NCBI GenBank assembly: GCA_964017185.1
Contig: OZ024872.1
Coordinates: forward strand, 46,090,188 to 46,154,187
DNA from: Rugalucina vietnamica
Taxonomy: Eukaryota; Mollusca; Bivalvia; Lucinida; Lucinidae
Reading direction: 5' to 3'
Length of the DNA stretch: 64,000 nucleotides
Position 1 is the stretch's first letter; every line of letters begins with the position of its first letter. Shown one piece after another: positions 1 through 64,000 of the stretch. Made by a program: the position numbers and the translations under genes. Below the pieces are notes generated by a model. It was not told the DNA's origin, made no database searches, and was given only the letters and a program-made list of their open reading frames with translations.

Positions 1-6
1 ATACAT

Positions 7-998
7 TTGTTAGCGGATAAGGCAGTACGGGCTATGGGGTTACTATTTTCTACCATAAGACACGTTCAGGTTCCTTTTAAAATGTTGCTGCAACTGTTTG
101 ACACATATGTAAAATCTACCCTTAACTACAGCTGTGAGATATGGGGATTTTCTTCTGCAGAAAGGTGCGAACGAGTTCACAGAAAATTTTTCATTTTTAA
201 AGAATTTTAGGGGTTAAGATGAGTACTAGTAATATGGCTTTATACAGTGAAACAGGCCGCTTCCCTCTCTTTTTAGACAGATATATAAAAATAATTAAAT
301 ATTGGTTGAAAATATGTAATAGTGATTATAATAATTGTATTGTAAAATCAGTGTACTGTATGCTTAAAGATCGAACTGTGCAAAATGAAAATATTGTAAA
401 CTGGGTTTCGAAAGTTAAAGTTTTACTCCAGAGAACAGGATTTTTTGACGTTTGGCTTTTTCCAGAATCAGTTGTTACAACTAAATTTATACCTATTCTA
501 AAACAGCGAGTGAGAGATCAGTATGTTACTGAATGGAATCAAAAGGTGTCTCATTCTTCGTCTTTACATTTGTATAAGGAAATAAAATCTACTATGGAAC
601 TGTCCAGTTATCTGGATAAATTAACAAATATTAAATACAGAAAAGCTATATTGAAAATAAGGCTATCATCGCATAACCTTAATATTCAAACAGGTAGACA
701 TGTACGGTCAGAAAGAAATAGTAGAAAATGTAATTTTTGTGATCTTAACGAATTAGAGGATGAATATCATTTCATTTTAATATGCCCGCAATACCTAAAT
801 TTAAGAAAGAGGTATATAAAGAAATATTATTATACACGACCAAGTTCTGTTCTGTTCTTCTTAAGGTTCCCCCGGTTATTTTACGAGGCACCACCACAAA
901 GGCGTTGTTACTTTTTGAGCTCAAATATTTTAGCTGGATTTTTTTACAGTGCTGGGGTAATATTTACAGTTCGTGATATATGTACACGTGAAGACTAG
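7..998 (+). pseudogene. LINE-a RT C-terminal region, frameshifted and split
   Basis: Two overlapping-frame stretches, 7-210 and 219-845, encode the C-terminal domain of a non-LTR reverse transcriptase. The open frame runs on to a TAG at 996-998, but the codons after 845 belong to the 3' UTR of the inserted LINE-b read antisense. The true C-terminus (about 40 codons beginning MLKLVQLFQ) lies at 2600-2722. No RT catalytic motif is inside the window, so only the post-palm part is visible. Confidence 0.8.
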
Positions 999-2591
999 AT
1001 CTATGATATCTGTTTCAACTTGGCGACTCGTCTCTGATGAATCTTGTAGATATATTCTCTTGTATGTAATTCTAGCAGGTCAAGGACATCTGATGACACG
1101 GCACCATGGTCAAACAAGACAGAAGAATCCAACACTAGCTGGGTTAAGAGTTCTGGGTTATTCAGGAACATATTCACTTTTTCATTCAGAACTGGGTTAC
1201 TTTGAATTTTATGTATAAATCCCCGTCTTTCATGAAGAAAACTTTCACACTCCGCGAGGAAATGCTGTCTGGTTTCAGGAGCCACCGCGCACACCTTGCA
1301 AGTTGGATTCACTTCATATTGGTTGAAGCTTGCGCGATTTCCTTGTAGGATATATGTGCCCGTTAGAAGTTTACATTTAACTTGTGCCCGTTTATTGTCC
1401 ATCACATTACATCTAACCGAAGACCATACAATGTGACTTTTTCCTACTTTTAGGTTGCTAGAGTTTATATATTTCAAGGATGGTTTACTATCAACTTCAG
1501 ATTTCCATGAAGCTTCCACATGGGAGTTTATTGATTGGTTCAGAAGTTTCTTCCATTTTACTTTACACGGAGGTTCATCAAACAAGGAGTAGACTGAGGG
1601 CATGTCGTAACTTTCTAGGATAGATTTAATGTAGTTAAACCAACTTTTTTCTTGACAGTCTTTCACAGCTAATTGTCTTTCAGCAATTTGATACTCTATA
1701 GAATTTCTATCATTGATAATGTTCATGAACAGATTCAGGGCATTTTTGTGTATGACTGCTTCAATAGGCAATATTCCTAAGAGACTCAAAGTTGCTACAT
1801 TTGGTGTTTTGTCAGGGAACGCTTGTATTTGCTTCAAAGCCTTTCTCTGGAATTTTTCAAGCATTTCAATGTCTTTTTTCCTAAGTGTCAATACTTCAAG
1901 TCCATAGGTGACCCTAGGTATCACAAATGTAGACCATAAAAATCCATTTAGGCACACCTTCAAACCATTTCCACTATGAAAACCGGCCCCCATGATAGAG
2001 TATGCTGTTTTTCTACCATTACTTATTTTTTCTTCAATGTTGGGTTTGTCATTAACATTCCTAAAAATGCCGAGATGAGTGGTATCCATATTGTTTGCTA
2101 TTGTGTCACCTGCCATGAATATGTCTGTACATTCTACGTCATTTGACCTTTCATATGGATAGAGCAGAGTACTACTTTTTGAAGGATTGACACAATATCT
2201 CTCCTTTTGTGTGTTATCTTCAACATCCCATATCTTGATTTGCTGAGAGGAAAATGTCCTTGACATTACGGCTAGATCATCTGCGACCGTTATATGAGGA
2301 ATATTGATTGACCCGATTTTTACATCTGCATAGCGTTCTTCTAGCTGCAGTAGAAGGGGATTGTTGTACCGCTTGTAGTGTGCTGTAGAGAGCACTCCTC
2401 CTTGACGGACCCCCTGATGCAGGTTCACAGGGTCTGACAACAGGCCTGCCCACTTGACTCTAGATGAACAATCGGAGTATAAGTCCTTGATGAGGAGCCA
2501 ATCATCCCCCTGTATCCCGTCAAGGTAGAGTCTCCTTAGAAGAGAGTTCTGGTCTACAACGTCGAATGCCTTTTGGGCATCCAACGTTGTA
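846..2591 (-). mobile_element. 5'-truncated LINE (LINE-b) inserted into LINE-a
   Basis: A - strand LINE copy flanked on both sides by the 8-bp duplication GACCAAGT (838-845 and 2592-2599). Its 5' truncation falls inside the RT at LDAQKAFDVV. Its 3' end (846-1000) is an untranslated tail ending in AAGAAGAACAGAACAGA when read on the - strand. The protein is related to that of the full-length LINE at 24297-30482 (shared motifs QGVRQG and VADD, and a similar C-terminal zinc knuckle). The 3' tail has the same flavour as that element's AAGAAGAAG tail. The insertion is younger than LINE-a. Confidence 0.88.
1001..2591 (-). CDS. LINE-b reverse transcriptase, C-terminal half
   Basis: An uninterrupted frame of about 527 codons with no start codon of its own, because the element is truncated at its 5' end. 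It begins at RT motif A (LDAQKAFDVV), followed by motif B (LHQGVRQGGVLS) and motif C as VADD, where most non-LTR RTs have YADD or FADD. A C-terminal zinc knuckle CKVCAVAPETRQHFLAEC lies before the stop at 1001-1003. The endonuclease and the N-terminal half of the RT are missing, so the fragment cannot mobilise itself. The intact frame argues for a fairly recent insertion. Confidence 0.85.
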
Positions 2592-2900
2592 GACCAAGTA
2601 TGCTCAAACTAGTGCAATTATTTCAAGAAAACAATTTATTACATATTAAAAAGTTCGCTAAATATGTTATAGAAGCATTTAAACACAGAAATTCCTTTTA
2701 TATAGTAAACGCAAATGCTTAGAATATTTCATGTGTACATCGATTGTAGATTTGTAATATGTACTTGTGAACCCATCCATTGATCCACTTTCATTTTCAT
2801 GTATTTGTTTTGTATATGTCATTCTTCATTTGTATGTATATATGTTGTAATCACGATGAGCTGTTACATGCTTAAGTGAATAAACTTTGAACTTTGAACT

Positions 2901-3323
2901 CGTTATTGTAACTTAACAATAGGACATCCAAAAGTCCCCATATGTGCAAGAAAATAAAGATTAATTTATGAGCATATGTGGTGAAATGGTATGTGCTCGA
3001 ATGGTTATGTGCCGAAATCGTCATAGGCCGAAATGACCCAGAACCGTTTGCAGTTGCAGTTATAGTTTCTGAACGCAGTTATCTTCTGGCTAAAAAAAAA
3101 GCCCTCTCGTTTCGAACTGCACAAGGTGTTGACAGGGTATTGTTTTGACACTCAACATTTGATAAGAAAAGGTATTGTACAGAAAGTTCTATGTTTGTTC
3201 GTCTTGAGCTTTTGTGCGTGAAAACCCATGACCATGTCACTGGGATATAGTTTTAATACTGGTGAAATGTCAGTCAGTTATCAGTGCTCCAGCTAGGATT
3301 TGAACACAGATAGATCTACTTGG
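2901..3323. other. Unannotated spacer
   Basis: AT-rich sequence with no gene signature. A short stretch near 3000-3045 (GTGCCGAAATCG, GGCCGAAATGACC) echoes the GACCGAAATGACC motif tandemly repeated at 38305-38692. Confidence 0.5.
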
Positions 3324-3342
3324 GGTTACTGTTTAGACTTTT
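3324..3342 (+). repeat. Left copy of a 19-bp inverted repeat flanking LINE-c
   Basis: GGTTACTGTTTAGACTTTT is the exact reverse complement of 6542-6560. The pair brackets LINE-c and the foldback at its 5' end, so it may mark the ends of an older DNA element into which LINE-c inserted. Confidence 0.7.
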
Positions 3343-3344
3343 CA

Positions 3345-6225
3345 ATCTGAATCTGAATCTGAATAGTTTACTGGTGACACGCCAAATGACATTATTTCAC
3401 CAGGGGGTTCGGATGGGGGGGAAATTAGTCCCTTGAACGCACGAGTGAAGCGAACTTGGACACACAGTCATCAGACATTTCAGCAGAGGAGACAAGTGAA
3501 TCAGGGAGGTCATTCCAGTCCCTGATAGTCTGTGGAAAGAAACTACTTTTGTACGCTTCTTTGCTAGCTGAAGGTATCTGAAAAGCCAAAGAGTGTTGAT
3601 TTCTACAACGCCTATTCTTTGGGATAAGGTCATCTGTGGGTATTCTGGCTTTACCCTTTAGACCTTTGTATAGCAATATAAGTCTACTATCCTTCCTCCT
3701 TTTCTTAAGAGATTCCCATTTCAGTTGACCTAAAATGCCAGTCATGCTCCCAGTTTCAAAAACATAATTTCCCGTCACAAACCTTGCCGCACGATTTTGG
3801 ACCTTTTCCAGTTCTTCCTGGAGGCCATGAGTGTGAGGGTCCCAAACTGAGCTTCCATATTCCAAGACCGGCCTCACCAGTCCTTTATAAGCTGCTTCTT
3901 TCACATCTGGGGGACAAGAATACAAATTTCTCCTCAAGAATCCGAGAGTTCTGTTAGCCTTTGTACAAACATTGGAAATATGAGTATTCCATTTCAAATC
4001 ATTTGTGATAGTTACACCCAGGTATTTTATGCTTTCAACGTTTTCCAGTAAAGTGCCCTCAAGGGTGTAGTTAGCCTGTATCTTACTAGACCGTTTATTT
4101 GTCAGCTGCATCATGTTGCATTTGACGGGTTGAAATCTCATTCCCCATTTTCTAGCCCAACTGCCTAGGCGATCAATGTCTCTCTGAAGTTTCAATGTAT
4201 CCTCTTCATTCTTGATTTCACGATAGCAAACACAATCATCAGCAAAGAGTCTTATTTCAGACTCGATGTCTGCTGAGATGTCATTTATATACAAGGAAAA
4301 CAGCAAGGGGCCGAGAACGGTGCCCTGAGGGACACCCGACACAACTGGAGCCCAATCCGATTTAATGCCATTAACCACTACCCTTTGTTGTCTGAAACAA
4401 AGGAAAGCATTTATCCAATTCAGTGTTGTTCCACCTATTCCATAGCTGAACAATTTGCTTTTAAGGAGTTCATGGGGAGGAGTATCGAAAGCCTTTTCAA
4501 AATCGAGTATAAAAGTGTCGACCTGGCCTTTTTTGTCTAAGATTTTGGCCCAGTCATTTATCACTGTAGTCAACTGAGTTTCACAGCTATGCCATTTCCT
4601 AAATGCGTGTTGCCTGTCCGACAGGAGTTCATGTTCATCAAGATGGGCCATAATATTTGAGCATACAATATGTTCAAGAAGCTTACAAGGAATGCATGTC
4701 AAAGAAACAGGGCGGTAATTGCGGGCAAGTGACCTGTCGCCCTTCTTAAACAGGGGGCAAATATTAGCAAGAGACCATTCTTTAGGAATTTCACCTGTAT
4801 CAATTGACTGCTGGAAGAGATGGGCGAATACCGGCCCTAATTCCATAGCCAGTTCCTTTAGGACTCTGGGATGAAGCTCATCAGGCCCTAAGGCTTTAGA
4901 CGGGTTTAGACTTTTGAGAAGTTTGGTCACCCCTTCCTTTGTGACCACAATATCATGCATGAATGGGGCAGATCTATCCATAAGAGGGACCTGTTTGTAT
5001 TCACTTTTAGTGAAAACATCCGAGAACTGACCATTAAATTCTTCCGCCTTCTCAAATTCAGATTGAGCTATTCCACTTCCATTTCTCTTTTTCAACGGGG
5101 GAATACCTTGGGTATCTTTTTTCTGACTGTTTATGTACCTGTAAAAATCTCTAGGATTAGCCTTAACATCTCCTACCAAGTTGTTCACATAAAGATCATG
5201 CTGCTTCCTGATATCAGCTTTGATCTCTTTCCGTAAAGATTCAAATTTAGATCTAAATTTTGCACTACCAGTCTTTTTAGCTTTTGCATGAGTTGCATTT
5301 TTTCTGCGAATCTTCCTTCTTATTTCAGGTGTTATCCAAGGGACAGAGGAAACTGAGCGACTAGTTTTTGAGGGGATATGTTTATCTGCCGATTCCTGAA
5401 TAAACGATGTAATGAGATTGAAATTTTCCTGGACCGACCGAGTATCTGAGTAACCGTAGAAGTATCTTTCCTTTGCAAATTTAAGTGTTTCTGCTCTCAT
5501 AGATTCATAATCACCTTTCTGATAACGATACACTTTTCTCCTAGGTTTCTTTATAGGGGGGATAGCAATTTTCAATGTGCCAGAAACAATGTCATGATCA
5601 CTGAGCTTATCCGGGGAATAATTGTCTACAAACTGACCAGGAAGAGAGGTCAAAATTAAGTCCAAAGTATTTCTTTCTCTGGTGGGGAAATTGACTAATT
5701 GTTCCAAACCATGGTCATTCATGATATCTATCAAAATCTGACCCTCCGTCTGACTCAATGATGACCCAGATTTGCTGAGTCTGTCCGGCCATACAATATC
5801 TCTAAAGTTAAAATCACCTAAAACATGAATTAAGGGGGGTTTGTTGCCTTTATTAATATTTTTGATTTTGTCAAGCTGTTCTCTAAATAAATTGTCAAAC
5901 TTTTCCAGTGAATTCAATAAGTCATTTCCATTGTCCGATACTGGTAAATGACCATCGACAGGTGGTCGATACCAGCTAGCCACAAAGTGAGTTTTCTTAT
6001 TTACAAAAAGTTTGACCCAAACTGACTCTGAGTCATTGTCCAATTCTGTGAGGGGCATGTGTGGGATGTCCTTGTGTACAAGAAGCATAACACCACCACC
6101 ATGTAAGGTTCTATCCTTTCTGTACACGCTGTATGGAAAAGATTCCGGAAATAATTCAGACGTTAATATGGAATTGTCAATTTTTGTTTCCTGAATCGCC
6201 AAAATCTTTTCTTCAAAAAGCTTAT
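3345..6225 (-). mobile_element. CR1/L2-like LINE (LINE-c), near-complete ORF2, 5' truncated
   Basis: A - strand non-LTR retrotransposon. The 3' end is short (about 80 bp after the stop) and finishes in ATTCAG-type repeats (+ strand CTGAATCTGAATCTGAAT, 3345-3365), a hallmark of CR1/L2-like elements. The 5' end lies near 6205-6225, inside the endonuclease and just before its QETKID motif. The sequence beyond belongs to an inverted repeat (6215-6540). A second, very short copy of the same family is at 40931-41130. Confidence 0.82.
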
Positions 6226-6301
6226 ACTTGTACTTTAAAAAAACAACAACATTTTTTTCTTCGTCATGTAGCTTTTCTGCATTAGTCCTGACCTTATACA
6301 A
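3425..6301 (-). CDS. LINE-c ORF2: apurinic-like endonuclease plus reverse transcriptase
   Basis: A 958-codon frame. The first ~30 codons (6301 to about 6215) are probably flanking DNA, not LINE. The endonuclease part shows QETKID (near residue 37), YRKDRTLHGGGVMLLVH, LGDFNF (near 160) and LSDHDIVSG (near 232). The RT part shows NYRPVSLTCIPCKLLEH, FILDFEKAFDTPPHELL (near 600), SGVPQGTVLGPLLF (near 655) and the catalytic motif FADD (near 685). The C-terminus ends in IRDWNDLPDSLV and FASLVRSRD, typical of CR1-like ORF2. The frame is open throughout, but the start of the endonuclease is missing, so the copy is probably not autonomous. Confidence 0.88.
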   Translation of the reverse strand: MYKVRTNAEKLHDEEKNVVVFLKYKYKLFEEKILAIQETKIDNSILTSELFPESFPYSVYRKDRTLHGGGVMLLVHKDIPHMPLTELDNDSESVWVKLFVNKKTHFVASWYRPPVDGHLPVSDNGNDLLNSLEKFDNLFREQLDKIKNINKGNKPPLIHVLGDFNFRDIVWPDRLSKSGSSLSQTEGQILIDIMNDHGLEQLVNFPTRERNTLDLILTSLPGQFVDNYSPDKLSDHDIVSGTLKIAIPPIKKPRRKVYRYQKGDYESMRAETLKFAKERYFYGYSDTRSVQENFNLITSFIQESADKHIPSKTSRSVSSVPWITPEIRRKIRRKNATHAKAKKTGSAKFRSKFESLRKEIKADIRKQHDLYVNNLVGDVKANPRDFYRYINSQKKDTQGIPPLKKRNGSGIAQSEFEKAEEFNGQFSDVFTKSEYKQVPLMDRSAPFMHDIVVTKEGVTKLLKSLNPSKALGPDELHPRVLKELAMELGPVFAHLFQQSIDTGEIPKEWSLANICPLFKKGDRSLARNYRPVSLTCIPCKLLEHIVCSNIMAHLDEHELLSDRQHAFRKWHSCETQLTTVINDWAKILDKKGQVDTFILDFEKAFDTPPHELLKSKLFSYGIGGTTLNWINAFLCFRQQRVVVNGIKSDWAPVVSGVPQGTVLGPLLFSLYINDISADIESEIRLFADDCVCYREIKNEEDTLKLQRDIDRLGSWARKWGMRFQPVKCNMMQLTNKRSSKIQANYTLEGTLLENVESIKYLGVTITNDLKWNTHISNVCTKANRTLGFLRRNLYSCPPDVKEAAYKGLVRPVLEYGSSVWDPHTHGLQEELEKVQNRAARFVTGNYVFETGSMTGILGQLKWESLKKRRKDSRLILLYKGLKGKARIPTDDLIPKNRRCRNQHSLAFQIPSASKEAYKSSFFPQTIRDWNDLPDSLVSSAEMSDDCVSKFASLVRSRD

Positions 6302-6540
6302 TTATAAAAACATGTCTAGAATACATAGAAAGCATTAGAAAAACTGATAAGCAATCACTAATGTAAAGAAATGTTTTTTCTCTACATTCAGGATGGCATA
6401 TCAGTATTTTGATTGCTTTCTATAGATTCTAGACATTTTTTTCTTATTTTGCAAGGTCACGACTATTGCAGAAAAGCTCAAAAAGATAACAAAAAATATA
6501 ATTGTAAGTTTTGAAATAAAAGTACAAGTATGAGCTTTAG
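6215..6540. repeat. Imperfect foldback next to LINE-c 5' end
   Basis: Sequence at about 6215-6335 is repeated as an imperfect reverse complement at about 6412-6540. Matched blocks include CATACTTGTACTTT, GAGCTTTTCTGCA, GACCTT and ATGTCTAGAAT. The loop is about 75 bp. It looks like a foldback or MITE interrupted or abutted by LINE-c. Confidence 0.7.
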
Positions 6541-6541
6541 A

Positions 6542-6560
6542 AAAAGTCTAAACAGTAACC
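6542..6560 (+). repeat. Right copy of the 19-bp inverted repeat flanking LINE-c
   Basis: AAAAGTCTAAACAGTAACC, the exact reverse complement of 3324-3342. Confidence 0.7.
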
Positions 6561-7449
6561 CTAAGTGTCTGTGGATTTGAAAAGGGCAGGGCAGACTCAT
6601 ATTGAAAAGGACATTTTCAGCGTGTGGCAATCGGCATTTGTACTTGATGAAGGTAGCATAAGGGGACCAGTGATCGATGAAAAATAGCCATGTTTGATAT
6701 GTTTTTGGATCAGACACGCATTGGAAAATGCATGTGTACATACCATATCGAAGCTTGAACCTTCGCCATGTTTTTCAATATGTCAGTTTATGACATCATC
6801 ACGTCACATTCTAAGTGACGTCATTTTAACACACCTGTCATCATACAGTGTAAATCAGTGTCAGGTGGACCAGTGATCAATCACCTTCTTTTCAGTCTCT
6901 CCAAAACTGCGGCTAACTTGGAAGGTACAGTGGTGTTATGGCTAAAAACTCATTTTTGCACAGTTCGCGCTAATAACTTGTGATTTTTTTCGCGGCGGAA
7001 ATTTCACCAGCCAAGGGAAAATTTAAACGTTTAATATCCCATTCATCATGTTCATAGACCATATAGATTACTATGCTCACAGATCAGAATCTGGCATAAG
7101 CCTTTCCCTACTGAAAAGTTCTTTTAAAGAGAAAGCAGAAATTAATAATCGGTTTAGATTCATTTTCTAACAAACTTTTATATATTTGGCTGTGCTTGGA
7201 TATAACTAGTCTTTGTATCGATTTTCCTGTTGAAAGTTGCAAGATAACAGTATTTCTCTTTGGCTCCATTTTTCCAAATCTAGAGGGTCACTGAAGAGGC
7301 TTATTTAGCCGAAACCGTGATATGGCCTATCCCTTTCCTCATTAATATGCTCACTGCTCTTAAAGGATCTCAGTTTTATTTTTATTTTAAAAAGATCCAT
7401 GTGATGCTTTGTCTATTTGCAGGAAACATTCTAGAATAGAAGAGTTTAC
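6561..7449. other. Unannotated spacer with a dispersed repeat
   Basis: No coding signal recognised. About 7190-7375 resembles 52770-52935 (shared blocks ACTAGTCTTTGT, TCCTGTTGAAAGTT versus TCCTGAAAGTT, and ATATGCTCACTGCTCTTAAA versus ATGTTCACTGCTCTTAAA), so it is part of a dispersed repeat of unknown type. The missing first exon of ADAT3 could lie here, but I cannot identify it. Confidence 0.45.
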
Positions 7450-7613
7450 TATAGGAATGAATTTTATTTTTGTTGATTTTATCGATGTGTAAACTCAGGC
7501 AAATCACTCACAAACTAAATAAAGCCCGAAGGGCTTTATGAAAAAAGTTTGTGAGTGATTCGCCTGAGTTTACACATCGATAAAATCAACAAAAATAATA
7601 ATTCATTCCTTAT
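7450..7613. repeat. Foldback element with ~63-bp arms
   Basis: Arms 7453-7516 and 7546-7610 are near-perfect reverse complements (blocks GATTTTATCGATGTGTAAAC and CAAATCACTCACAAACT). The loop contains the nested palindrome AAAGCCCGAAGGGCTTT. Its right end abuts the TIR element that starts at 7611. Confidence 0.9.
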
Positions 7614-8229
7614 AATTCCAACTTTGTCTCATTACACTGAAATTGTCTACATTGATTTAAATTTTTATAGCCAGCGGAAGGAAAATAGAGCAAAACGGAT
7701 CTTCATGAGGCAGCCATCTTGAAAATTTCCAAAGCATAAAACTCACTTGTCGCAATAAATAGAAGCTATAACTGGCTTGCTATAAGCAGGCTGTCAAAGC
7801 GGGAGCTTTAAAGCGTCCCCCCTTCATTCAAAATTATGCTTTTGGGAGAAAATATCGCCGTCTGGATCGATAGGACATGTCGATTTTGAACTGGGGCTCG
7901 GAATATTAGAAATTCAAACATCAAATTCCAACACACAACAGGAAGATTAACACACTTACCGTACTATGTTCTGTTATAAGAAGAAGCGTCCATGTTAATA
8001 AAAATTCCAAATATTCATTTCGACGCCTTCAAAATGCGTTCATCCATTGTTTTTATGACGTTTAGATTTGATGACGTCAACGATTTTGAGAAGAAACGTC
8101 ACGTTATCACGTAACGTCGCGCCGTTTTTAAGGTGAAAACTGAGTATTCTTGCGCATTGCTTTTATCGAAGTATAAAGTCTTCCAAACAACCAATCAGAA
8201 TGTAGGAAATTAGTAAAGTTGGAATTATA
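7611..8229. mobile_element. Non-autonomous TIR element, 619 bp
   Basis: Begins TATAATTCCAACTTT (7611-7625) and ends AAAGTTGGAATTATA (8215-8229), a perfect 15-bp terminal inverted repeat. No long ORF lies inside. The ends start with TATA, so the true duplication (TA or longer) cannot be delimited. Confidence 0.8.
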
Positions 8230-8609
8230 ATTGTATGAAGATCTTGAAAGCAAATGGAACAGATATCTGTGTGTAAAAAAATTAAGCTATCAGGTAATTA
8301 AATGTTGTGTTTTGATATGAACCACATCACGAGAAAAAATTGACATATGAAAAAGTAGCTATCCAGTTAATTGGCCTCTTTGTTTTTCTTATATAAAGCT
8401 GGTCAGGTCCCTCTACTTTCATAATTCAAAATGACCACCATGTTGCCTTTTTTTTTGGTTTACAATGTTAACAGCTTGATTTTTTTTTCCAACCGGGTCA
8501 TAAACTTGAAAGACATTTGTTTTATATGAAGTGGCTCATTTCATATTTATATTTTTGAAAGAAAATGCTTATCTCATTGACAATGATGCTGTTACCTTAC
8601 AAGACCATA
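8230..8609. other. Unannotated spacer upstream of the first recognised ADAT3 exon
   Basis: AT-rich. No exon with a correct ATG and a donor in the required phase was found. Confidence 0.4.
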
Positions 8610-8843
8610 TGAGCCACGACGCGAGAAAACCGGTCTTTGGGAGTTCTGACCAGCTCCGACATAAACCGGCCTGTACAGTCACAGAAGCAGGCTGGAAGCT
8701 TGAAATTTCGGAATTAAGAAGATGAGTTATACCATCCGTGTAGTGAAAACAAATGCACGGATCAGCTTAGCAGTTACTGCGAAGCTGATCTGCGCCTTTG
8801 TTTTCCCATAGCCAAAAATCCTGTTTTCTTGTGATGCGGCTCA
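8610..8843 (-). mobile_element. MITE-A copy 1 (CCGG subtype)
   Basis: MITE-A definition: about 235 bp. The + form starts TGAGCCGC-CATG-GAAAACC, followed by GCGAAAACAAAGGCGCAGATC, a palindromic core (GATCAGCTTCGCGG / CCGCGAAGCTGATC), GCGCCTTTGTTTTCGC and an asymmetric stretch with AAATTTCAAGCTTCTAGCC and GTTTGTGTCGGACC. It ends in GGTTTTC-GGCGGCTCA. This copy reads TGAGCCACGACGCGAGAAAA to GATGCGGCTCA. Confidence 0.85.
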
Positions 8844-8866
8844 TATGCTTGTCATTATGACTTAAA

Positions 8867-9036
8867 TGAAGTGCATCACAAGAAAAATAGCTAGTACCTT
8901 GGAATTTCAGATTTAGATAGAAAAGATATTATGCTATTTAAGAAGCGTAAAAAAAAGTGCTCATCAAAAAGTGCTGATCTGTGCTTTTGTTTTTGCATAG
9001 GCGAAGTGGCTGTGACACTGCTCATGACACGACTCA
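8867..9036 (-). mobile_element. MITE-A copy 2, degenerate
   Basis: A decayed, internally deleted copy. Recognisable blocks are TTGGAATTTCAGATTTAGA, GTGCTGATCTGTGCTTTTG and CATGACACGACTCA. It ends 26 bp before the ADAT3 exon that starts at 9063. Confidence 0.6.
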
Positions 9037-9062
9037 AATTTTGATTTAAACATGTATTTCAG

Positions 9063-12000
9063 ATGATGGAATGACCAATTATGATCCACCAGAAGCTGTG
9101 TTAGCTGATGAATATTATGCACCAGTACAGCTAGGTAGTGAAAAATATAAAAATGAGCTACGTCATGGGAAAACCAACAATGTGGTTTCTAAACAGGTTC
9201 AACACAAACCAAGCTGTTCAAGCACAGAAGGTGGCTAGAGGTTGGAAATTTAGGATTTATAAAGAAGAGGAATTGTACTATCTGTGTAGCGAAAACAAAG
9301 GCGCTGATCTGCGCCTTTGTTTTTCGCCTATGCAGATTGCTGGTTTTTCCATGTGGCGGCTCAAATATTTTGTTTGTTTGTATTGAGGCTTAACGTCCCA
9401 GTCAACAATTTTTCAGTCATGTTGGGATGGAGCCAATGCTTCCTGGGTTTGATCAGTACTGTAGGGAGTTAATGTGTCTTGATCAAGGACACAACATGGT
9501 GCCTAGCGATTCAGAGTCTGATGCTCTACCACTACACCATGACATTCCCTAATATAAAAATATATCTCAACATGAAGTGACTTGAGATTCACAACTTTTA
9601 CATATATACTTTTACATGTACCTCATGTATAGTTAAATTGAGGGAAATCTTTGGCATTATCGTATTTAACTCCCGTATGACAAAATGAGCTTACCTCCAT
9701 TTTAGCCGCGACACGAGAAAACCGGTCTTCGGGGTTTCTTACCAGTTGCAACACAAACCAGCCTATGCAGCTATAGTTGATATCTAGAAACTTGAAATTT
9801 CAGATTTAGGAAAAAGAGGAACTATACTATCCGAGTAGCGAAAATAAATGCCCTGATCAGCCGCGCAATTACTGTACAGTTACCAAAAGTGTAAATCAGC
9901 TTCACAGTTCATAGTTACTGCACAACTGATCTGTGCCTTTGTTTTCGCATAGGCAAATATCCGGTTTTACCATGATGCTCATTTGTCTTCTTAATGTGGG
10001 CCAAGTTGAGGAAAAATCCTGTAGATATGAGCCACCTCATGAGAAAACCAACAATCTGGTTTCCAAACAGGTCTGACACAAACTGGCCTGCACAGTCACA
10101 GTAGCAGGCTAGTAGCTTGAAATTTCGTAGAAGAGGGATTGTACTATTCTTGTAGCAAAACAAAGGTGCTGATAAGTTTTGCAGTTACTGCAAACTGCGA
10201 AGCTGATTTGCACCTTTGGTATCCCATATTCAGATTGTTGGTTTTCTCATGAGGCGGCTCATATATTATGACATTTTCTGACCATGTCTGACACAAAGCA
10301 AGTCATACAATCACAGAGGAGGGTTAATAGAAGCTTGAAGTTTTGATGAAGACAGAAAAGCATCCGGAAAACATGTCTGTGAAATGTATACCCCTTAAAC
10401 CCCTCTTTTATAAAGGAAAACTGGGATTTGCAGGGGTATACCTTTTAGAATTATCTTATTTTTTATCCAAAACATACATTCTGGGTACTCATTAGAACTG
10501 CCTCGTCTCTAATGTGTACCCACAATCTATGTTTTTGAGCAAAAATGGGAAAAATAAAAAAAAATCTGCTAAAATGTTCAATTTTTACAGGTGAATAAAA
10601 ACCTCTATATACTGCATGAGCATGTTTTCCTGATGGGTCTTTTTACTGTTCACGCTGCTGTGCTACACCATGAATACACAGCTGAGATACACCTATGTTT
10701 TAACCTATGCAATGTTTCTTGCACAGCAGCACAAAATTGTTTTATTTTCAGAGGATTTCTATGTATGCTGTATACAGAACAAGAAGGACACTTCTAAAAT
10801 TTTAAGGTAAATTTATTAAATGAAAGATCTGCATTTATTTACCTTTATCTTCCATACCTCAGCAGTATAGTATGGCATGATAGCAAAGTAACCAAGTCAC
10901 TTATATAAGCTTAATTGAGTCCTCCGTCAAACCACCCATCATGAATATTCATTTTTATATTGACCATTCAAATCAGCACATTAGCTAACGGTCAGTGACG
11001 GTTAGACAACACGTGGGTTAGACAAACAAACCAACACATGCTTTTTACAGGTAAATATAGGTGCAAAACACAACGAAATAGGGGTGGGCGTGGCTATACC
11101 TTGCTGGCGGAGGAGTCAATTGTATGGAAACCTGTTTTTTGGGGTTTCTCATCAGGCCCATACTGAAACCGGTCTGTATAGCAACATACAAACAATGGCC
11201 ATTGATTTGAAGTGACATGTTTGAATTGTGCTATCCATATACATATGTATATGAAAAAATATCCCCGTAAGCAGCACATTTAACACATTTTTGGACAGAT
11301 TTTCTCCTGACATTTCTACTATTAATAATTATTAATATTTATATTCAGTTACATTTGAATTTTTGAGACACAGTAAATTTTGGGAAGATCTTTTCTTGAT
11401 AGCTGAAACTTTAGATTCCTTCCAGGATACTGAGTGAGAAGTTTCCTTTGTCAAATCATCAGCATTTAAAGAGAGTAAAGGCAGGCCAAGCCAAAGGTAG
11501 TTATGAAATCATATCCTTACAATATACAGATTAACTCATTTAAGCCTGGCGTCCCTTTAATGAGACATAGGCAAACAGAGAGCCCCAGATGTGACGCCGC
11601 AGAACACGGCATCCCATATGGGGCTATTTCTGTTTGCTTAGATAATTTTCATCGAAAACTTGATTAAAATTTAAAAATCACACCTGATGCCCCTAAGAAC
11701 TGAAGAGGACTCACCCAAATGATAATGATGGGAAAGTCCGTTCGTCAAATATGGGTAAATTAAGCTGTAAAAATTCTAATTTTTCAGTTGCGTTTTTTAT
11801 GATTGCGTTAAACTTTGACAGGCTTATATACATGTCTGAGGAGGAAAAGGAAATTGCTAGATTGGAATATCTGATAGAAATATGAGCTGTAAAGGGCTAA
11901 AGGCATTGCAGAAATTTCTCCATGATCCCTAAATTCATAATAATCATCATGTTTACAACTTAAGATGATCACTTGAAGCTGATTTGATAGTTCTTACAAC

Positions 12001-14825
12001 ATTGTAGTTTGTAAAACTAATATTTGAGCCGCCTCATGGGAAAACCAACAATCTGCAAAAGGGAAAACAAAGACGCAGATCAGCTTCGCGGTAACCGCGA
12101 AGCTGATCAGCGCCTTTGTTTTCGCTACACAGATAGTACACTTCTTCTTTTTAAATCCGAAATTTCAAGCTTCCAGCCTGCTTCTGTGACTGTACAGCTC
12201 TGTTTGTGTCGGACCTGTTCAGAAACCACATTGTTGGTTTTCCCACGAGGCGGCTCATTTCTTGAAATTTTCATTTTAGATGCTCAGCTTCAGATTATCG
12301 TTGCCCCTGTTGAAGGGACAGAAAAGGACCACATGATAGACACAGTGACCACCAGTTGTCCCAGTCTAGGATCTCCCTATGTGGCCAAGATCCCAGTGAA
12401 ACCTCCATTGACGAGAAAACAATTTGAAGATAGTATACAGTATTGGCCAGTTAATTTTCATGAAGACAAAAAGTGAGTAGTATGTTTTATCGTTTATAGG
12501 GGGCAAAGTACATGTATGCATACGTCTGTACAGTATGTATCCCTGTACACCTAAAACCTACATTATGGGTACTCCTTAGAACCACCTTGGGTACCCATGA
12601 TCTACGTTATGAATGAAAATAAGAAAAAAAGTGTTTCACATCAATTTTGTTTATTTTCATAGATGACGATAAAAATGCATAGAGCATGGGCATGATGCAT
12701 TATAGTTTACTTTTTCAGAGTAACCAAACTGATAGATGGGACATTCTTCAGTTCTGAGGAGCTGTCTATAATGAGACAACACATGAGGGAAGCTGTGCAG
12801 TGTGCTGAAATGGGCAGACTGAATAAGCAGGTTGGTATTTTCAGTTACCATATTAACTCATTAATATACATGTACATATACTATGAGTTTAACAGCTGTT
12901 GGCATGTAACAGAGAAGGTGTATTTTTTCATAGATTTGTTCTGTGTGTTTCTGCACTGCAGAATTTGCAGTGACTTTTATTAGCATATTACAGAGTACTA
13001 AGATTCGATTGAAAACACTATGCGTGCTACAATTATATTACACAGACTACAACAACTGAATTGTAAGTGAAATGGACCTGCGAATGACCAGAATGTATGA
13101 CACATTCCCTTCTTAAAGATATGGTCATGAAAATATTTCTACAGCATTTATCAGCTAGGGATAATAGAAATGTGCACTAAGTAATCTACATCTGGGAAGT
13201 TCTGAAAATCAGAAACTACAAGAGTTAGACATTTTGTACTAAAAAAGTAGAATTTATTTTAGCTGATAAGCAGAAAGTTTGGAAAATAAAACATAAAACT
13301 TTGATTACAGATTCCTATTGGTGCAGTGATAGTTGACCCTGAGACTGACCTTGTGGTAGCCAAGTCACATGATCTTTGCCATGGTAACAACAGACTACAA
13401 CATGCTACTATGGTGTGTGTTGACATGGTAGCCAAGTCACAGGGAGGTGGCATGTGGAAATATGCAGGTAGTAAAGATTTTTTTAACTTTATAAGCCTTT
13501 GAGAGGAGAGTCTGTGCTTGGCATTCAAGGTTGTAAATTAATTGTGCAAATGAAAGATTATTGTTAAGTTTTTAACTGTTCATATGATTCTAAGTAAACA
13601 ATTTTTCAGTCATTTGGTGTGTTAGCTACTGCTTCCTGTGTCGTTCATCAGCACTGTGGCGATTGTAAAGTGTCTTGTTGAAAAACACAGAGTAGTGGCA
13701 GTAGGCCTTGAATCCCTGATCTCTCACTCAGTGTATAACACTGTACCACTGCTTTATCTACAGAGACTAACCAGTCCTTGAAATTCTGAAACATTGGCTT
13801 CTTGAAAGAGACATGCTTTCAAGACTGCAAATATGCAGGCCGAACAGTGCACTGCTCCATGAAGCATATGAAAGATATATCAATAAAGACACAGCATTGG
13901 CCATGTTTTATTTATTGCAGAGGAAAGACTGTATTCAGTTGATCCAACAAAAGCAGGTGAAACTGGAAGAAGTGAAAGTATTCCCTATCTCTGCACTGGC
14001 TACCATATATACCTGACTAGAGAACCTTGTGTGATGTAGGTATAAAATGAGCCGCCTCATGGGAAAACCAACAATCTGCATAGGCAAAAACAAAGGCGCA
14101 GATCAGCTTCGCGGTAACCGCGAAGCTGATCAGCGCCTTTGTTTTCGCTACTCTGATAGTACAATTCCTCTTCTACTTAAATCCAAAATTTCAAGCTTCT
14201 AGCTCTTTTCTGTGCTTGTACAGGCCGGTTTGTGCCAGATCTGTTCCGAAACCACATTGTTGGTTTTCCCACGAGGCGGCTCAAATATTGTATTGTAACT
14301 ATTATTTGATCCTTACCTGATGGAAAATAGCAACAAAGTCAACAAAAAATAGCAAGTCTTTTGTGTCAGTAATTACTGCATGTATATATTGCTAATGTTT
14401 TTGTTTTTACCTGACTTTAAATAAATTTTGACTTTACTTAATAAGTTTTTCTACAAACAACGCACTGACACCTCCTTCAGGTATTCCCCTCAAGAGGGTG
14501 ACACAGTAAACATAAGAGAATGGTTGTCATGAGAAGAGACATTTATTTGACACTCGGCTAGCTATTCTAGTCCACACAAATCCCGACATGACCACAGCCA
14601 TTTACTGGAATATTTAGTAACAAAATCAAAATATTCTTTTGCTTCAGGTGTGCAATGGCCCTTGTTCACTCCAGGATACAGCGAGTATATTATGGGAGTA
14701 GCTACAGAGAAGGGGCCTTGGGGAGCAAGTACAAGCTACACACACAGGCTGGGCTTAATCACCACTATCAAGTATTCAAAGGATTGTTGAAGGAGCAGTG
14801 TAATAAGTTATATGATGACCCTTGA
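9063..14825 (+). CDS. ADAT3: tRNA-specific adenosine deaminase subunit 3 (ADAT3/Tad3), 8 exons, first exon missing
   Basis: ADAT3 pairs with ADAT2 to convert A34 to inosine in tRNA anticodons. Splice-consistent exons are 9063-9134, 10752-10806, 11426-11496, 12280-12472, 12719-12830, 13311-13467, 13921-14035 and 14648-14825; all have AG/GT borders and matching phases, and together give about 316 residues. Family landmarks: LADEYYAPVQL, FPLSNHQHLKRVK, PPLTRKQFEDSIQYWPVNFHEDK, then the deaminase fold with IPIGAVIVDP, the zinc-ligand site LQHATMVCVD and the second zinc site TREPCVMCAMALVHSRI. The site reads H-A-T, so the catalytic Glu of active deaminases (HAE) is absent, as expected for this structural subunit (human has HAV). 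The C-terminus LNHHYQVFKG is conserved. The exon at 9063 starts in phase 1, so an upstream exon must exist. MITE-A copies fill most introns. Human ADAT3 is about 350 residues, so length fits. Confidence 0.93.
9154..9363 (-). mobile_element. MITE-A copy 3 (CCAACAAT subtype)
   Basis: TGAGCTACGTCATGGGAAAA to ATGTGGCGGCTCA. The palindromic core is deleted (GGCGCTGATCTGCGCC remains). It starts 19 bp after the splice donor of the ADAT3 exon ending at 9134. Confidence 0.85.
9371..9548 (-). mobile_element. SINE-1 copy (tRNA-derived)
   Basis: Read on the - strand it has a tRNA-like head with box A TGGTGTAGTGGTAGAGC, then the body GTTGTGTCCTTGATCAAG, CATTAACTCCCTACAGTA and CCCAGGAAGCATTGGCTCC, and a tail with GGGACGTTAAGCCTCAATAC. 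The same body occurs at 49309-49468. It is not a functional tRNA: box B has decayed and no acceptor stem closes. Confidence 0.8.
9704..9981 (-). mobile_element. MITE-A copy 4 (CCGG subtype, expanded core)
   Basis: Contains GAGAAAACCGGTCTTCGGGG and TTTCGCATAGGCAAATATCC. The core is enlarged by partial duplications of AGTTACTG/CAACTGATC-type sequence, making this copy about 40 bp longer than typical. Confidence 0.75.
10028..10261 (-). mobile_element. MITE-A copy 5 (CCAACAAT subtype)
   Basis: TGAGCCACCTCATGAGAAAA to CATGAGGCGGCTCA; both ends are well kept. Flanked by ATA on the left and TAT on the right. Confidence 0.88.
10361..10635. mobile_element. MITE-B copy 1
   Basis: MITE-B definition: about 260-275 bp, ends CATCA-GAAAACATGTCCATG and its reverse complement, a GGTATACCCCTG / CAGGGGTATACC motif, and a central palindrome GAACCGCCTCG/CGAGGCGGTTC flanked by GGGTAC and GTACCCACAATCTATG. 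This copy has CATCCGGAAAACATGTC on the left, GTGTACCCACAATCTATG in the centre and CATGTTTTCCTGATG on the right. It lies in an ADAT3 intron just upstream of the exon at 10752. Confidence 0.82.
10913..11118 (+). repeat. Dispersed repeat D, uninterrupted copy
   Basis: From TCCGTCAAACCACCCATCAT through GTTAGACAACACGTGGG and CATGCTTTTTACAGG to GCGGAGGAGTCAATTG. The reverse complement of its two halves flanks the 12 kb insertion in the HYLS1 intron (20035-20110 and 32712-32844). Followed at 11119-11200 by a scrap resembling MITE-A (GAAACCTG, GGGGTTTCTCATCAGG). Confidence 0.75.
12025..12257 (+). mobile_element. MITE-A copy 6, intact core (CCAACAAT subtype)
   Basis: TGAGCCGCCTCATGGGAAAA to CACGAGGCGGCTCA with the full core CAGCTTCGCGGTAACCGCGA. 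It ends 22 bp before the ADAT3 exon starting at 12280, so that intron's branch point probably lies in MITE sequence. The reading frame is open from the MITE straight into the exon. Confidence 0.93.
12530..12695. mobile_element. MITE-B copy 2, degenerate
   Basis: CCTACATTATGGGTACTCCT, AGAACCACCTTGGGTACCCA and ATCTACGTTATG match the MITE-B centre. The ends have decayed. It lies in the ADAT3 intron 12473-12718. Confidence 0.45.
13594..13762 (-). mobile_element. SINE-1 copy, degenerate
   Basis: On the - strand it starts at a tRNA-like head (AGTGGTACAGTGTTATACAC) followed by a body similar to the other SINE-1 copies. The AACAATTTTTCAGTCAT at its + strand left end is shared with 9371-9548. Confidence 0.6.
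14048..14283 (+). mobile_element. MITE-A copy 7, intact core (CCAACAAT subtype)
   Basis: TGAGCCGCCTCATGGGAAAA to CACGAGGCGGCTCA. It begins 12 bp after the splice donor of the ADAT3 exon ending at 14035. Confidence 0.93.
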
Positions 14826-14984
14826 ACACAGAGCCCTGTGAATTATAGTCAAACCACAAATGTCTAGCCTAGTCTTGGTTCAGTCTGGTTAATGGAACTG
14901 ATATGCGATGAGAGAGTGCCCTGAGGAACAGATACAATCTACATTTACCGCAAACCTGGGTTCTTTCACAGACATGCTGTCATA

Positions 14985-15208
14985 TGAGCCACATCATGAA
15001 AAACCAACATTTCGCATATGCAAAAACAAAGGCGCAGATCAGCTCAGTAACTGCGAAGCTGATCAGCGCCCTTGTTTTCGCTACACAGATAGTACAATTC
15101 CTCTACTTTCTAAACCTAAAATGTCCAGCCTCTAGCCATCTTCAGTGCGTGTACAGCTCAGCTTGTATTGGACCTGTTCAAAAACCACATTGTTGGTTTT
15201 CTCATGAA
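14985..15208 (+). mobile_element. MITE-A copy 8, 3' end lost
   Basis: TGAGCCACATCATGAAAAAC is kept on the left. The right end stops after TTGGTTTTCTCATGA without the final GGCGGCTCA. It lies downstream of the ADAT3 stop (14825) and upstream of an AATAAA at 15345-15350, so it may be part of the 3' UTR; that is untested. Confidence 0.8.
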
Positions 15209-15395
15209 CAGTATGTCAGGTAAAAAAACAGTGAGATCAGTTGTATACATGTAGTTGTAAGGGTAGTCAAAGCATCTCAAATATGAGAGACATTTAGAAA
15301 ACTGCAGATTGACAATCCTGGATGTTGTAAATTCATGCTATTAAAATAAACTTAAACACATCACACATTATGTCATGTTTTATATCCAGACTTGA

Positions 15396-15560
15396 AACGC
15401 TGTGATGCAGGAAAACTGGTCTTCGGGTTTCAGACCAGGTCCGACACAAACCAGCCTGAATATAGCTGAATGTTTGAAATTTGGGATTTAAGTAGAAGAG
15501 GAATCATACTATCCGTGTTGCGAAAATAAATGTGCTAATTAGCTGTGCAGTTACTGCAAT
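15396..15560 (-). mobile_element. MITE-A copy 9, partial
   Basis: GGTCTTCGGGTTTCAGACC, GGTCCGACACAAACCAGCC and GTTGCGAAAATAAATGTGC. Truncated after the start of the core. Confidence 0.65.
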
Positions 15561-15727
15561 TCTACACTTGACCTCAAAAAATGCACTACACCAGTCAGCT
15601 AACTACCCTTCAAGAGACTTAGAACAATAGCTGCTGGGCTGTCGGGTGACTTCACATAACTCTTTGGACTGGTAAAAAGAGACTGGAAACCCAACTCTTT
15701 CTCTTTGTTCAATGTTACATCCTTTGC

Positions 15728-15930
15728 AAGATCATTTTAGCTCATATGAGATGGGCCAATCAGTAGGTGGAGCAAACACAGGAGAACCCCCAAGGAAAAC
15801 AACCTTGCACAACCGCAAGCTTAACTTGGCCCGTGTAGGGCTCAAACCAACACCAGACACAGTGGCCAGATAATCAAATAAGTGCATAAGTGAATCAGCG
15901 CTCTATAACCATTTGGCCACTGAGGCCACC
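15728..15930 (-). mobile_element. SINE-2 copy (tRNA-derived)
   Basis: On the - strand: a tRNA-like head GTGGCCAAATGGTTATAGAG, box B-like GGTTTGAGCCC, then GTGTTTGCTCCACCTACTGA and TTGGCCCATCTCATATGAGC. The same family is at 34252-34480 in the opposite orientation. The long spacer between boxes A and B suggests a class II tRNA (Ser/Leu-like) ancestor. Confidence 0.78.
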
Positions 15931-16013
15931 AAAACCAGAATATTGTAAAACATTGATTGTGGGTACACGTTAGAACTGCCTGGCTGAGGTGGTTCTAATG
16001 AGTACCACATTTT

Positions 16014-17121
16014 TTGTCCCCCGCCTTTTCGAAGAAAAGCGGAGGGACATAGTTTTTGGCTTTCCGTCATTCCGTCCATCCTCCTGTCCCCCTATAGGAG
16101 TATGTACCTTGTGGGTGCAACTCCTACAGTTTTATTCCAATTCTTTTGAAACTTTACAGATGTCTTGACCATGCTTTGAAGATGTGCATGTGATTTGGAT
16201 ATAATCCTCAGAATAATTTTTGATACTTTTTTCGCAATTTTAACTTTATAGTCAATTTTTCGGACATTTTGACAATGCAAGTGAATGGATGGTGGCTACC
16301 TTGTGGGCGCAACTCCTCCTACAGTTTTATTCCGATTCTTTTGAAACTTTACAGATGTCTTGCCCATGCTTTGAAAATGTGCATGTGATTTGGATATAAT
16401 CCTCAGATCAATTTTTGACTTTTTTCGCAATTTTAACTTAGTCAATTTTTCGGACATTTTGACAATGCAAGTGAATGGATGGTGGCTATCTTGTTGGCGC
16501 AACTCCTCCTACAGTTTTATTCCGATTCTTTTGAAACTTTACAGATGTCTTGACCATGCTTTGAAGATGTGCATGTGATTTGGATATAATCCTCAGATTA
16601 ATTTTTGACACTTTTTTGCAATTTTAACCAGAAATACAATTTTCGATCAGGTCTGACACATACCAGGCTGTACATCCTTCATTAGATGGCTAGGGGCTGG
16701 AACTTTTACATTTAAAAAGAAGAGAAATTATACTATCAGTGTAGCAAAAACAATGTTACTGCAAAGCTGATCTGCGCCATTGTTTTCACATATGCAAAAT
16801 GTTGGTTTTCATATGAGGCAGCTCATAATATAGAGAATTGTATGACATCATTCACTAAAACAACTTTTGTCCAGATTGTACTGTTGCAGCAATCATTCAA
16901 TGAGCTCTTGAACATGTTTTTCAGGAAAAAAAACCTGGGTGTGTGCATATTGGAGCATGTACACTTTATAGAGCAAATACGGTATAACAATACAATCAGT
17001 TGAGATGGATTTAAAACAAAATAAAACTAGGATTAAATAAACAATTTATTTTCACATACATCCTGCAATTACATTTTTATTGGCACTATTATATCAACAA
17101 AAACACAGGCGGGGGACATAA
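16014..17121 (-). mobile_element. Tandem-repeat/hairpin element TRH-1
   Basis: The left edge is a hairpin (16016-16048: GTCCCCCGCCTTTTC / GAAAAGCGGAGGGAC), followed by simple CCGTC/TCCTGTCC repeats and about 2.7 copies of a ~190-bp unit (16100-16640). The right edge AGGCGGGGGAC (17108-17118) is complementary to the hairpin arm. Read on the - strand this gives the order end motif, tandem units, simple repeat, hairpin, the same as TRH-2, TRH-3 and TRH-4. It is flanked by the two halves of MITE-B copy 3. Confidence 0.75.
16645..16826 (-). mobile_element. MITE-A copy 10, partial, inside TRH-1
   Basis: GATCAGGTCTGACACATACC, AGCAAAAACAATGTTACTGC and TTTTCATATGAGGCAGCTCA. The 5' end is missing. Confidence 0.65.
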
Positions 17122-17742
17122 ATTCTTTGAATTTGCTTGTTTGTTTTGAAGCAAAAATAGGTATACCCCTGCATACCCCAGTTTTATTAACACGGACATG
17201 TTATCCTGATGCAATCGGTATTACTATAGAATGGATGTTTTTTGTTTTGTTATGGTTATGGTTATTTTTTCAAATTGAAAAATATTAGTAAATAGAATAT
17301 CTGTTCCCTCGTAAATTGACTGAATAGACTGCAAAGCGTGTGATCTTTGGCAAAGAAACTTAGCTTAACATGACAGGCATGTGACCAACAACTGAATATG
17401 CAACAGCAACCTGTTTATTGACTAGGCTGTGAAAGCATGTTGCTGTTAGACTGCACATCAGGATATCAAACTTTCATAGTATAGACAGGTTTTTGTATCA
17501 ATTTTGTTTCATTCATACCACAGATTCTGTGCATGGGTTTTCATTAATTTGTAACACATTCAGTTTTAAAATAGCTTTATTACTACATTACAAAATGCAC
17601 AAAGTAAAATAAATGTATATATACATCTTTTTAATGCACATACACATTTCTGTTTCTAAAAATTACAATATAAAACAATAAATAAAATATATCACTTTCC
17701 TTCAGTTTTCATTTTCATAATAAAGTATTTCAAATTAAGATA
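17122..17742. other. Unannotated intergenic sequence
   Basis: Apart from the MITE-B remnant at its start, this is AT-rich sequence with no recognisable gene. It lies between the convergent ADAT3 and HYLS1 stops. Confidence 0.45.
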
Positions 17743-17963
17743 TGAGCCGCGTCATAGGAAAACCAACAATGTGGTTTCTGAACAGGTCTAACAGAAACCA
17801 AGCTGTACAAGCACAGAAGATGGCCAGAGGCTGGAAGTTTTGGTTTTAGAAAGCAGAGGAACTGTACTATCCATGTAGCAAAAACAAAGTGGCTGATCAG
17901 CTTCACTGATCTGCACCTTTGTTTTTGCATATGCAGATTGTTGGTTTTCTTATGCGACAGCCC
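17743..17963 (-). mobile_element. MITE-A copy 11 (CCAACAAT subtype)
   Basis: TGAGCCGCGTCATAGGAAAA to TTATGCGACAGCCCA. The core is reduced to GATCAGCTTCACTGATC. Confidence 0.82.
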
Positions 17964-18067
17964 ATATTTAAGTCATTTTACTAAGGAATTGCCATTTTTC
18001 ACGTGATAAGAATGTTTTCATAACAACCACAAATTCTCAACAGTTGCCCAAATGTGGACAGCATAAA

Positions 18068-18304
18068 TGAGCCGCATCATGAGAAAACCGGATTTTTGCC
18101 TAGGCGAAAACAAAGGCGCAGATCAGCTTCGCGGTAACCGCGAAGCTGATCAGCGCCTTTGTTTTCGCTACTCAGATAGTACAATTCCTCTTCTACTTAA
18201 ATCCGAAATTTCAAGCTTCTAGCTCTTTTCTGAGCTTGTACAGGCCGGTTTGTGTTGGACCTGGTCGGAAACCCCGAAGACCGGTTTTCTCGCGTCGAGG
18301 CTCA
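18068..18304 (+). mobile_element. MITE-A copy 12, intact core (CCGG subtype)
   Basis: TGAGCCGCATCATGAGAAAA, then CCGGATTTTTGCCTAGGCG at the left and GAAGACCGGTTTTCTCGCG at the right. Both ends carry the CCGG variant. Confidence 0.92.
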
Positions 18305-18833
18305 AATAATGGTGAGGACCAACCACTTCAGTGTTCCAAAAAGCAATAAACATTGTTTGCTATCAAATGTGTACATGCCACACAATAGAATGTGTTCAAA
18401 CTGCACCTTATTTTGGAAACCACATTGCTGCTTACATATTGCTAAAGAAACTTATGCACATACCCTTCATATTAAGGGCTTCCTTTAAAGTATGCCAATA
18501 TTTAGAACTTTTGTTCTCAGTGACCAGATAAAGACTACTGGAAATTGAAACATATATTGAATTAAGAATGTATGCTGCATTTGATAGGTATAATATTTTG
18601 AAAACTCATGTAAACACAACCACATATTTTCCAAACTTGATAAAGTCTCAGATAAAGTCTCAACAGTTTACTGTATCTGTGACACATATACAAGTGATAG
18701 CTTATATGGTGTTCATTTCACAATAATGATAATATGGACTACTGGTAATTCAATTAATTTCTTTTAATAATTTAAACACCTTGACAATAGTCCTAAACAT
18801 CACAGAATATCCCTTTTTTACAGGTAAAATGTT
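18305..18833. other. Probable HYLS1 3' flank, unannotated
   Basis: AT-rich. No ORF or repeat recognised. It would contain the HYLS1 3' UTR, but no convincing polyadenylation signal could be chosen. Confidence 0.4.
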
Positions 18834-21800
18834 TCAATATTCTTGGTAAAATCCATGGTGAGGTAACTCTCCTTGTGCCATGTCCATTCTGATTTGCCAT
18901 CTCAGTGCATTACGTTTCTTGTCGGACGGAACTGTGTATTTATTGGGGACAAACACTCGATGAGGTTTCTGGAAGTAAATATTATGTGAGCCTGTGTGTA
19001 AGAAAACCAACAATTTGGGTTCTGACCAGGTCCGACACAAACCAGCCTGTACAGTCACAGAATCGGGCTACAAGCTTGAAATTTCGGATTTAGAAAGTAC
19101 AGGAATTGGACTATAGGCGTTTAGGCGTAGCGAAAACAAAGGCGCTATCAGCTTCGCGGTAACCGCGAAGCCGATTTGCACCTTTGTTTTCGCCCAAACA
19201 TTTTGTTGGTTTTCCCAAGCGGCGGCGGCTCATTCAACAAATTAAGCTACTACAAAGTTTATCTACAGAAATAGTCTATTAAATTGGATTCTTAAGATTA
19301 TGTTTTTTTTCTGGCATCAAAAATATTAAGAAGCAACTTCAACTCAATAGAAAGTCTGGTGTTTTCGTGGATATTAACATATCCTTAATCAAGAGAATAA
19401 GAACTCATTGATGTATTTTAATATTTGATTAAGATCTCTTGACTTCATTGCTAATGAAGGCCCTTTCAAAACTGTATGAACTGGCTTCCCCAAAGCCCAA
19501 CAACGTGACATCATGACATTCCCTTGGTTGATTCTTTGGACTTCCGGGTAGTAAAACTAGTAAAAGAGACAAAGTTTGATGTATGTGATAAATGTACAAC
19601 AAACAGGTTATCAGTCTCATACCTACCTTTTCATATACAATATCTTGAGCCAGCATCTGTTCCCGTACATTCCAGCGTAAGTTTTTATGGTTCTTTTCTC
19701 CAGGAGCCCTCTGTTGGTCCCAACTTTTTCTGAACTCCTGGTACCGGGCTACAGGGTCTGACTTCCGTATATTTTTAGTGTGAGGATGCTCAGATTTCCT
19801 TAGTATTACTGAAAATATTGACGGAATGAACATGGAGGAATGATTCTGAGCAACTTTGGCATCACCTAGAACTAATGTGATTTCAACTAGGATTTCAACT
19901 AACCAACAAAACTTAAACCAGCTATTCAGGGAAGTCAGGCTGTTCTGTCTGGATTATGACAGCTCAAAAATATGTTGATGGAGGATGCTGAATTCAGTCA
20001 TTTGACTTGAATTTTCAAAATTCACTGTCAGACAATTGACTCCTCCGCCAGCAAGGTATAGCCACGCCCACCCCTATTTCCTTAGACAAACACTGTATTT
20101 CTGCACCTACAGTCCCGGTAAAAAATCAACAACATATTCCTCTTTTCTCGGAGGACCCTAAGCTATTTTTCTCGGAGAAAGAACGCTAAATTTCTCTTTT
20201 CATTAAGATATTTCGCGTTTCGTTCAGTTCGATTTCTCGGAGAAACACCGAGAAATTTCACCGCGACCGCAGGTATTAACCGGTGAAAACAGGTAAGTCC
20301 AGATTTACCTGTTCGCGGTGTTTCTCGGAGAAATATTGTGCACGATTGTGAAAATCGATTTTACCATATTTTTAATAATTAAAGTAGTTTTAGACCTTTA
20401 ACTGATCAGTATTTATAAGTGTTTTTGTATATGGCACCTCTAACAGTTTGACACGTTTTAATAAGGCACATTAATTACTGAGCAAACATTCCACAATCTT
20501 CTTCACTGGTTTCCGTTACGGTTGGTCAGGCATGACTCGACTCGCATTTGACATACAAATTAAGAAGTACTTTGTTTCATCTCAATTATGTCTTTATCCA
20601 AATAGTTTCATTTGTTTGAGCTAGGAAACATAAAAGCAATAGGCCATAAACATGTACGAGTTAAATAAAAATTTAAGACCATTAAAATTTCTCGACTGTA
20701 TATACATGTACATTTACAATGTTCCATACAAACCGCAATTCTGCACAAGGTATAACAAACATGTAAATGTATTTATGAGGTTTTCCGATCTCTCCTTCCG
20801 AAAGCGTTGCTGCCTTTTGTGTCGATGATGTTTTAAAGAAACTAGAATTGTCAGAGGATCTGACTATAGCCCCGCTTCTGAGCTTTTTGCTAGGGTGAGA
20901 CAAACAATGACGGGCAACAATGCCAAGTTAGATACATTTGCTATATTCTGACGTCAATCAAGGGCTGTTACTCCATAAAATTTTGTGAAAAACGACAGGC
21001 AACAATGCCAAGCTAGATCATGTCAATGTTGATGTGTATATAAAATTTGGTCAGATTCTATCAATTTGTTCTCGAGATATTGAGCGGAAACGAAATTCTG
21101 ACGTCAATCAAGGGCCATAACCATAACTGCGTCAAAATTTTGTGAAATATGATGGGCAACAATCCCAAGCTAGATCTTAACAATGTTGATGTGCATACAA
21201 AATTTGGTCAGATTCTGTCAATTTGTTCTCGAGATATTGAGCGGAAACGAAATTCTGACGTCAATCAAGGGTCGTAACTCCGTCAAAATGATGTGAAAAA
21301 TGACAGGCAATAATCCCAAGCTAGATCTTGTCAATGTTAATGTGCATACAAAATTTGGTCAGATTCTGTCCATCGGTTCTCAAGATATTGAGCGGAAAGG
21401 AAATTCTGAGGTCAATCAAGGGCCATAACTCCGTCAAAATTTTGCGAAAAATGACAGGCAACAATCTCAAGCTAGATCATGTCAATATTGATGTGCATAT
21501 AAAATTTGGTCAGATTCTGTCAATTTGTTCTCGAGATATTGAGCGGAAACGAAATTCTGACGTCAATTAAGGGCCATAACTCCATCAAAATTTTGCGAAA
21601 AATGACAGGCAACAATCCCAAGCTAGATCTTAACAATGTTGATGTGCATATAAAATTTCGTCAGATTCTGTCAATTTGTTCTCGAGATATTGAGCGGAAA
21701 CAAAATTCTGACATCAATCAAGGGCCGTAACTCCGTCAAAATGATGCGAAAAAATGACAGGCAACAATGCCACGCTAGATCTTGTCAATGTTAATGTGCA

Positions 21801-24800
21801 TATAAAATTTGGTCAGATTCTGTCCATGGGTTCTCAAGATATTGAGAGGAAACGAAATTATGACGTCAATCAAGGGCCGTAACTCCGTCAAAATTTTGCG
21901 AAGAATGACGGGCAGCAATCCCAAGCTAGATGTTGTCAATGTTGATGTGCATACAAAATTTGGTCAGATTCTGTCAATTTGTTCTCGAGATATTGAGCGG
22001 AAACGAAATTCTGACATCAATCAAGGGGCCGTAACTCCGTCAAAATTTTGCGAAAAATGATGGGCAACAATCCCAAGGTAGATGTTGTCAATGTTGATGT
22101 GCATACAAAATTTGGTCAGATTCTGTCAATTGGTTCTTAAGATATTGAGCGGAAACAAAATGTTCACGGAATGACGGAACCACGGAATGACGGAATCACG
22201 GAACCACGGAACTACGGAACCACGGAAGGACAGGGTGAATCCAGTATAGCCCCACTTTTCCAAAGCGGGGCTATAAATAATTTCATATACCGTAACTTTA
22301 AAATTACGAAAACATGCCCATGCAATATACAGAGATGTTTAAAGAGGAAAAAAAATGAAAATTTTCAGTAGAAAATCTTTGCTTTTTCTTATTCATGCTC
22401 AAAACATAGATTGTGGGTACACGTTATAACCGCCTCACCGAGGCGGTTCAAACTAGTACCCACAATCTTATGTTTTGGAGCAAAAGATAAAAAAAATAGA
22501 TATACCCCTGCATACCCCAGTTTTGCTTTTGATGGGATACACATTTTCCATGAAATGTTTTCCTGATGTAAAATGTTTGAACAAGAATGACTTTAATGAT
22601 GCAAATGCATGTGCGTGAATAGCAATGTATGGACATGTACATTCATATCTACGTGATGTATTTAGCCATCAATTGGGAGTAAGTCATATGACAGTGTTGG
22701 CTGCACGGTCGGCATTTTTATTTGCTTGACTTTTTATTTCACTTTACGGCAGACAGCTTCCTTATCATGTGAAGGAGCAGTGTCAGCTTCGTGTTCATTA
22801 GAGAATGTGACACAAGAACATGACTGTGTATGCCGAAACACACTTCCTGGTAATGCTGCAAATTCTACCACTTGGCCAAATCAGTCAACAGTGATTTCTG
22901 TAAATTTTGTTGACCATTTATGTATGTTAATACCATGCAATATTACGGGCGAAAGGGCATCACTTTAGGCGATCCCATAAGTTCATGATTTAAACGGCTT
23001 TGTGGTTGTTCATGGAGAATAACTTTTGATGCAAATTCTTTCCTACTACATGTAGTCTCGATCTAAAACATACGAGTATATATACATGTACATGTACGAA
23101 TGCTCAAATTATTTGCGATTTATATGGAACCATAATCTGAATATTTGATAACGGTTACGTTAACAGCTTACCAAGAAATGCTGGCGGACAAGTAAGGTCT
23201 GAACATTTAATAAGACAGGCCGCGATGGTTTTACATGTATAGATAGTGCGTTCGCTTCGAAAAAACCAGAAGACCAATGGTCCTGTAAACGCTCACCTGA
23301 GATCTGCTTCATATACCAATAAACATATTTGAATATTATGGTATTTAACCCCAGTGCAGGGGCAGATGAAGCCCTTGGGCCATTTTCTTTTTTCAGAATA
23401 ACCAATATTCTGTCCATTTGCCAATTTCCTGCTGGTGTTCCTCTTCAAATAACATTTTAAAAGCAGATGAGCCCCTGGGGTCCTTTTTTTTTCAGAATCA
23501 TTAATATTCAGTCCTACTGCCCATTTCCTGCAAGACTTTCACTTTAAATGACATTTTAAAAGTTTTTCCCATTCAAATGCATTGACGACCTATGTTGACC
23601 TTGCCATAAAATAGGTCAAGGTCACCACAGGGTCATGATTTATATATACATTGTAATACTTGAGTCATCCATACTTCATGCAAAGTTTCCTTGAAATCGG
23701 TTCACCCGTTCTGGAGAAGAAGATATTTTAAGGGGTTTTACCATATATGGACATGGCGGCCATCTTGGTCATGTGACCTGGATTATTTATATACACATTG
23801 GTTCCCACTTCATATCGATGCTTCATATATAATTTGGCTTTGATTGGCCAAGTGGTTTCAGAGAAAAAAATCTTTGAAAAGTGTGTATGGACGACAGACC
23901 GGCCAAGGTCAAGAGATGACCTTGATCTAAATTAATCATATACCTTCATCTAATCCATTAGTTGTTTGCATCTACCACTTTTCAGAACTCAGGCTGCAAT
24001 AGTTTTCAAGAAATAGCTAATTTCCACTTTTCCCATTATAAGTCTATGGAAACTTAAAGTTACCATAGCAACCAGAGTTCTTATCCGACAGGAATAAAAA
24101 ACACAAATTATGTAGAGGCTACTGTCTGGAACATGTATACAAAGTACAGGATTCATCCACTTGACAGTTTCTGAGGAGAAGATTTTTTATTTTTTTTCTT
24201 CAAAATTTTGCCCTTTATGAGGCCCCAGCAACCAATCAAAATAAAGGGATTAGGACAAAACTCACAAGAAACGTCAAACACTACTCAATAAGCATTGAGA
24301 ACGAGGCTGCTGGAAGGACGTCTTTTTTTTAGCTCTTGTTTTTAGTGAAAATTTTTAGAAAATTTTGGTGTTTTAATCCAGTTTTGTGTGACATGTTTTA
24401 ACTAAAAAACTTCGCTGTATATATCACTGTACAAAGAATCACCCAGAGTTACTTTTTATCAGTTTTAAATGGATTTATTTTAAGACAAAAACTTTTTCAA
24501 GGTCGGCAGCCATATTGAATTCCCGAAGAACCGCTGGTGTAAACAACATTTTACGAAACATTGTGGTGTAGATATTGGTAAGAGAAGACAAAGAATGTCA
24601 GACAAGGAGAAAGCTATTGTCCCAAAAGTTCCTGCTAGTGCGGAAGTCTCGACTTTGAGAAGAAGTAGGCGTCCATCGTCGTCAAATCTGAAAAATATAG
24701 GGTCCAATAATAGTCAACAAAATAAGGGGTATCACCTAGACAAAGTTAAGGCCATGGAAAAAAAGGCAGAAGCATGTCTTAGAGAACAAATCTCATATGA

Positions 24801-27800
24801 AATGAAACCCGGTAAAAACTTTGTAGCGGAATTCAGTACAACAGCTTACGAGGTCGCAAAACAGTTTGTTAAAGAATTTTTGGAAACGGATAAGGCGGTG
24901 CAATCTGAATTTTGTGTTAAAACTGAAACTAGCACAGAGCAATCAGGGGCTGAGGTAGAAATAAGATATAAACTTTTCCAAAAAAGAAAGGATGGGGAAC
25001 CGGGATGTTACTCCAAATTAACTATAAACTTTTATAATACATCTTCAAGAATGTTAGCAAATGGGTCTAGAGTTGATCTGGTCATGGACAGAATATTTAA
25101 AGAATTGCTTATCGAAGTGAAAAGACTATATAGTAACATTGTGGTCATGGACAGAAACATAATCAATGCCATATCTATGTCCCTCGAGGATCAAACAAAC
25201 GATAATCCTGTGATTAAACCCCAAATGAATGATTCTCTACAGAGGTGTGCTCAAAACCAAAATGAACAACCCTCATTGACAGACGTAGAATTTAATTCAT
25301 CGGACAAAAAGCGGGATCCAAGCGAAAGTCAACAGTCATATCAGACCATGGAGGCTGAAGATTATGCGGAGTGTCCAATTTGTGAAGAGGGTGCAATGTT
25401 AGATACTATACAGTGTGAGGAGTGTACCATGTGGTTTCACTATAAATGTGTAGGCCTGTCCAAAGAGAGAGCTAGAAATATTCCAGACTCAAACCCGTTC
25501 ATTTGTGTTAATTGCAATGATCAGAAACTGTATGAGGATTTACCAATAAAACCTAATATTTCAGTCCAGTCACAGTTATCCCCAAATACAAATAAAAGAA
25601 GCATAAGGGAAAAAGACAATGAAAAGCTGGAAGATAGAGAAATAACAGTGATTGATGATCAAAGAACCCCTAATATTACTAAACATAACAGTTCAAATGA
25701 AAACATAGAGCAGTTTAAAGGACAGGGAACCATAAAAAACCAAGAACCTGACGTAAGACAGCTAAATGCCGGAAAAAATAATAAGAAAAACTCAAATTCA
25801 ACCAACCAATCAAAACGAAAAACTAATTCAGAAGGGTGTGATATAGAAAGTAAGACATTGATTATCCAACTGGAAAGACAAATTAAGGAGAAAGACAAAA
25901 CAATAAATCTTCTGAAAAGACTAAATGAAACAATGGGGAATGACAATACAAATACTGATACACAGACTCAGGCAAATAATGGTGACCAATCACAACCTTG
26001 TGCAAACTGTCAAAGTGGCCAAAAATCAATGGACAAAGTAGACCAAAATGCGCCAGTGCTCCAGCCCGCGGACAATTTCGGTATAGAGAACAGAATTAGA
26101 TTGCTTGAAATGAATACAATGCAAAACCTTGCTATAATGACAAATAATAATATTCAGATACAAACACAAATGCAAATGTTGTCAAATCAGATGGTAGCCC
26201 AATCACAGAATTTTATGTTCCTCCAGCAACAACAAGTTTTAGCCTCAAATAGTATGAACAATCCATACAGATACATACAACAGCCAGTGATTAATGGTTT
26301 TAGTCAAGGTTTTAACTGGGCACAACCACAACTTTTTGTTAGACCCATGTATCAGCCTATGCAGCCTCACCAAGGATATTATACACAAGTCATTCAGGGG
26401 CACGTGTATAGACCCGCCGCTTATTCAGCGCCTTATAGTGCTACACAGACCCAACAGACTAGTCAGTCACGTCAAGAAACGGGAACAGCTATTGAAAAGC
26501 AGACCACTGAACATGAACAATCTCAGATAAATCCAAATGTGCAGAAACATGAAAATGACATTATTAAATTAACCCCAGAAACAAAAGAAAGACAAGCGAT
26601 AGAAAGTCCTCAAACGCAAAGTAAAAATAGACACAGACACACAGTCTCATCTGTTGATGGATCGCCCATAAAGTCAATCAATTCTAACGTGGATTCGTGT
26701 GAAAAAGTAAGACAGAACCATATAAACAGTAGTGACCCTATCATAGACTTGAACAAAGCTAATATAAACAGCGAGGAACACTCTAAGGGTGAGAAGTTGA
26801 ATGATGAAACATTAGTTACAAAAGACAATTTTTTGCGGGTTCCAGGCCTGAAACATTTTCCTCCAGACAGAGAGGATCCTCTGCTGGAAAATTTGGCGGA
26901 AAGACAATAAAATTAAGTTCCATTAATATTGAAGGGATAAAGTCGAATATTTCATTCCTGATAGAACTGACAAGAGTACAGCAGCTTATCTGTGTTCAAG
27001 AACATTGGTTGAATGATTTTGAAAAAAGTGTTTTTAACAGTCTTATACCAAATTACGATTCATATGTTAGATGCTGGGACTGTAATGAACAAGTGACCAA
27101 TTTTAAAGCTAAACGGGGAAAAGGAGGTGTGGCAATTATATGGCCAAAATGCTGGTCTCATCTTGTGAAAAGACTGGAAGAAGGGAATGAACGCATTATT
27201 GGTATAGAGCTGAAAACCAAAGATGAACCCCTATACATAATAAATTGTTATATGCCAACAAATGATGGAAAATCAAAAAGTGACTATCAAAAACATATTG
27301 ACATATTACACAGTCTAATTGATAAATACAGCTTGCGGGGTACGGTCATACTAGTTGGAGACATGAACGGAACATTACTGTCAAACAGAAAAAATCCTCA
27401 CGATGTAATTTTGAAGGACTTTGTGAATGAACATGGGCTATCGTGGCGCCAGGAAGACATGGGAACAGAATCAACGTTCGTGAGTCACACTGGTAATGGC
27501 AATTCCCAAATAGACTATATTTTAAGTACCACAAAGGACATTTTGAACTCTGTTAAAGTAGAAGAAAAACATCACTTGAATCAGTCGGCCCATACTGTTA
27601 TCAGTTCTACCTTGAGTGTGTCAATGGAAACTCTCCATAGCGATAAACATAAGAAATCTCAGCCTAAAACTGTTACTAAATTAATGTGGGATAAAGTTGA
27701 CACTGAAAGTTATCAATCATATCTGACAAAGGAATTTGAAACTCTACACGGTGATCAATGCTGGGACTCAGAGGAACAACTGAAAATCATAAGTGACAGT

Positions 27801-30800
27801 TTAAACTTGGCAGCCCGTAAAGCAGTGCCAGGACGGACAGTTAAGTTGCAAGGTCCTCGATTTAGGGCATCGAATGAGGTAAAGGCTCTACTGAAGGACT
27901 GTAAAAGTACACATGCTACATGGAAAGCCAATGGATCTCCGGGCCCCAACAGTGTTTACTATGTTGAGAGGAAGACGGCAAAGAAAAATTTACGCCGGCA
28001 AATTAGGCGGGAAAATTTTAACTGTAAAGAGCGTTTCTATAACAATCTCATGGAAAACCCAGATTCAAAAGCATTCCATAGACTTATACGGATGAACCAG
28101 AATGATAGATCAAATTCAAGTACATGTTTTCTTGTCAATGGTGAAAGTATAATGGACTTAAGTAAACAAAGACAAACCTTGAAATCATACTATGAAGACC
28201 TTGCGGTCCCAAAAGATGATATAAACTTTGATGACAAATACTTAGAAGAATGTGAGTCTTACACTGAACTTATTTATCAACTGAAACATATGAAAGATAA
28301 TGACATAACTGAACTGTTTACAGACAGTGAAATTGAATCCTGTATTAAACAACTGAATAGTGGGAAATCGGCAGATGAATTCGGCCTATGTGCAGAACAT
28401 TTAAAGGCAGCTGGTGGCGTCCTGATTCCAGTACTGAAAAACATTTTTAATGACACATTGCGGTCGGGGAAAATTCCGGAATACTTTAAGGGAGGGGTGC
28501 TTACACCAGTGCCAAAGAGTGGAAAAGACAATAGACTTTTAGATAACTATCGCGGAATAACAGTGACTTCAATCATAGGCAAGTTGTTTGAAAAACTTAT
28601 TTCATTAAGACTGCTGGAAAAAGTGAATAGTAACCAATCAGACTTACAATTTGGATTTACAAAGAATCTCAGTCCAATAATGAGTGCCTTAATTTGTTCT
28701 GAAGCCATAAATGAAGCAAAACTGGAGGGGAAACCATTATACCTGGTAACAATTGATACCAGGAAAGCTTTTGATGTTGTAAATCATGTGATTCTCAAAA
28801 AGACTCTCTTTGACGAGGGTGTAGCACCAGATCTTTGGAGTGTTGTGGATGATCTCTACAGTGATATGTCGTCCAAAATCAAGTGGCACGGTCAACTCAG
28901 TGAGAAGTTCAGTATCCAACAAGGGGTGCGCCAAGGAAACATTTTGTCGCCGCACCTCTATAAAATGTACGTCAACCCTCTTCTGGAAGAGCTGAAAAGG
29001 AGTGCCATCGGAGCACATATTGGTACCATATATGTTGGGACGCTGGCGGTAGCCGACGATTTCCTGTTTCTGTCAAATTGCCCGGACGAACTCCAAGTTA
29101 TGCTCAACTTGTCAGGATCATTCTCTGGCGAGAGACGATACAATATTCATCCAACAAAAACTACATTGGTCTCAAGAATATCAACAAGACTCAGTAGGGG
29201 GGAAGATATAAATAGACAATGGTTCATCGGAGAGTCGATAATAGGACAAAAAACAGAAACTGAACATTTAGGTATTATTAGAAGTGAAAAAGATGAAAAC
29301 AAACTGAATATAAATAAAAGGATCAGCCTTGCTAGAAGAACATTGTATGCTCTAATAAAAACGGGAGTTCACGGTTGTAACGGAATAAACCCAAAGACTT
29401 CATTTAAAATCTATCAAGTGTATGTCTTACCGCGCCTCCTATACGGTTTGGAGGTCCTGTCGCTCAACAAAAAGCAGTTAGACGAGCTGGAAAAGTTTCA
29501 TTTAGAGACATTGAAAAATATTCAATCATTACCGACAAGAACTGCCAACTCTGTTACATATTTATTATTGGGCGCCCTCCCACTGAAAGCTGAAATGGAT
29601 AGAAAACAACTAGGATTGCTTCACTCAATAGTTACTAGTGAAAATTTGACTCTGCAAGAAGTTTCAAAACGTCAAATACCAATGAAAAATCAGGGTAGCA
29701 TTTTTAAACATATTATGGAAACAATGGAGAGGTACGAGCTCCCGTCCGTAGAGGAGGTACAATCGCTGAATAAGGAACAGTGGAAACAAAAAGTGAAAAA
29801 AGCAGTTAAAAATTATTGGACGCAACTACTACAGAATGAAGCAGAAACAAAATCAACGCTGGAATGGTGCGCGATTTCATCTCTGCAAGTAGGCCTGACC
29901 CACCCAGTCTGGGACACAGTGGATCCAAATCGGCTGGATGTGATGAGAGGAATCGTTAAAGCACGCATGCTGACCGGGACATATATTCTCCAAACACATC
30001 GACAAAAATTCAGCATCGATGGGGTGACGGACGCGACCTGCCCTCTGTGTTGCTTGGAAGATGAAGACATCACTCATGTACTGACAAGGTGCCCAGCCCT
30101 CATCGAAATAAGGAACTCACACCTTGCCAAGATAAAGGGATGTATTCAAGACTCAAAGGGTCCACATGCATGGTCAGATCTGGTCAGTGACTCCAATACA
30201 TTGGTACAACTTATTCTAGACTGTCAGAAGTTTTTTCCTGTTCAACCAAACAAGGACAAGACATTATTGAAATCTGTTGAATCCTATTCAAGACTTTACT
30301 GTTACAAAGTTCATCTGAAGCGGTTATTCCTATACAACAACATCAAGGGTACTTCGGGGAACGATAAGGCTGCTGACCCGACATAAAGTTAAATTACAGC
30401 AAGGGCAAAACTTTAGTGGACTCTACCGGAGGACACGTGCGCCTATACTACAGGCGGAAAATACAACACAAAGAAGAAGAAGATAAGCATTTCTGCAAAA
30501 ACAAAATTCAAATGACTGCAATTTTAGCGGAAAAATAGCAATTTTCCACTTTTCCCATTATAAGTCTATGGAAACTTTAAGTTGCCATAGCAACCAGAGT
30601 TCTTATCCACCTGGAATGAAAAACACAAATTATGTAGAGGCCACTGTCAGGAACATGTATACAAAGTACAGGCTTAATCCCCTTGACAGTTTTTGAGAAG
30701 ATTTTTGAATGTTTTTCGAAATTTTGCCCTATATGGGGCCCCTGCAACCAATCAAAATAAAGGATTAGGACAAAAGTCACATGAAACGTAGAGGACTACT

Positions 30801-33800
30801 CAATAAACATTTCTGCAAAAACAAAATTCAAATGTCTGCAATTCTAGCGGAAAAATAGCCAATTTCCACTTTTCGCATTATAAGTCTATGGAAACTTTAG
30901 GTTGCCATAGCAACCAGAGTTCTTATCCGCCTGGAATAAAAAACACAAATTATGTAGAGGCCACTGTCAGGAACATGTATACAAAGTACAGGCTTAATCC
31001 CCTTGACAGTTTCTGAGAAGAAGATTTTTGAATGTTTTTCGAAATTTTGCCCTATATGGGGCCCCTGCAACCAATCAAAATAAAAGATTAGGACAAAAGA
31101 CACATGAAACGTAGAGGACTACTCAATAAACATTTCTGCAAAAACAAAATTCAAATATCTGCAACAAGACAACAAAAACTTGCAATTTTCACTTTTTTCC
31201 ATTATAAGTCTATGGGAAGCATAAGTTGCCATAGCAACCAGAGTCCTTATCCTATCAAAACAAAAAACACAATTATTCTTTCCCCTTACCTGTAGATAGT
31301 GTATGTGTAATATGAGAACAATCGGCCCAGCGGTTTCAGAGAAGAAGATCTTTGAAATTGTGAACGACGGACGGACGGACGCCGGAGCATGGGTATACTA
31401 TAAGCTCACCTATGAGCCTTCGGCTCAGGTGAGCTAAAAAGTTGCGATTTCGATCTCCGGCCGGTATATTCATGTTATTTTGATGACTTGTGTTTATCCT
31501 GACATAATTAAAGTAAACCGCCTGTTAAATCATTGCTATTGTACATAATTAAATACCTTTGATCAAATGTCATTAAACTTATTTATTCATTCAATGATCC
31601 ACATAGTCACTAGAAGTGTGGTAATTTTATTCTTTGTCGGAAAGGACAGTGCTCAAGGCGCGAATTTTTAATGACGCCCTTGATTTTTAAATGATTATTT
31701 CGCTTCCATTCTTCTGTTCAAAGATCGAATAATCATGGATGATGTGAAAAGCAACACAAGTGACAAAGGTCATCATAAATTTTAATGTAATCAAGAATAT
31801 ACTTGTGTTGATTATAAGCCATCTAAACAAATACGTGACATCTGCAAGTTTCATTCTTGAAAATACTTATTATTTTTTTGATTTATTGTTTTATATTTAT
31901 TCAAAAATTATAAACATGCATTTGTCTTTTAAATTCCTCCGAGAAACTCCGAGAAAAAGAGTTTTATCGATAAATCCAGGTAATTACCTTTCTCGGAGAA
32001 ACACCGCGAAATTTCACCGAGAAACACTGCGAAATTTTGTGCAGAAGATTTCGTCTACCTGGCTTATTTCGCGGTGTTTCTCCGAGAAATAAAAATTTCG
32101 CGTTTGCCATGGTTGCGGAGAAACGCGGAATATGTTGTTATTTTTTTACCGGGAGTGTATATTATAATGTTATTAATCAAGTTATTTCGTATTGGACCAG
32201 TTACAGGTCCGAGGTTAGCTGTATTGGACCTCGGCCTTTGGCCTCGGTCCTTCGGCCTCGGTCCAATACAGCTAACCTCGGACCTGTAACTGGTCCAATA
32301 CGAAATAACATGATTAATGAGATTTTTATTAATTAACTGTCAAAAGTCCATATTGACCCATATCATCCGCTAGCACCTCAAGCATACCTTCGCCATTCTT
32401 AGCGCCCATGTCTGACATTCTTTTCAAAGATGCTGACATGATTTTTGCTTGTTTGTTCACTATTTCACTCGATCAGCTGTTTTTGTTTCAACACATTCAA
32501 CGCGGCGCGTGACCTTGCACGTGAATTTTGACCAATAAGGTGTAGGGATTTCCATATAGATAACAGGTCAATCCATATAGATACGAGGTCAAGGTCAGCT
32601 GTATTAGGTCGAGGTGAAATCCAGTATAGACTATACGAAAAAAGAAACATCACCAGTATGACATAGACCAAATTCTCTGTATAAGTACTATATACTAATA
32701 AGTTAATTAATAATTACCTGTAAAAAGCATGCGTTGGTTTGTTTGTCTAACCCATGTGTTGTCTAACTGTCATTGACCGTTAGCTAATGTGCAGATTTGA
32801 ATGGTCAATATAAAATGAATATTAATGATGGGTGGTTTGACGGAGAACTCAATTCCCTGACATTTTATTTCAAATTTACCTGACCTTGAAAATTTTTCAA
32901 TTATCCCTGAGTTTTGGCAACCTTGATGCTGCATGAGCACAGACAATTGAAGATTATTTTTCAATACTGCACATAAGAAGAATCATTGTGGTAAAAAATA
33001 AAACAGCAGCCTACCTGATGCAGGTCTAGGATCATCAGGACTGAGTCTGTATGGTGGCTGGAACAGGAGAAACAAAACATAACTACATACATGTTACATG
33101 TTGTTAAATGCAAAGAGGCTTGTATTCTTGTATTGAGAAAATACATCAAGTTCAAATGTCTGTTAAAAGAAAAACTAGTAAAAGGCAGATTCTAAAATGA
33201 AAACCATATATGCCATAATAGCAAATGACTCAAAATTTAATTTAGCAGCAACCTTTTGAGAGTTACTGATGCCAAAACCTGCTTTTAACAGTACATAAGT
33301 TTCAAAACATGTCCACTTACACATAGTATAATCCCACAAATTTCTTTCAAGCCTCTAGCCATATACATGTACTTCATTGCCTTAAATAAACAGCCTACTT
33401 TGTGTTTGTCCTGGTTAGAAACCCTCAAACACAGATTTTCATGTTACTTAGCTTATATTACTATTTGAGCCGCCGCATGGCAAAACCAACAATCTGCATA
33501 AGCGAAAACAAAAGCACAGATCAGCTTCGCAGTAACTGCGAAGCTTATCAGAGCCTTTGTTTTCGCTACACGGATAGTACAATTCCTCCTCTTTTAAAAT
33601 CCGAAATTTCAAGCTTCTAGCCTGATTCTGTGACTGTACAAACTGGTTTTTGTCGGACCTGGTCAGGAACCCAAAATGTTGGTTTTCTCATGCACAGGCT
33701 CATTTATACATACATCATCTTGTGCTGACTGTGGTCTTCTTTTGTTGAAGAAATCTACCGAGTCATAGATTCCTAATTCTCGCAGTCTCTCATTTATATC

Positions 33801-36800
33801 CATCAAACTTCCTGAAAATAAATGCATCTTGTTTGACTAACAGCCCATTGACACATTTATTCATTCCAGGTGTTGCAGTTGTCCTTGTACCGGAAACATG
33901 CGGGTTTCGTGTTTTACACCCCACTCAACAGCTATTAGCTAGTAAAGGTCATATGGATTTTGGAGGCAAGAACTATGTTTATGCATCATCTGAATGACTG
34001 GAATACAGAAATACTAAACAATGCACAGCTTGTATCTTAAAAAGATAATGTCCATACTGAACTATAAGTATTGTATATTGGATGAGCATGACACCATCTT
34101 AACATGATATGTCTGAAGAATTAAAGATGCATCTATAGAAGTACAATGTGGTAGAGAATCAGACTGGTGTCAGAAGGGAAGGGCCTGTCCAGTCCCAGTG
34201 AAGTAACCAGTATGTTTGCTCAATCATGACATGAATGAAGCAGGGTTTACCCCCTTAGGCGGTTAAGAGCGCTGTTTTTTAATCACTCAATCATTTTACC
34301 GCTGTGTCTGGTGTGGGTTCGAGCCCCGCTCTGGCCACAATGTGAGACAAGCCAAGTTCTGCTTGCGGGTGTGCCAGGTGGTTTTTCTTGGGGTTCTCCA
34401 GTTTTCCCCCCACCTATTGATTGGCCCGTCTCTTATGAGCTGAAATAATCTTGAAATGGACGTAAAACTGAATTAAAAAAGAAGCAGCATGGTGGACTAG
34501 GATGTCAGAAAAGCATTAACTCAAACAGACAAAACATGCATCTCATATGAGCCTGATAGCAAGAAAACTGGTCTTCAGGGTTTCTGACCATGTCCAACAC
34601 ATACCAGGTTGTACAGCCATAGAAGCTTTAAAGATTTAAGAAGATGAGGTATTGTACAAACCATGTAGTGAAAATAAAGGCACTGATCAGCTGCACAGCT
34701 GATCTGCGTATCAGCTGCACAGCTGATCTGCGTCTTTGTTTTTGCATAGAAAAAATCCATTTTTCTCATTACTTGGCTTATATATTTATCTTATCTCTTT
34801 ATACTAACCTGCATCACTTTCTGTGACTGACTCATCTATCCTTCTAGTACCATCTTTGTCTTTCCTGGTCACAAAAACAATAGAAGTATCATAAGTTAAT
34901 AGAAGTATCATAAGAGCCGCATCGTGAGAAAACCGGATTTTTGCCTATGCGAAAACAAAGGCGCAGATCAGCTTCGCGGTAACCGCGAAGCTGATCAGCG
35001 CCTTTGTTTTCGCTACACGGATAGTACAATTTCTCTTCTTCTTAAATCCGAAATTTTAAGCTTCTAGCCTGCTTCTGAGACTGTACAGCCCGGTTTGTGT
35101 CGGACCTGGTCAGAAATCCCGAAGACCGGTTTTCTCGCGCCGCGGCACATAAACAATAAGTATCATAAGTTAAACTTTTTCTGCATCATACTTTTAAACA
35201 GCTCATTTCTAAAACATTGTATGCAAGATTCCTGATTTCAGCTTAAAACATGGAACAGTTCAATGTCACTATTACTGGCTTGACTGATTACACTCACTGT
35301 TGGCACAAAGTTGGTATTGTTTCCAATATTCTTGTTAATAGTATCTTTATTGTAATGGTTTCATTCACAACACACATGTAGTGTGTTTCTGTGAACCAAA
35401 GATAGTATTACGATAAAGTAGAATGAAAATTTCATAAAATAGCAAAAGGAAAGGCATCCAAATTATGACTGATACACTTCTTACCTCAAAACTTTTCTTT
35501 TCACCATCCGTATTCTCTCAGACTCCGTCTCTGACACATCATCCCTGTGTGACAACTGTGACTGATTAGCCTCGCTGTCATACAGGCTGAAATGGCCATT
35601 CTGTTGGGTCGGTAACCTCACATCTTGATGTACTGGTTCCCTGGACACCGCTCGTCTTACGGGATCTACTTCAGGTTCCACTCCTCGGTTTTCTTTTCCG
35701 ATGCGAATTCCTGAATACTGAAAACATGAGCATTATATTTAGTCATTTCGTTTAGTACCTGTCATTGAATAATGTACATGTACTTTAATCTGACCCCGTT
35801 TCCTTCTCTTTTATGTTAAGCTCAAAATGATTAGAAATTATTAGATAAATGCAGTATGAAATAAAAATGATCTTCCAAACAGCCAAATATAAAGATGTCT
35901 TATATGTCAACCACCACTGATGATCAGTTTTCAACTGTGTAATCAAAACAGGTCAAATTCTCTTCTAATACATGTACTCCAATAATTTTCTTGTTGTGTA
36001 CTGTTTGCCTCTTCTTAGGAGTTCTCGTTTGGGCTACAGTTGTAAACAGACTAGAAAATCTCTCAACCATGCTATAATGAATGGTTAAGAGTTTCGATTG
36101 TATTACCTGTTGTCTATAAAGTGTGTCTTCAGTTTGTCTCTCTACCGGAGATTCTTCTAGTGGAGTTCTTGTTCTAGGTGCTGCGCTTCCAGGACCAGAT
36201 CCTCCTGCAAATAAAGCATGAGCTACTTCAAGACAACCCCTTAAAACCCCATTACGAAAACATGTCCATGTAATAAACGGATAATTTTTTAGCTTTAAAA
36301 ATTGAAAATTTTCAGCTGAATGTTTTTGATATTTTTGCTCAAAACATAGATTGTCGGTACACGTTAGAACCGCCTCGGCGAGGCGGTTCTAACGAAGGCG
36401 GTTCTAACGAGTACCCACAATCTATGTTTTGGTGCAAAACTAAGAAAAATAGATATACCCCTGCAAACCCAAGGTAGGGTTCCAGGGGGTATGCTTTTTA
36501 TGGGCATGTTTTCCTCATGCCATGGAATCTAATGGACCATGGTTTCCAGCTAGGTAGATACAAACCACACTTTACAACCACAGAATATGACTCAAGGCTT
36601 CAAAATTCCAAGTAGTTGATCTGTATCTTTGTTATTTACCTATGAGCCGCGACATGAGAAAACGGGTCTTCAGGATTTCCGACCAGGTCCGACACATACA
36701 GGCCTTTGCAACCACAGAAGAAAGCTAAAGTCTTGAAATTATGGGTATAAGTAGAGGAGGAATTGTACTACGGTGAGGCCAAAACAAAGGCGCTAATCAG

Positions 36801-38035
36801 CTTCTTGCATAGGCAAAAAACTGGTTTTCTCATGGCAAGGCTCATATGAAAAGTAAGCTTTCTCATTAATTTACAACTGTTGATTTATGTCTTAACTTTG
36901 CACCCCAGTTGGGTCATAAATAAATTTTAGTCAATCTCAAAGTCAAATTATACATACTCAAAAGTAATAATAATGTTATTCACAGCCAGTAACCATAATA
37001 ATACATCCACAATTTCCGTATTATTTTACACAATATACCTGTGACAGAATGTGAGGTATCTGGTAGATGTGATGATAGACTAGTATTCTGTGAACTTTGT
37101 TTGCTGCGCTCGTGACGAATAAGACGACCGAGATCTGAAAATGTTACAAAAATACTTGAATACAGCAGACTACAAAATTATTGACAAATTAATTCATTTT
37201 CATGGAAATCAGACACATTCTGATAAACTTTTATTTATAAATTTAATAAAACATTCCAACATTTGAGCCGCCACATGGAAAAACCAACAATCTTCATAGG
37301 CGAAAACAAAGGCGGAGATCCGCTTTGCGGAGATCCGCTTTGCGGAGATCCGCTTTGCGGTAACCGCGAAGCTGATCAGCACCTTTGTTTTCACTACTCG
37401 GATAGTAGAATTCCTCTTCTACTTAAATCCGAAATTTCAAGCTTCTACCTCTTTTCTGTGCTTGTACAGCCCTGTTTGTGTCGGACCTGTTCGGAAACCA
37501 CATTGTTGGTTTTCCCACGAAGCAGCTCATTTATAGATTTAAGAATAATTTAATGCCTTATAGAATAAGAAAATATTCTCAGGATCTACGATAGCACACA
37601 TTTTAATTGTCCTTTCAGAAAAGAAAATAAATTACTGTATTGGAATGGGACAAATCTTTCTTAAAACACAATAATGCAATCTCTCCATACTTATAAATGA
37701 GCTGGGACATGAGAATACTGGTCTTCAGGGTTTCCGACCAGGTCTGACATAAACCATCACAAAAATCACAGAAGATGGATAGAAGTTTGAAATCTCGTCA
37801 TTAAAAAAAGAAGATTGTACTACATGTAACTACAAAAAAAAACAACTTTAGGCACTGATCAGCTGTGCAGCTACTGCAGCATGGTTTTCGTATGCGGCAG
37901 CTCAAATACAAATACAAACCTTTCTTGAATTCCTCTAGTTTAGTATCAGGCACCGAGGAATAACCCAGCTTGGACAACTCTTCTCTTATCTCATCATCTG
38001 TGAAATCTAAACTGTCATCCATTATGTACACCTTG
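18834..38035 (-). CDS. HYLS1: Hydrolethalus syndrome protein 1 homologue (HYLS1), 9 coding exons
   Basis: HYLS1 is a conserved centriolar protein needed for cilium assembly. Exons in transcript order are 38035-37920 (ATG at 38022), 37134-37039, 36204-36107, 35717-35485, 34864-34809, 33811-33714, 33057-33015, 19808-19627 and 18968-18834 (TGA). Every junction has AG/GT and the phases join, giving 347 residues (human about 299). Landmarks: N-terminal LDFTDDEIREELSKLGY, basic MVKRKVLRRK followed by IDESVTESD, the HYLS-1 box DPVARYQEFRKSWDQQ, APGEKNHKNLRWNVREQM, and the C-terminal VFVPNKYTVPSDKKRNALRW. A 5' UTR exon is suggested by a GTAAG donor (exon edge 38141) and an acceptor just before 38035. 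Intron 7 is 13.2 kb and filled with nested elements. MITE-A copies end 10-30 nt from several splice sites. The gene is convergent with ADAT3. Confidence 0.93.
18987..19232 (-). mobile_element. MITE-A copy 13 (CCAACAAT subtype)
   Basis: TGAGCCTGTGTGTAAGAAAA to GCGGCGGCGGCTCA. It lies 18 bp upstream (in HYLS1 sense) of the last exon's start at 18968, so branch-point and upstream intron signals must be MITE-derived or squeezed into that gap. Confidence 0.87.
20035..20110 (-). repeat. Dispersed repeat D, left half of a split copy
   Basis: CAATTGACTCCTCCGCCAGC onward is the reverse complement of 11040-11118. The copy stops at 20110 next to the TIR of the 12 kb element. The other half is at 32712-32844. 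Confidence 0.75.
20864..22275 (+). mobile_element. Tandem-repeat/hairpin element TRH-2
   Basis: The left end is CTATAGCCCCGCTTCTG. Then come about 7.5 copies of a ~151-bp unit (20905-22160), a simple ACGGAACC/ACGGAATG repeat (22165-22230), and a terminal hairpin (22241-22275: TATAGCCCCACTTT / AAAGCGGGGCTATA) that matches the left end. The architecture matches bivalve 'pearl' and Helentron-associated INE elements; placement in those groups is inference. Confidence 0.78.
20905..22160 (+). repeat. ~151-bp tandem repeat, about 7.5 units
   Basis: Unit landmarks are AGGCAACAATCCCAAGCTAG, AAATTTGGTCAGATTCTGTC, TTCTCGAGATATTGAGCGGA and AAGGGCCGTAACTCCGTCAA. Units start near 20993, 21151, 21304, 21456, 21606, 21757, 21909 and 22060. 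The first is partial (about 84 bp). Apparent short ORFs here are repeat frames, not genes. Confidence 0.92.
22303..22568. mobile_element. MITE-B copy 4, intact centre
   Basis: ATTACGAAAACATGCCCATG on the left, ACCGCCTCACCGAGGCGGTT at the centre, GATATACCCCTGCATACCCC, and GAAATGTTTTCCTGATG on the right. It follows directly after TRH-2. Confidence 0.88.
22569..23290. other. Unannotated part of the 12 kb element
   Basis: No ORF with family resemblance. Contains repeated ACATGTACATGTA-type short repeats near 23080. Confidence 0.4.
24595..26910 (+). CDS. LINE-d ORF1 protein with PHD-type zinc finger
   Basis: A 771-residue ORF starting with ATG. An N-terminal region of about 250 residues has no recognised motif. 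A PHD-like zinc finger spans roughly residues 260-308 (CPICEEGAMLDTIQCEECTM, WFHYKCVG, FICVNCN; pattern C2-C2-HC-C2). A charged linker follows, then a predicted coiled coil near 421-447 (LERQIKEKDKTINLLKRLN) and a Gln/Asn-rich tract near 505-630 with QQQQV and MQPHQGY. ORF1 proteins of some CR1-like elements carry such fingers and bind nucleic acid or chromatin; binding here is inference. The ORF overlaps ORF2, which lies in the -1 frame. Confidence 0.88.
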   Translation: MSDKEKAIVPKVPASAEVSTLRRSRRPSSSNLKNIGSNNSQQNKGYHLDKVKAMEKKAEACLREQISYEMKPGKNFVAEFSTTAYEVAKQFVKEFLETDKAVQSEFCVKTETSTEQSGAEVEIRYKLFQKRKDGEPGCYSKLTINFYNTSSRMLANGSRVDLVMDRIFKELLIEVKRLYSNIVVMDRNIINAISMSLEDQTNDNPVIKPQMNDSLQRCAQNQNEQPSLTDVEFNSSDKKRDPSESQQSYQTMEAEDYAECPICEEGAMLDTIQCEECTMWFHYKCVGLSKERARNIPDSNPFICVNCNDQKLYEDLPIKPNISVQSQLSPNTNKRSIREKDNEKLEDREITVIDDQRTPNITKHNSSNENIEQFKGQGTIKNQEPDVRQLNAGKNNKKNSNSTNQSKRKTNSEGCDIESKTLIIQLERQIKEKDKTINLLKRLNETMGNDNTNTDTQTQANNGDQSQPCANCQSGQKSMDKVDQNAPVLQPADNFGIENRIRLLEMNTMQNLAIMTNNNIQIQTQMQMLSNQMVAQSQNFMFLQQQQVLASNSMNNPYRYIQQPVINGFSQGFNWAQPQLFVRPMYQPMQPHQGYYTQVIQGHVYRPAAYSAPYSATQTQQTSQSRQETGTAIEKQTTEHEQSQINPNVQKHENDIIKLTPETKERQAIESPQTQSKNRHRHTVSSVDGSPIKSINSNVDSCEKVRQNHINSSDPIIDLNKANINSEEHSKGEKLNDETLVTKDNFLRVPGLKHFPPDREDPLLENLAERQ
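26889..30386 (+). CDS. LINE-d ORF2: endonuclease/reverse transcriptase
   Basis: The frame is open from 26787 to 30386. It has no in-frame ATG until about 27249, which is after the first endonuclease motif, so expression probably needs a frameshift or reinitiation. The start given is the candidate slip site. Endonuclease motifs are KLSSINIEGIKSNISFL, CVQEHWL, KGGVAIIWP, LVGDMNGT, QIDYIL and SAHTVIS (in place of the usual SDH). RT motifs are NYRGITVTSIIGKLFEK, IDTRKAFDVV, QQGVRQGNILSPHLY and VADD in place of F/YADD. A C-terminal zinc knuckle CPLCCLEDEDITHVLTRC is present. Length is about 1,165 residues from the slip site. Related to LINE-b; clade not assigned. Confidence 0.88.
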   Translation, partial: KFGGKTIKLSSINIEGIKSNISFLIELTRVQQLICVQEHWLNDFEKSVFNSLIPNYDSYVRCWDCNEQVTNFKAKRGKGGVAIIWPKCWSHLVKRLEEGNERIIGIELKTKDEPLYIINCYMPTNDGKSKSDYQKHIDILHSLIDKYSLRGTVILVGDMNGTLLSNRKNPHDVILKDFVNEHGLSWRQEDMGTESTFVSHTGNGNSQIDYILSTTKDILNSVKVEEKHHLNQSAHTVISSTLSVSMETLHSDKHKKSQPKTVTKLMWDKVDTESYQSYLTKEFETLHGDQCWDSEEQLKIISDSLNLAARKAVPGRTVKLQGPRFRASNEVKALLKDCKSTHATWKANGSPGPNSVYYVERKTAKKNLRRQIRRENFNCKERFYNNLMENPDSKAFHRLIRMNQNDRSNSSTCFLVNGESIMDLSKQRQTLKSYYEDLAVPKDDINFDDKYLEECESYTELIYQLKHMKDNDITELFTDSEIESCIKQLNSGKSADEFGLCAEHLKAAGGVLIPVLKNIFNDTLRSGKIPEYFKGGVLTPVPKSGKDNRLLDNYRGITVTSIIGKLFEKLISLRLLEKVNSNQSDLQFGFTKNLSPIMSALICSEAINEAKLEGKPLYLVTIDTRKAFDVVNHVILKKTLFDEGVAPDLWSVVDDLYSDMSSKIKWHGQLSEKFSIQQGVRQGNILSPHLYKMYVNPLLEELKRSAIGAHIGTIYVGTLAVADDFLFLSNCPDELQVMLNLSGSFSGERRYNIHPTKTTLVSRISTRLSRGEDINRQWFIGESIIGQKTETEHLGIIRSEKDENKLNINKRISLARRTLYALIKTGVHGCNGINPKTSFKIYQVYVLPRLLYGLEVLSLNKKQLDELEKFHLETLKNIQSLPTRTANSVTYLLLGALPLKAEMDRKQLGLLHSIVTSENLTLQEVSKRQIPMKNQGSIFKHIMETMERYELPSVEEVQSLNKEQWKQKVKKAVKNYWTQLLQNEAETKSTLEWCAISSLQVGLTHPVWDTVDPNRLDVMRGIVKARMLTGTYILQTHRQKFSIDGVTDATCPLCCLEDEDITHVLTRCPALIEIRNSHLAKIKGCIQDSKGPHAWSDLVSDSNTLVQLILDCQKFFPVQPNKDKTLLKSVESYSRLYCYKVHLKRLFLYNNIKGTSGNDKAADPT
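31438..32126. other. Right subterminal part of the 12 kb TIR element
   Basis: No ORF. 31938-32100 holds inverted CTCGGAGAAACACCG-type motifs mirroring 20165-20340. Confidence 0.5.
32171..32319. repeat. Foldback element with ~65-bp arms
   Basis: The left arm from TATTAATCAAGTTATTTCG through GTATTGGACC mirrors the right arm ending CGAAATAACATGATTAATG. The loop is made of repeated CCTCGG / GGCCTTTGGCC / TTCGGCCTCGG. Just outside the right TIR of the 12 kb element. Confidence 0.9.
32320..32711. other. Unannotated sequence between foldback and repeat D
   Basis: Contains further GGTCAAGGTCAGCTGTATTA and AGGTCGAGGTG motifs (32590-32620) resembling the foldback loop. No gene signal. Confidence 0.4.
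32712..32844 (-). repeat. Dispersed repeat D, right half of a split copy
   Basis: ATTACCTGTAAAAAGCATG to GGGTGGTTTGACGGA is the reverse complement of 10913-11050. Confidence 0.75.
33466..33702 (+). mobile_element. MITE-A copy 14 (CCAACAAT subtype)
   Basis: TGAGCCGCCGCATGGCAAAA to CATGCACAGGCTCA. Its end is only about 10 bp from the splice donor of the HYLS1 exon 33811-33714. Confidence 0.92.
34252..34480 (+). mobile_element. SINE-2 copy
   Basis: tRNA-like head AGGCGGTTAAGAGCGCTG with box B GGGTTCGAGCCCCGCT, then GCTTGCGGGTGTGCCAGGTG, CCACCTATTGATTGGCCCG and an AT-rich 3' end with AATTAAAAAAG. It has no tRNA acceptor end, so it is not a tRNA gene. Confidence 0.82.
34548..34780 (-). mobile_element. 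MITE-A copy 15 (CCGG-like, core duplicated)
   Basis: TGAGCCTGATAGCAAGAAAA. The core carries a tandem duplication of CAGCTGCACAGCTGATCTGC. It ends about 28 bp from the HYLS1 exon 34864-34809. Confidence 0.8.
34913..35149 (+). mobile_element. MITE-A copy 16, intact core (CCGG subtype)
   Basis: GAGCCGCATCGTGAGAAAAC to TCTCGCGCCGCGGC. Starts about 48 bp from the HYLS1 exon 34864-34809 on its upstream (5') side. Confidence 0.9.
35150..35484. other. HYLS1 intron remainder
   Basis: No repeat or gene recognised. Confidence 0.4.
36250..36520. mobile_element. MITE-B copy 5, duplicated palindrome arm
   Basis: ATTACGAAAACATGTCCATG to GGGCATGTTTTCCTCATG. The centre CGCCTCGGCGAGGCGGTTCT is followed by an extra AACGAAGGCGGTTCTAACGA. 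It lies in a HYLS1 intron. Confidence 0.88.
36545..36632 (-). mobile_element. MITE-A fragment
   Basis: GATACAAACCACACTTTACA, ACCACAGAATATGACTCAAG and GCTTCAAAATTCCAAGTAGT resemble the asymmetric half of MITE-A with large deletions. Confidence 0.5.
36643..36844 (-). mobile_element. MITE-A copy 17 (CCGG subtype, core deleted)
   Basis: TGAGCCGCGACATGAGAAAA to CATGGCAAGGCTCA. Confidence 0.82.
37264..37529 (+). mobile_element. MITE-A copy 18 with triplicated core segment
   Basis: TGAGCCGCCACATGGAAAAA to CACGAAGCAGCTCA. The left core arm is present three times in tandem (unit GCGGAGATCCGCTTT, 37313-37360), making the copy about 30 bp longer than usual. Confidence 0.9.
37698..37904 (-). mobile_element. 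MITE-A copy 19 (CCGG-like)
   Basis: TGAGCTGGGACATGAGAATA to GTATGCGGCAGCTCA. It ends about 15 bp from the donor of the first HYLS1 coding exon (edge 37920). Confidence 0.82.
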
Positions 38036-38141
38036 CTGAAAAAAAATCAACAGAAATTGGATTCATTGCTACCACCATACTTATAATATGAAATAAAGGC
38101 ACACTGCCTTATCTGCAAACACACACATGGTAAAACTTACG
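38036..38141 (-). other. Putative intron in the HYLS1 5' UTR
   Basis: On the - strand a donor CTAGC|GTAAGT (exon edge 38141) and an acceptor TTTTTTTTCAG|CAAGG (exon edge 38035) define a 105-bp candidate intron just before the ATG. Evidence is splice consensus only. Confidence 0.5.
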
Positions 38142-38304
38142 CTAGAAACTTTTGTTAATAAACTTTATATAATCGTTTCCGTCAACTGTGTCCAGCTGTC
38201 CAGTGGGAGAATACCAGACTGTATCAAAATGGGCTACAAGTCTCATGTAGAGGTAGGTGGGTAGGTAGATAGGTTGGTAGGTAGCACAAATACAGCCATG
38301 ACCT

Positions 38305-38692
38305 GAGACCGAAATGACACGGCCGGAAACGACCCGGGACTGAAATGACCCGGGACCGAAACGACCTGGGATCGAAATGACATGGGACCGGAAAGACCTG
38401 GGACCAAAACGACCATGGACAGAAATGACCCAGGACCGAAACGACCCGGGACTGATTGATCCGAGACCGAAACAACCCGGGACTGAAATGGCCGAAACCA
38501 CACGGGACCGAAATGACCCTTAACCAAAATAACCCAGGACCGAAATGACCTGGGACCTAAACCACCCGGGGCCAAAACGACCCTAAACCGAAACGCCCTG
38601 GACCGAAATAACCTGGGACTTAAATGACCAGGGACCGAAACGACCCGGGAACCGAAATGACCCGTAACCGAAATTACCCAGGAACGAAACGA
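38305..38692. repeat. 16-bp tandem repeat GACCGAAATGACCCGG
   Basis: About 24 degenerate units of ACCGAAATGACCCGGG / ACCGAAACGACCTGGG. One more unit pair is at 39262-39282. It lies about 0.2-0.6 kb upstream of HYLS1, possibly in its promoter region. The short ORFs in it are repeat frames. Confidence 0.9.
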
Positions 38693-38695
38693 CCA

Positions 38696-39065
38696 TACCG
38701 CCTCACTTCACTCCATGATCCTTCCACCATCCCTACCCTACCCACCACTACCCAACCACTTCACCTCTCCCTACCTTACCGCCACTTTATACTGTATCAT
38801 ACCTTACCTTCTTCCCTTCCCTAGCCATACTTCCTAAACATCAACACCTGCCACAAAAGTCCTCCCTACACTACCACTATCACAACCACACAACCCCCTA
38901 CCTACCCCCTACACAACCCTATCATTCCCTTCCTTACACCCGACTCCTTCCCTACCTTGCCCTACTATCACCCACTCAGTCATATCCCCTAGCCATCCAT
39001 ACCACCGCCACATCCTACACATCCCGATCCACTGCCCTAACCTGCCTACCCCCTACCTTACTCCT
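38696..39065. repeat. Low-complexity CCTACC/CCCTAC tract
   Basis: Almost purine-free + strand with CCTACC, CACTACCC and CCTTACC repeats. No coding sense. Confidence 0.8.
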
Positions 39066-39594
39066 ACATCAGTCTAGTTTGCCCTTTTGCAACTGAAGAC
39101 AGAATAGCCAGTTATGCTGAGCGAGTTTATTGCCAATCACACGCCAGCCAGCCACCAACTTGTATATTCTTGATTGCCATGGTTTCAGCCATTGAATTGT
39201 GTCATTGGATTTTAAAATCCCACACATGAGCATGGGAGCGGTCTAAAGACCGCAATAATTCACACGACCGAAACGACCCTTCTCTATCAGGTCCTGGGTG
39301 TTGATCCCGGGTTTTACTCCTTCCTGGAATTTAGAACCAAGTGTTCTGAAACTCAGACTGGTCTTCGAAATTTTCCCATGGGCGACCATCATTTGGAATA
39401 TATAGTCAAAGATTGTCGTCTGAATTTGTAAATTTGGTTTTAAATATTTTTTTTCAGAGTTTTGTAACAAATTTGATCTGAAATAGGACATATGAAAGTA
39501 TGTTTCACAAAGAAAATGTGTACGTATTATCAAGAAAAGAAAAATAAAGTACAAATTTCCCCATATCTGAATTGTCGACTACAATAGGGCATTC

Positions 39595-40285
39595 CGGGAT
39601 GACGTCATACAGGTAAGTTTGTTCATTCGGTGGAGGTACATTACTCGGTGTTTATCGCTATGCCTTACCAAATTTAGAGCGCAAAATATAGAATCGAAAT
39701 GGATTTTTTTCATCAAAGCATTACATATTCTATTAGATTTCCGGATATAATTTATTCCAAGGTAAGGAATGTGTAATATTTTTGTCACATTATGATTTTA
39801 CTAGCGTCTGAAAGTAGTAAGCGCATTGATCCAGTCGGCGTGACGTCATAGGTCAATCGTACGAGGTGAATTACTCGGTGTTTATCGCTGTAACCTTACT
39901 GAATTACAAGCAGAAAATATGAAAACAAAATAAAAATATTATTGAAAGCGTTGCATGTAGTTTTAGGTCTTCGTTATTTCTTGAACTCAGTGTATGAACC
40001 CCGTTATATTCCTGACAAATTATGATTTTAGAAGCATCTAAAAATGATTAAAACACAACGATATTGACCGAGGTTATACCCTCGACCGAATGAGCGAAGA
40101 GGCAGGAAAGGTGCAGTTCCGGTAACCAATATTGATTTTTTCTCACGAAAGAGTAGCTTGCCAACCGGGTCAATAGCGATAATGACCGAGGTTACCACCT
40201 CCACCGAATGAAGAAAATAGCAGGAAAGGTGACCGATATTGATTTCTTTTCACAGAAGAGTACCTTGCCGACCTGCCCTATGGCC
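39595..40285. repeat. Inverted/direct repeat cluster, possible DNA element
   Basis: GATGACGTCATACAGG (39598) and GTGACGTCATAGGTCA (39840) head two similar halves, each with ATTACTCGGTGTTTATCGCT. The right side has GACCGAGGTTACCACCTCCA, reverse-complementary to TTCATTCGGTGGAGGTAC on the left, and GGCAGGAAAGGTG / AGCAGGAAAGGTG as direct repeats. Confidence 0.6.
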
Positions 40286-40930
40286 GTCCACATCTTTTAC
40301 CTTCTGGTTTAAGCGATTTGCCATGTTGTTGTTGTTGTTCTTATGTACACATGTAATCTTAAAGCTGTCAGTCTGAAGACTGAACATGTTCAGACAGGTC
40401 AGATTTATTTCTCACTAAACAGCTAAAATCATACCGTTTTATTTACAATTCAAATTCCAGATTACACTCTGATATTGAAATTTATAAAATGCACATTCAA
40501 GACTTACAAATGCCTACAAAAGGGGCAAAGAAAGATGTACTCAAAGAATTATTCAGCACTTCATAAATTTCATTTTTTCTTGTTTTGTTTTTTCAAACTT
40601 CCCTGATTTTGTCGCTTATAACGTTGAAATTTACGCTTGTTTACCCATACATTTGCATTCTGATTTGATGTTACATGCACTGGGTAATGCAAATGAACAC
40701 GATATGTGATAAAATATGATAACCAATTAAATCTAATACCGAATGATATGATAAATCGTTTATTTTAATTTATGTTTTAACGATGTAAGCGACTGTCAAT
40801 ATTACGGTATAACGAACTACCGAAAAGAATGTCGGCCCTGTGTCGTACACACCCTTCTCGGATCCAAAATCGGATTTTATTGGGTAAATTCATTCATTTT
40901 CTAGTTATAAAGTTAAAACAATATTTATGC
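40286..40930. other. Unannotated intergenic sequence
   Basis: AT-rich, with a short GTTGTTGTTGTT run near 40326. No gene signal. Confidence 0.4.
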
Positions 40931-41130
40931 AGTTTTCCCCCAGATTATTAGAGATTGGAATGAACTCCCTGATTCTCTGATCTCCATTGCGGATGATTGT
41001 GTGTCTAAATTTACTTCTTTTGCTAGAGCTCGGGACTAGGCCTAATCCCCTCCGGTCAAGTCCCATTCCCCTTGTCTGGCATTGTCGGTTTGACGTTTCA
41101 CCAGTAAACTATTCTGATTCTGATTTTGGG
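40931..41130 (+). mobile_element. LINE-c family, 3' end fragment
   Basis: Encodes FPQIIRDWNELPDSL and DDCVSKFTSFARARD then TAG at 41036-41038, matching the C-terminus of LINE-c, and ends in ATTCTGATTCTGATTT repeats. A severe 5' truncation. Confidence 0.85.
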
Positions 41131-41484
41131 TCCGTGGTTGAAGAATACACAAAACCGGAGCGGACTCAAACTTTCCTGAAAATATTCATTTCGTATGTAA
41201 CGGGATAGTCTCCCTTGTAGAATACGTTGGTGCAACGTCCCAGATAGCAAATATCATTGGGCCAACATTGCATATTGATTGGGTAATTGGCGTTTGGTTG
41301 CGGTCGCTTATACATGATTGGGCCAATGTTGGCGTAGTATTGCATTCACATGCAACATTTGCCGACGTTGGCCCAACTTTGGCAAACGATCTGATACTGT
41401 AACGGGTCATGAAAGTGATTTTCTTTCACAGAAACAAGAGTGGCCCAATATTTGTTAGCCATTGTAACAAACAATGTACTTATA

Positions 41485-41528
41485 CCCAGCAGGCACACAA
41501 CATTCGTTGATGTTGTGTGCCTGCTGGG
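41485..41528. repeat. Perfect 19-bp hairpin
   Basis: CCCAGCAGGCACACAACAT, 6-nt loop, then its exact complement. Confidence 0.95.
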
Positions 41529-41985
41529 ATAGAATAGGATTTTTTTTCTATATAGTTTAGTAGTTTAGATTACATTAATGCATAATAGTTTAAGTTTGAA
41601 TTGACATCTATTTAAGGAATGTGTTAACTGTAGTGACAATGTATGACAAGGCACATACAATGAAGCCTGAGAAAATAAATAAAAACTTGTCGTGTACACT
41701 TTCCGTTGGCCGATGGTTGGCATATCATTCAGGCCGATTCGTATTTGATTAAATACTGACCGGTGTTAATTTGTAATCGATTAATTGTCTTTAAAATCTT
41801 ATTCAATAAAGAGACTGATTGAACAGTCTGGTTTCCTCATAGTTTCAATTTATATATATCAATCATAAATAATTATTATGATTTATATGTAAATCAACAT
41901 CAACGATTTTAAAACCATTATCTTAATTAACAGTTTCTTCCTTGACCAGGCCATTTAAATTTACTGTATATCTATTCTGTAAATA

Positions 41986-42936
41986 TTAAGGATGTTCGCT
42001 GCCAATGAAAAAGTATTCAAACTTTTTTCTAACCGCTCTTTTTTGATTCCAAAATACAACACAAGACATTTGAAAACAAAATAAATATAGGGTAGTGTGC
42101 ATTTTTTCAAGCTACAGGCCTCTGAATGAGACCTATGAGCATTATGTTTTAAATTTGGTAAAATTAATTTAATTTTTAATTCTTTGAAACAAACCTGTCT
42201 TAAACAAAAATACACCTAGAATGCTTTCAAACGTCATAATATTTACGTAGCGCAGACAATTTTGGACCAAAAGCATAGAAAAAATTGCAACTTGGAGTGG
42301 ATGACAAAATTTTAAGATTCCTTTTCTAACCCTACCCCCATACTTGAAAAGTCGGAAAAAATCAATATTTTGAAATGTACCAAACCCATATTTGTTGATT
42401 CAAACTTTTTCTTGTATTTTCACACAACATAGAACTTGGTAATATTGTTCGAATAAAAGAAAGAAATATATAGGGTAGTGAGCATATAAGAGAGAACCAA
42501 CAACTTGAAAATCGCCATTTTCGGCCTTTTTTCGGCTGTTTTGTTTCTAAAAGCCAATTTCATAAAACCACCTTAGATTTTAAAACCAGCACACCAAAGA
42601 CACAAAGAATGACTTAGAAGACCATGTACACATATACTGCTGCTAAAATAAACATCGAACTAGTGCAATTAATTTGAAGATGTGTAGTATTCAAGTTTAA
42701 TCTACCCTACCCCCTAAATTTTACTGACAACTAAAATTTTCTGAAAAGTTGCAGAAAATGGGGTGAAAAAATGAAGTTTCTTAGATTGACAATTTTCATG
42801 GCTCATTCGATGCATATTATCAATATGTATCCAAATATAAAATATTAGGAAAATATCTGCAACCGTTTACGAGATATTCAAGAAAAGAAAAACCGGAAGT
42901 TCCGAAATGTCAAATGTTAGCAGCGAACATCCTTAA
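41986..42936. mobile_element. TTAA-flanked TIR element, ~0.95 kb
   Basis: TTAAGGATGTTCGCTGC at the left and GCAGCGAACATCCTTAA at the right: a 13-bp perfect TIR with TTAA on both sides, as piggyBac-like elements duplicate. The TIR does not start with the usual CCC, so the superfamily is not certain. Nested in the CCCAGATAGCA element. Confidence 0.78.
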
Positions 42937-43428
42937 GTAAGCAATGGGAGCAAAATTGAAGTAAACACCTTTTTCACTGTAACACGTCTTTTCATAATAT
43001 TGTGGTTTATTATTTGCTTCGCTGCTCCAGCCAGAGTACAAGAGTACATAAGTTGTCATAGCAACGAGAAAGTTTCTCAGACATGTGAGAATTATCAACA
43101 GGTGTTTCGCATGAAGTTTTAGACAAGTCAGTTTTGCATGTTAAGATACAGACACTCTGAGCTTTAGAAGGTAAGTTTTATTTTTATTTTTTTTTTGCAT
43201 TATTTCTCCATCTTATTAAAGGCAGTAACTGTTGCGTAAATATAATTGATTTAATATAATATACTTCATTGTTGCCATCATACTTCGTTGCAACAAAGAG
43301 GTATTAGTTTTAATATGTATTTCTTTAACAGCTATGCCTTTATCTAAAATGCACGCATAAAAATGTTGCATAAATGAGGCTAGTTTATGTTTTTTGTCAT
43401 GGTGCTGTATTTATTCGTTTGTTTTCAG

Positions 43429-43616
43429 GAGACCAGTCGTCAAGAGAAAACGTTGACGTTCTCCAAAGACAAAGAGACCCAGCTGATCCCAGCTCGACTG
43501 TCACCATGGTGCTGCAGATCAAGAAACTGTACCGAGTGGACATATGCGATAGAAATACAACGTCGATAGCTTGTAATGAGCACATTCAAACATTGATGGG
43601 CCAACAGAAAATGTAA
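43429..43616 (+). other. Exon-like segment within a TIR element, unknown
   Basis: A splice acceptor TTTGTTTTCAG precedes an open stretch reading through REN-VDVLQRQRDPADPSSTV to a stop at 43614-43616. An upstream donor-like AAG|GTAAGTTTT sits near 43171. No family recognised. It could be transposon-derived or an accident. Confidence 0.25.
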
Positions 43617-43773
43617 AACCTCCGCATATTGGCCCAATGTCGAACCAATGTTATGGGCCAATAATGGGCCGATGAGCAAACGCTATGTTGGCCCATTCAA
43701 GACTTACAACCATGGGCCAATCGTGTGGCGTCCGATGGGCCAATGGAGGGCCAATGTATACGTGCTATCTGGG

Positions 43774-44468
43774 GTATTAGCGGCATATAAGCGGGTAGTA
43801 ATATGCAAATTAGAAACTCGAAACTTTGTGATTAGAGTAAGTGTTATGTATATAGCGCAGTAAACCACCCTTGGTGGATGAGCATGCTTTTCCACCGACG
43901 GGGTTTGCTGTGGCTTGGCTCGGCTGAAACGTTACACGTATTTGACCATTTTAAACTTTTCTGTCATCAACATCATCAAGACTTATAAACATCAGTCAAT
44001 TACACAGAATTTGATCTTTTTGACTTGAACCTGCCCAAAACGTCACTTTTGGTGATAACGGGGTAGCAGTTTATCGATCTTCTTTTTATATTAAAAAGAA
44101 ACTTAAGCAAATCAATGGTTGTAAATATTTGGAGACCTGGTACCTTTATAAATTCCTTTCTACTACAACAATAAGCACTAGACATTTTTGTATCATCATA
44201 TGCCATGAAATAATCAAGGAAAAGCATATGAAATTCATTAACAAAAGGGAAATTTAGGTCCGTCCGGTATTTATGTCCGATCCTGTACACACACAGGTAA
44301 GTTCAACCTCGCTCTCACTGATTTTCAATAAGTAGGTCCAACTCACATTCTTTGTATTTTCTGACACACGATAACTAGGATATACGATCTTAGTGTCCTA
44401 TATAATTTGGCAAAAGTAATAGTACGCAAACACAGAAAAAATGGGGTTTCTGCCTGCTGATTTGTTGT
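43774..44468. other. Unannotated intergenic sequence
   Basis: No repeat or gene recognised. Confidence 0.4.
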
Positions 44469-44476
44469 TTTTACAT

Positions 44477-45775
44477 CCGGGGGGGGGGGGGGGGCACTCC
44501 CTGGTAAGCAGTGTACCGATGCGTGATCAAAAAAACGATGAGAAAGGGTACTTTTTTTCAAGAAGGGCAGTGCGCAGCGCTGACATCATTTAGGGTAGGC
44601 AAAATGTCGTTTTTGTGGAAAAAGGGTATGTTTTTTACAATTCTGCTAAAACGCTGTGAAAAGGGGTGGACCGAGGCGTCCTTGGCCGATATGTTTTGGG
44701 CCGAAATGACTAAAATGTCTAAAACCTAAGGGATAAGATATGATTTTCCCTTTCTGTTCAACAATGTGTGTTGCTTCAATAGAAATTATTGTTTCTGCTA
44801 ATTGAGTAGTTCATACAAATAAAAATGGTTTGTCTTAAATCTTGTCTTTTGTACCCTGCTCTCCATAATGCTTGCTATATGTAAGTGCTTGGTATTTATC
44901 TACTATATCAAGATTTATTTCAAGTATGTATAGAAGCCTAGTGGTGTAGTGGGAAAGCTGCTTGCCTTGTAAACCAGGGGTCAATTCCAGGCTTCTCCAG
45001 TTTTTTGTACAAGACTTAAACTAATTTCCTATCGCCATATTACCTTAGCTGTTTAGTGGGACAAAACACAAAATTAACCAACCAACCATTATTTCATATA
45101 TATTTGTGTCAATTTTCTGTGTACATTTGAACAAATTCAGATGCTGAGGGCAAAGCTTGAAAACCCTGAAACAATTTAAACCCCCAATACTTTATTACTG
45201 ACAGTTCCAAGGCGATACTTCCTCTGTGGTTAGTCTGTTTCTCGTTTCAGTGATGACAATTTCTTTTGTATGTGCATTTTAAGGTTTACCATCTTTTCTT
45301 ATTGTACCTGTATGTTGCCTATTTGTAACTTTAGCTATTTCATGTGTTGATTGCATGACCAAATGTTTGTTTATGATCATATCAGTTCCACATTTTGAAG
45401 CATTTTAACCCAACAGAGCCAAAGTCTCAAAGGTGATCTTATAGGATAGGCAGGTACCTGGCATCCATCTTCCGTTACTGTAGTCTGTCTATATTTTAAA
45501 ATTACTTCTCTGAAGCCATCAGGCAGATTGTTTGCATATTACACATATAGCATCTTCACGTGGTTATAAAAGAATTATTGCATTCCAGTGTTTTAGTTGA
45601 CTACAGTGGAAAGGGGTACTTTTTGACGGGACACAGTGGAAAGGGTCACATTTTAAAGCAAACACAGTGAAAAGGGGGGTCAAATTTTAAATGTCGATCA
45701 CACTGTTTAGGGTATGTTCAACAATCCTTTGATCACGCATCGGTACACTGCTTACCAGGGATTGCCTCCCCCGGG
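44477..45775. mobile_element. TIR element with 8-bp target duplication (hAT-like size)
   Basis: TTTTACAT flanks both sides (44469-44476, 45776-45783). TIRs of about 50 bp share TCCCTGGTAAGCAGTGTACC and GATGCGTGATCAAA. The left end has a run of 16 G (44479-44494). Eight-base duplications fit hAT or P elements. No transposase; internal AAAGGGGTAC-type subrepeats. Confidence 0.82.
44937..45090 (+). mobile_element. SINE-3 copy (tRNA-derived), inside the 44477-45775 element
   Basis: Head GCCTAGTGGTGTAGTGGGAA (box A-like) and GGGGTCAATTCCAGGC (box B-like), then TTTAGTGGGACAAAACACAA and a tail AATTAACCAACCAACC. The same tail style is common in invertebrate SINEs. Not a tRNA gene. Confidence 0.68.
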
Positions 45776-45783
45776 TTTTACAT

Positions 45784-47214
45784 ATCAAAATGTGTCGATA
45801 TTTAAATCTTCGTTACTGTCGCCAAGACAAAACTCAAAACATATCGGTTTAAAATTTTCTAGTAAATGGAAGCTTATATACAGTTTTATATGTTGTGTGC
45901 AAACAATGCAATGGCAGCCATTCACCTGTTTACGTGTCGCCAGAAAATGGTTTTTGTATAAAACCTGCGTTATTGCTATATGCAACATACTGAAGAAGAC
46001 ATTTATAATATGTTTCAAACATCCTTTGTAACTTCAACGTGCCCACTAAACTAGACCATGTTGCCATATTAACATATTTTCCATATAAGGGCATTGTCTA
46101 CATGTTAGCTTCTGCTGGAAATAACCTACTATGTTTCAAAAGTAAATTGATAAAACGTTCGTGACTACAAGCATACAGCTAGGTAAGGTCCACAGGTTGT
46201 TTACAACATACACACTGTCTTTGTACATGCTATCCCGGCCGGGATTTTTAAGCCAGACACTGACAGCGTATGTTGTAATACAATCAGTTACATGTATTTC
46301 AAAGGTGGTTTTAAACCTTCGAGATTTAAACTTTCGTTATCGAAATATGCAATGGCATACGAGAAATCGGGATTGTGTATGAAATAGGTCTACATATGTC
46401 TCAATATAAGGCATTATGTGAAAGTACCTACCCCTGCCGACTAGAAAACGTCGAGAAGAGACCAATGAAAGTAGACATAGCAACAGGGTTTGGTTTTCAC
46501 TTTGAGGAAAACTAGGTAAAATAATGTTATTTATAGAGATAGAGCAATCAAGAAGTAGAGAATCGATCCTTAATATTTTTTCTATCTATATATAGCAAAG
46601 GACATCTTTCAGTGAAATGCAAAACATAGGGCGTGCATGATTTCCCTCCAATGCTGTATTTTGCACATTAACTACAGCAAACCTTCGTTACTGGTCGGTA
46701 ACGAAAGTTTTAACATCAGTACAGTGTATTTGGAGCTTTTGGCTTCTGGAAGTGTTTCTGTTATCGACATAAAATCAAATACATAAATCATATCATACAA
46801 ATACTACAAAAACAAAATGATACATGGCAAATTAAATGGAGATCCCTGAAAAGCCAAACAACGCCACAGAAATTCTGGGGCTAAAGAAAGACCGGTGTGC
46901 CAAGTAGGCTATATTTGTACTGGGGATTTCTGGTGTGAAAATGCGATATAGTAAGTTGTAAATTGCACGAGGTATAATTATTCAACTGTCTGCATCATGC
47001 CCGACATAAACAGAGCGAGCTAAAAGATCACTCATAAGTATGGCATTTGTCAACGAAAGACTGATAACATTGGCTAACCTGTACGGAAAAACACGGCTGA
47101 TTTATTTATGATTTGTTTTATCGACACTCACAAAATACTCCCTAGCTAGTTTCAGTGTTGCTATACTTTGTGTCATGTCTTGTCGTTATTTCATTCCCGC
47201 CTGTCTGGGTTGTA
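45784..47214. other. Unannotated intergenic sequence
   Basis: No gene or clear repeat recognised. Short ORFs here lack any family signal. Confidence 0.4.
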
Positions 47215-48287
47215 AGGTTTTCGGAAGATTTCATAGGTTTCCCGCCCAAAGTTTGAGTGTTTCTGGCAGCTTCTGTGTGATTTGTATATAAAATATGTTG
47301 CATTCACCGTATTTTAATGCAACATTTGATCAATGCAACAACATGGTGAAAACCTCTTCATGTTACACACATGCTTCATAAATCTATGTCAAAGGGGGAG
47401 GGGGTCAGATTTTTTTCAAAAAATATTTTGTCAGAAAACATATTTTTCAGCAATAGGTTATCAAGGAAATGCTACAATATGCTTATTGCAACCCAAAATT
47501 TTGGGTAGAAACTATTTATCCACGAGTAACAGGTACAACATCTTTATTAAATTTATAACTGTAAACAGCACTGTACATCGCTTATGCAAAAACCTGTACC
47601 TTAAATATACTATGCAAAATAAATAAAGCAAATTTTACTTTGAACAGTGACTGCATATGTTTTGTAGACATTAGGGAAGTTTTTCTGACAATGGTTTGCA
47701 TGTATCAAATTATGGTAGAACCAGTCTTTGTGTGATGCTGAAGTGACATTTGATTTAAAGCCCACGGAGGCACATAAACCATCAAATATTGATATACGTA
47801 TTTTGCACAGTATATCTTGTACACCTTGTGTATACCTATTAAAATAGGACAGTCAGTCTGTTCATTCAGGTAGAACATACATATACAGTATATTTCCATA
47901 GCCCTGGTGAATTACAAATAATGGACCTGAGCCCATTTTTTTGGTTTTGGGGCTTTTTGACAGCCTTCCCCCCCTTTGCCCAAACATGGCATTTGGATAT
48001 AGTATGTCATTTACAAAAGTACAGTTGTGTTCAAAATATTTTGGTCGGGCAAGTGGGGGGGGGACATGGTCTTATAAAAGGTTTCCTATTTCCTATATGA
48101 TGCTATATTAAATTCAAAGATTTTGTCCAATTTTTACAGAAGTCACTGCTCGAGCTATACAAAACATTACATGCCTAAAAACAATAGAAATTAATTTTTC
48201 GACTGCAATAAATGTCATTTCAGTGCCTGGAACGTGAGATTTTGAAAATTTCTTGGGCATTTCACAAAAGAAATCTTCCGAAAACCT
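47215..48287. repeat. 18-bp inverted repeat pair ~1.07 kb apart
   Basis: AGGTTTTCGGAAGATTTC (47215-47232) and its exact complement (48270-48287). Possibly the ends of a small DNA element; no duplication identified. Confidence 0.55.
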
Positions 48288-49200
48288 TTCAAATTTGACT
48301 GTACAGTAAATTTCATAGTATCGACAAACAAAGAATCATACTGGACCGCGCGAAAGTGTTTCGGCGTTGTATTTTCGCTTCCGATGACTGATTATTGATT
48401 TTGAACACTTATCTCTCGTTCCTTCAATTGTCGTAAAACACCATTTAATAAAACTGCATTGAACAAACAAGTGATTAAATACATAAAGCACACAAAGGCC
48501 CCTTGCCTCGCCCCTTCATTAAACAGACATTGTACATAGGGTTCTACATAAAATACTCAAGTGCCATTAAAACAAAACAAAAAAAAAAAAAAAAGACATT
48601 GTCTTTTTACACCTGAAAAACAAACACATTTCTGGCCCACAAGAATATATTTTATTTCAAATTGTATCATCAGTGTCCAAACAATCGCTCCGTACATCGG
48701 TCACCAGGATCGTAAAACAGGAATAGATTGAGACACAGAAGTTGAAAAAATCATTTAAAATCGTAAAAAAACATAATGGATCAAAATGTAATGACGACTT
48801 GACCAGTCTTGTGAATCCTTTGTTCCGTTTGTTTTGCTCTTGGGTTAATATTTACATTCACCATTATTGAAAGAGCTAATTGAATGTCCGATTGCGTATA
48901 AGTATACTAAACTACAATAGAAATGGACAATTGGATTTGTCTGCAGTACAAAGTCTACAATTTTAGTCAGGTCGACATATATCGATGTATATTTTCCCAC
49001 AAAAGTTACCAAGATTTATTAATGTGTGCAGACTTGTATTTTGTTGATATTGCTTTTGAATGCTACTGCTTGTGAAAAATGTAAAGTCAATTTTCTGTAC
49101 GCAATTTCGATGCGCATAGTTAATTGAGAACTTAGATTAAGTTACGACTGCGTTTTGCAGGGTTATTTTGTTTTCGACGATGAATATAATATTGACCATT
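48288..49200. other. Unannotated intergenic sequence
   Basis: AT-rich, with an A-run at 48579-48594. No gene signal. Confidence 0.4.
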
Positions 49201-49563
49201 TGAGCCGCCGCATCAGCCAACAATCTGCATACGCGAAAACAAAGACGCAGATCAGATCTGCGCTTTTGTTTTCGCTACACGGATTAGTACAATTCCTCTT
49301 CTGCTTTTAGGGAGCGCGGTGGCCTAGTGGTAGAGCGTCGGACTCCGAATCGAGAGGTCCTGGGTTCGATCCCCACAGGCATCGCCGTGTTGTGTCCTTG
49401 AGCAAGAAACATTAACTCCCTACAGTAAACCCAGGAAGAGTTGGCTCTGTCCCGACGTGCCTAAACAATTTCAAGCTTCTAACCTTCTTCTGTGATTGTA
49501 CAGCCCGATTTGTGTCGGACCTGGTCGGAACCCAAATTGTTGGTATTCTCACGCACAGGCTCA
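49201..49563 (+). mobile_element. MITE-A copy 20, split by a SINE-1
   Basis: TGAGCCGCCGCATCAGCCAA to CACGCACAGGCTCA. The core is reduced to GACGCAGATCAGATCTGCGC. The asymmetric half is opened at TTCTGCTTTT and resumes at AATTTCAAGCTTCTAACC. Confidence 0.9.
49309..49468 (+). mobile_element. SINE-1 copy inserted in MITE-A
   Basis: The best preserved copy: box A GTGGCCTAGTGGTAGAGCG, box B GGGTTCGATCCCC, then GTTGTGTCCTTGAGCAAGAA, ACTCCCTACAGTAAACCCAG and GACGTGCCTAAACAA. It resembles a tRNA over its first ~70 nt but has no closing acceptor stem. Confidence 0.88.
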
Positions 49564-50204
49564 CCAAAAATAGACTCAATGCTTTTAGAAATGAATTAAA
49601 TTTGACATCCTCGCGTTTCTTTTGTGTTTGGCTATATTAGTATAGCGGATTAGTATACCAGCAAAACTCCCCGGCCAATATGTCCGAACATGAAACAAAA
49701 ACCAATAATATAATTATTTCTTATGGAAACTAGATAATTTATAGCCAAGTAACGTAATGATGACAGACAATGACCACATATTATTAATACTCTCCAAGTT
49801 TGAATGAAAGAAAGTGATAGAGAGAGGCATTCTACCAGCGCATTCAAAAACGGTAAGTTGAAATAATTTTTATATTTGTAAAATGTTTGAAAGCCTAGAT
49901 GATTTACGTAGTTTGTTTAAATTTCATCGATTTCTTTTAACTCGGATATTTGTATGTACTCAAATCTTTTAATATTGATTTTAAGATTTAGCCATTTGTG
50001 TTTAAAATCGCAAAAAGAAATCGTGTGTGTTTATCATACACTTATAATAATACTTTTATACAAACGAGGGGCCTGTATGAATCCAAAATAATGATTTTCA
50101 AATGAAAAGGTATTGCATCTTTCCTATAATATTCGTAGCTTAGTCTAAAGAAACTATGGTTTAGTGCACCAATTCATAGAATTACGATTATGCTTGCAAA
50201 CGCA
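49564..50204. other. Unannotated intergenic sequence
   Basis: No gene or repeat recognised. Confidence 0.4.
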
Positions 50205-51006
50205 CCCTGTCCAACGTTGACGACGGTGAAACGGTCCCAACACCGGTTACTACGGTGCTTTCGCTACAATATTTGATGGATGCGAATAAATTTCTTGTCT
50301 TGTTCAATGTTATATAAACGTTTGCGATGAAGTAAAACGCGCATCTAATGGAGAATCAACTTGACTTTTTATTTCTGCTTGAACGAAAAACTGTTTTTGT
50401 ATATTTTTTCCAATCATTCGATTCAAAGTTGGTAAACAAGGTTCGTCCAAGGCCTATTCGGCCGATTTCTACAGAAACGGTTCGTATTTTCCAAAATACG
50501 CACAAAATGTAAGCAAACGAGCATTTTGCAATGACTTGTAGGCAAAATTGTGGGACGTTTGCATCGTTCTCGATAGATTTTCCCCCGAAAAATGCACAGG
50601 AAGAATTTTATGGCAAAAAGTAAAAACAACGCCGGTTACTACGGTACCAGAATTACCTGGATTGTTGGATAGATGGGCGTTCTAGCTTTACAAGATGCGG
50701 ATTGTGTTACTAATTCGTGCCCTGCTTCTGCCTACATACCTCTTTCATGTAGTTTCGGGAACTATACGTTCATTGGCGTGGCTATCAACCCTAAAATGAA
50801 GAGATTTTAATGAAACATTTCCGTATTGTTATGAGATAGAAGTGGTTCCAATATGAAAACAGGGCTTGTCCGTGACTCACCAATTGCACGTAATTATACT
50901 TTAAGGTACCTTATTATTATAAGTTTCACCAACCTTTCTGCAACCCTTTTAAATTGAAGTACTTTCTTGCTTGTACTTACTTACTCGCTCAATGACTATG
51001 ACTGAC

Positions 51007-51040
<34 letters not shown>

Positions 51041-51041
<1 letters not shown>

Positions 51042-51165
51042 GATTATTGAATGAATGTCGAAAACTATGAACGAGTTCATATGGCGAGGACGCACGAGCT
51101 TGCGAGTGAATTTGCCCATATGAACGAGTTCCGAATATTTTACGATTTTCATTCAATAACCTTTT
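51041..51165. repeat. Small foldback
   Basis: GATTATTGAATGAA and GAACGAGTTCATATGG are mirrored by CCCATATGAACGAGTTC and TTTTCATTCAATAA. Confidence 0.7.
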
Positions 51166-52025
51166 CATTACATATATATACCATAAAGTACGCAATGGAA
51201 GGTTTGTAAATGCTTATTCCTGGCAACTCCAGTCCTGATAGACATTTTATTTGGCCACATTTCATGTAAAAAGGTATCGTTTCTAACGACTTATCACTAT
51301 ATTGCAACACACGCAGAGCTTCACCTTTGTGTACGCGAGAACCGTGACGTTGCAGTAAAATTGATTACGTCGATGTGACTCTTAGGCGTGGTTGCGATCG
51401 GAAATTTCATGAACAAAGTTAGAAATTCGGAGTACAAACACTTTCAAAATTTGAGGTATTGGTTTTGAAATGAAGTTTAGTGTGTTTATTGTGCGAGGTT
51501 CTAGTTTCGTCGTTCGTTTAGATGAAATGGAAATGGAAAATTGCTGCCAGATTTTTTTTTTTCAATGGCGACCTACTGTACTATCGAAAGTAGTCCCGCC
51601 GGGAACTTGCTTCTTTAGACCCGTGCAAACTATTGAATATGACATAAGTTTCCATCAAAAACATTCTTAACTATTGAATATGGAAAATTCTAACACACCT
51701 CGCCTATATAGCCAATGGTAAAAAAAACGCGTCATATTGTGCAACAATTTCTTTGGGCGAATAAGCGTGACTTTAATTTACGACGTTTTTTTTTTTTCGC
51801 CATTTTGGTAAGATTATGACCTCAGCTATCTCATAAGTCACGTAACCTTGACGTTAGACGATGTAAGGTCATTTCAACGAGTTAAAAACGTAACAAACAT
51901 GTGTAGACATTTGCGGTAACATCAAAAGTTTGGCGGAATTTCATCAGTGCAATGGTCGAAAAGTTATTGAGAAACTGAAGGTTTAAAATGATTTTACTTT
52001 GTTTGTTGCATGTAAGAATCGAAAA

Positions 52026-52153
52026 AGATCAGCTCTAGTGCGTGAATTGTTGAGTAATAATTCCCTGTTTGTCAGTCAGTCGTACGCAGATAAATCACTC
52101 GCGCTGCGCGCTCGTGATTTGATCTCACAACTCACTGCTAGAGCTGATCTATT
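52026..52153. repeat. Small foldback
   Basis: GATCAGCTCTAGTGCGTGAA mirrors ACTCACTGCTAGAGCTGATC, with an inner hairpin AAATCACTCGCGC / GCGCTCGTGATTT. Confidence 0.75.
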
Positions 52154-52699
52154 TCTTAAATATTCAATATTTTCAGCAATGTAAAGTGAACGGAGAAATT
52201 TCTTCGGAATAAATATAATATGAGATATACATGTATGCTGTGTTGGAGCAAAAAATGGATTTCAAATGGCACCCCAATCTAGAATAGCAGTCCCACAAAA
52301 TGTCGAAGCACTTCCCAATCTGGCCACAACAGGTACTGTTGACTGGAACGTCAAAGCAAGAACAAACATACAAACATAATTTATCTCCCTTCAGTGACAT
52401 CATACATGCACCTTCTGTTAACCGCATACTGCCTCATATAGTTATTTGGAATGCTATACCCGAAATACACTAAATAATCAAGTTGATACGTATATGTTTA
52501 CTTATTTTTTGTCAGAAAATGGAATATCACGTCTGTGGAAAAAAATTCCAACCAAACAAGATCTTTTCAATGGGGAGAAAATTATCTTTTCAGCAGATAC
52601 TGGACTTCTTAGTTCAATTGGAGCTCGGTCTTCAATGAAAGTCTCTAAGGTTCGCGTTTGAAACGAATGTGGATCTTTTTTTATCTTTGATTTATTAAA

Positions 52700-52935
52700 A
52701 GGTCAATGATGATGACTCCTTTCGCATCCTCCACTTACATGTATATTGTCTTATTCTGCAAGAAACAATACGATACTTTGCATTTGGATATTACTAGTCT
52801 TTGTGTTGACGTTCCTCCTGAAAGTTACAAATTTACAGTAATTCTCTTTGTTGCCAAAGGGTTACTTGAGTATCCGAAACCATGGTATGACCCACCCCTT
52901 TCTCGTTAATATGTTCACTGCTCTTAAATGATCTG
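52700..52935. repeat. Dispersed repeat related to 7190-7375
   Basis: ATTACTAGTCTTTGTGTTGA, TTCTCTTTG, and ATGTTCACTGCTCTTAAA align with the segment upstream of the first foldback. Confidence 0.6.
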
Positions 52936-53593
52936 TTTTAATCATTGATTGTCAATAAGCCAGACAAGGAAGTTATTTTACTATATGGCTTATGCATTTT
53001 TAAAGTCTTTTTAAAAACTCTAATTCATGGGAGAAAATCGGGTTGATCAGAGGAACGTTTATTTTCCAGAACAGTAAGATATGTTGTTTTTGTTTTGTTT
53101 TTTAGTTTTTTAAGAGTTGTTAGAAACATCTTAATCTTAATGAGTCAGTTCTGAAGTAAAAAAATTCAAAGAAGTTTAATTAGAATTTAGTAGTGTCTTA
53201 TAGGGCAAACGGCAACCTTTTCTACAATGAGACACGATCTATCTTATTACAATACCAGAATACGGAACCGTTTCATTAAAAAAAAAAAAATACGGAGTGT
53301 CTATTGACAGACGGCTGTCAATAGCAAATATTCGGTAAAAATAATAATAATAAAAAAAAAATAATAAAAAAAAGCTCTTCACTATAGACTTAATGTTCAT
53401 GCCAATTAACGTAAAGTTCCCGAAACCTACATGAAAGAGGTGTGTAGGCAGAAGCATGACACAAATAAGTAACAAGATCCGCATCTTGTAAAGCTAGAAT
53501 GCACATGTATCCAACAATCCAGGTAAATCTGGCACCTTTGTAACCGGCGTTGTTTTTTCTTTTTGTCACTAGAAAAAGTGCCTTGAGAGGCAC

Positions 53594-54758
53594 GTATACC
53601 CCCGGCTGGTGGTCACCCAGTCCTCCTTCTCCCTCCCACAACCACCCAGCACATGTACACCCATGACATTGAATCACAAATCCCGAACAAAAGACAGTAC
53701 CCTTTTCAAATACTTTATTGAAGTGTGCATTCTAAAGCACTTTGACCACAGACATGGGGAGTGTAGTTTTTAGAGTGACATATCTTCTTTAGAGCAGTAC
53801 ACAGAGCTGACTTGTGTACTCCATCTAGGACTTAATCACGGACATTGAGGGTCAGGTCCTCAGTCCTAGATGGAAAATGAAATTAGAATGTCAGTCTAAA
53901 TTAAAAAAAAAATAATAGTAATAATAAAAGTATTGATGTCCTAGATCTTGAACTCAAGCCCCCCCCCCCCCCCCCCCGCGCGACATGGACCCAACCCTAT
54001 ACCCTATAGGGTACCTATAGTCCAAATATGAATGGTTTCTGATATATAGTTCATGAGATAAACACCAATAGAGAAACTTTAACCAAAACTTTGACGCAAA
54101 TTAAAGGTGACCTAGATTTTGAACTCTAGCCCCACCCCCGGGCATGGACCCTGGGTCCAAACTCATAGAAACAAAGCCAACCCTATAGGGTACCTATAGT
54201 CCAAATATGAATGGCTTCTGATGATTGGCTCATGAGATATACCGCACTAGAGAAACTTTAACCAAAACTTTGACGCAAATTAAAGGTGACCTAGGTTTTG
54301 AACTCAAGCCCCACCCATGGGCATGGACCCTGGGGTCCAAAATCATAGAAACAAAGCTAACCCTATAGGGTACCTATAGTCCAAATATGAATGGTTTCTG
54401 ATATATAGTTCATGAGATATACACCAATAGAGAAACTTTAACCAAAACTTTGACGCAAATTAAAGGTGACCTAGATTTTGAACTCTAGCCCCACCCCCGG
54501 GCATGGACCCTGGGGTCCAAACTCATAGAAACAAAGCCAACCCTATAGGGTACTTATAGTTCAAATATGAATGGTTTCTGATATTTAGTTCATGAGATAT
54601 ACACCAGCAGAGAAACTTTAACCAAAACTTTGACATTTTAACTGAACTAACGAACCAACGAACCAACGAACTAACGAACTAACGAACATACGAACGGACG
54701 AACGGACGAACGGAAAAGCGAAAACTATATACCCGTCGGCATAAATGCCGGGGGTATA
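53594..54758 (+). mobile_element. Tandem-repeat/hairpin element TRH-4
   Basis: The left end GTATACCCCCGGC (53594) matches the terminal hairpin (54728-54758: TATACCCGTCGGCA / TGCCGGGGGTATA). Between are about four ~180-bp units (53940-54640), an ACGAACCA/ACGAACGG simple repeat (54655-54715), then the hairpin. It interrupts the third arm of the long inverted repeat. Confidence 0.8.
53940..54640 (+). repeat. ~180-bp tandem repeat, about 4 units
   Basis: Units begin CCTAGATTTTGAACTC near 53940, 54111, 54290 and 54470; landmarks CCCTATAGGGTACCTATAGT and AACTTTAACCAAAACTTTGA. The first unit contains a poly-C run (53960-53977). Confidence 0.92.
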
Positions 54759-54825
54759 ATAAAATTCTTCCTGTGCATTTTTGTGGGGAAAATTATCGAA
54801 AAGGAGTATTTTTATTATAATTTAA

Positions 54826-54883
<58 letters not shown>

Positions 54884-55890
54884 CTGGATAATGTTTCGAC
54901 ACGAAACTTCCGAATGCGTGAGTCAGTCATAGAGTCATTGAGCGAGTAAGCAAGTACAAGCAAGAAAGTACTTCAATTTAAAAGGGTTGCAGAAAGGTTG
55001 GTGAAACTTATAATTATACCCAGGTACCTCAAAGTATAATTGCGTGCAATTGGTGAGTCACGGACAAGCCCTGTTTTCCTATTGGAACCACTTCTATCTC
55101 ATAACAATACGGAACTGTTTCATTAGAATCTCTTCATTAACCATGCCAATAAACGTATAGTTCCCGAAACTACATGAAAGAGGTATGTAGGCAGAAGCAG
55201 GGCACGAATTAGTAGCACAATCCGCATCTTGTAAAGCTAGAACGCCCATCTATCCAACAATCCAGGTAATTCTGGTACCGTAGTAACCGGCGTTGTTTTT
55301 ACTTTTTGCCATAAAATTCTTCCTGTGCATTTTTCGGGGGAAAATCTATCGAGAACGATGCAAACGTCCCACAATCTTGCCTACAAGTCATTGCAAAATG
55401 CTCGTTTGCTTACATTTTTGTGCGTATTTTGGAAAATACGAACCGTTTCTGTAGAAATCGGCCGAATAGGCCTTGGCCGAACCTTGTTTACCAGCTTTGG
55501 ATCGAATGATTGGAAAAAATATACAAAAACAGTTTTTCGTTCAAGCAGAAATAAAAAGTCAAGTTAATTCTCCATTAGATGCGCGTTTTACTTCATCGCC
55601 AACATTTATATAACATTGAACAAAACAAGAAATTTATTCGCATCCATCAAATTTTGTAGCGAAAGCACCGTAGTAACCGGTGTTGGAACCGTTTCACCGT
55701 CGTCAACGTTGGACAGGGTGAAACGACTGTCCTAAAATCGTACACTCGAGACAAGACAAGAAGACAAAATGCTGATTTTGAGTCACGCAAGTTTGATTGT
55801 CATACTAAATATTGTTTCCATGGTAGAGCTGAAACCAATTGTCTGAAGGCAAAGTCTTATAAATGTGTTTTATAACTTTTTTATTTTCAG

Positions 55891-56116
55891 AGCAGCATGC
55901 AGAGGAAGGGTAAAGAGGACGTTAATAATGACTATCTCTATGATCGCAATAAGTCTTTTATGGAGAAATGGAGAGAGCATGTGAAAAATAAGAAAGAGAC
56001 TGGCGGGGCCAATAAAAGACTCGAGGTATTTTATCCAAACATTATGGAAGACTGGTCATACTAAATATAAATAGCAACTAAAACTCATTATACGGCATTC
56101 TAATCGAACATCAGCG

Positions 56117-56210
<94 letters not shown>

Positions 56211-56213
56211 ATA

Positions 56214-56311
<98 letters not shown>

Positions 56312-56341
56312 GCAACCATTGATTTAATTTCGCCAGTTCCC

Positions 56342-56435
<94 letters not shown>

Positions 56436-57474
56436 GATTTAATTTCGCCAGTTCCCTTTAATGTATTCTGATCCTTCAAAGTCTTTCAAAAACATGTTCT
56501 GTCATTAATGATCTTTTCTTCATTTTCAGTATTTCTTCCGAGGGTTGTTCCTGTTTCAAACACCGACGCAACTCTATGTTCTCTTGCTGCATATACTGCC
56601 ATACATGTTAAGCGACTCTGGCCCATGGTCGCTGTATCTTACTCGTGTCCTTTGCTGTTTTATGGTTGTCAATTTATTGGCCAACTGGTTTTTGGTGATT
56701 CTCCATGACCCAAGCTATACAAAAAAGAAGGACAATCCATATATTGACTTTAATCGTAATGACCAACCGCCCGATGTGTTCCGACCGCTGATTCAGGAAG
56801 CGGTAGATAACCAGAATAATGGAAGTGCTGTGTATGATATGGAAGTCAAGGATTCTCTCCCTTGGTCGTTCTGTAAATACTGCGAAATTCGTGTGCCTCC
56901 TCGAACTTACCATTGCAAAATGTGCAAAAAGTGCATCATGAAAAGAGACCACCATTGTGTTATGATTGGTAACTGTGTTGGCTTCAATAATCAAAGATAT
57001 TTCTTCATGTGGCTATTTTACGGATTCGTGTACGAATGTTTTGGATTTATTCTTACGTACAATTATCTGTGCGAAGTGTATTCGCCCATAGCCGATAGCT
57101 GGAAGGACTATATTTTCATATTCTCCATATGGAGGTGGATGTTCGGGAGAACAAAAGGACTTTTCTGTCTGATGGTTGTCCAGATTACCATAGAATTCGT
57201 TTTCACGATAGTTTCACTGTTTTATTTTGGTTCACAAGTAAAAATGACGTTCACTGGATTGACAATGTTCGAAGTTGTGAAAAAAGTACCAATAAAAAAC
57301 ACGAATACTTACCGACGGAATGCAAGATCGGTGTTCGGAGGTTTTTGGTATCTGAACTTCTTTTTCCCACTGACTCCTGTTTTTAGACAGCTGGATGATG
57401 GTGTGCAATGGGAAGGATTACAGTATGACCGAATTGCTTACAAGAAGTGGAAAGATGATGGGGAGTTAATGTGA
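55891..57474 (+). CDS. DHHC palmitoyltransferase, ZDHHC22/24-like, 2 coding exons
   Basis: Protein S-acyltransferase that adds palmitate to cysteines from an autopalmitoylated DHHC cysteine, in endomembranes. Exons 55891-56025 (ATG at 55897) and 56530-57474 (TGA); AG/GT borders and phase 0 join to give 357 residues. The acceptor before 55891 implies an upstream 5' UTR exon. Two N-terminal membrane segments lie near residues 48-70 and 76-101, then the cysteine-rich domain from C158 ([41 protein letters not shown]) with the catalytic Cys at about 186, and two further membrane segments near 200-225 and 250-275. A TxxE-like LTMFE follows TM4. The short length and four TM segments fit ZDHHC22/24; the exact orthologue is not certain, so no symbol is given. 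The intron is packed with TATC repeats. Confidence 0.92.
56108..56434. repeat. (TATC)n microsatellite array in the palmitoyltransferase intron
   Basis: Tetranucleotide runs at about 56112-56310 and 56342-56434, interrupted near 56205 and separated by GATTTAATTTCGCCAGTTCC, a segment repeated again right after the array (56435-56456). The duplicated spacer suggests a segmental slip or unequal exchange. Confidence 0.97.
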
Positions 57475-57556
57475 AAAGATCTGAACACACCATGTCTTGT
57501 CATTGATTTCAAAGAACTAGATAACATAATTTATGTATTTACGTATTTATATAGGG

Positions 57557-57694
57557 ATCAAATATGATTTTCCATTCATTAACATTCACTAGGTCCCGAG
57601 GGGAGTGTTGAAAACCTCGGTCTACTCCCTCGGTTTTCAACACTCTCCGAGGGACCCGTAGCGAATGTTAATGAATGACAAAATCAATTTTGAT
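57557..57694. repeat. Foldback element with ~60-bp arms
   Basis: ATTCATTAACATTCACTAGG and GAGTGTTGAAAACC on the left mirror GGTTTTCAACACTC and GCGAATGTTAATGAATGA on the right. Loop TCTACTCCCTC. It lies about 80 bp after the palmitoyltransferase stop, so it may be in the 3' UTR. Confidence 0.9.
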
Positions 57695-58248
57695 CGCTAT
57701 TATTGCATAATTACTACGCAAACGAAAGAAATAATGGTGCACCATATTTTACAGCCTCATCACATTTTCATACGTGTAAAAGTTTTCATTCTTATGCTTG
57801 TTCCGGGCCGACTTCGTTCATTATTAGCACGTGTTTTGCGTGGCGCCCGGTAACGAGCATAGGTAAAAGCCATGTAGTAACAGCACGTGCGCACGAGCAT
57901 TGCAGTATTGATAAACTACTTTCTTTTCACTAATACAAATGGTGTTTTATACTATTTAGTTTATTTGAATTTAAACTTAATGTCCCAATGAACATTTTTC
58001 AGTCATGCTGGGACTATATGTTAACTATAGTGTATGTACACTAATTCACTTACAGATAAAAATATATATTTTAACATTATTTTTATCATGTTTGTATTAA
58101 AAAGTGTTATATAATAAAACAACTGTTGACTGTTGACTATTGACCTCGGCTTCGCCTCGGTCAATATTGGTAGTCTCTGTTGGATATCACATCATATTCA
58201 TTGATTGTATATTATTTATTTCCCTTAGAAATAGAAGCGATTTTAAAT
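57695..58248. other. Downstream of the palmitoyltransferase; SINE-1 scrap and small foldback
   Basis: 57969-58030 (TTAATGTCCCAATGAAC, TTTTTCAGTCATGCTGGGAC) is the tail of a SINE-1 on the - strand. An AATAAA at 58113-58118 could end the transcript (not proven). 58132-58163 holds the small palindrome TTGACCTCGGCTTCGCCTCG. Confidence 0.5.
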
Positions 58249-58450
58249 TGAGCCACTTCATGAGAAAACCGGATTTTGCCTATGCGAAAACAAAGACGCA
58301 GACCAGCTCTGATCAGCGCCTTTGTTTTCGCTACTCGGATAGTACAATCGCTTTTCTACTTACATCCAAAGCCATCTTCTGTAGCAAAGGACGGTTTGTG
58401 TAAGACATGGTCGGAAATCCCAAAGACCGGTTTTCTCGCGGCGCGGCTCA
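58249..58450 (+). mobile_element. MITE-A copy 21 (CCGG subtype, core deleted)
   Basis: TGAGCCACTTCATGAGAAAA to CGCGGCGCGGCTCA. The core is shortened to CAGACCAGCTCTGATCAGCG. Confidence 0.88.
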
Positions 58451-58616
58451 ATTGAAATATCATAAGAAATGACACTTCGTGTGTTCTGTATCTCTGAAAT
58501 CTCTATGACTGTGACAGCTATCCTGTTGTCATGTGAACTAAATTCGTGTAAAATGTTCATTTATTAGTAAATTTAATTTGGTCAAACGGCTAGATAAACT
58601 TTTAGACTAATAGTAG

Positions 58617-58617
58617 T

Positions 58618-58649
<32 letters not shown>
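58617..58649. repeat. (GTT)n microsatellite
   Basis: About ten GTT units. Confidence 0.95.
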
Positions 58650-58650
<1 letters not shown>

Positions 58651-59176
58651 TCCATTCATTTGCTTGGATAATAAAACATTTAACTATAAATGTTATATAG
58701 ATTTGCCCAGAATTATAGTATTTAAAATATAGTCAATCAAAATGTATTAAACCTCGAAAAATATTAATCCAAGATTAAACAAAGGTAGAAGTAAGCAACG
58801 ACCATGAACTGGTGTAATCAGAACTGAAGTCCCACCCGTTTTAAACCTTCTTTTTGCAAGCCGATAATCATCGGATTGAGCAACATATGCACGGTGATTT
58901 GAATTATAATTGGCATTAGTTTCATGTATTAGATTAAGGTGCCCTGTGCTTCTTTTCAGGAATCCTGCTGTGTTTAATAATTTTGTAAAATTTTAACATC
59001 TGTGCTACCGCCCTGATCACATCACCGCTTGATAATTAAATCATTATGATTAGTTTCATTTTCTTAGTGCGAAGAAGTAATGAGATGAGCATAATCATTT
59101 CAGGAAACTTGCAATCCATTTCATAGTTCATAGTTCTCCCCCTTCTGTGTTGTTCATGCTACCACGGAATGCATGC
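58650..59176. other. Unannotated intergenic sequence
   Basis: AT-rich. No gene signal. Confidence 0.4.
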
Positions 59177-59434
59177 ATCACCAGGAAAACATGTCATGCA
59201 ATGTATACCCCCTTAAACCCCACTTTTATAAAGAAAACTGTTTTTTTTTCTTATTTTTGATCCTAAATATAGATTTCGGGTACTCAGAACCGCCTCGGCA
59301 AGGCGGTTCTAACGTGTACCCACAATCAATGTTTTGAGCAAAAGTATTCAAAATATCAAATATTTCCAATGAAATTTTCATTTTTTTATGCTTTTGAAAA
59401 AATTCTCTGTATATTGCAGACATTTGCATGATGG
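59177..59434. mobile_element. MITE-B copy 6, intact centre
   Basis: CATCACCAGGAAAACATGTC on the left, GAACCGCCTCGGCAAGGCGG in the centre, and a decayed right end. Confidence 0.82.
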
Positions 59435-59539
59435 TAAAAAACATTTTACGACCTTGGAGTACGAATTAATAACTAGACGGGATAGAAAGTTCAACCTAAA
59501 ACGTCACACAAACATTGGTCGTTCGTCTCTCACTAATAA

Positions 59540-62500
59540 GAAACAAAATCATTATTTTTAGAATAAGGTTCATTTGTTATGGTGAGTTCATTGATAGCTT
59601 TAAACTGCCTGTTGCAAGTAGAGCAAGTCAATGTCATGGAATCTGCTGGTGGTCCATTGGTCTTGGCTATGCATTCTCTGCGCTTTCCTTCAGCCTCACA
59701 GATTCACTTTTTTTTTTTTTCAAAGAGGGCTGTTCCTTTGTTGATGAGACCTCGCCACTTTAATCGCTCCTGTGCAGTCTGTTTCCCAGACCCTTTTGGT
59801 ATTTTAAATTCCCTTGGAAATGCTTTGAGCGTGTCTTTGTAGCGTTTCTTCTGGCCACCTTGATAGCACTTTCCCTCTTGTAAGTCTCCATAGAAAACGT
59901 TCTTTGGAAGTCGCTCATCAGGCATACTTATAACATGGCCAGTCCATCTTAGCTGTGCCATGCTTTGCATCCATGCTTCCTTCAGAAGCTCTGTGTCTTG
60001 AATCCTATCTTGCCACTTGATTTTTCACAGCTTTCTCATACAGCTTAAGTAGAAATCGTTAAGTCTCTTTGATTGACGTTGGTATACTGCCCAGGTCTTA
60101 CATGCAAACAAGAAGGCTGGCAGTACCATAGCCTTCAGTTGTAGAAGCTTGGTTCAAGCTTGATTCCGTTTCGCTCACAGACATTTGCACGAAGTCTTCC
60201 GAATGACACACTGGCTTTTGCAATTCTGGCAGTGACCTCATCATCAATGTGCACTGCACTGGAGAGCGTGTTTTCCAGGTAGGCACGTTTATCAACAACT
60301 TTCAGTTTTTGTCCATTCACAGTGATAGTTGGTTCATTGTATGGTTTTCCAGGTGCTGGTTGGTGTGCAACCTCTGTCATTTTGGTGCTAATTGTGAGAT
60401 CATAGTTACCACATGACTGTGAGACTCGATCCATGGCTCTTTGCATTTTTGTTTCTGAGCTGACATTCTTATCCATATCATCTACACAGAGGAGCTCATC
60501 TAGCACATCAGTGTGCACCTTAGTTTTGACTTGCAACCGTCTAACGTTGCCATTAAAACGGTGCCTGACTGGAAAACCAGGGTCACTGTCCTGAAAAGCA
60601 TCCATGAGCATGGCAGAAAACATCGTGCTGATGGTGCCATAACACAGCCCTGTTTGACCCCATTTGTTACCTCAAAGGGTTCAGACACTCTCCATCATTT
60701 TGCAAACGTACCTGCATGCCGTCATAAAATTGTCACACCATTGGTATGAATCTGGGAGGACAGCCAAACTTGGCCATGATTTTCCAATGTCCATCTTGGC
60801 TATGTAAAGAGCTTTGGTGAGGTCGACAAACGTCATGTATAGATCTACAGTCTGTTCTTGGCATTTCTCCTGAAGCTGGCTTGCTGTGAAGATCATGTCT
60901 ATTGTCCCTTTGTCTTTTCGGAATCCACATTGCCTTTCTTGGATAAGTCCTTTCTGATCAATATGAACATTCAGGCGATTCAACAGAAATTTTGCCGGTA
61001 TTTTCCCAGCAATAAAATTATTGATAGAGAGATGCCTCTGTGGTTGTCACAGACTTGAGAATTTCCTTTCCGCTTGTATATGTGGATATTGGGTGCATCC
61101 TTAAATTCTTATGGGATAGCCTCCTTCCTCCACATACAGTGAAATACCTCTGTTAGTTTCTCTGCCATGGGTAGCCTCAACCTTATAAATCTCGGCAGGA
61201 ATTGCCCCTGCATCTGGAGCCTTGCCAGATGACAGTTGTTGAACAGCTTTTCTTGTTTTCCATGACGATTGGAAATTTCAGAATCTAACAAAACATTGCA
61301 CTCCATATGTGGCAATAAAAATAAAACTGAGATCCTTTAAGAGCAAGGACAACATTAAAGAGAAAGGAGATGAGTCATACCCATCTGTCGATTACATCCT
61401 CATTGATGTTTGAGGGTCGACTGAGCACACTATTGAAGTGTTCTGCCCACCTTTCCAATATAGCCTCTTTATCTGTGAGAAGAGTGCTTCCATCTGCACT
61501 GAGCAATGTGGTGGCTCCAGAACTCTTTGGGCCATAAATGGTTTTTAGTGCATCACGAAATTTCTTCATATCTTTTCTGTCTGCAAAAGACTGAATTTCT
61601 TCTGTTTTCTTTCTCAGACAGGAATCTTGCATGTCCCTAAGGTTGGTCTGGACTGTCTTACAAATGTTGCTGTAGGCTGCTTCTTTGGATACTGAGCTGG
61701 TATAATCTTGGCGTGCCGTGTGCAGTCGGTGCTTTTCTTCAAGAAGCCTTTAAATTTCGTCGTCAATCTCATCAAACCAGTCATGATTTTTTTTGCGAGA
61801 TTGATAGCCGAAGAATGAACCTTTTTATGGAAAATTGTCCAGTTTATTTCGGGGTCCTCTGAACTGAGATTGATTGCATCCAGTTGGTTGCAAATGTCCG
61901 CTAAGAAAGCTTGTCTCACGCTGTCTTGATTCAGCTTTGAGACATCCAGTCTTTTACGAGCTTTCTTGCCTTGAGGTCTCCTCGCAGGCTGGATTCTTAG
62001 GTTGAGTTTTGCTGACAACCAGTCTATGATCTGTCCAGCAATCTGCAACACACATAGTCTTTGTCACTCGGACATCCTGCCTGTCTTTTCTCCGCACTGT
62101 GATATAGTCTATGAGATGCCTTTTTGTTTGGAACGGGGATGCATCCAGAATGTTTTGTTTCTATTAGGTGGACGGAAGACTGTGCTGGTGATTAGAAGAT
62201 CATGTTCAGCACACTGCCTTAGAAGCAAGAGACCATTGCTGTTGCACTTTCCAACACCTTCTGGAGCTATAGCTAATTCCCTGGTCTGGTGGTCTGTATA
62301 CCAACTCTGGCCAAGTCGCCAAGAAGGATAAGCTTGTCTTTACTGGGTGTAGCAGAAATATCGTCGTCTAAGTCATTATAGAACTTGTCCATAATCTTAT
62401 CTGGATTTGTCATCGTGGGTGCATAGTTACTGACAGAGGAAGTCTCAATGTCATTAGGCGGTCATTGATGCCAATTCTGAAAGCTGACCAACAAGTTCTG

Positions 62501-63000
62501 TTTAAATGGCAAAGCCAACTCCTGCTTCACGCCTATATTCACTTAAATTGCGTCCGCCCCAGAAGGTGTTTCAGCACCATTTTGATCTCCACAACATCTG
62601 CGAACAGAGTCTCACTCAGTGCAGCTATCTGTATGACATTCCTCCCAAGTTTTCTGCTCCAAAAGAGCCGTTCTACGTTATGGTCTATCTGACCCAGCAC
62701 TGTCCATCAATGTTCGCACATTCCATGTGCCCATCCTCAAATGGATTACCTTTGTTTTTTTTTTCTTTCTATTTCGACCGCTAAGATGGACCCCCGCTGA
62801 TCGCGGTTAACCAGCCAGGCGGGTTGAAGCAGGCAACTGTTTAGGACACCTTTTCGAGCCCCCACCCCATACTACGGGGTGAGCAGTGCGGTTCTAAATA
62901 GGTCTGCACAGTCGCTCAGCCGACTGTCGAATTCCACTTACTGCTTCTCCTCACGTAAAACGACCATATAGAGGCGAGTGAGCCGCCAGCGTGCAGGTCT
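59540..63000 (-). mobile_element. Decayed LINE (LINE-e), nearly full length
   Basis: A - strand LINE of the large 'craniofacial development protein 2-like' endonuclease/RT type (RTE/BovB-like grouping tentative). The 5' leader (about 62740-63000) contains CAACCCGCCTGGCTGGTTAA and CCGCGATCAGCGGGGGTCC. The coding part runs to about 59560. Its 3' end abuts MITE-B copy 6. Confidence 0.75.
59560..62730 (-). pseudogene. LINE-e endonuclease/RT ORF, broken
   Basis: Collinear fragments in several frames: WNVRTLMDSAGSDRP (about 62727, endonuclease start, followed by stops), 62051-61614, 61632-61375 (RKDMKKFRDALKTIYGPK, LTDKEAILERWAEHF), 60983-60681 (ERQCGFRKDKGTIDMIF), 60688-60500 (TNGVKQGCVMAPS), 60623-60135 with the catalytic motif decayed to CVDDM, and 59970-59704 (LRWTGHVISMPDERLPKNVF, KKRYKDTLKAF). 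The C-terminal C2H2 finger (CSTCNRQF) follows near 59610 in another frame after a poly-A expansion at EKKKK. At least five frameshifts or stops; not functional. Confidence 0.85.
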
Positions 63001-63251
63001 GCAATTACAGCTCCTAATGTGTCATACACCTTCTGCTTCGCCACACGCCCATCGCCACAAGACTTTTGTAGGTATGTGGGTGCATGTGTGATGAAATTGT
63101 TATGTGTGCAAGTGCTTGTGTATTGAGAAATAAGATGATGTGCGCTATGAAATTGGATTAGACGGGAAGAGGTGTGCAACGTCAACCTCACTCGTTCGCT
63201 TGAAGAGCAATATGACTAGCGCACCTAAAACTTGGCATATAATAATAAGGT
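63001..63251. other. Unannotated sequence upstream of LINE-e
   Basis: May include more LINE-e leader. No other signal. Confidence 0.35.
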
Positions 63252-63526
63252 GCATTATGAAAACTTACATAATTATGAAAACAGTTTTTTTTTTTTTCAG
63301 AATAAAAAAAATGAAAATTCATTGGAAAATATTTGGCTTTTTAATACTTTCGCTCAAAACATTCATTGTGGGTACCCGTTAGAACCGCCTCGCCAAGGCG
63401 AGTACCCACAATGTATGTTTTGGATCAAAACTAAGAAAATTAGGTATACCCCTGCAAACCCCACTTTTTCCATATAAAAGTGAGGTTTGCATGGGGTATA
63501 TATTCCATGGACATGTTTTCATGATG
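63252..63526. mobile_element. MITE-B copy 7, intact centre and ends
   Basis: CATTATGAAAAC on the left, GTTAGAACCGCCTCGCCAAG in the centre, GTATACCCCTGCAAACCCC, and GGACATGTTTTCATGATGG on the right. Confidence 0.85.
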
Positions 63527-63838
63527 GAAAGAACAAACAGAAAATATGAGGATAAAATACAACAGAACCGCATTGAAACGGCCAGTAAAGAAAATGACGG
63601 GATCGCTTTTAATACTAGAATCACGCTACCTTTCTCTTTCGCGACCATTTTGCAGTTCTACAAAATTATTTACTTTTAGTGCATTGTCAAGCTTTATATA
63701 GTCAGCCCAACGATGCCAACTATCTGTACAAGACAAATATAGCTGAAGTTTTTGCTTTTGTTTTAACCCATTGCGTGTCCATATTTAATATTGAAAGAGT
63801 TCAATCCTAGTATTGACACTGACATTGAACCTCAAACA

Positions 63839-64000
63839 ATGGAGTCTGATTCGTCTACTGGTACCGGGGAGACGCCACAGTCACATATTATTATTCCCGA
63901 GTCTGAGATGCTGAAACTTTCATTAATGTTAAAAGATACATTCAAAGGCGAGATCGTAGGATTAGTAAACGGCATCGTTGACGGGGTAGTGAAAGGTCTC
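63839..64000 (+). CDS. Probable LINE ORF1, 5' end only
   Basis: ATG at 63839 opens a frame of 54 codons that runs off the window. It begins MESDSSTGTGETPQSH and continues with MLKLSLMLKDTFKGEIV, then a repetitive amphipathic VNGIVDGVVKGL, which resembles the N-terminus of LINE ORF1 proteins (coiled-coil onset). No domain is complete, so this is a tentative call. The upstream 300 bp holds no other gene. Confidence 0.5.
   Translation, partial: MESDSSTGTGETPQSHIIIPESEMLKLSLMLKDTFKGEIVGLVNGIVDGVVKGL

Follow-up and report, generated by a model that had tools for sequence, protein, structure and literature searches.

Copies of a short repeated element, MITE-A, were found close to the exon edges of two neighbouring genes, ADAT3 and HYLS1, more often than random placement within the introns would give, as the original prediction had held. 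Seven of the 12 copies in secure introns are at most 30 nt away from an exon, while 1.30 are expected under uniform placement (P 5.5e-5), and with the putative first intron of ADAT3 the figures are 8 of 15 and 2.31 (P 3.7e-4). The reading that we consider fairly likely is that of an ordinary Sola2-type MITE which inserts at AWWT, its crowding at exon edges arising partly from AWWT-rich intron ends. Transposons are usually rare beside exons, being harmful to splicing. A family that crowds exons, if real, would mean either that AT-rich target choice can make such a pattern, or that the transposase reads gene architecture. No publication reporting that a MITE or Sola family concentrates at exon borders was noticed among the matches listed, which is weak evidence that none exists, given the partial literature coverage.

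The window, i.e., the whole stretch of DNA analysed, is 64 kb long with a GC content of 37.9%, and contains ADAT3 and HYLS1 as a tail-to-tail pair (Table 1). All internal ADAT3 edges within 9063-14825 are GT-AG, splicing yields a single open frame, and the spliced product matched solved ADAT3 chains with an E value of 2e-71; no match to ADAT3 was found in the viral-contig collection. A first coding exon of ADAT3 is placed tentatively at about 8237-8270, and since this exon is putative, counts are reported both with and without the intron that follows it. The last exon of HYLS1 matched Pfam HYLS1_C (E 1.9e-13). The HYLS1 ATG is at 38022 and the stop near 18834, the latter position being hand-counted from the translation. 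The spliced HYLS1 frame is open on both sides of exon 36204-36107, which would be frame-preserving by its length of 98 nt. The exon edges around the copies, as originally predicted, proved to be GT-AG borders of open frames in both genes, but two ADAT3 exons between 9134 and 12280 had been missed (10752-10806 and 11426-11496), and copies 3 and 6 lie in separate introns.

Table 1. Genes and MITE-A copies in the window. Distances are recounted ones, with the originally predicted values in brackets; TSD, target site duplication.
Feature	Position	Strand	Remarks
ADAT3	9063..14825	+	open spliced frame; match to solved ADAT3 chains
ADAT3 exons, first half	9063-9134, 10752-10806, 11426-11496, 12280-12472	+	
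ADAT3 exons, second half	12719-12830, 13311-13467, 13921-14035, 14648-14825	+	
HYLS1	18834..38022	-	Pfam HYLS1_C match; open spliced frame
HYLS1 exons, first half	38022-37920, 37134-37039, 36204-36107, 35717-35485, 34864-34809	-	
HYLS1 exons, second half	33811-33714, 33057-33015, 19808-19627, 18968 to stop near 18834	-	
MITE-A copies 0 (8319-8537, diverged) and 1 (8611-8842)	8319..8842		putative first ADAT3 intron; each at least 48 nt from edge
MITE-A copy 2	8868..9035	-	27 nt (26) before ADAT3 acceptor edge 9063; TSD AAAT
MITE-A copy 3	9155..9362	-	20 nt (19) after ADAT3 donor edge 9134; TSD AAAT
MITE-A copies 4 (9703-9980) and 5 (10029-10260)	9703..10260	-	mid-intron
MITE-A copy 6	12026..12256	+	23 nt (22) before ADAT3 acceptor edge 12280; TSD ATTT
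MITE-A copy 7	14049..14282	+	13 nt (12) after ADAT3 donor edge 14035; TSD AAAT
MITE-A copies 8-12	14986..18303		intergenic, between ADAT3 and HYLS1
MITE-A copy 13	18988..19231	-	19 nt (18) before HYLS1 acceptor edge 18968; flanks ATGT/ATTC, imperfect TSD
MITE-A copy 14	33467..33701	+	12 nt (11) after HYLS1 donor edge 33714; TSD ATTT
MITE-A copy 15	34549..34779	-	29 nt (28) after HYLS1 donor edge 34809; TSD ATAT
MITE-A copy 16	34914-35148		49 nt from HYLS1 acceptor edge 34864
MITE-A copies 17 and 18	36644-36843, 37265-37528		>30 nt from any edge
MITE-A copy 19	37699..37903	-	16 nt (15) after HYLS1 donor edge 37920; TSD AAAT
MITE-A copy 20	49202..49562	+	interrupted by SINE-like insert
MITE-A copy 21	58250..58449	+	TSD AATT

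Copies were searched for with a profile built from 14 of them, together with inspection of their ends, and the window was found to hold 22 copies besides several diverged fragments. With a length of 234 bp and the ends GAGCC...GGCTC, the consensus is predicted to fold as a long hairpin (-103.6 kcal/mol), in which an inner palindrome lies close to one end. The end sequences GAGCCGC and GCGGCTC pair in this fold and form the terminal inverted repeats expected of a MITE, as is a TSD of constant length across many copies. Both ends are readable in 19 of the copies, and a perfect 4-bp TSD flanks 15 of these; copies 8, 9 and 10, each lacking a readable end, stand outside this count. In 14 of the 19 the duplication has the AWWT form reported for Sola2 (ATAT, AAAT, ATTT or AATT), copy 16 has ATAA, and the match is imperfect at copies 0, 13, 17 and 20. 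The element is non-coding. The one listed open reading frame of at least 120 aa over a copy, 12021-12476, runs for 151 codons across the whole of copy 6 and in frame into ADAT3 exon 12280-12472, so that retention of copy 6 would not halt translation there. The hairpin pattern gave 0 matches in the genome-contig and viral-contig collections searched. MITE-A is probably a Sola2-derived MITE, because AWWT is the reported Sola2 target site: one source gives the Sola2-type TSD as AWWT and lists ATAT, AAAT and ATTT from a second species, and Sola2 and its non-autonomous derivatives resemble MITE-A in having this AT-rich 4-bp TSD and terminal inverted repeats (PMC3627910). The likeness is one of TSD and of the presence of inverted repeats, and no transposase was seen for MITE-A: among the 18 open reading frames of at least 120 aa in the window none was recognized by eye as a Sola2 transposase, three of them being searched against Pfam. 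Sola2 is present in bivalves according to a survey (PMC10294476). Going by its repeat types, the host of MITE-A may be a bivalve or another mollusc.

Eight intronic copies are situated 12 to 29 nt from an exon, and all eight distances given earlier were right to within 1 nt (that of copy 2 was taken from the copy end 9035 and the edge 9063). Copies 2, 6 and 13 lie at acceptors, whilst copies 3, 7, 14, 15 and 19 lie at donors. Relative to the gene, 5 of these copies are sense and 3 antisense, and 2 of the 7 remaining intronic copies are sense. The 72-nt ADAT3 exon 9063-9134 is flanked by copies 2 and 3 (8868-9362) at 27 and 20 nt, and repeat pairing across this exon could favour exon skipping or circular RNA.

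In the permutations each element was removed together with one copy of the TSD, and the copies were replaced randomly within their own introns, with per-intron numbers kept and the donor hexamer and acceptor end spared. Copies 8-12, 20 and 21, located outside introns, were left out. A version of the test that pooled all introns was discarded: its P values were lower, but are inflated by the empty 13-kb HYLS1 intron. A preference for AT-rich DNA flanking splice sites had been proposed as a cause of the crowding, and this explanation stood in part. Of 314 AWWT sites in 14 secure introns (the 13-kb one excluded), 56 fall in the stretches at most 30 nt from an exon, whose share of the sequence is about 11-12%. 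When placement was restricted to AWWT, the expectation for the secure introns rose from 1.3 to 2.5 of 12 copies (2.49; P 0.0047) against the 7 seen, and with the putative first intron it was 3.99 against 8 of 15 (P 0.02). Once the choice of threshold was allowed for by tests spanning 10-100 nt, these P values were 0.0086 and 0.0036, respectively. Target choice covers 1.2 excess copies in the secure introns and 1.7 in the larger set, out of 5.7 in each case, i.e., about a fifth to a third, under a null that is a simplification, since the own sites of copies 13, 16 and 17 (ATGT, ATAA and CTAT) were not placeable in it. The excess beyond AWWT is nominally significant, but it comes from a single locus at which the pattern was spotted first and tested after. 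A wider target preference was rejected as the full explanation: a 24-base target profile trained on 10 non-edge copies cut the expectation rather than raised it (1.96 and 2.41, P about 5e-4). With four diverged fragments taken as insertions, the AWWT null gave 8 of 16 against 3.27 expected (P 0.0075) and 9 of 19 against 4.77 (P 0.025), and uniform placement gave P values of 1.6e-4 and 4.7e-4. The additional hit is fragment 33324-33444, which has inexact ends and falls exactly at the 30-nt limit after removal of copy 14. Weaker profile matches, e.g., 10653-10715 (E 0.0059), were omitted from all counts. Uniform placement overstates the effect, and the AWWT-matched null is the control for genome-wide testing.

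The clustering of copies around the gene pair is a stronger pattern than the crowding at edges. Twenty of the 22 copies fall within 26% of the window, namely 8237-19808 and 33015-38022 (binomial P 2.4e-10, a value that treats copies as independent and uses interval limits chosen after looking). The density is about 1.0-1.3 copies per kb around the pair and 0 to 0.08 per kb in the rest of the window; the density of AWWT around the pair is not above that of the rest. Such a concentration around two genes would fit open chromatin. The rightmost 26 kb of the window hold two copies and the 13-kb HYLS1 intron none; as this intron contains a non-LTR retrotransposon, part of the gap may be due to later insertion. 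The retrotransposon (24484-30386) consists of a PHD-finger frame followed by endonuclease and reverse transcriptase domains, and its frames 24484-26910 and 26808-30386 overlap. Two more open frames, 1001-2608 and 3425-6301 on the reverse strand, resemble non-LTR reverse transcriptases by appearance.

According to the account we favour, a Sola2-type transposase probably mobilizes MITE-A, which would be a non-autonomous DNA transposon of the cut-and-paste type. It inserts at AWWT sites, duplicates them, and has accumulated in and around ADAT3 and HYLS1. Its closeness to exon borders would come partly from the higher AWWT content of intron ends, and insertions breaking the donor or acceptor signal would be lost, so that the remaining ones come no closer to the exon than about 12 nt. 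The excess beyond AWWT would then stem from chance or from a tendency to enter accessible DNA around genes, and not from a role in splicing. Both this residual excess and the fewer near-edge matches predicted by the wider profile count against the account. The same excess points to true targeting, in which intron ends would attract the transposase more than their AWWT content accounts for, e.g., through DNA left bare at the borders of nucleosomes or opened during transcription. Against the AWWT null it was seen in HYLS1 (4 of 7 copies versus 1.37, P 0.029) and less distinctly in ADAT3 (3 of 5 versus 1.12, P 0.077). For mammals, PMC3088655 describes transposons as greatly underrepresented near exons, and its section on those at most 20 bp from exons, which excludes DNA transposons, places them mostly near donors. 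MITE-A shares the lean towards donors (5 of 8) and differs by an excess where mammals show depletion, which makes that excess unusual. We nevertheless regard true targeting as unlikely, given a single locus with small numbers that was spotted before testing, and an excess over AWWT which, among 15 copies, is clear at donors (5 versus 1.93, P 0.033) but not at acceptors (3 versus 2.05, P 0.34). A rather improbable variant is a family that targets splice flanks and is tolerated closer to exons than is usual in mammals, since its ends and TSD would recreate CTCAN either way. The crowding could also be a matter of survival, with mid-intron copies deleted and edge copies persisting because deletions next to exons are selected against. 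On general reasoning this needs neither targeting nor function; edge copies are, however, no more diverged than the seven other intronic copies (median 0.185 versus 0.175, P 0.96), and diverged fragments persist mid-intron. Survival bias was rejected on this lack of an age difference, and we hold it very unlikely.

The original prediction had further raised the possibility that MITE-A copies provide signals for splicing in the manner of introners, and this was for the most part not supported: GT or AG lies outside the element and its TSD at all eight near edges, orientation is mixed, and five of the eight copies are at donors. The branch-point consensus is yUnAy. The GGCTC end of the element followed by the TSD reads CTCAN, which is branch-point-like, whichever the orientation of the element. 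At copy 6 CTCAT at -23 is the sole yUnAy match between -45 and -14 before acceptor 12280, and at copy 13 the element end contains two matches, CTCAC at -19 as well as CTTAC at -31 (acceptor 18968). With no match outside the element end at either, a contribution of these two copies to splicing at their acceptors is possible, judged from sequence. The end of copy 2, in contrast, reads CTCAA, with one match inside the element, CTCAT at -39, and another outside it, TTGAT at -19; at 7 of 16 acceptors the same interval contains no yUnAy, so the motif is not required. Together with the number of copies at donors, this makes it quite improbable that some copies were kept as suppliers of CTCAN. Creation of host introns by MITE-A would have a parallel in Symbiodinium, where PMC9860276 describes introners that, like MITE-A, are short and intronic with terminal inverted repeats and 4-bp TSDs; MITE-A differs from them in that it neither brings nor recruits splice sites, nor forms the intron (PMC9860276). 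After removal of the elements, 308-887 bp remain in the nine secure introns that contain copies, and 6 of the 15 secure introns are copy-free; in the putative first ADAT3 intron about 160 bp would be left by arithmetic from the ends. MITE-A as an introner was rejected on this intron anatomy, residual introns and external splice dinucleotides alike, and we assign such creation next to no probability.

Searches for tRNA (ARAGORN) and against Rfam at gathering score gave no match in the 64-kb window. The SINE-like insert interrupting copy 20 (49307-49466) has a tRNA-like head by eye (none by ARAGORN), and the stretch 9412-9552 beside copy 3 is 68% identical to it. Copy 21 lies about 0.8 kb downstream of an open DHHC palmitoyltransferase frame at 56512-57474 (Pfam E 2e-29). 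Tandem arrays were observed at 20945-22161 (151-bp unit), 54001-54634 (180 bp), 56117-56435 (4 bp, TATC) and 38298-38694 (16 bp).
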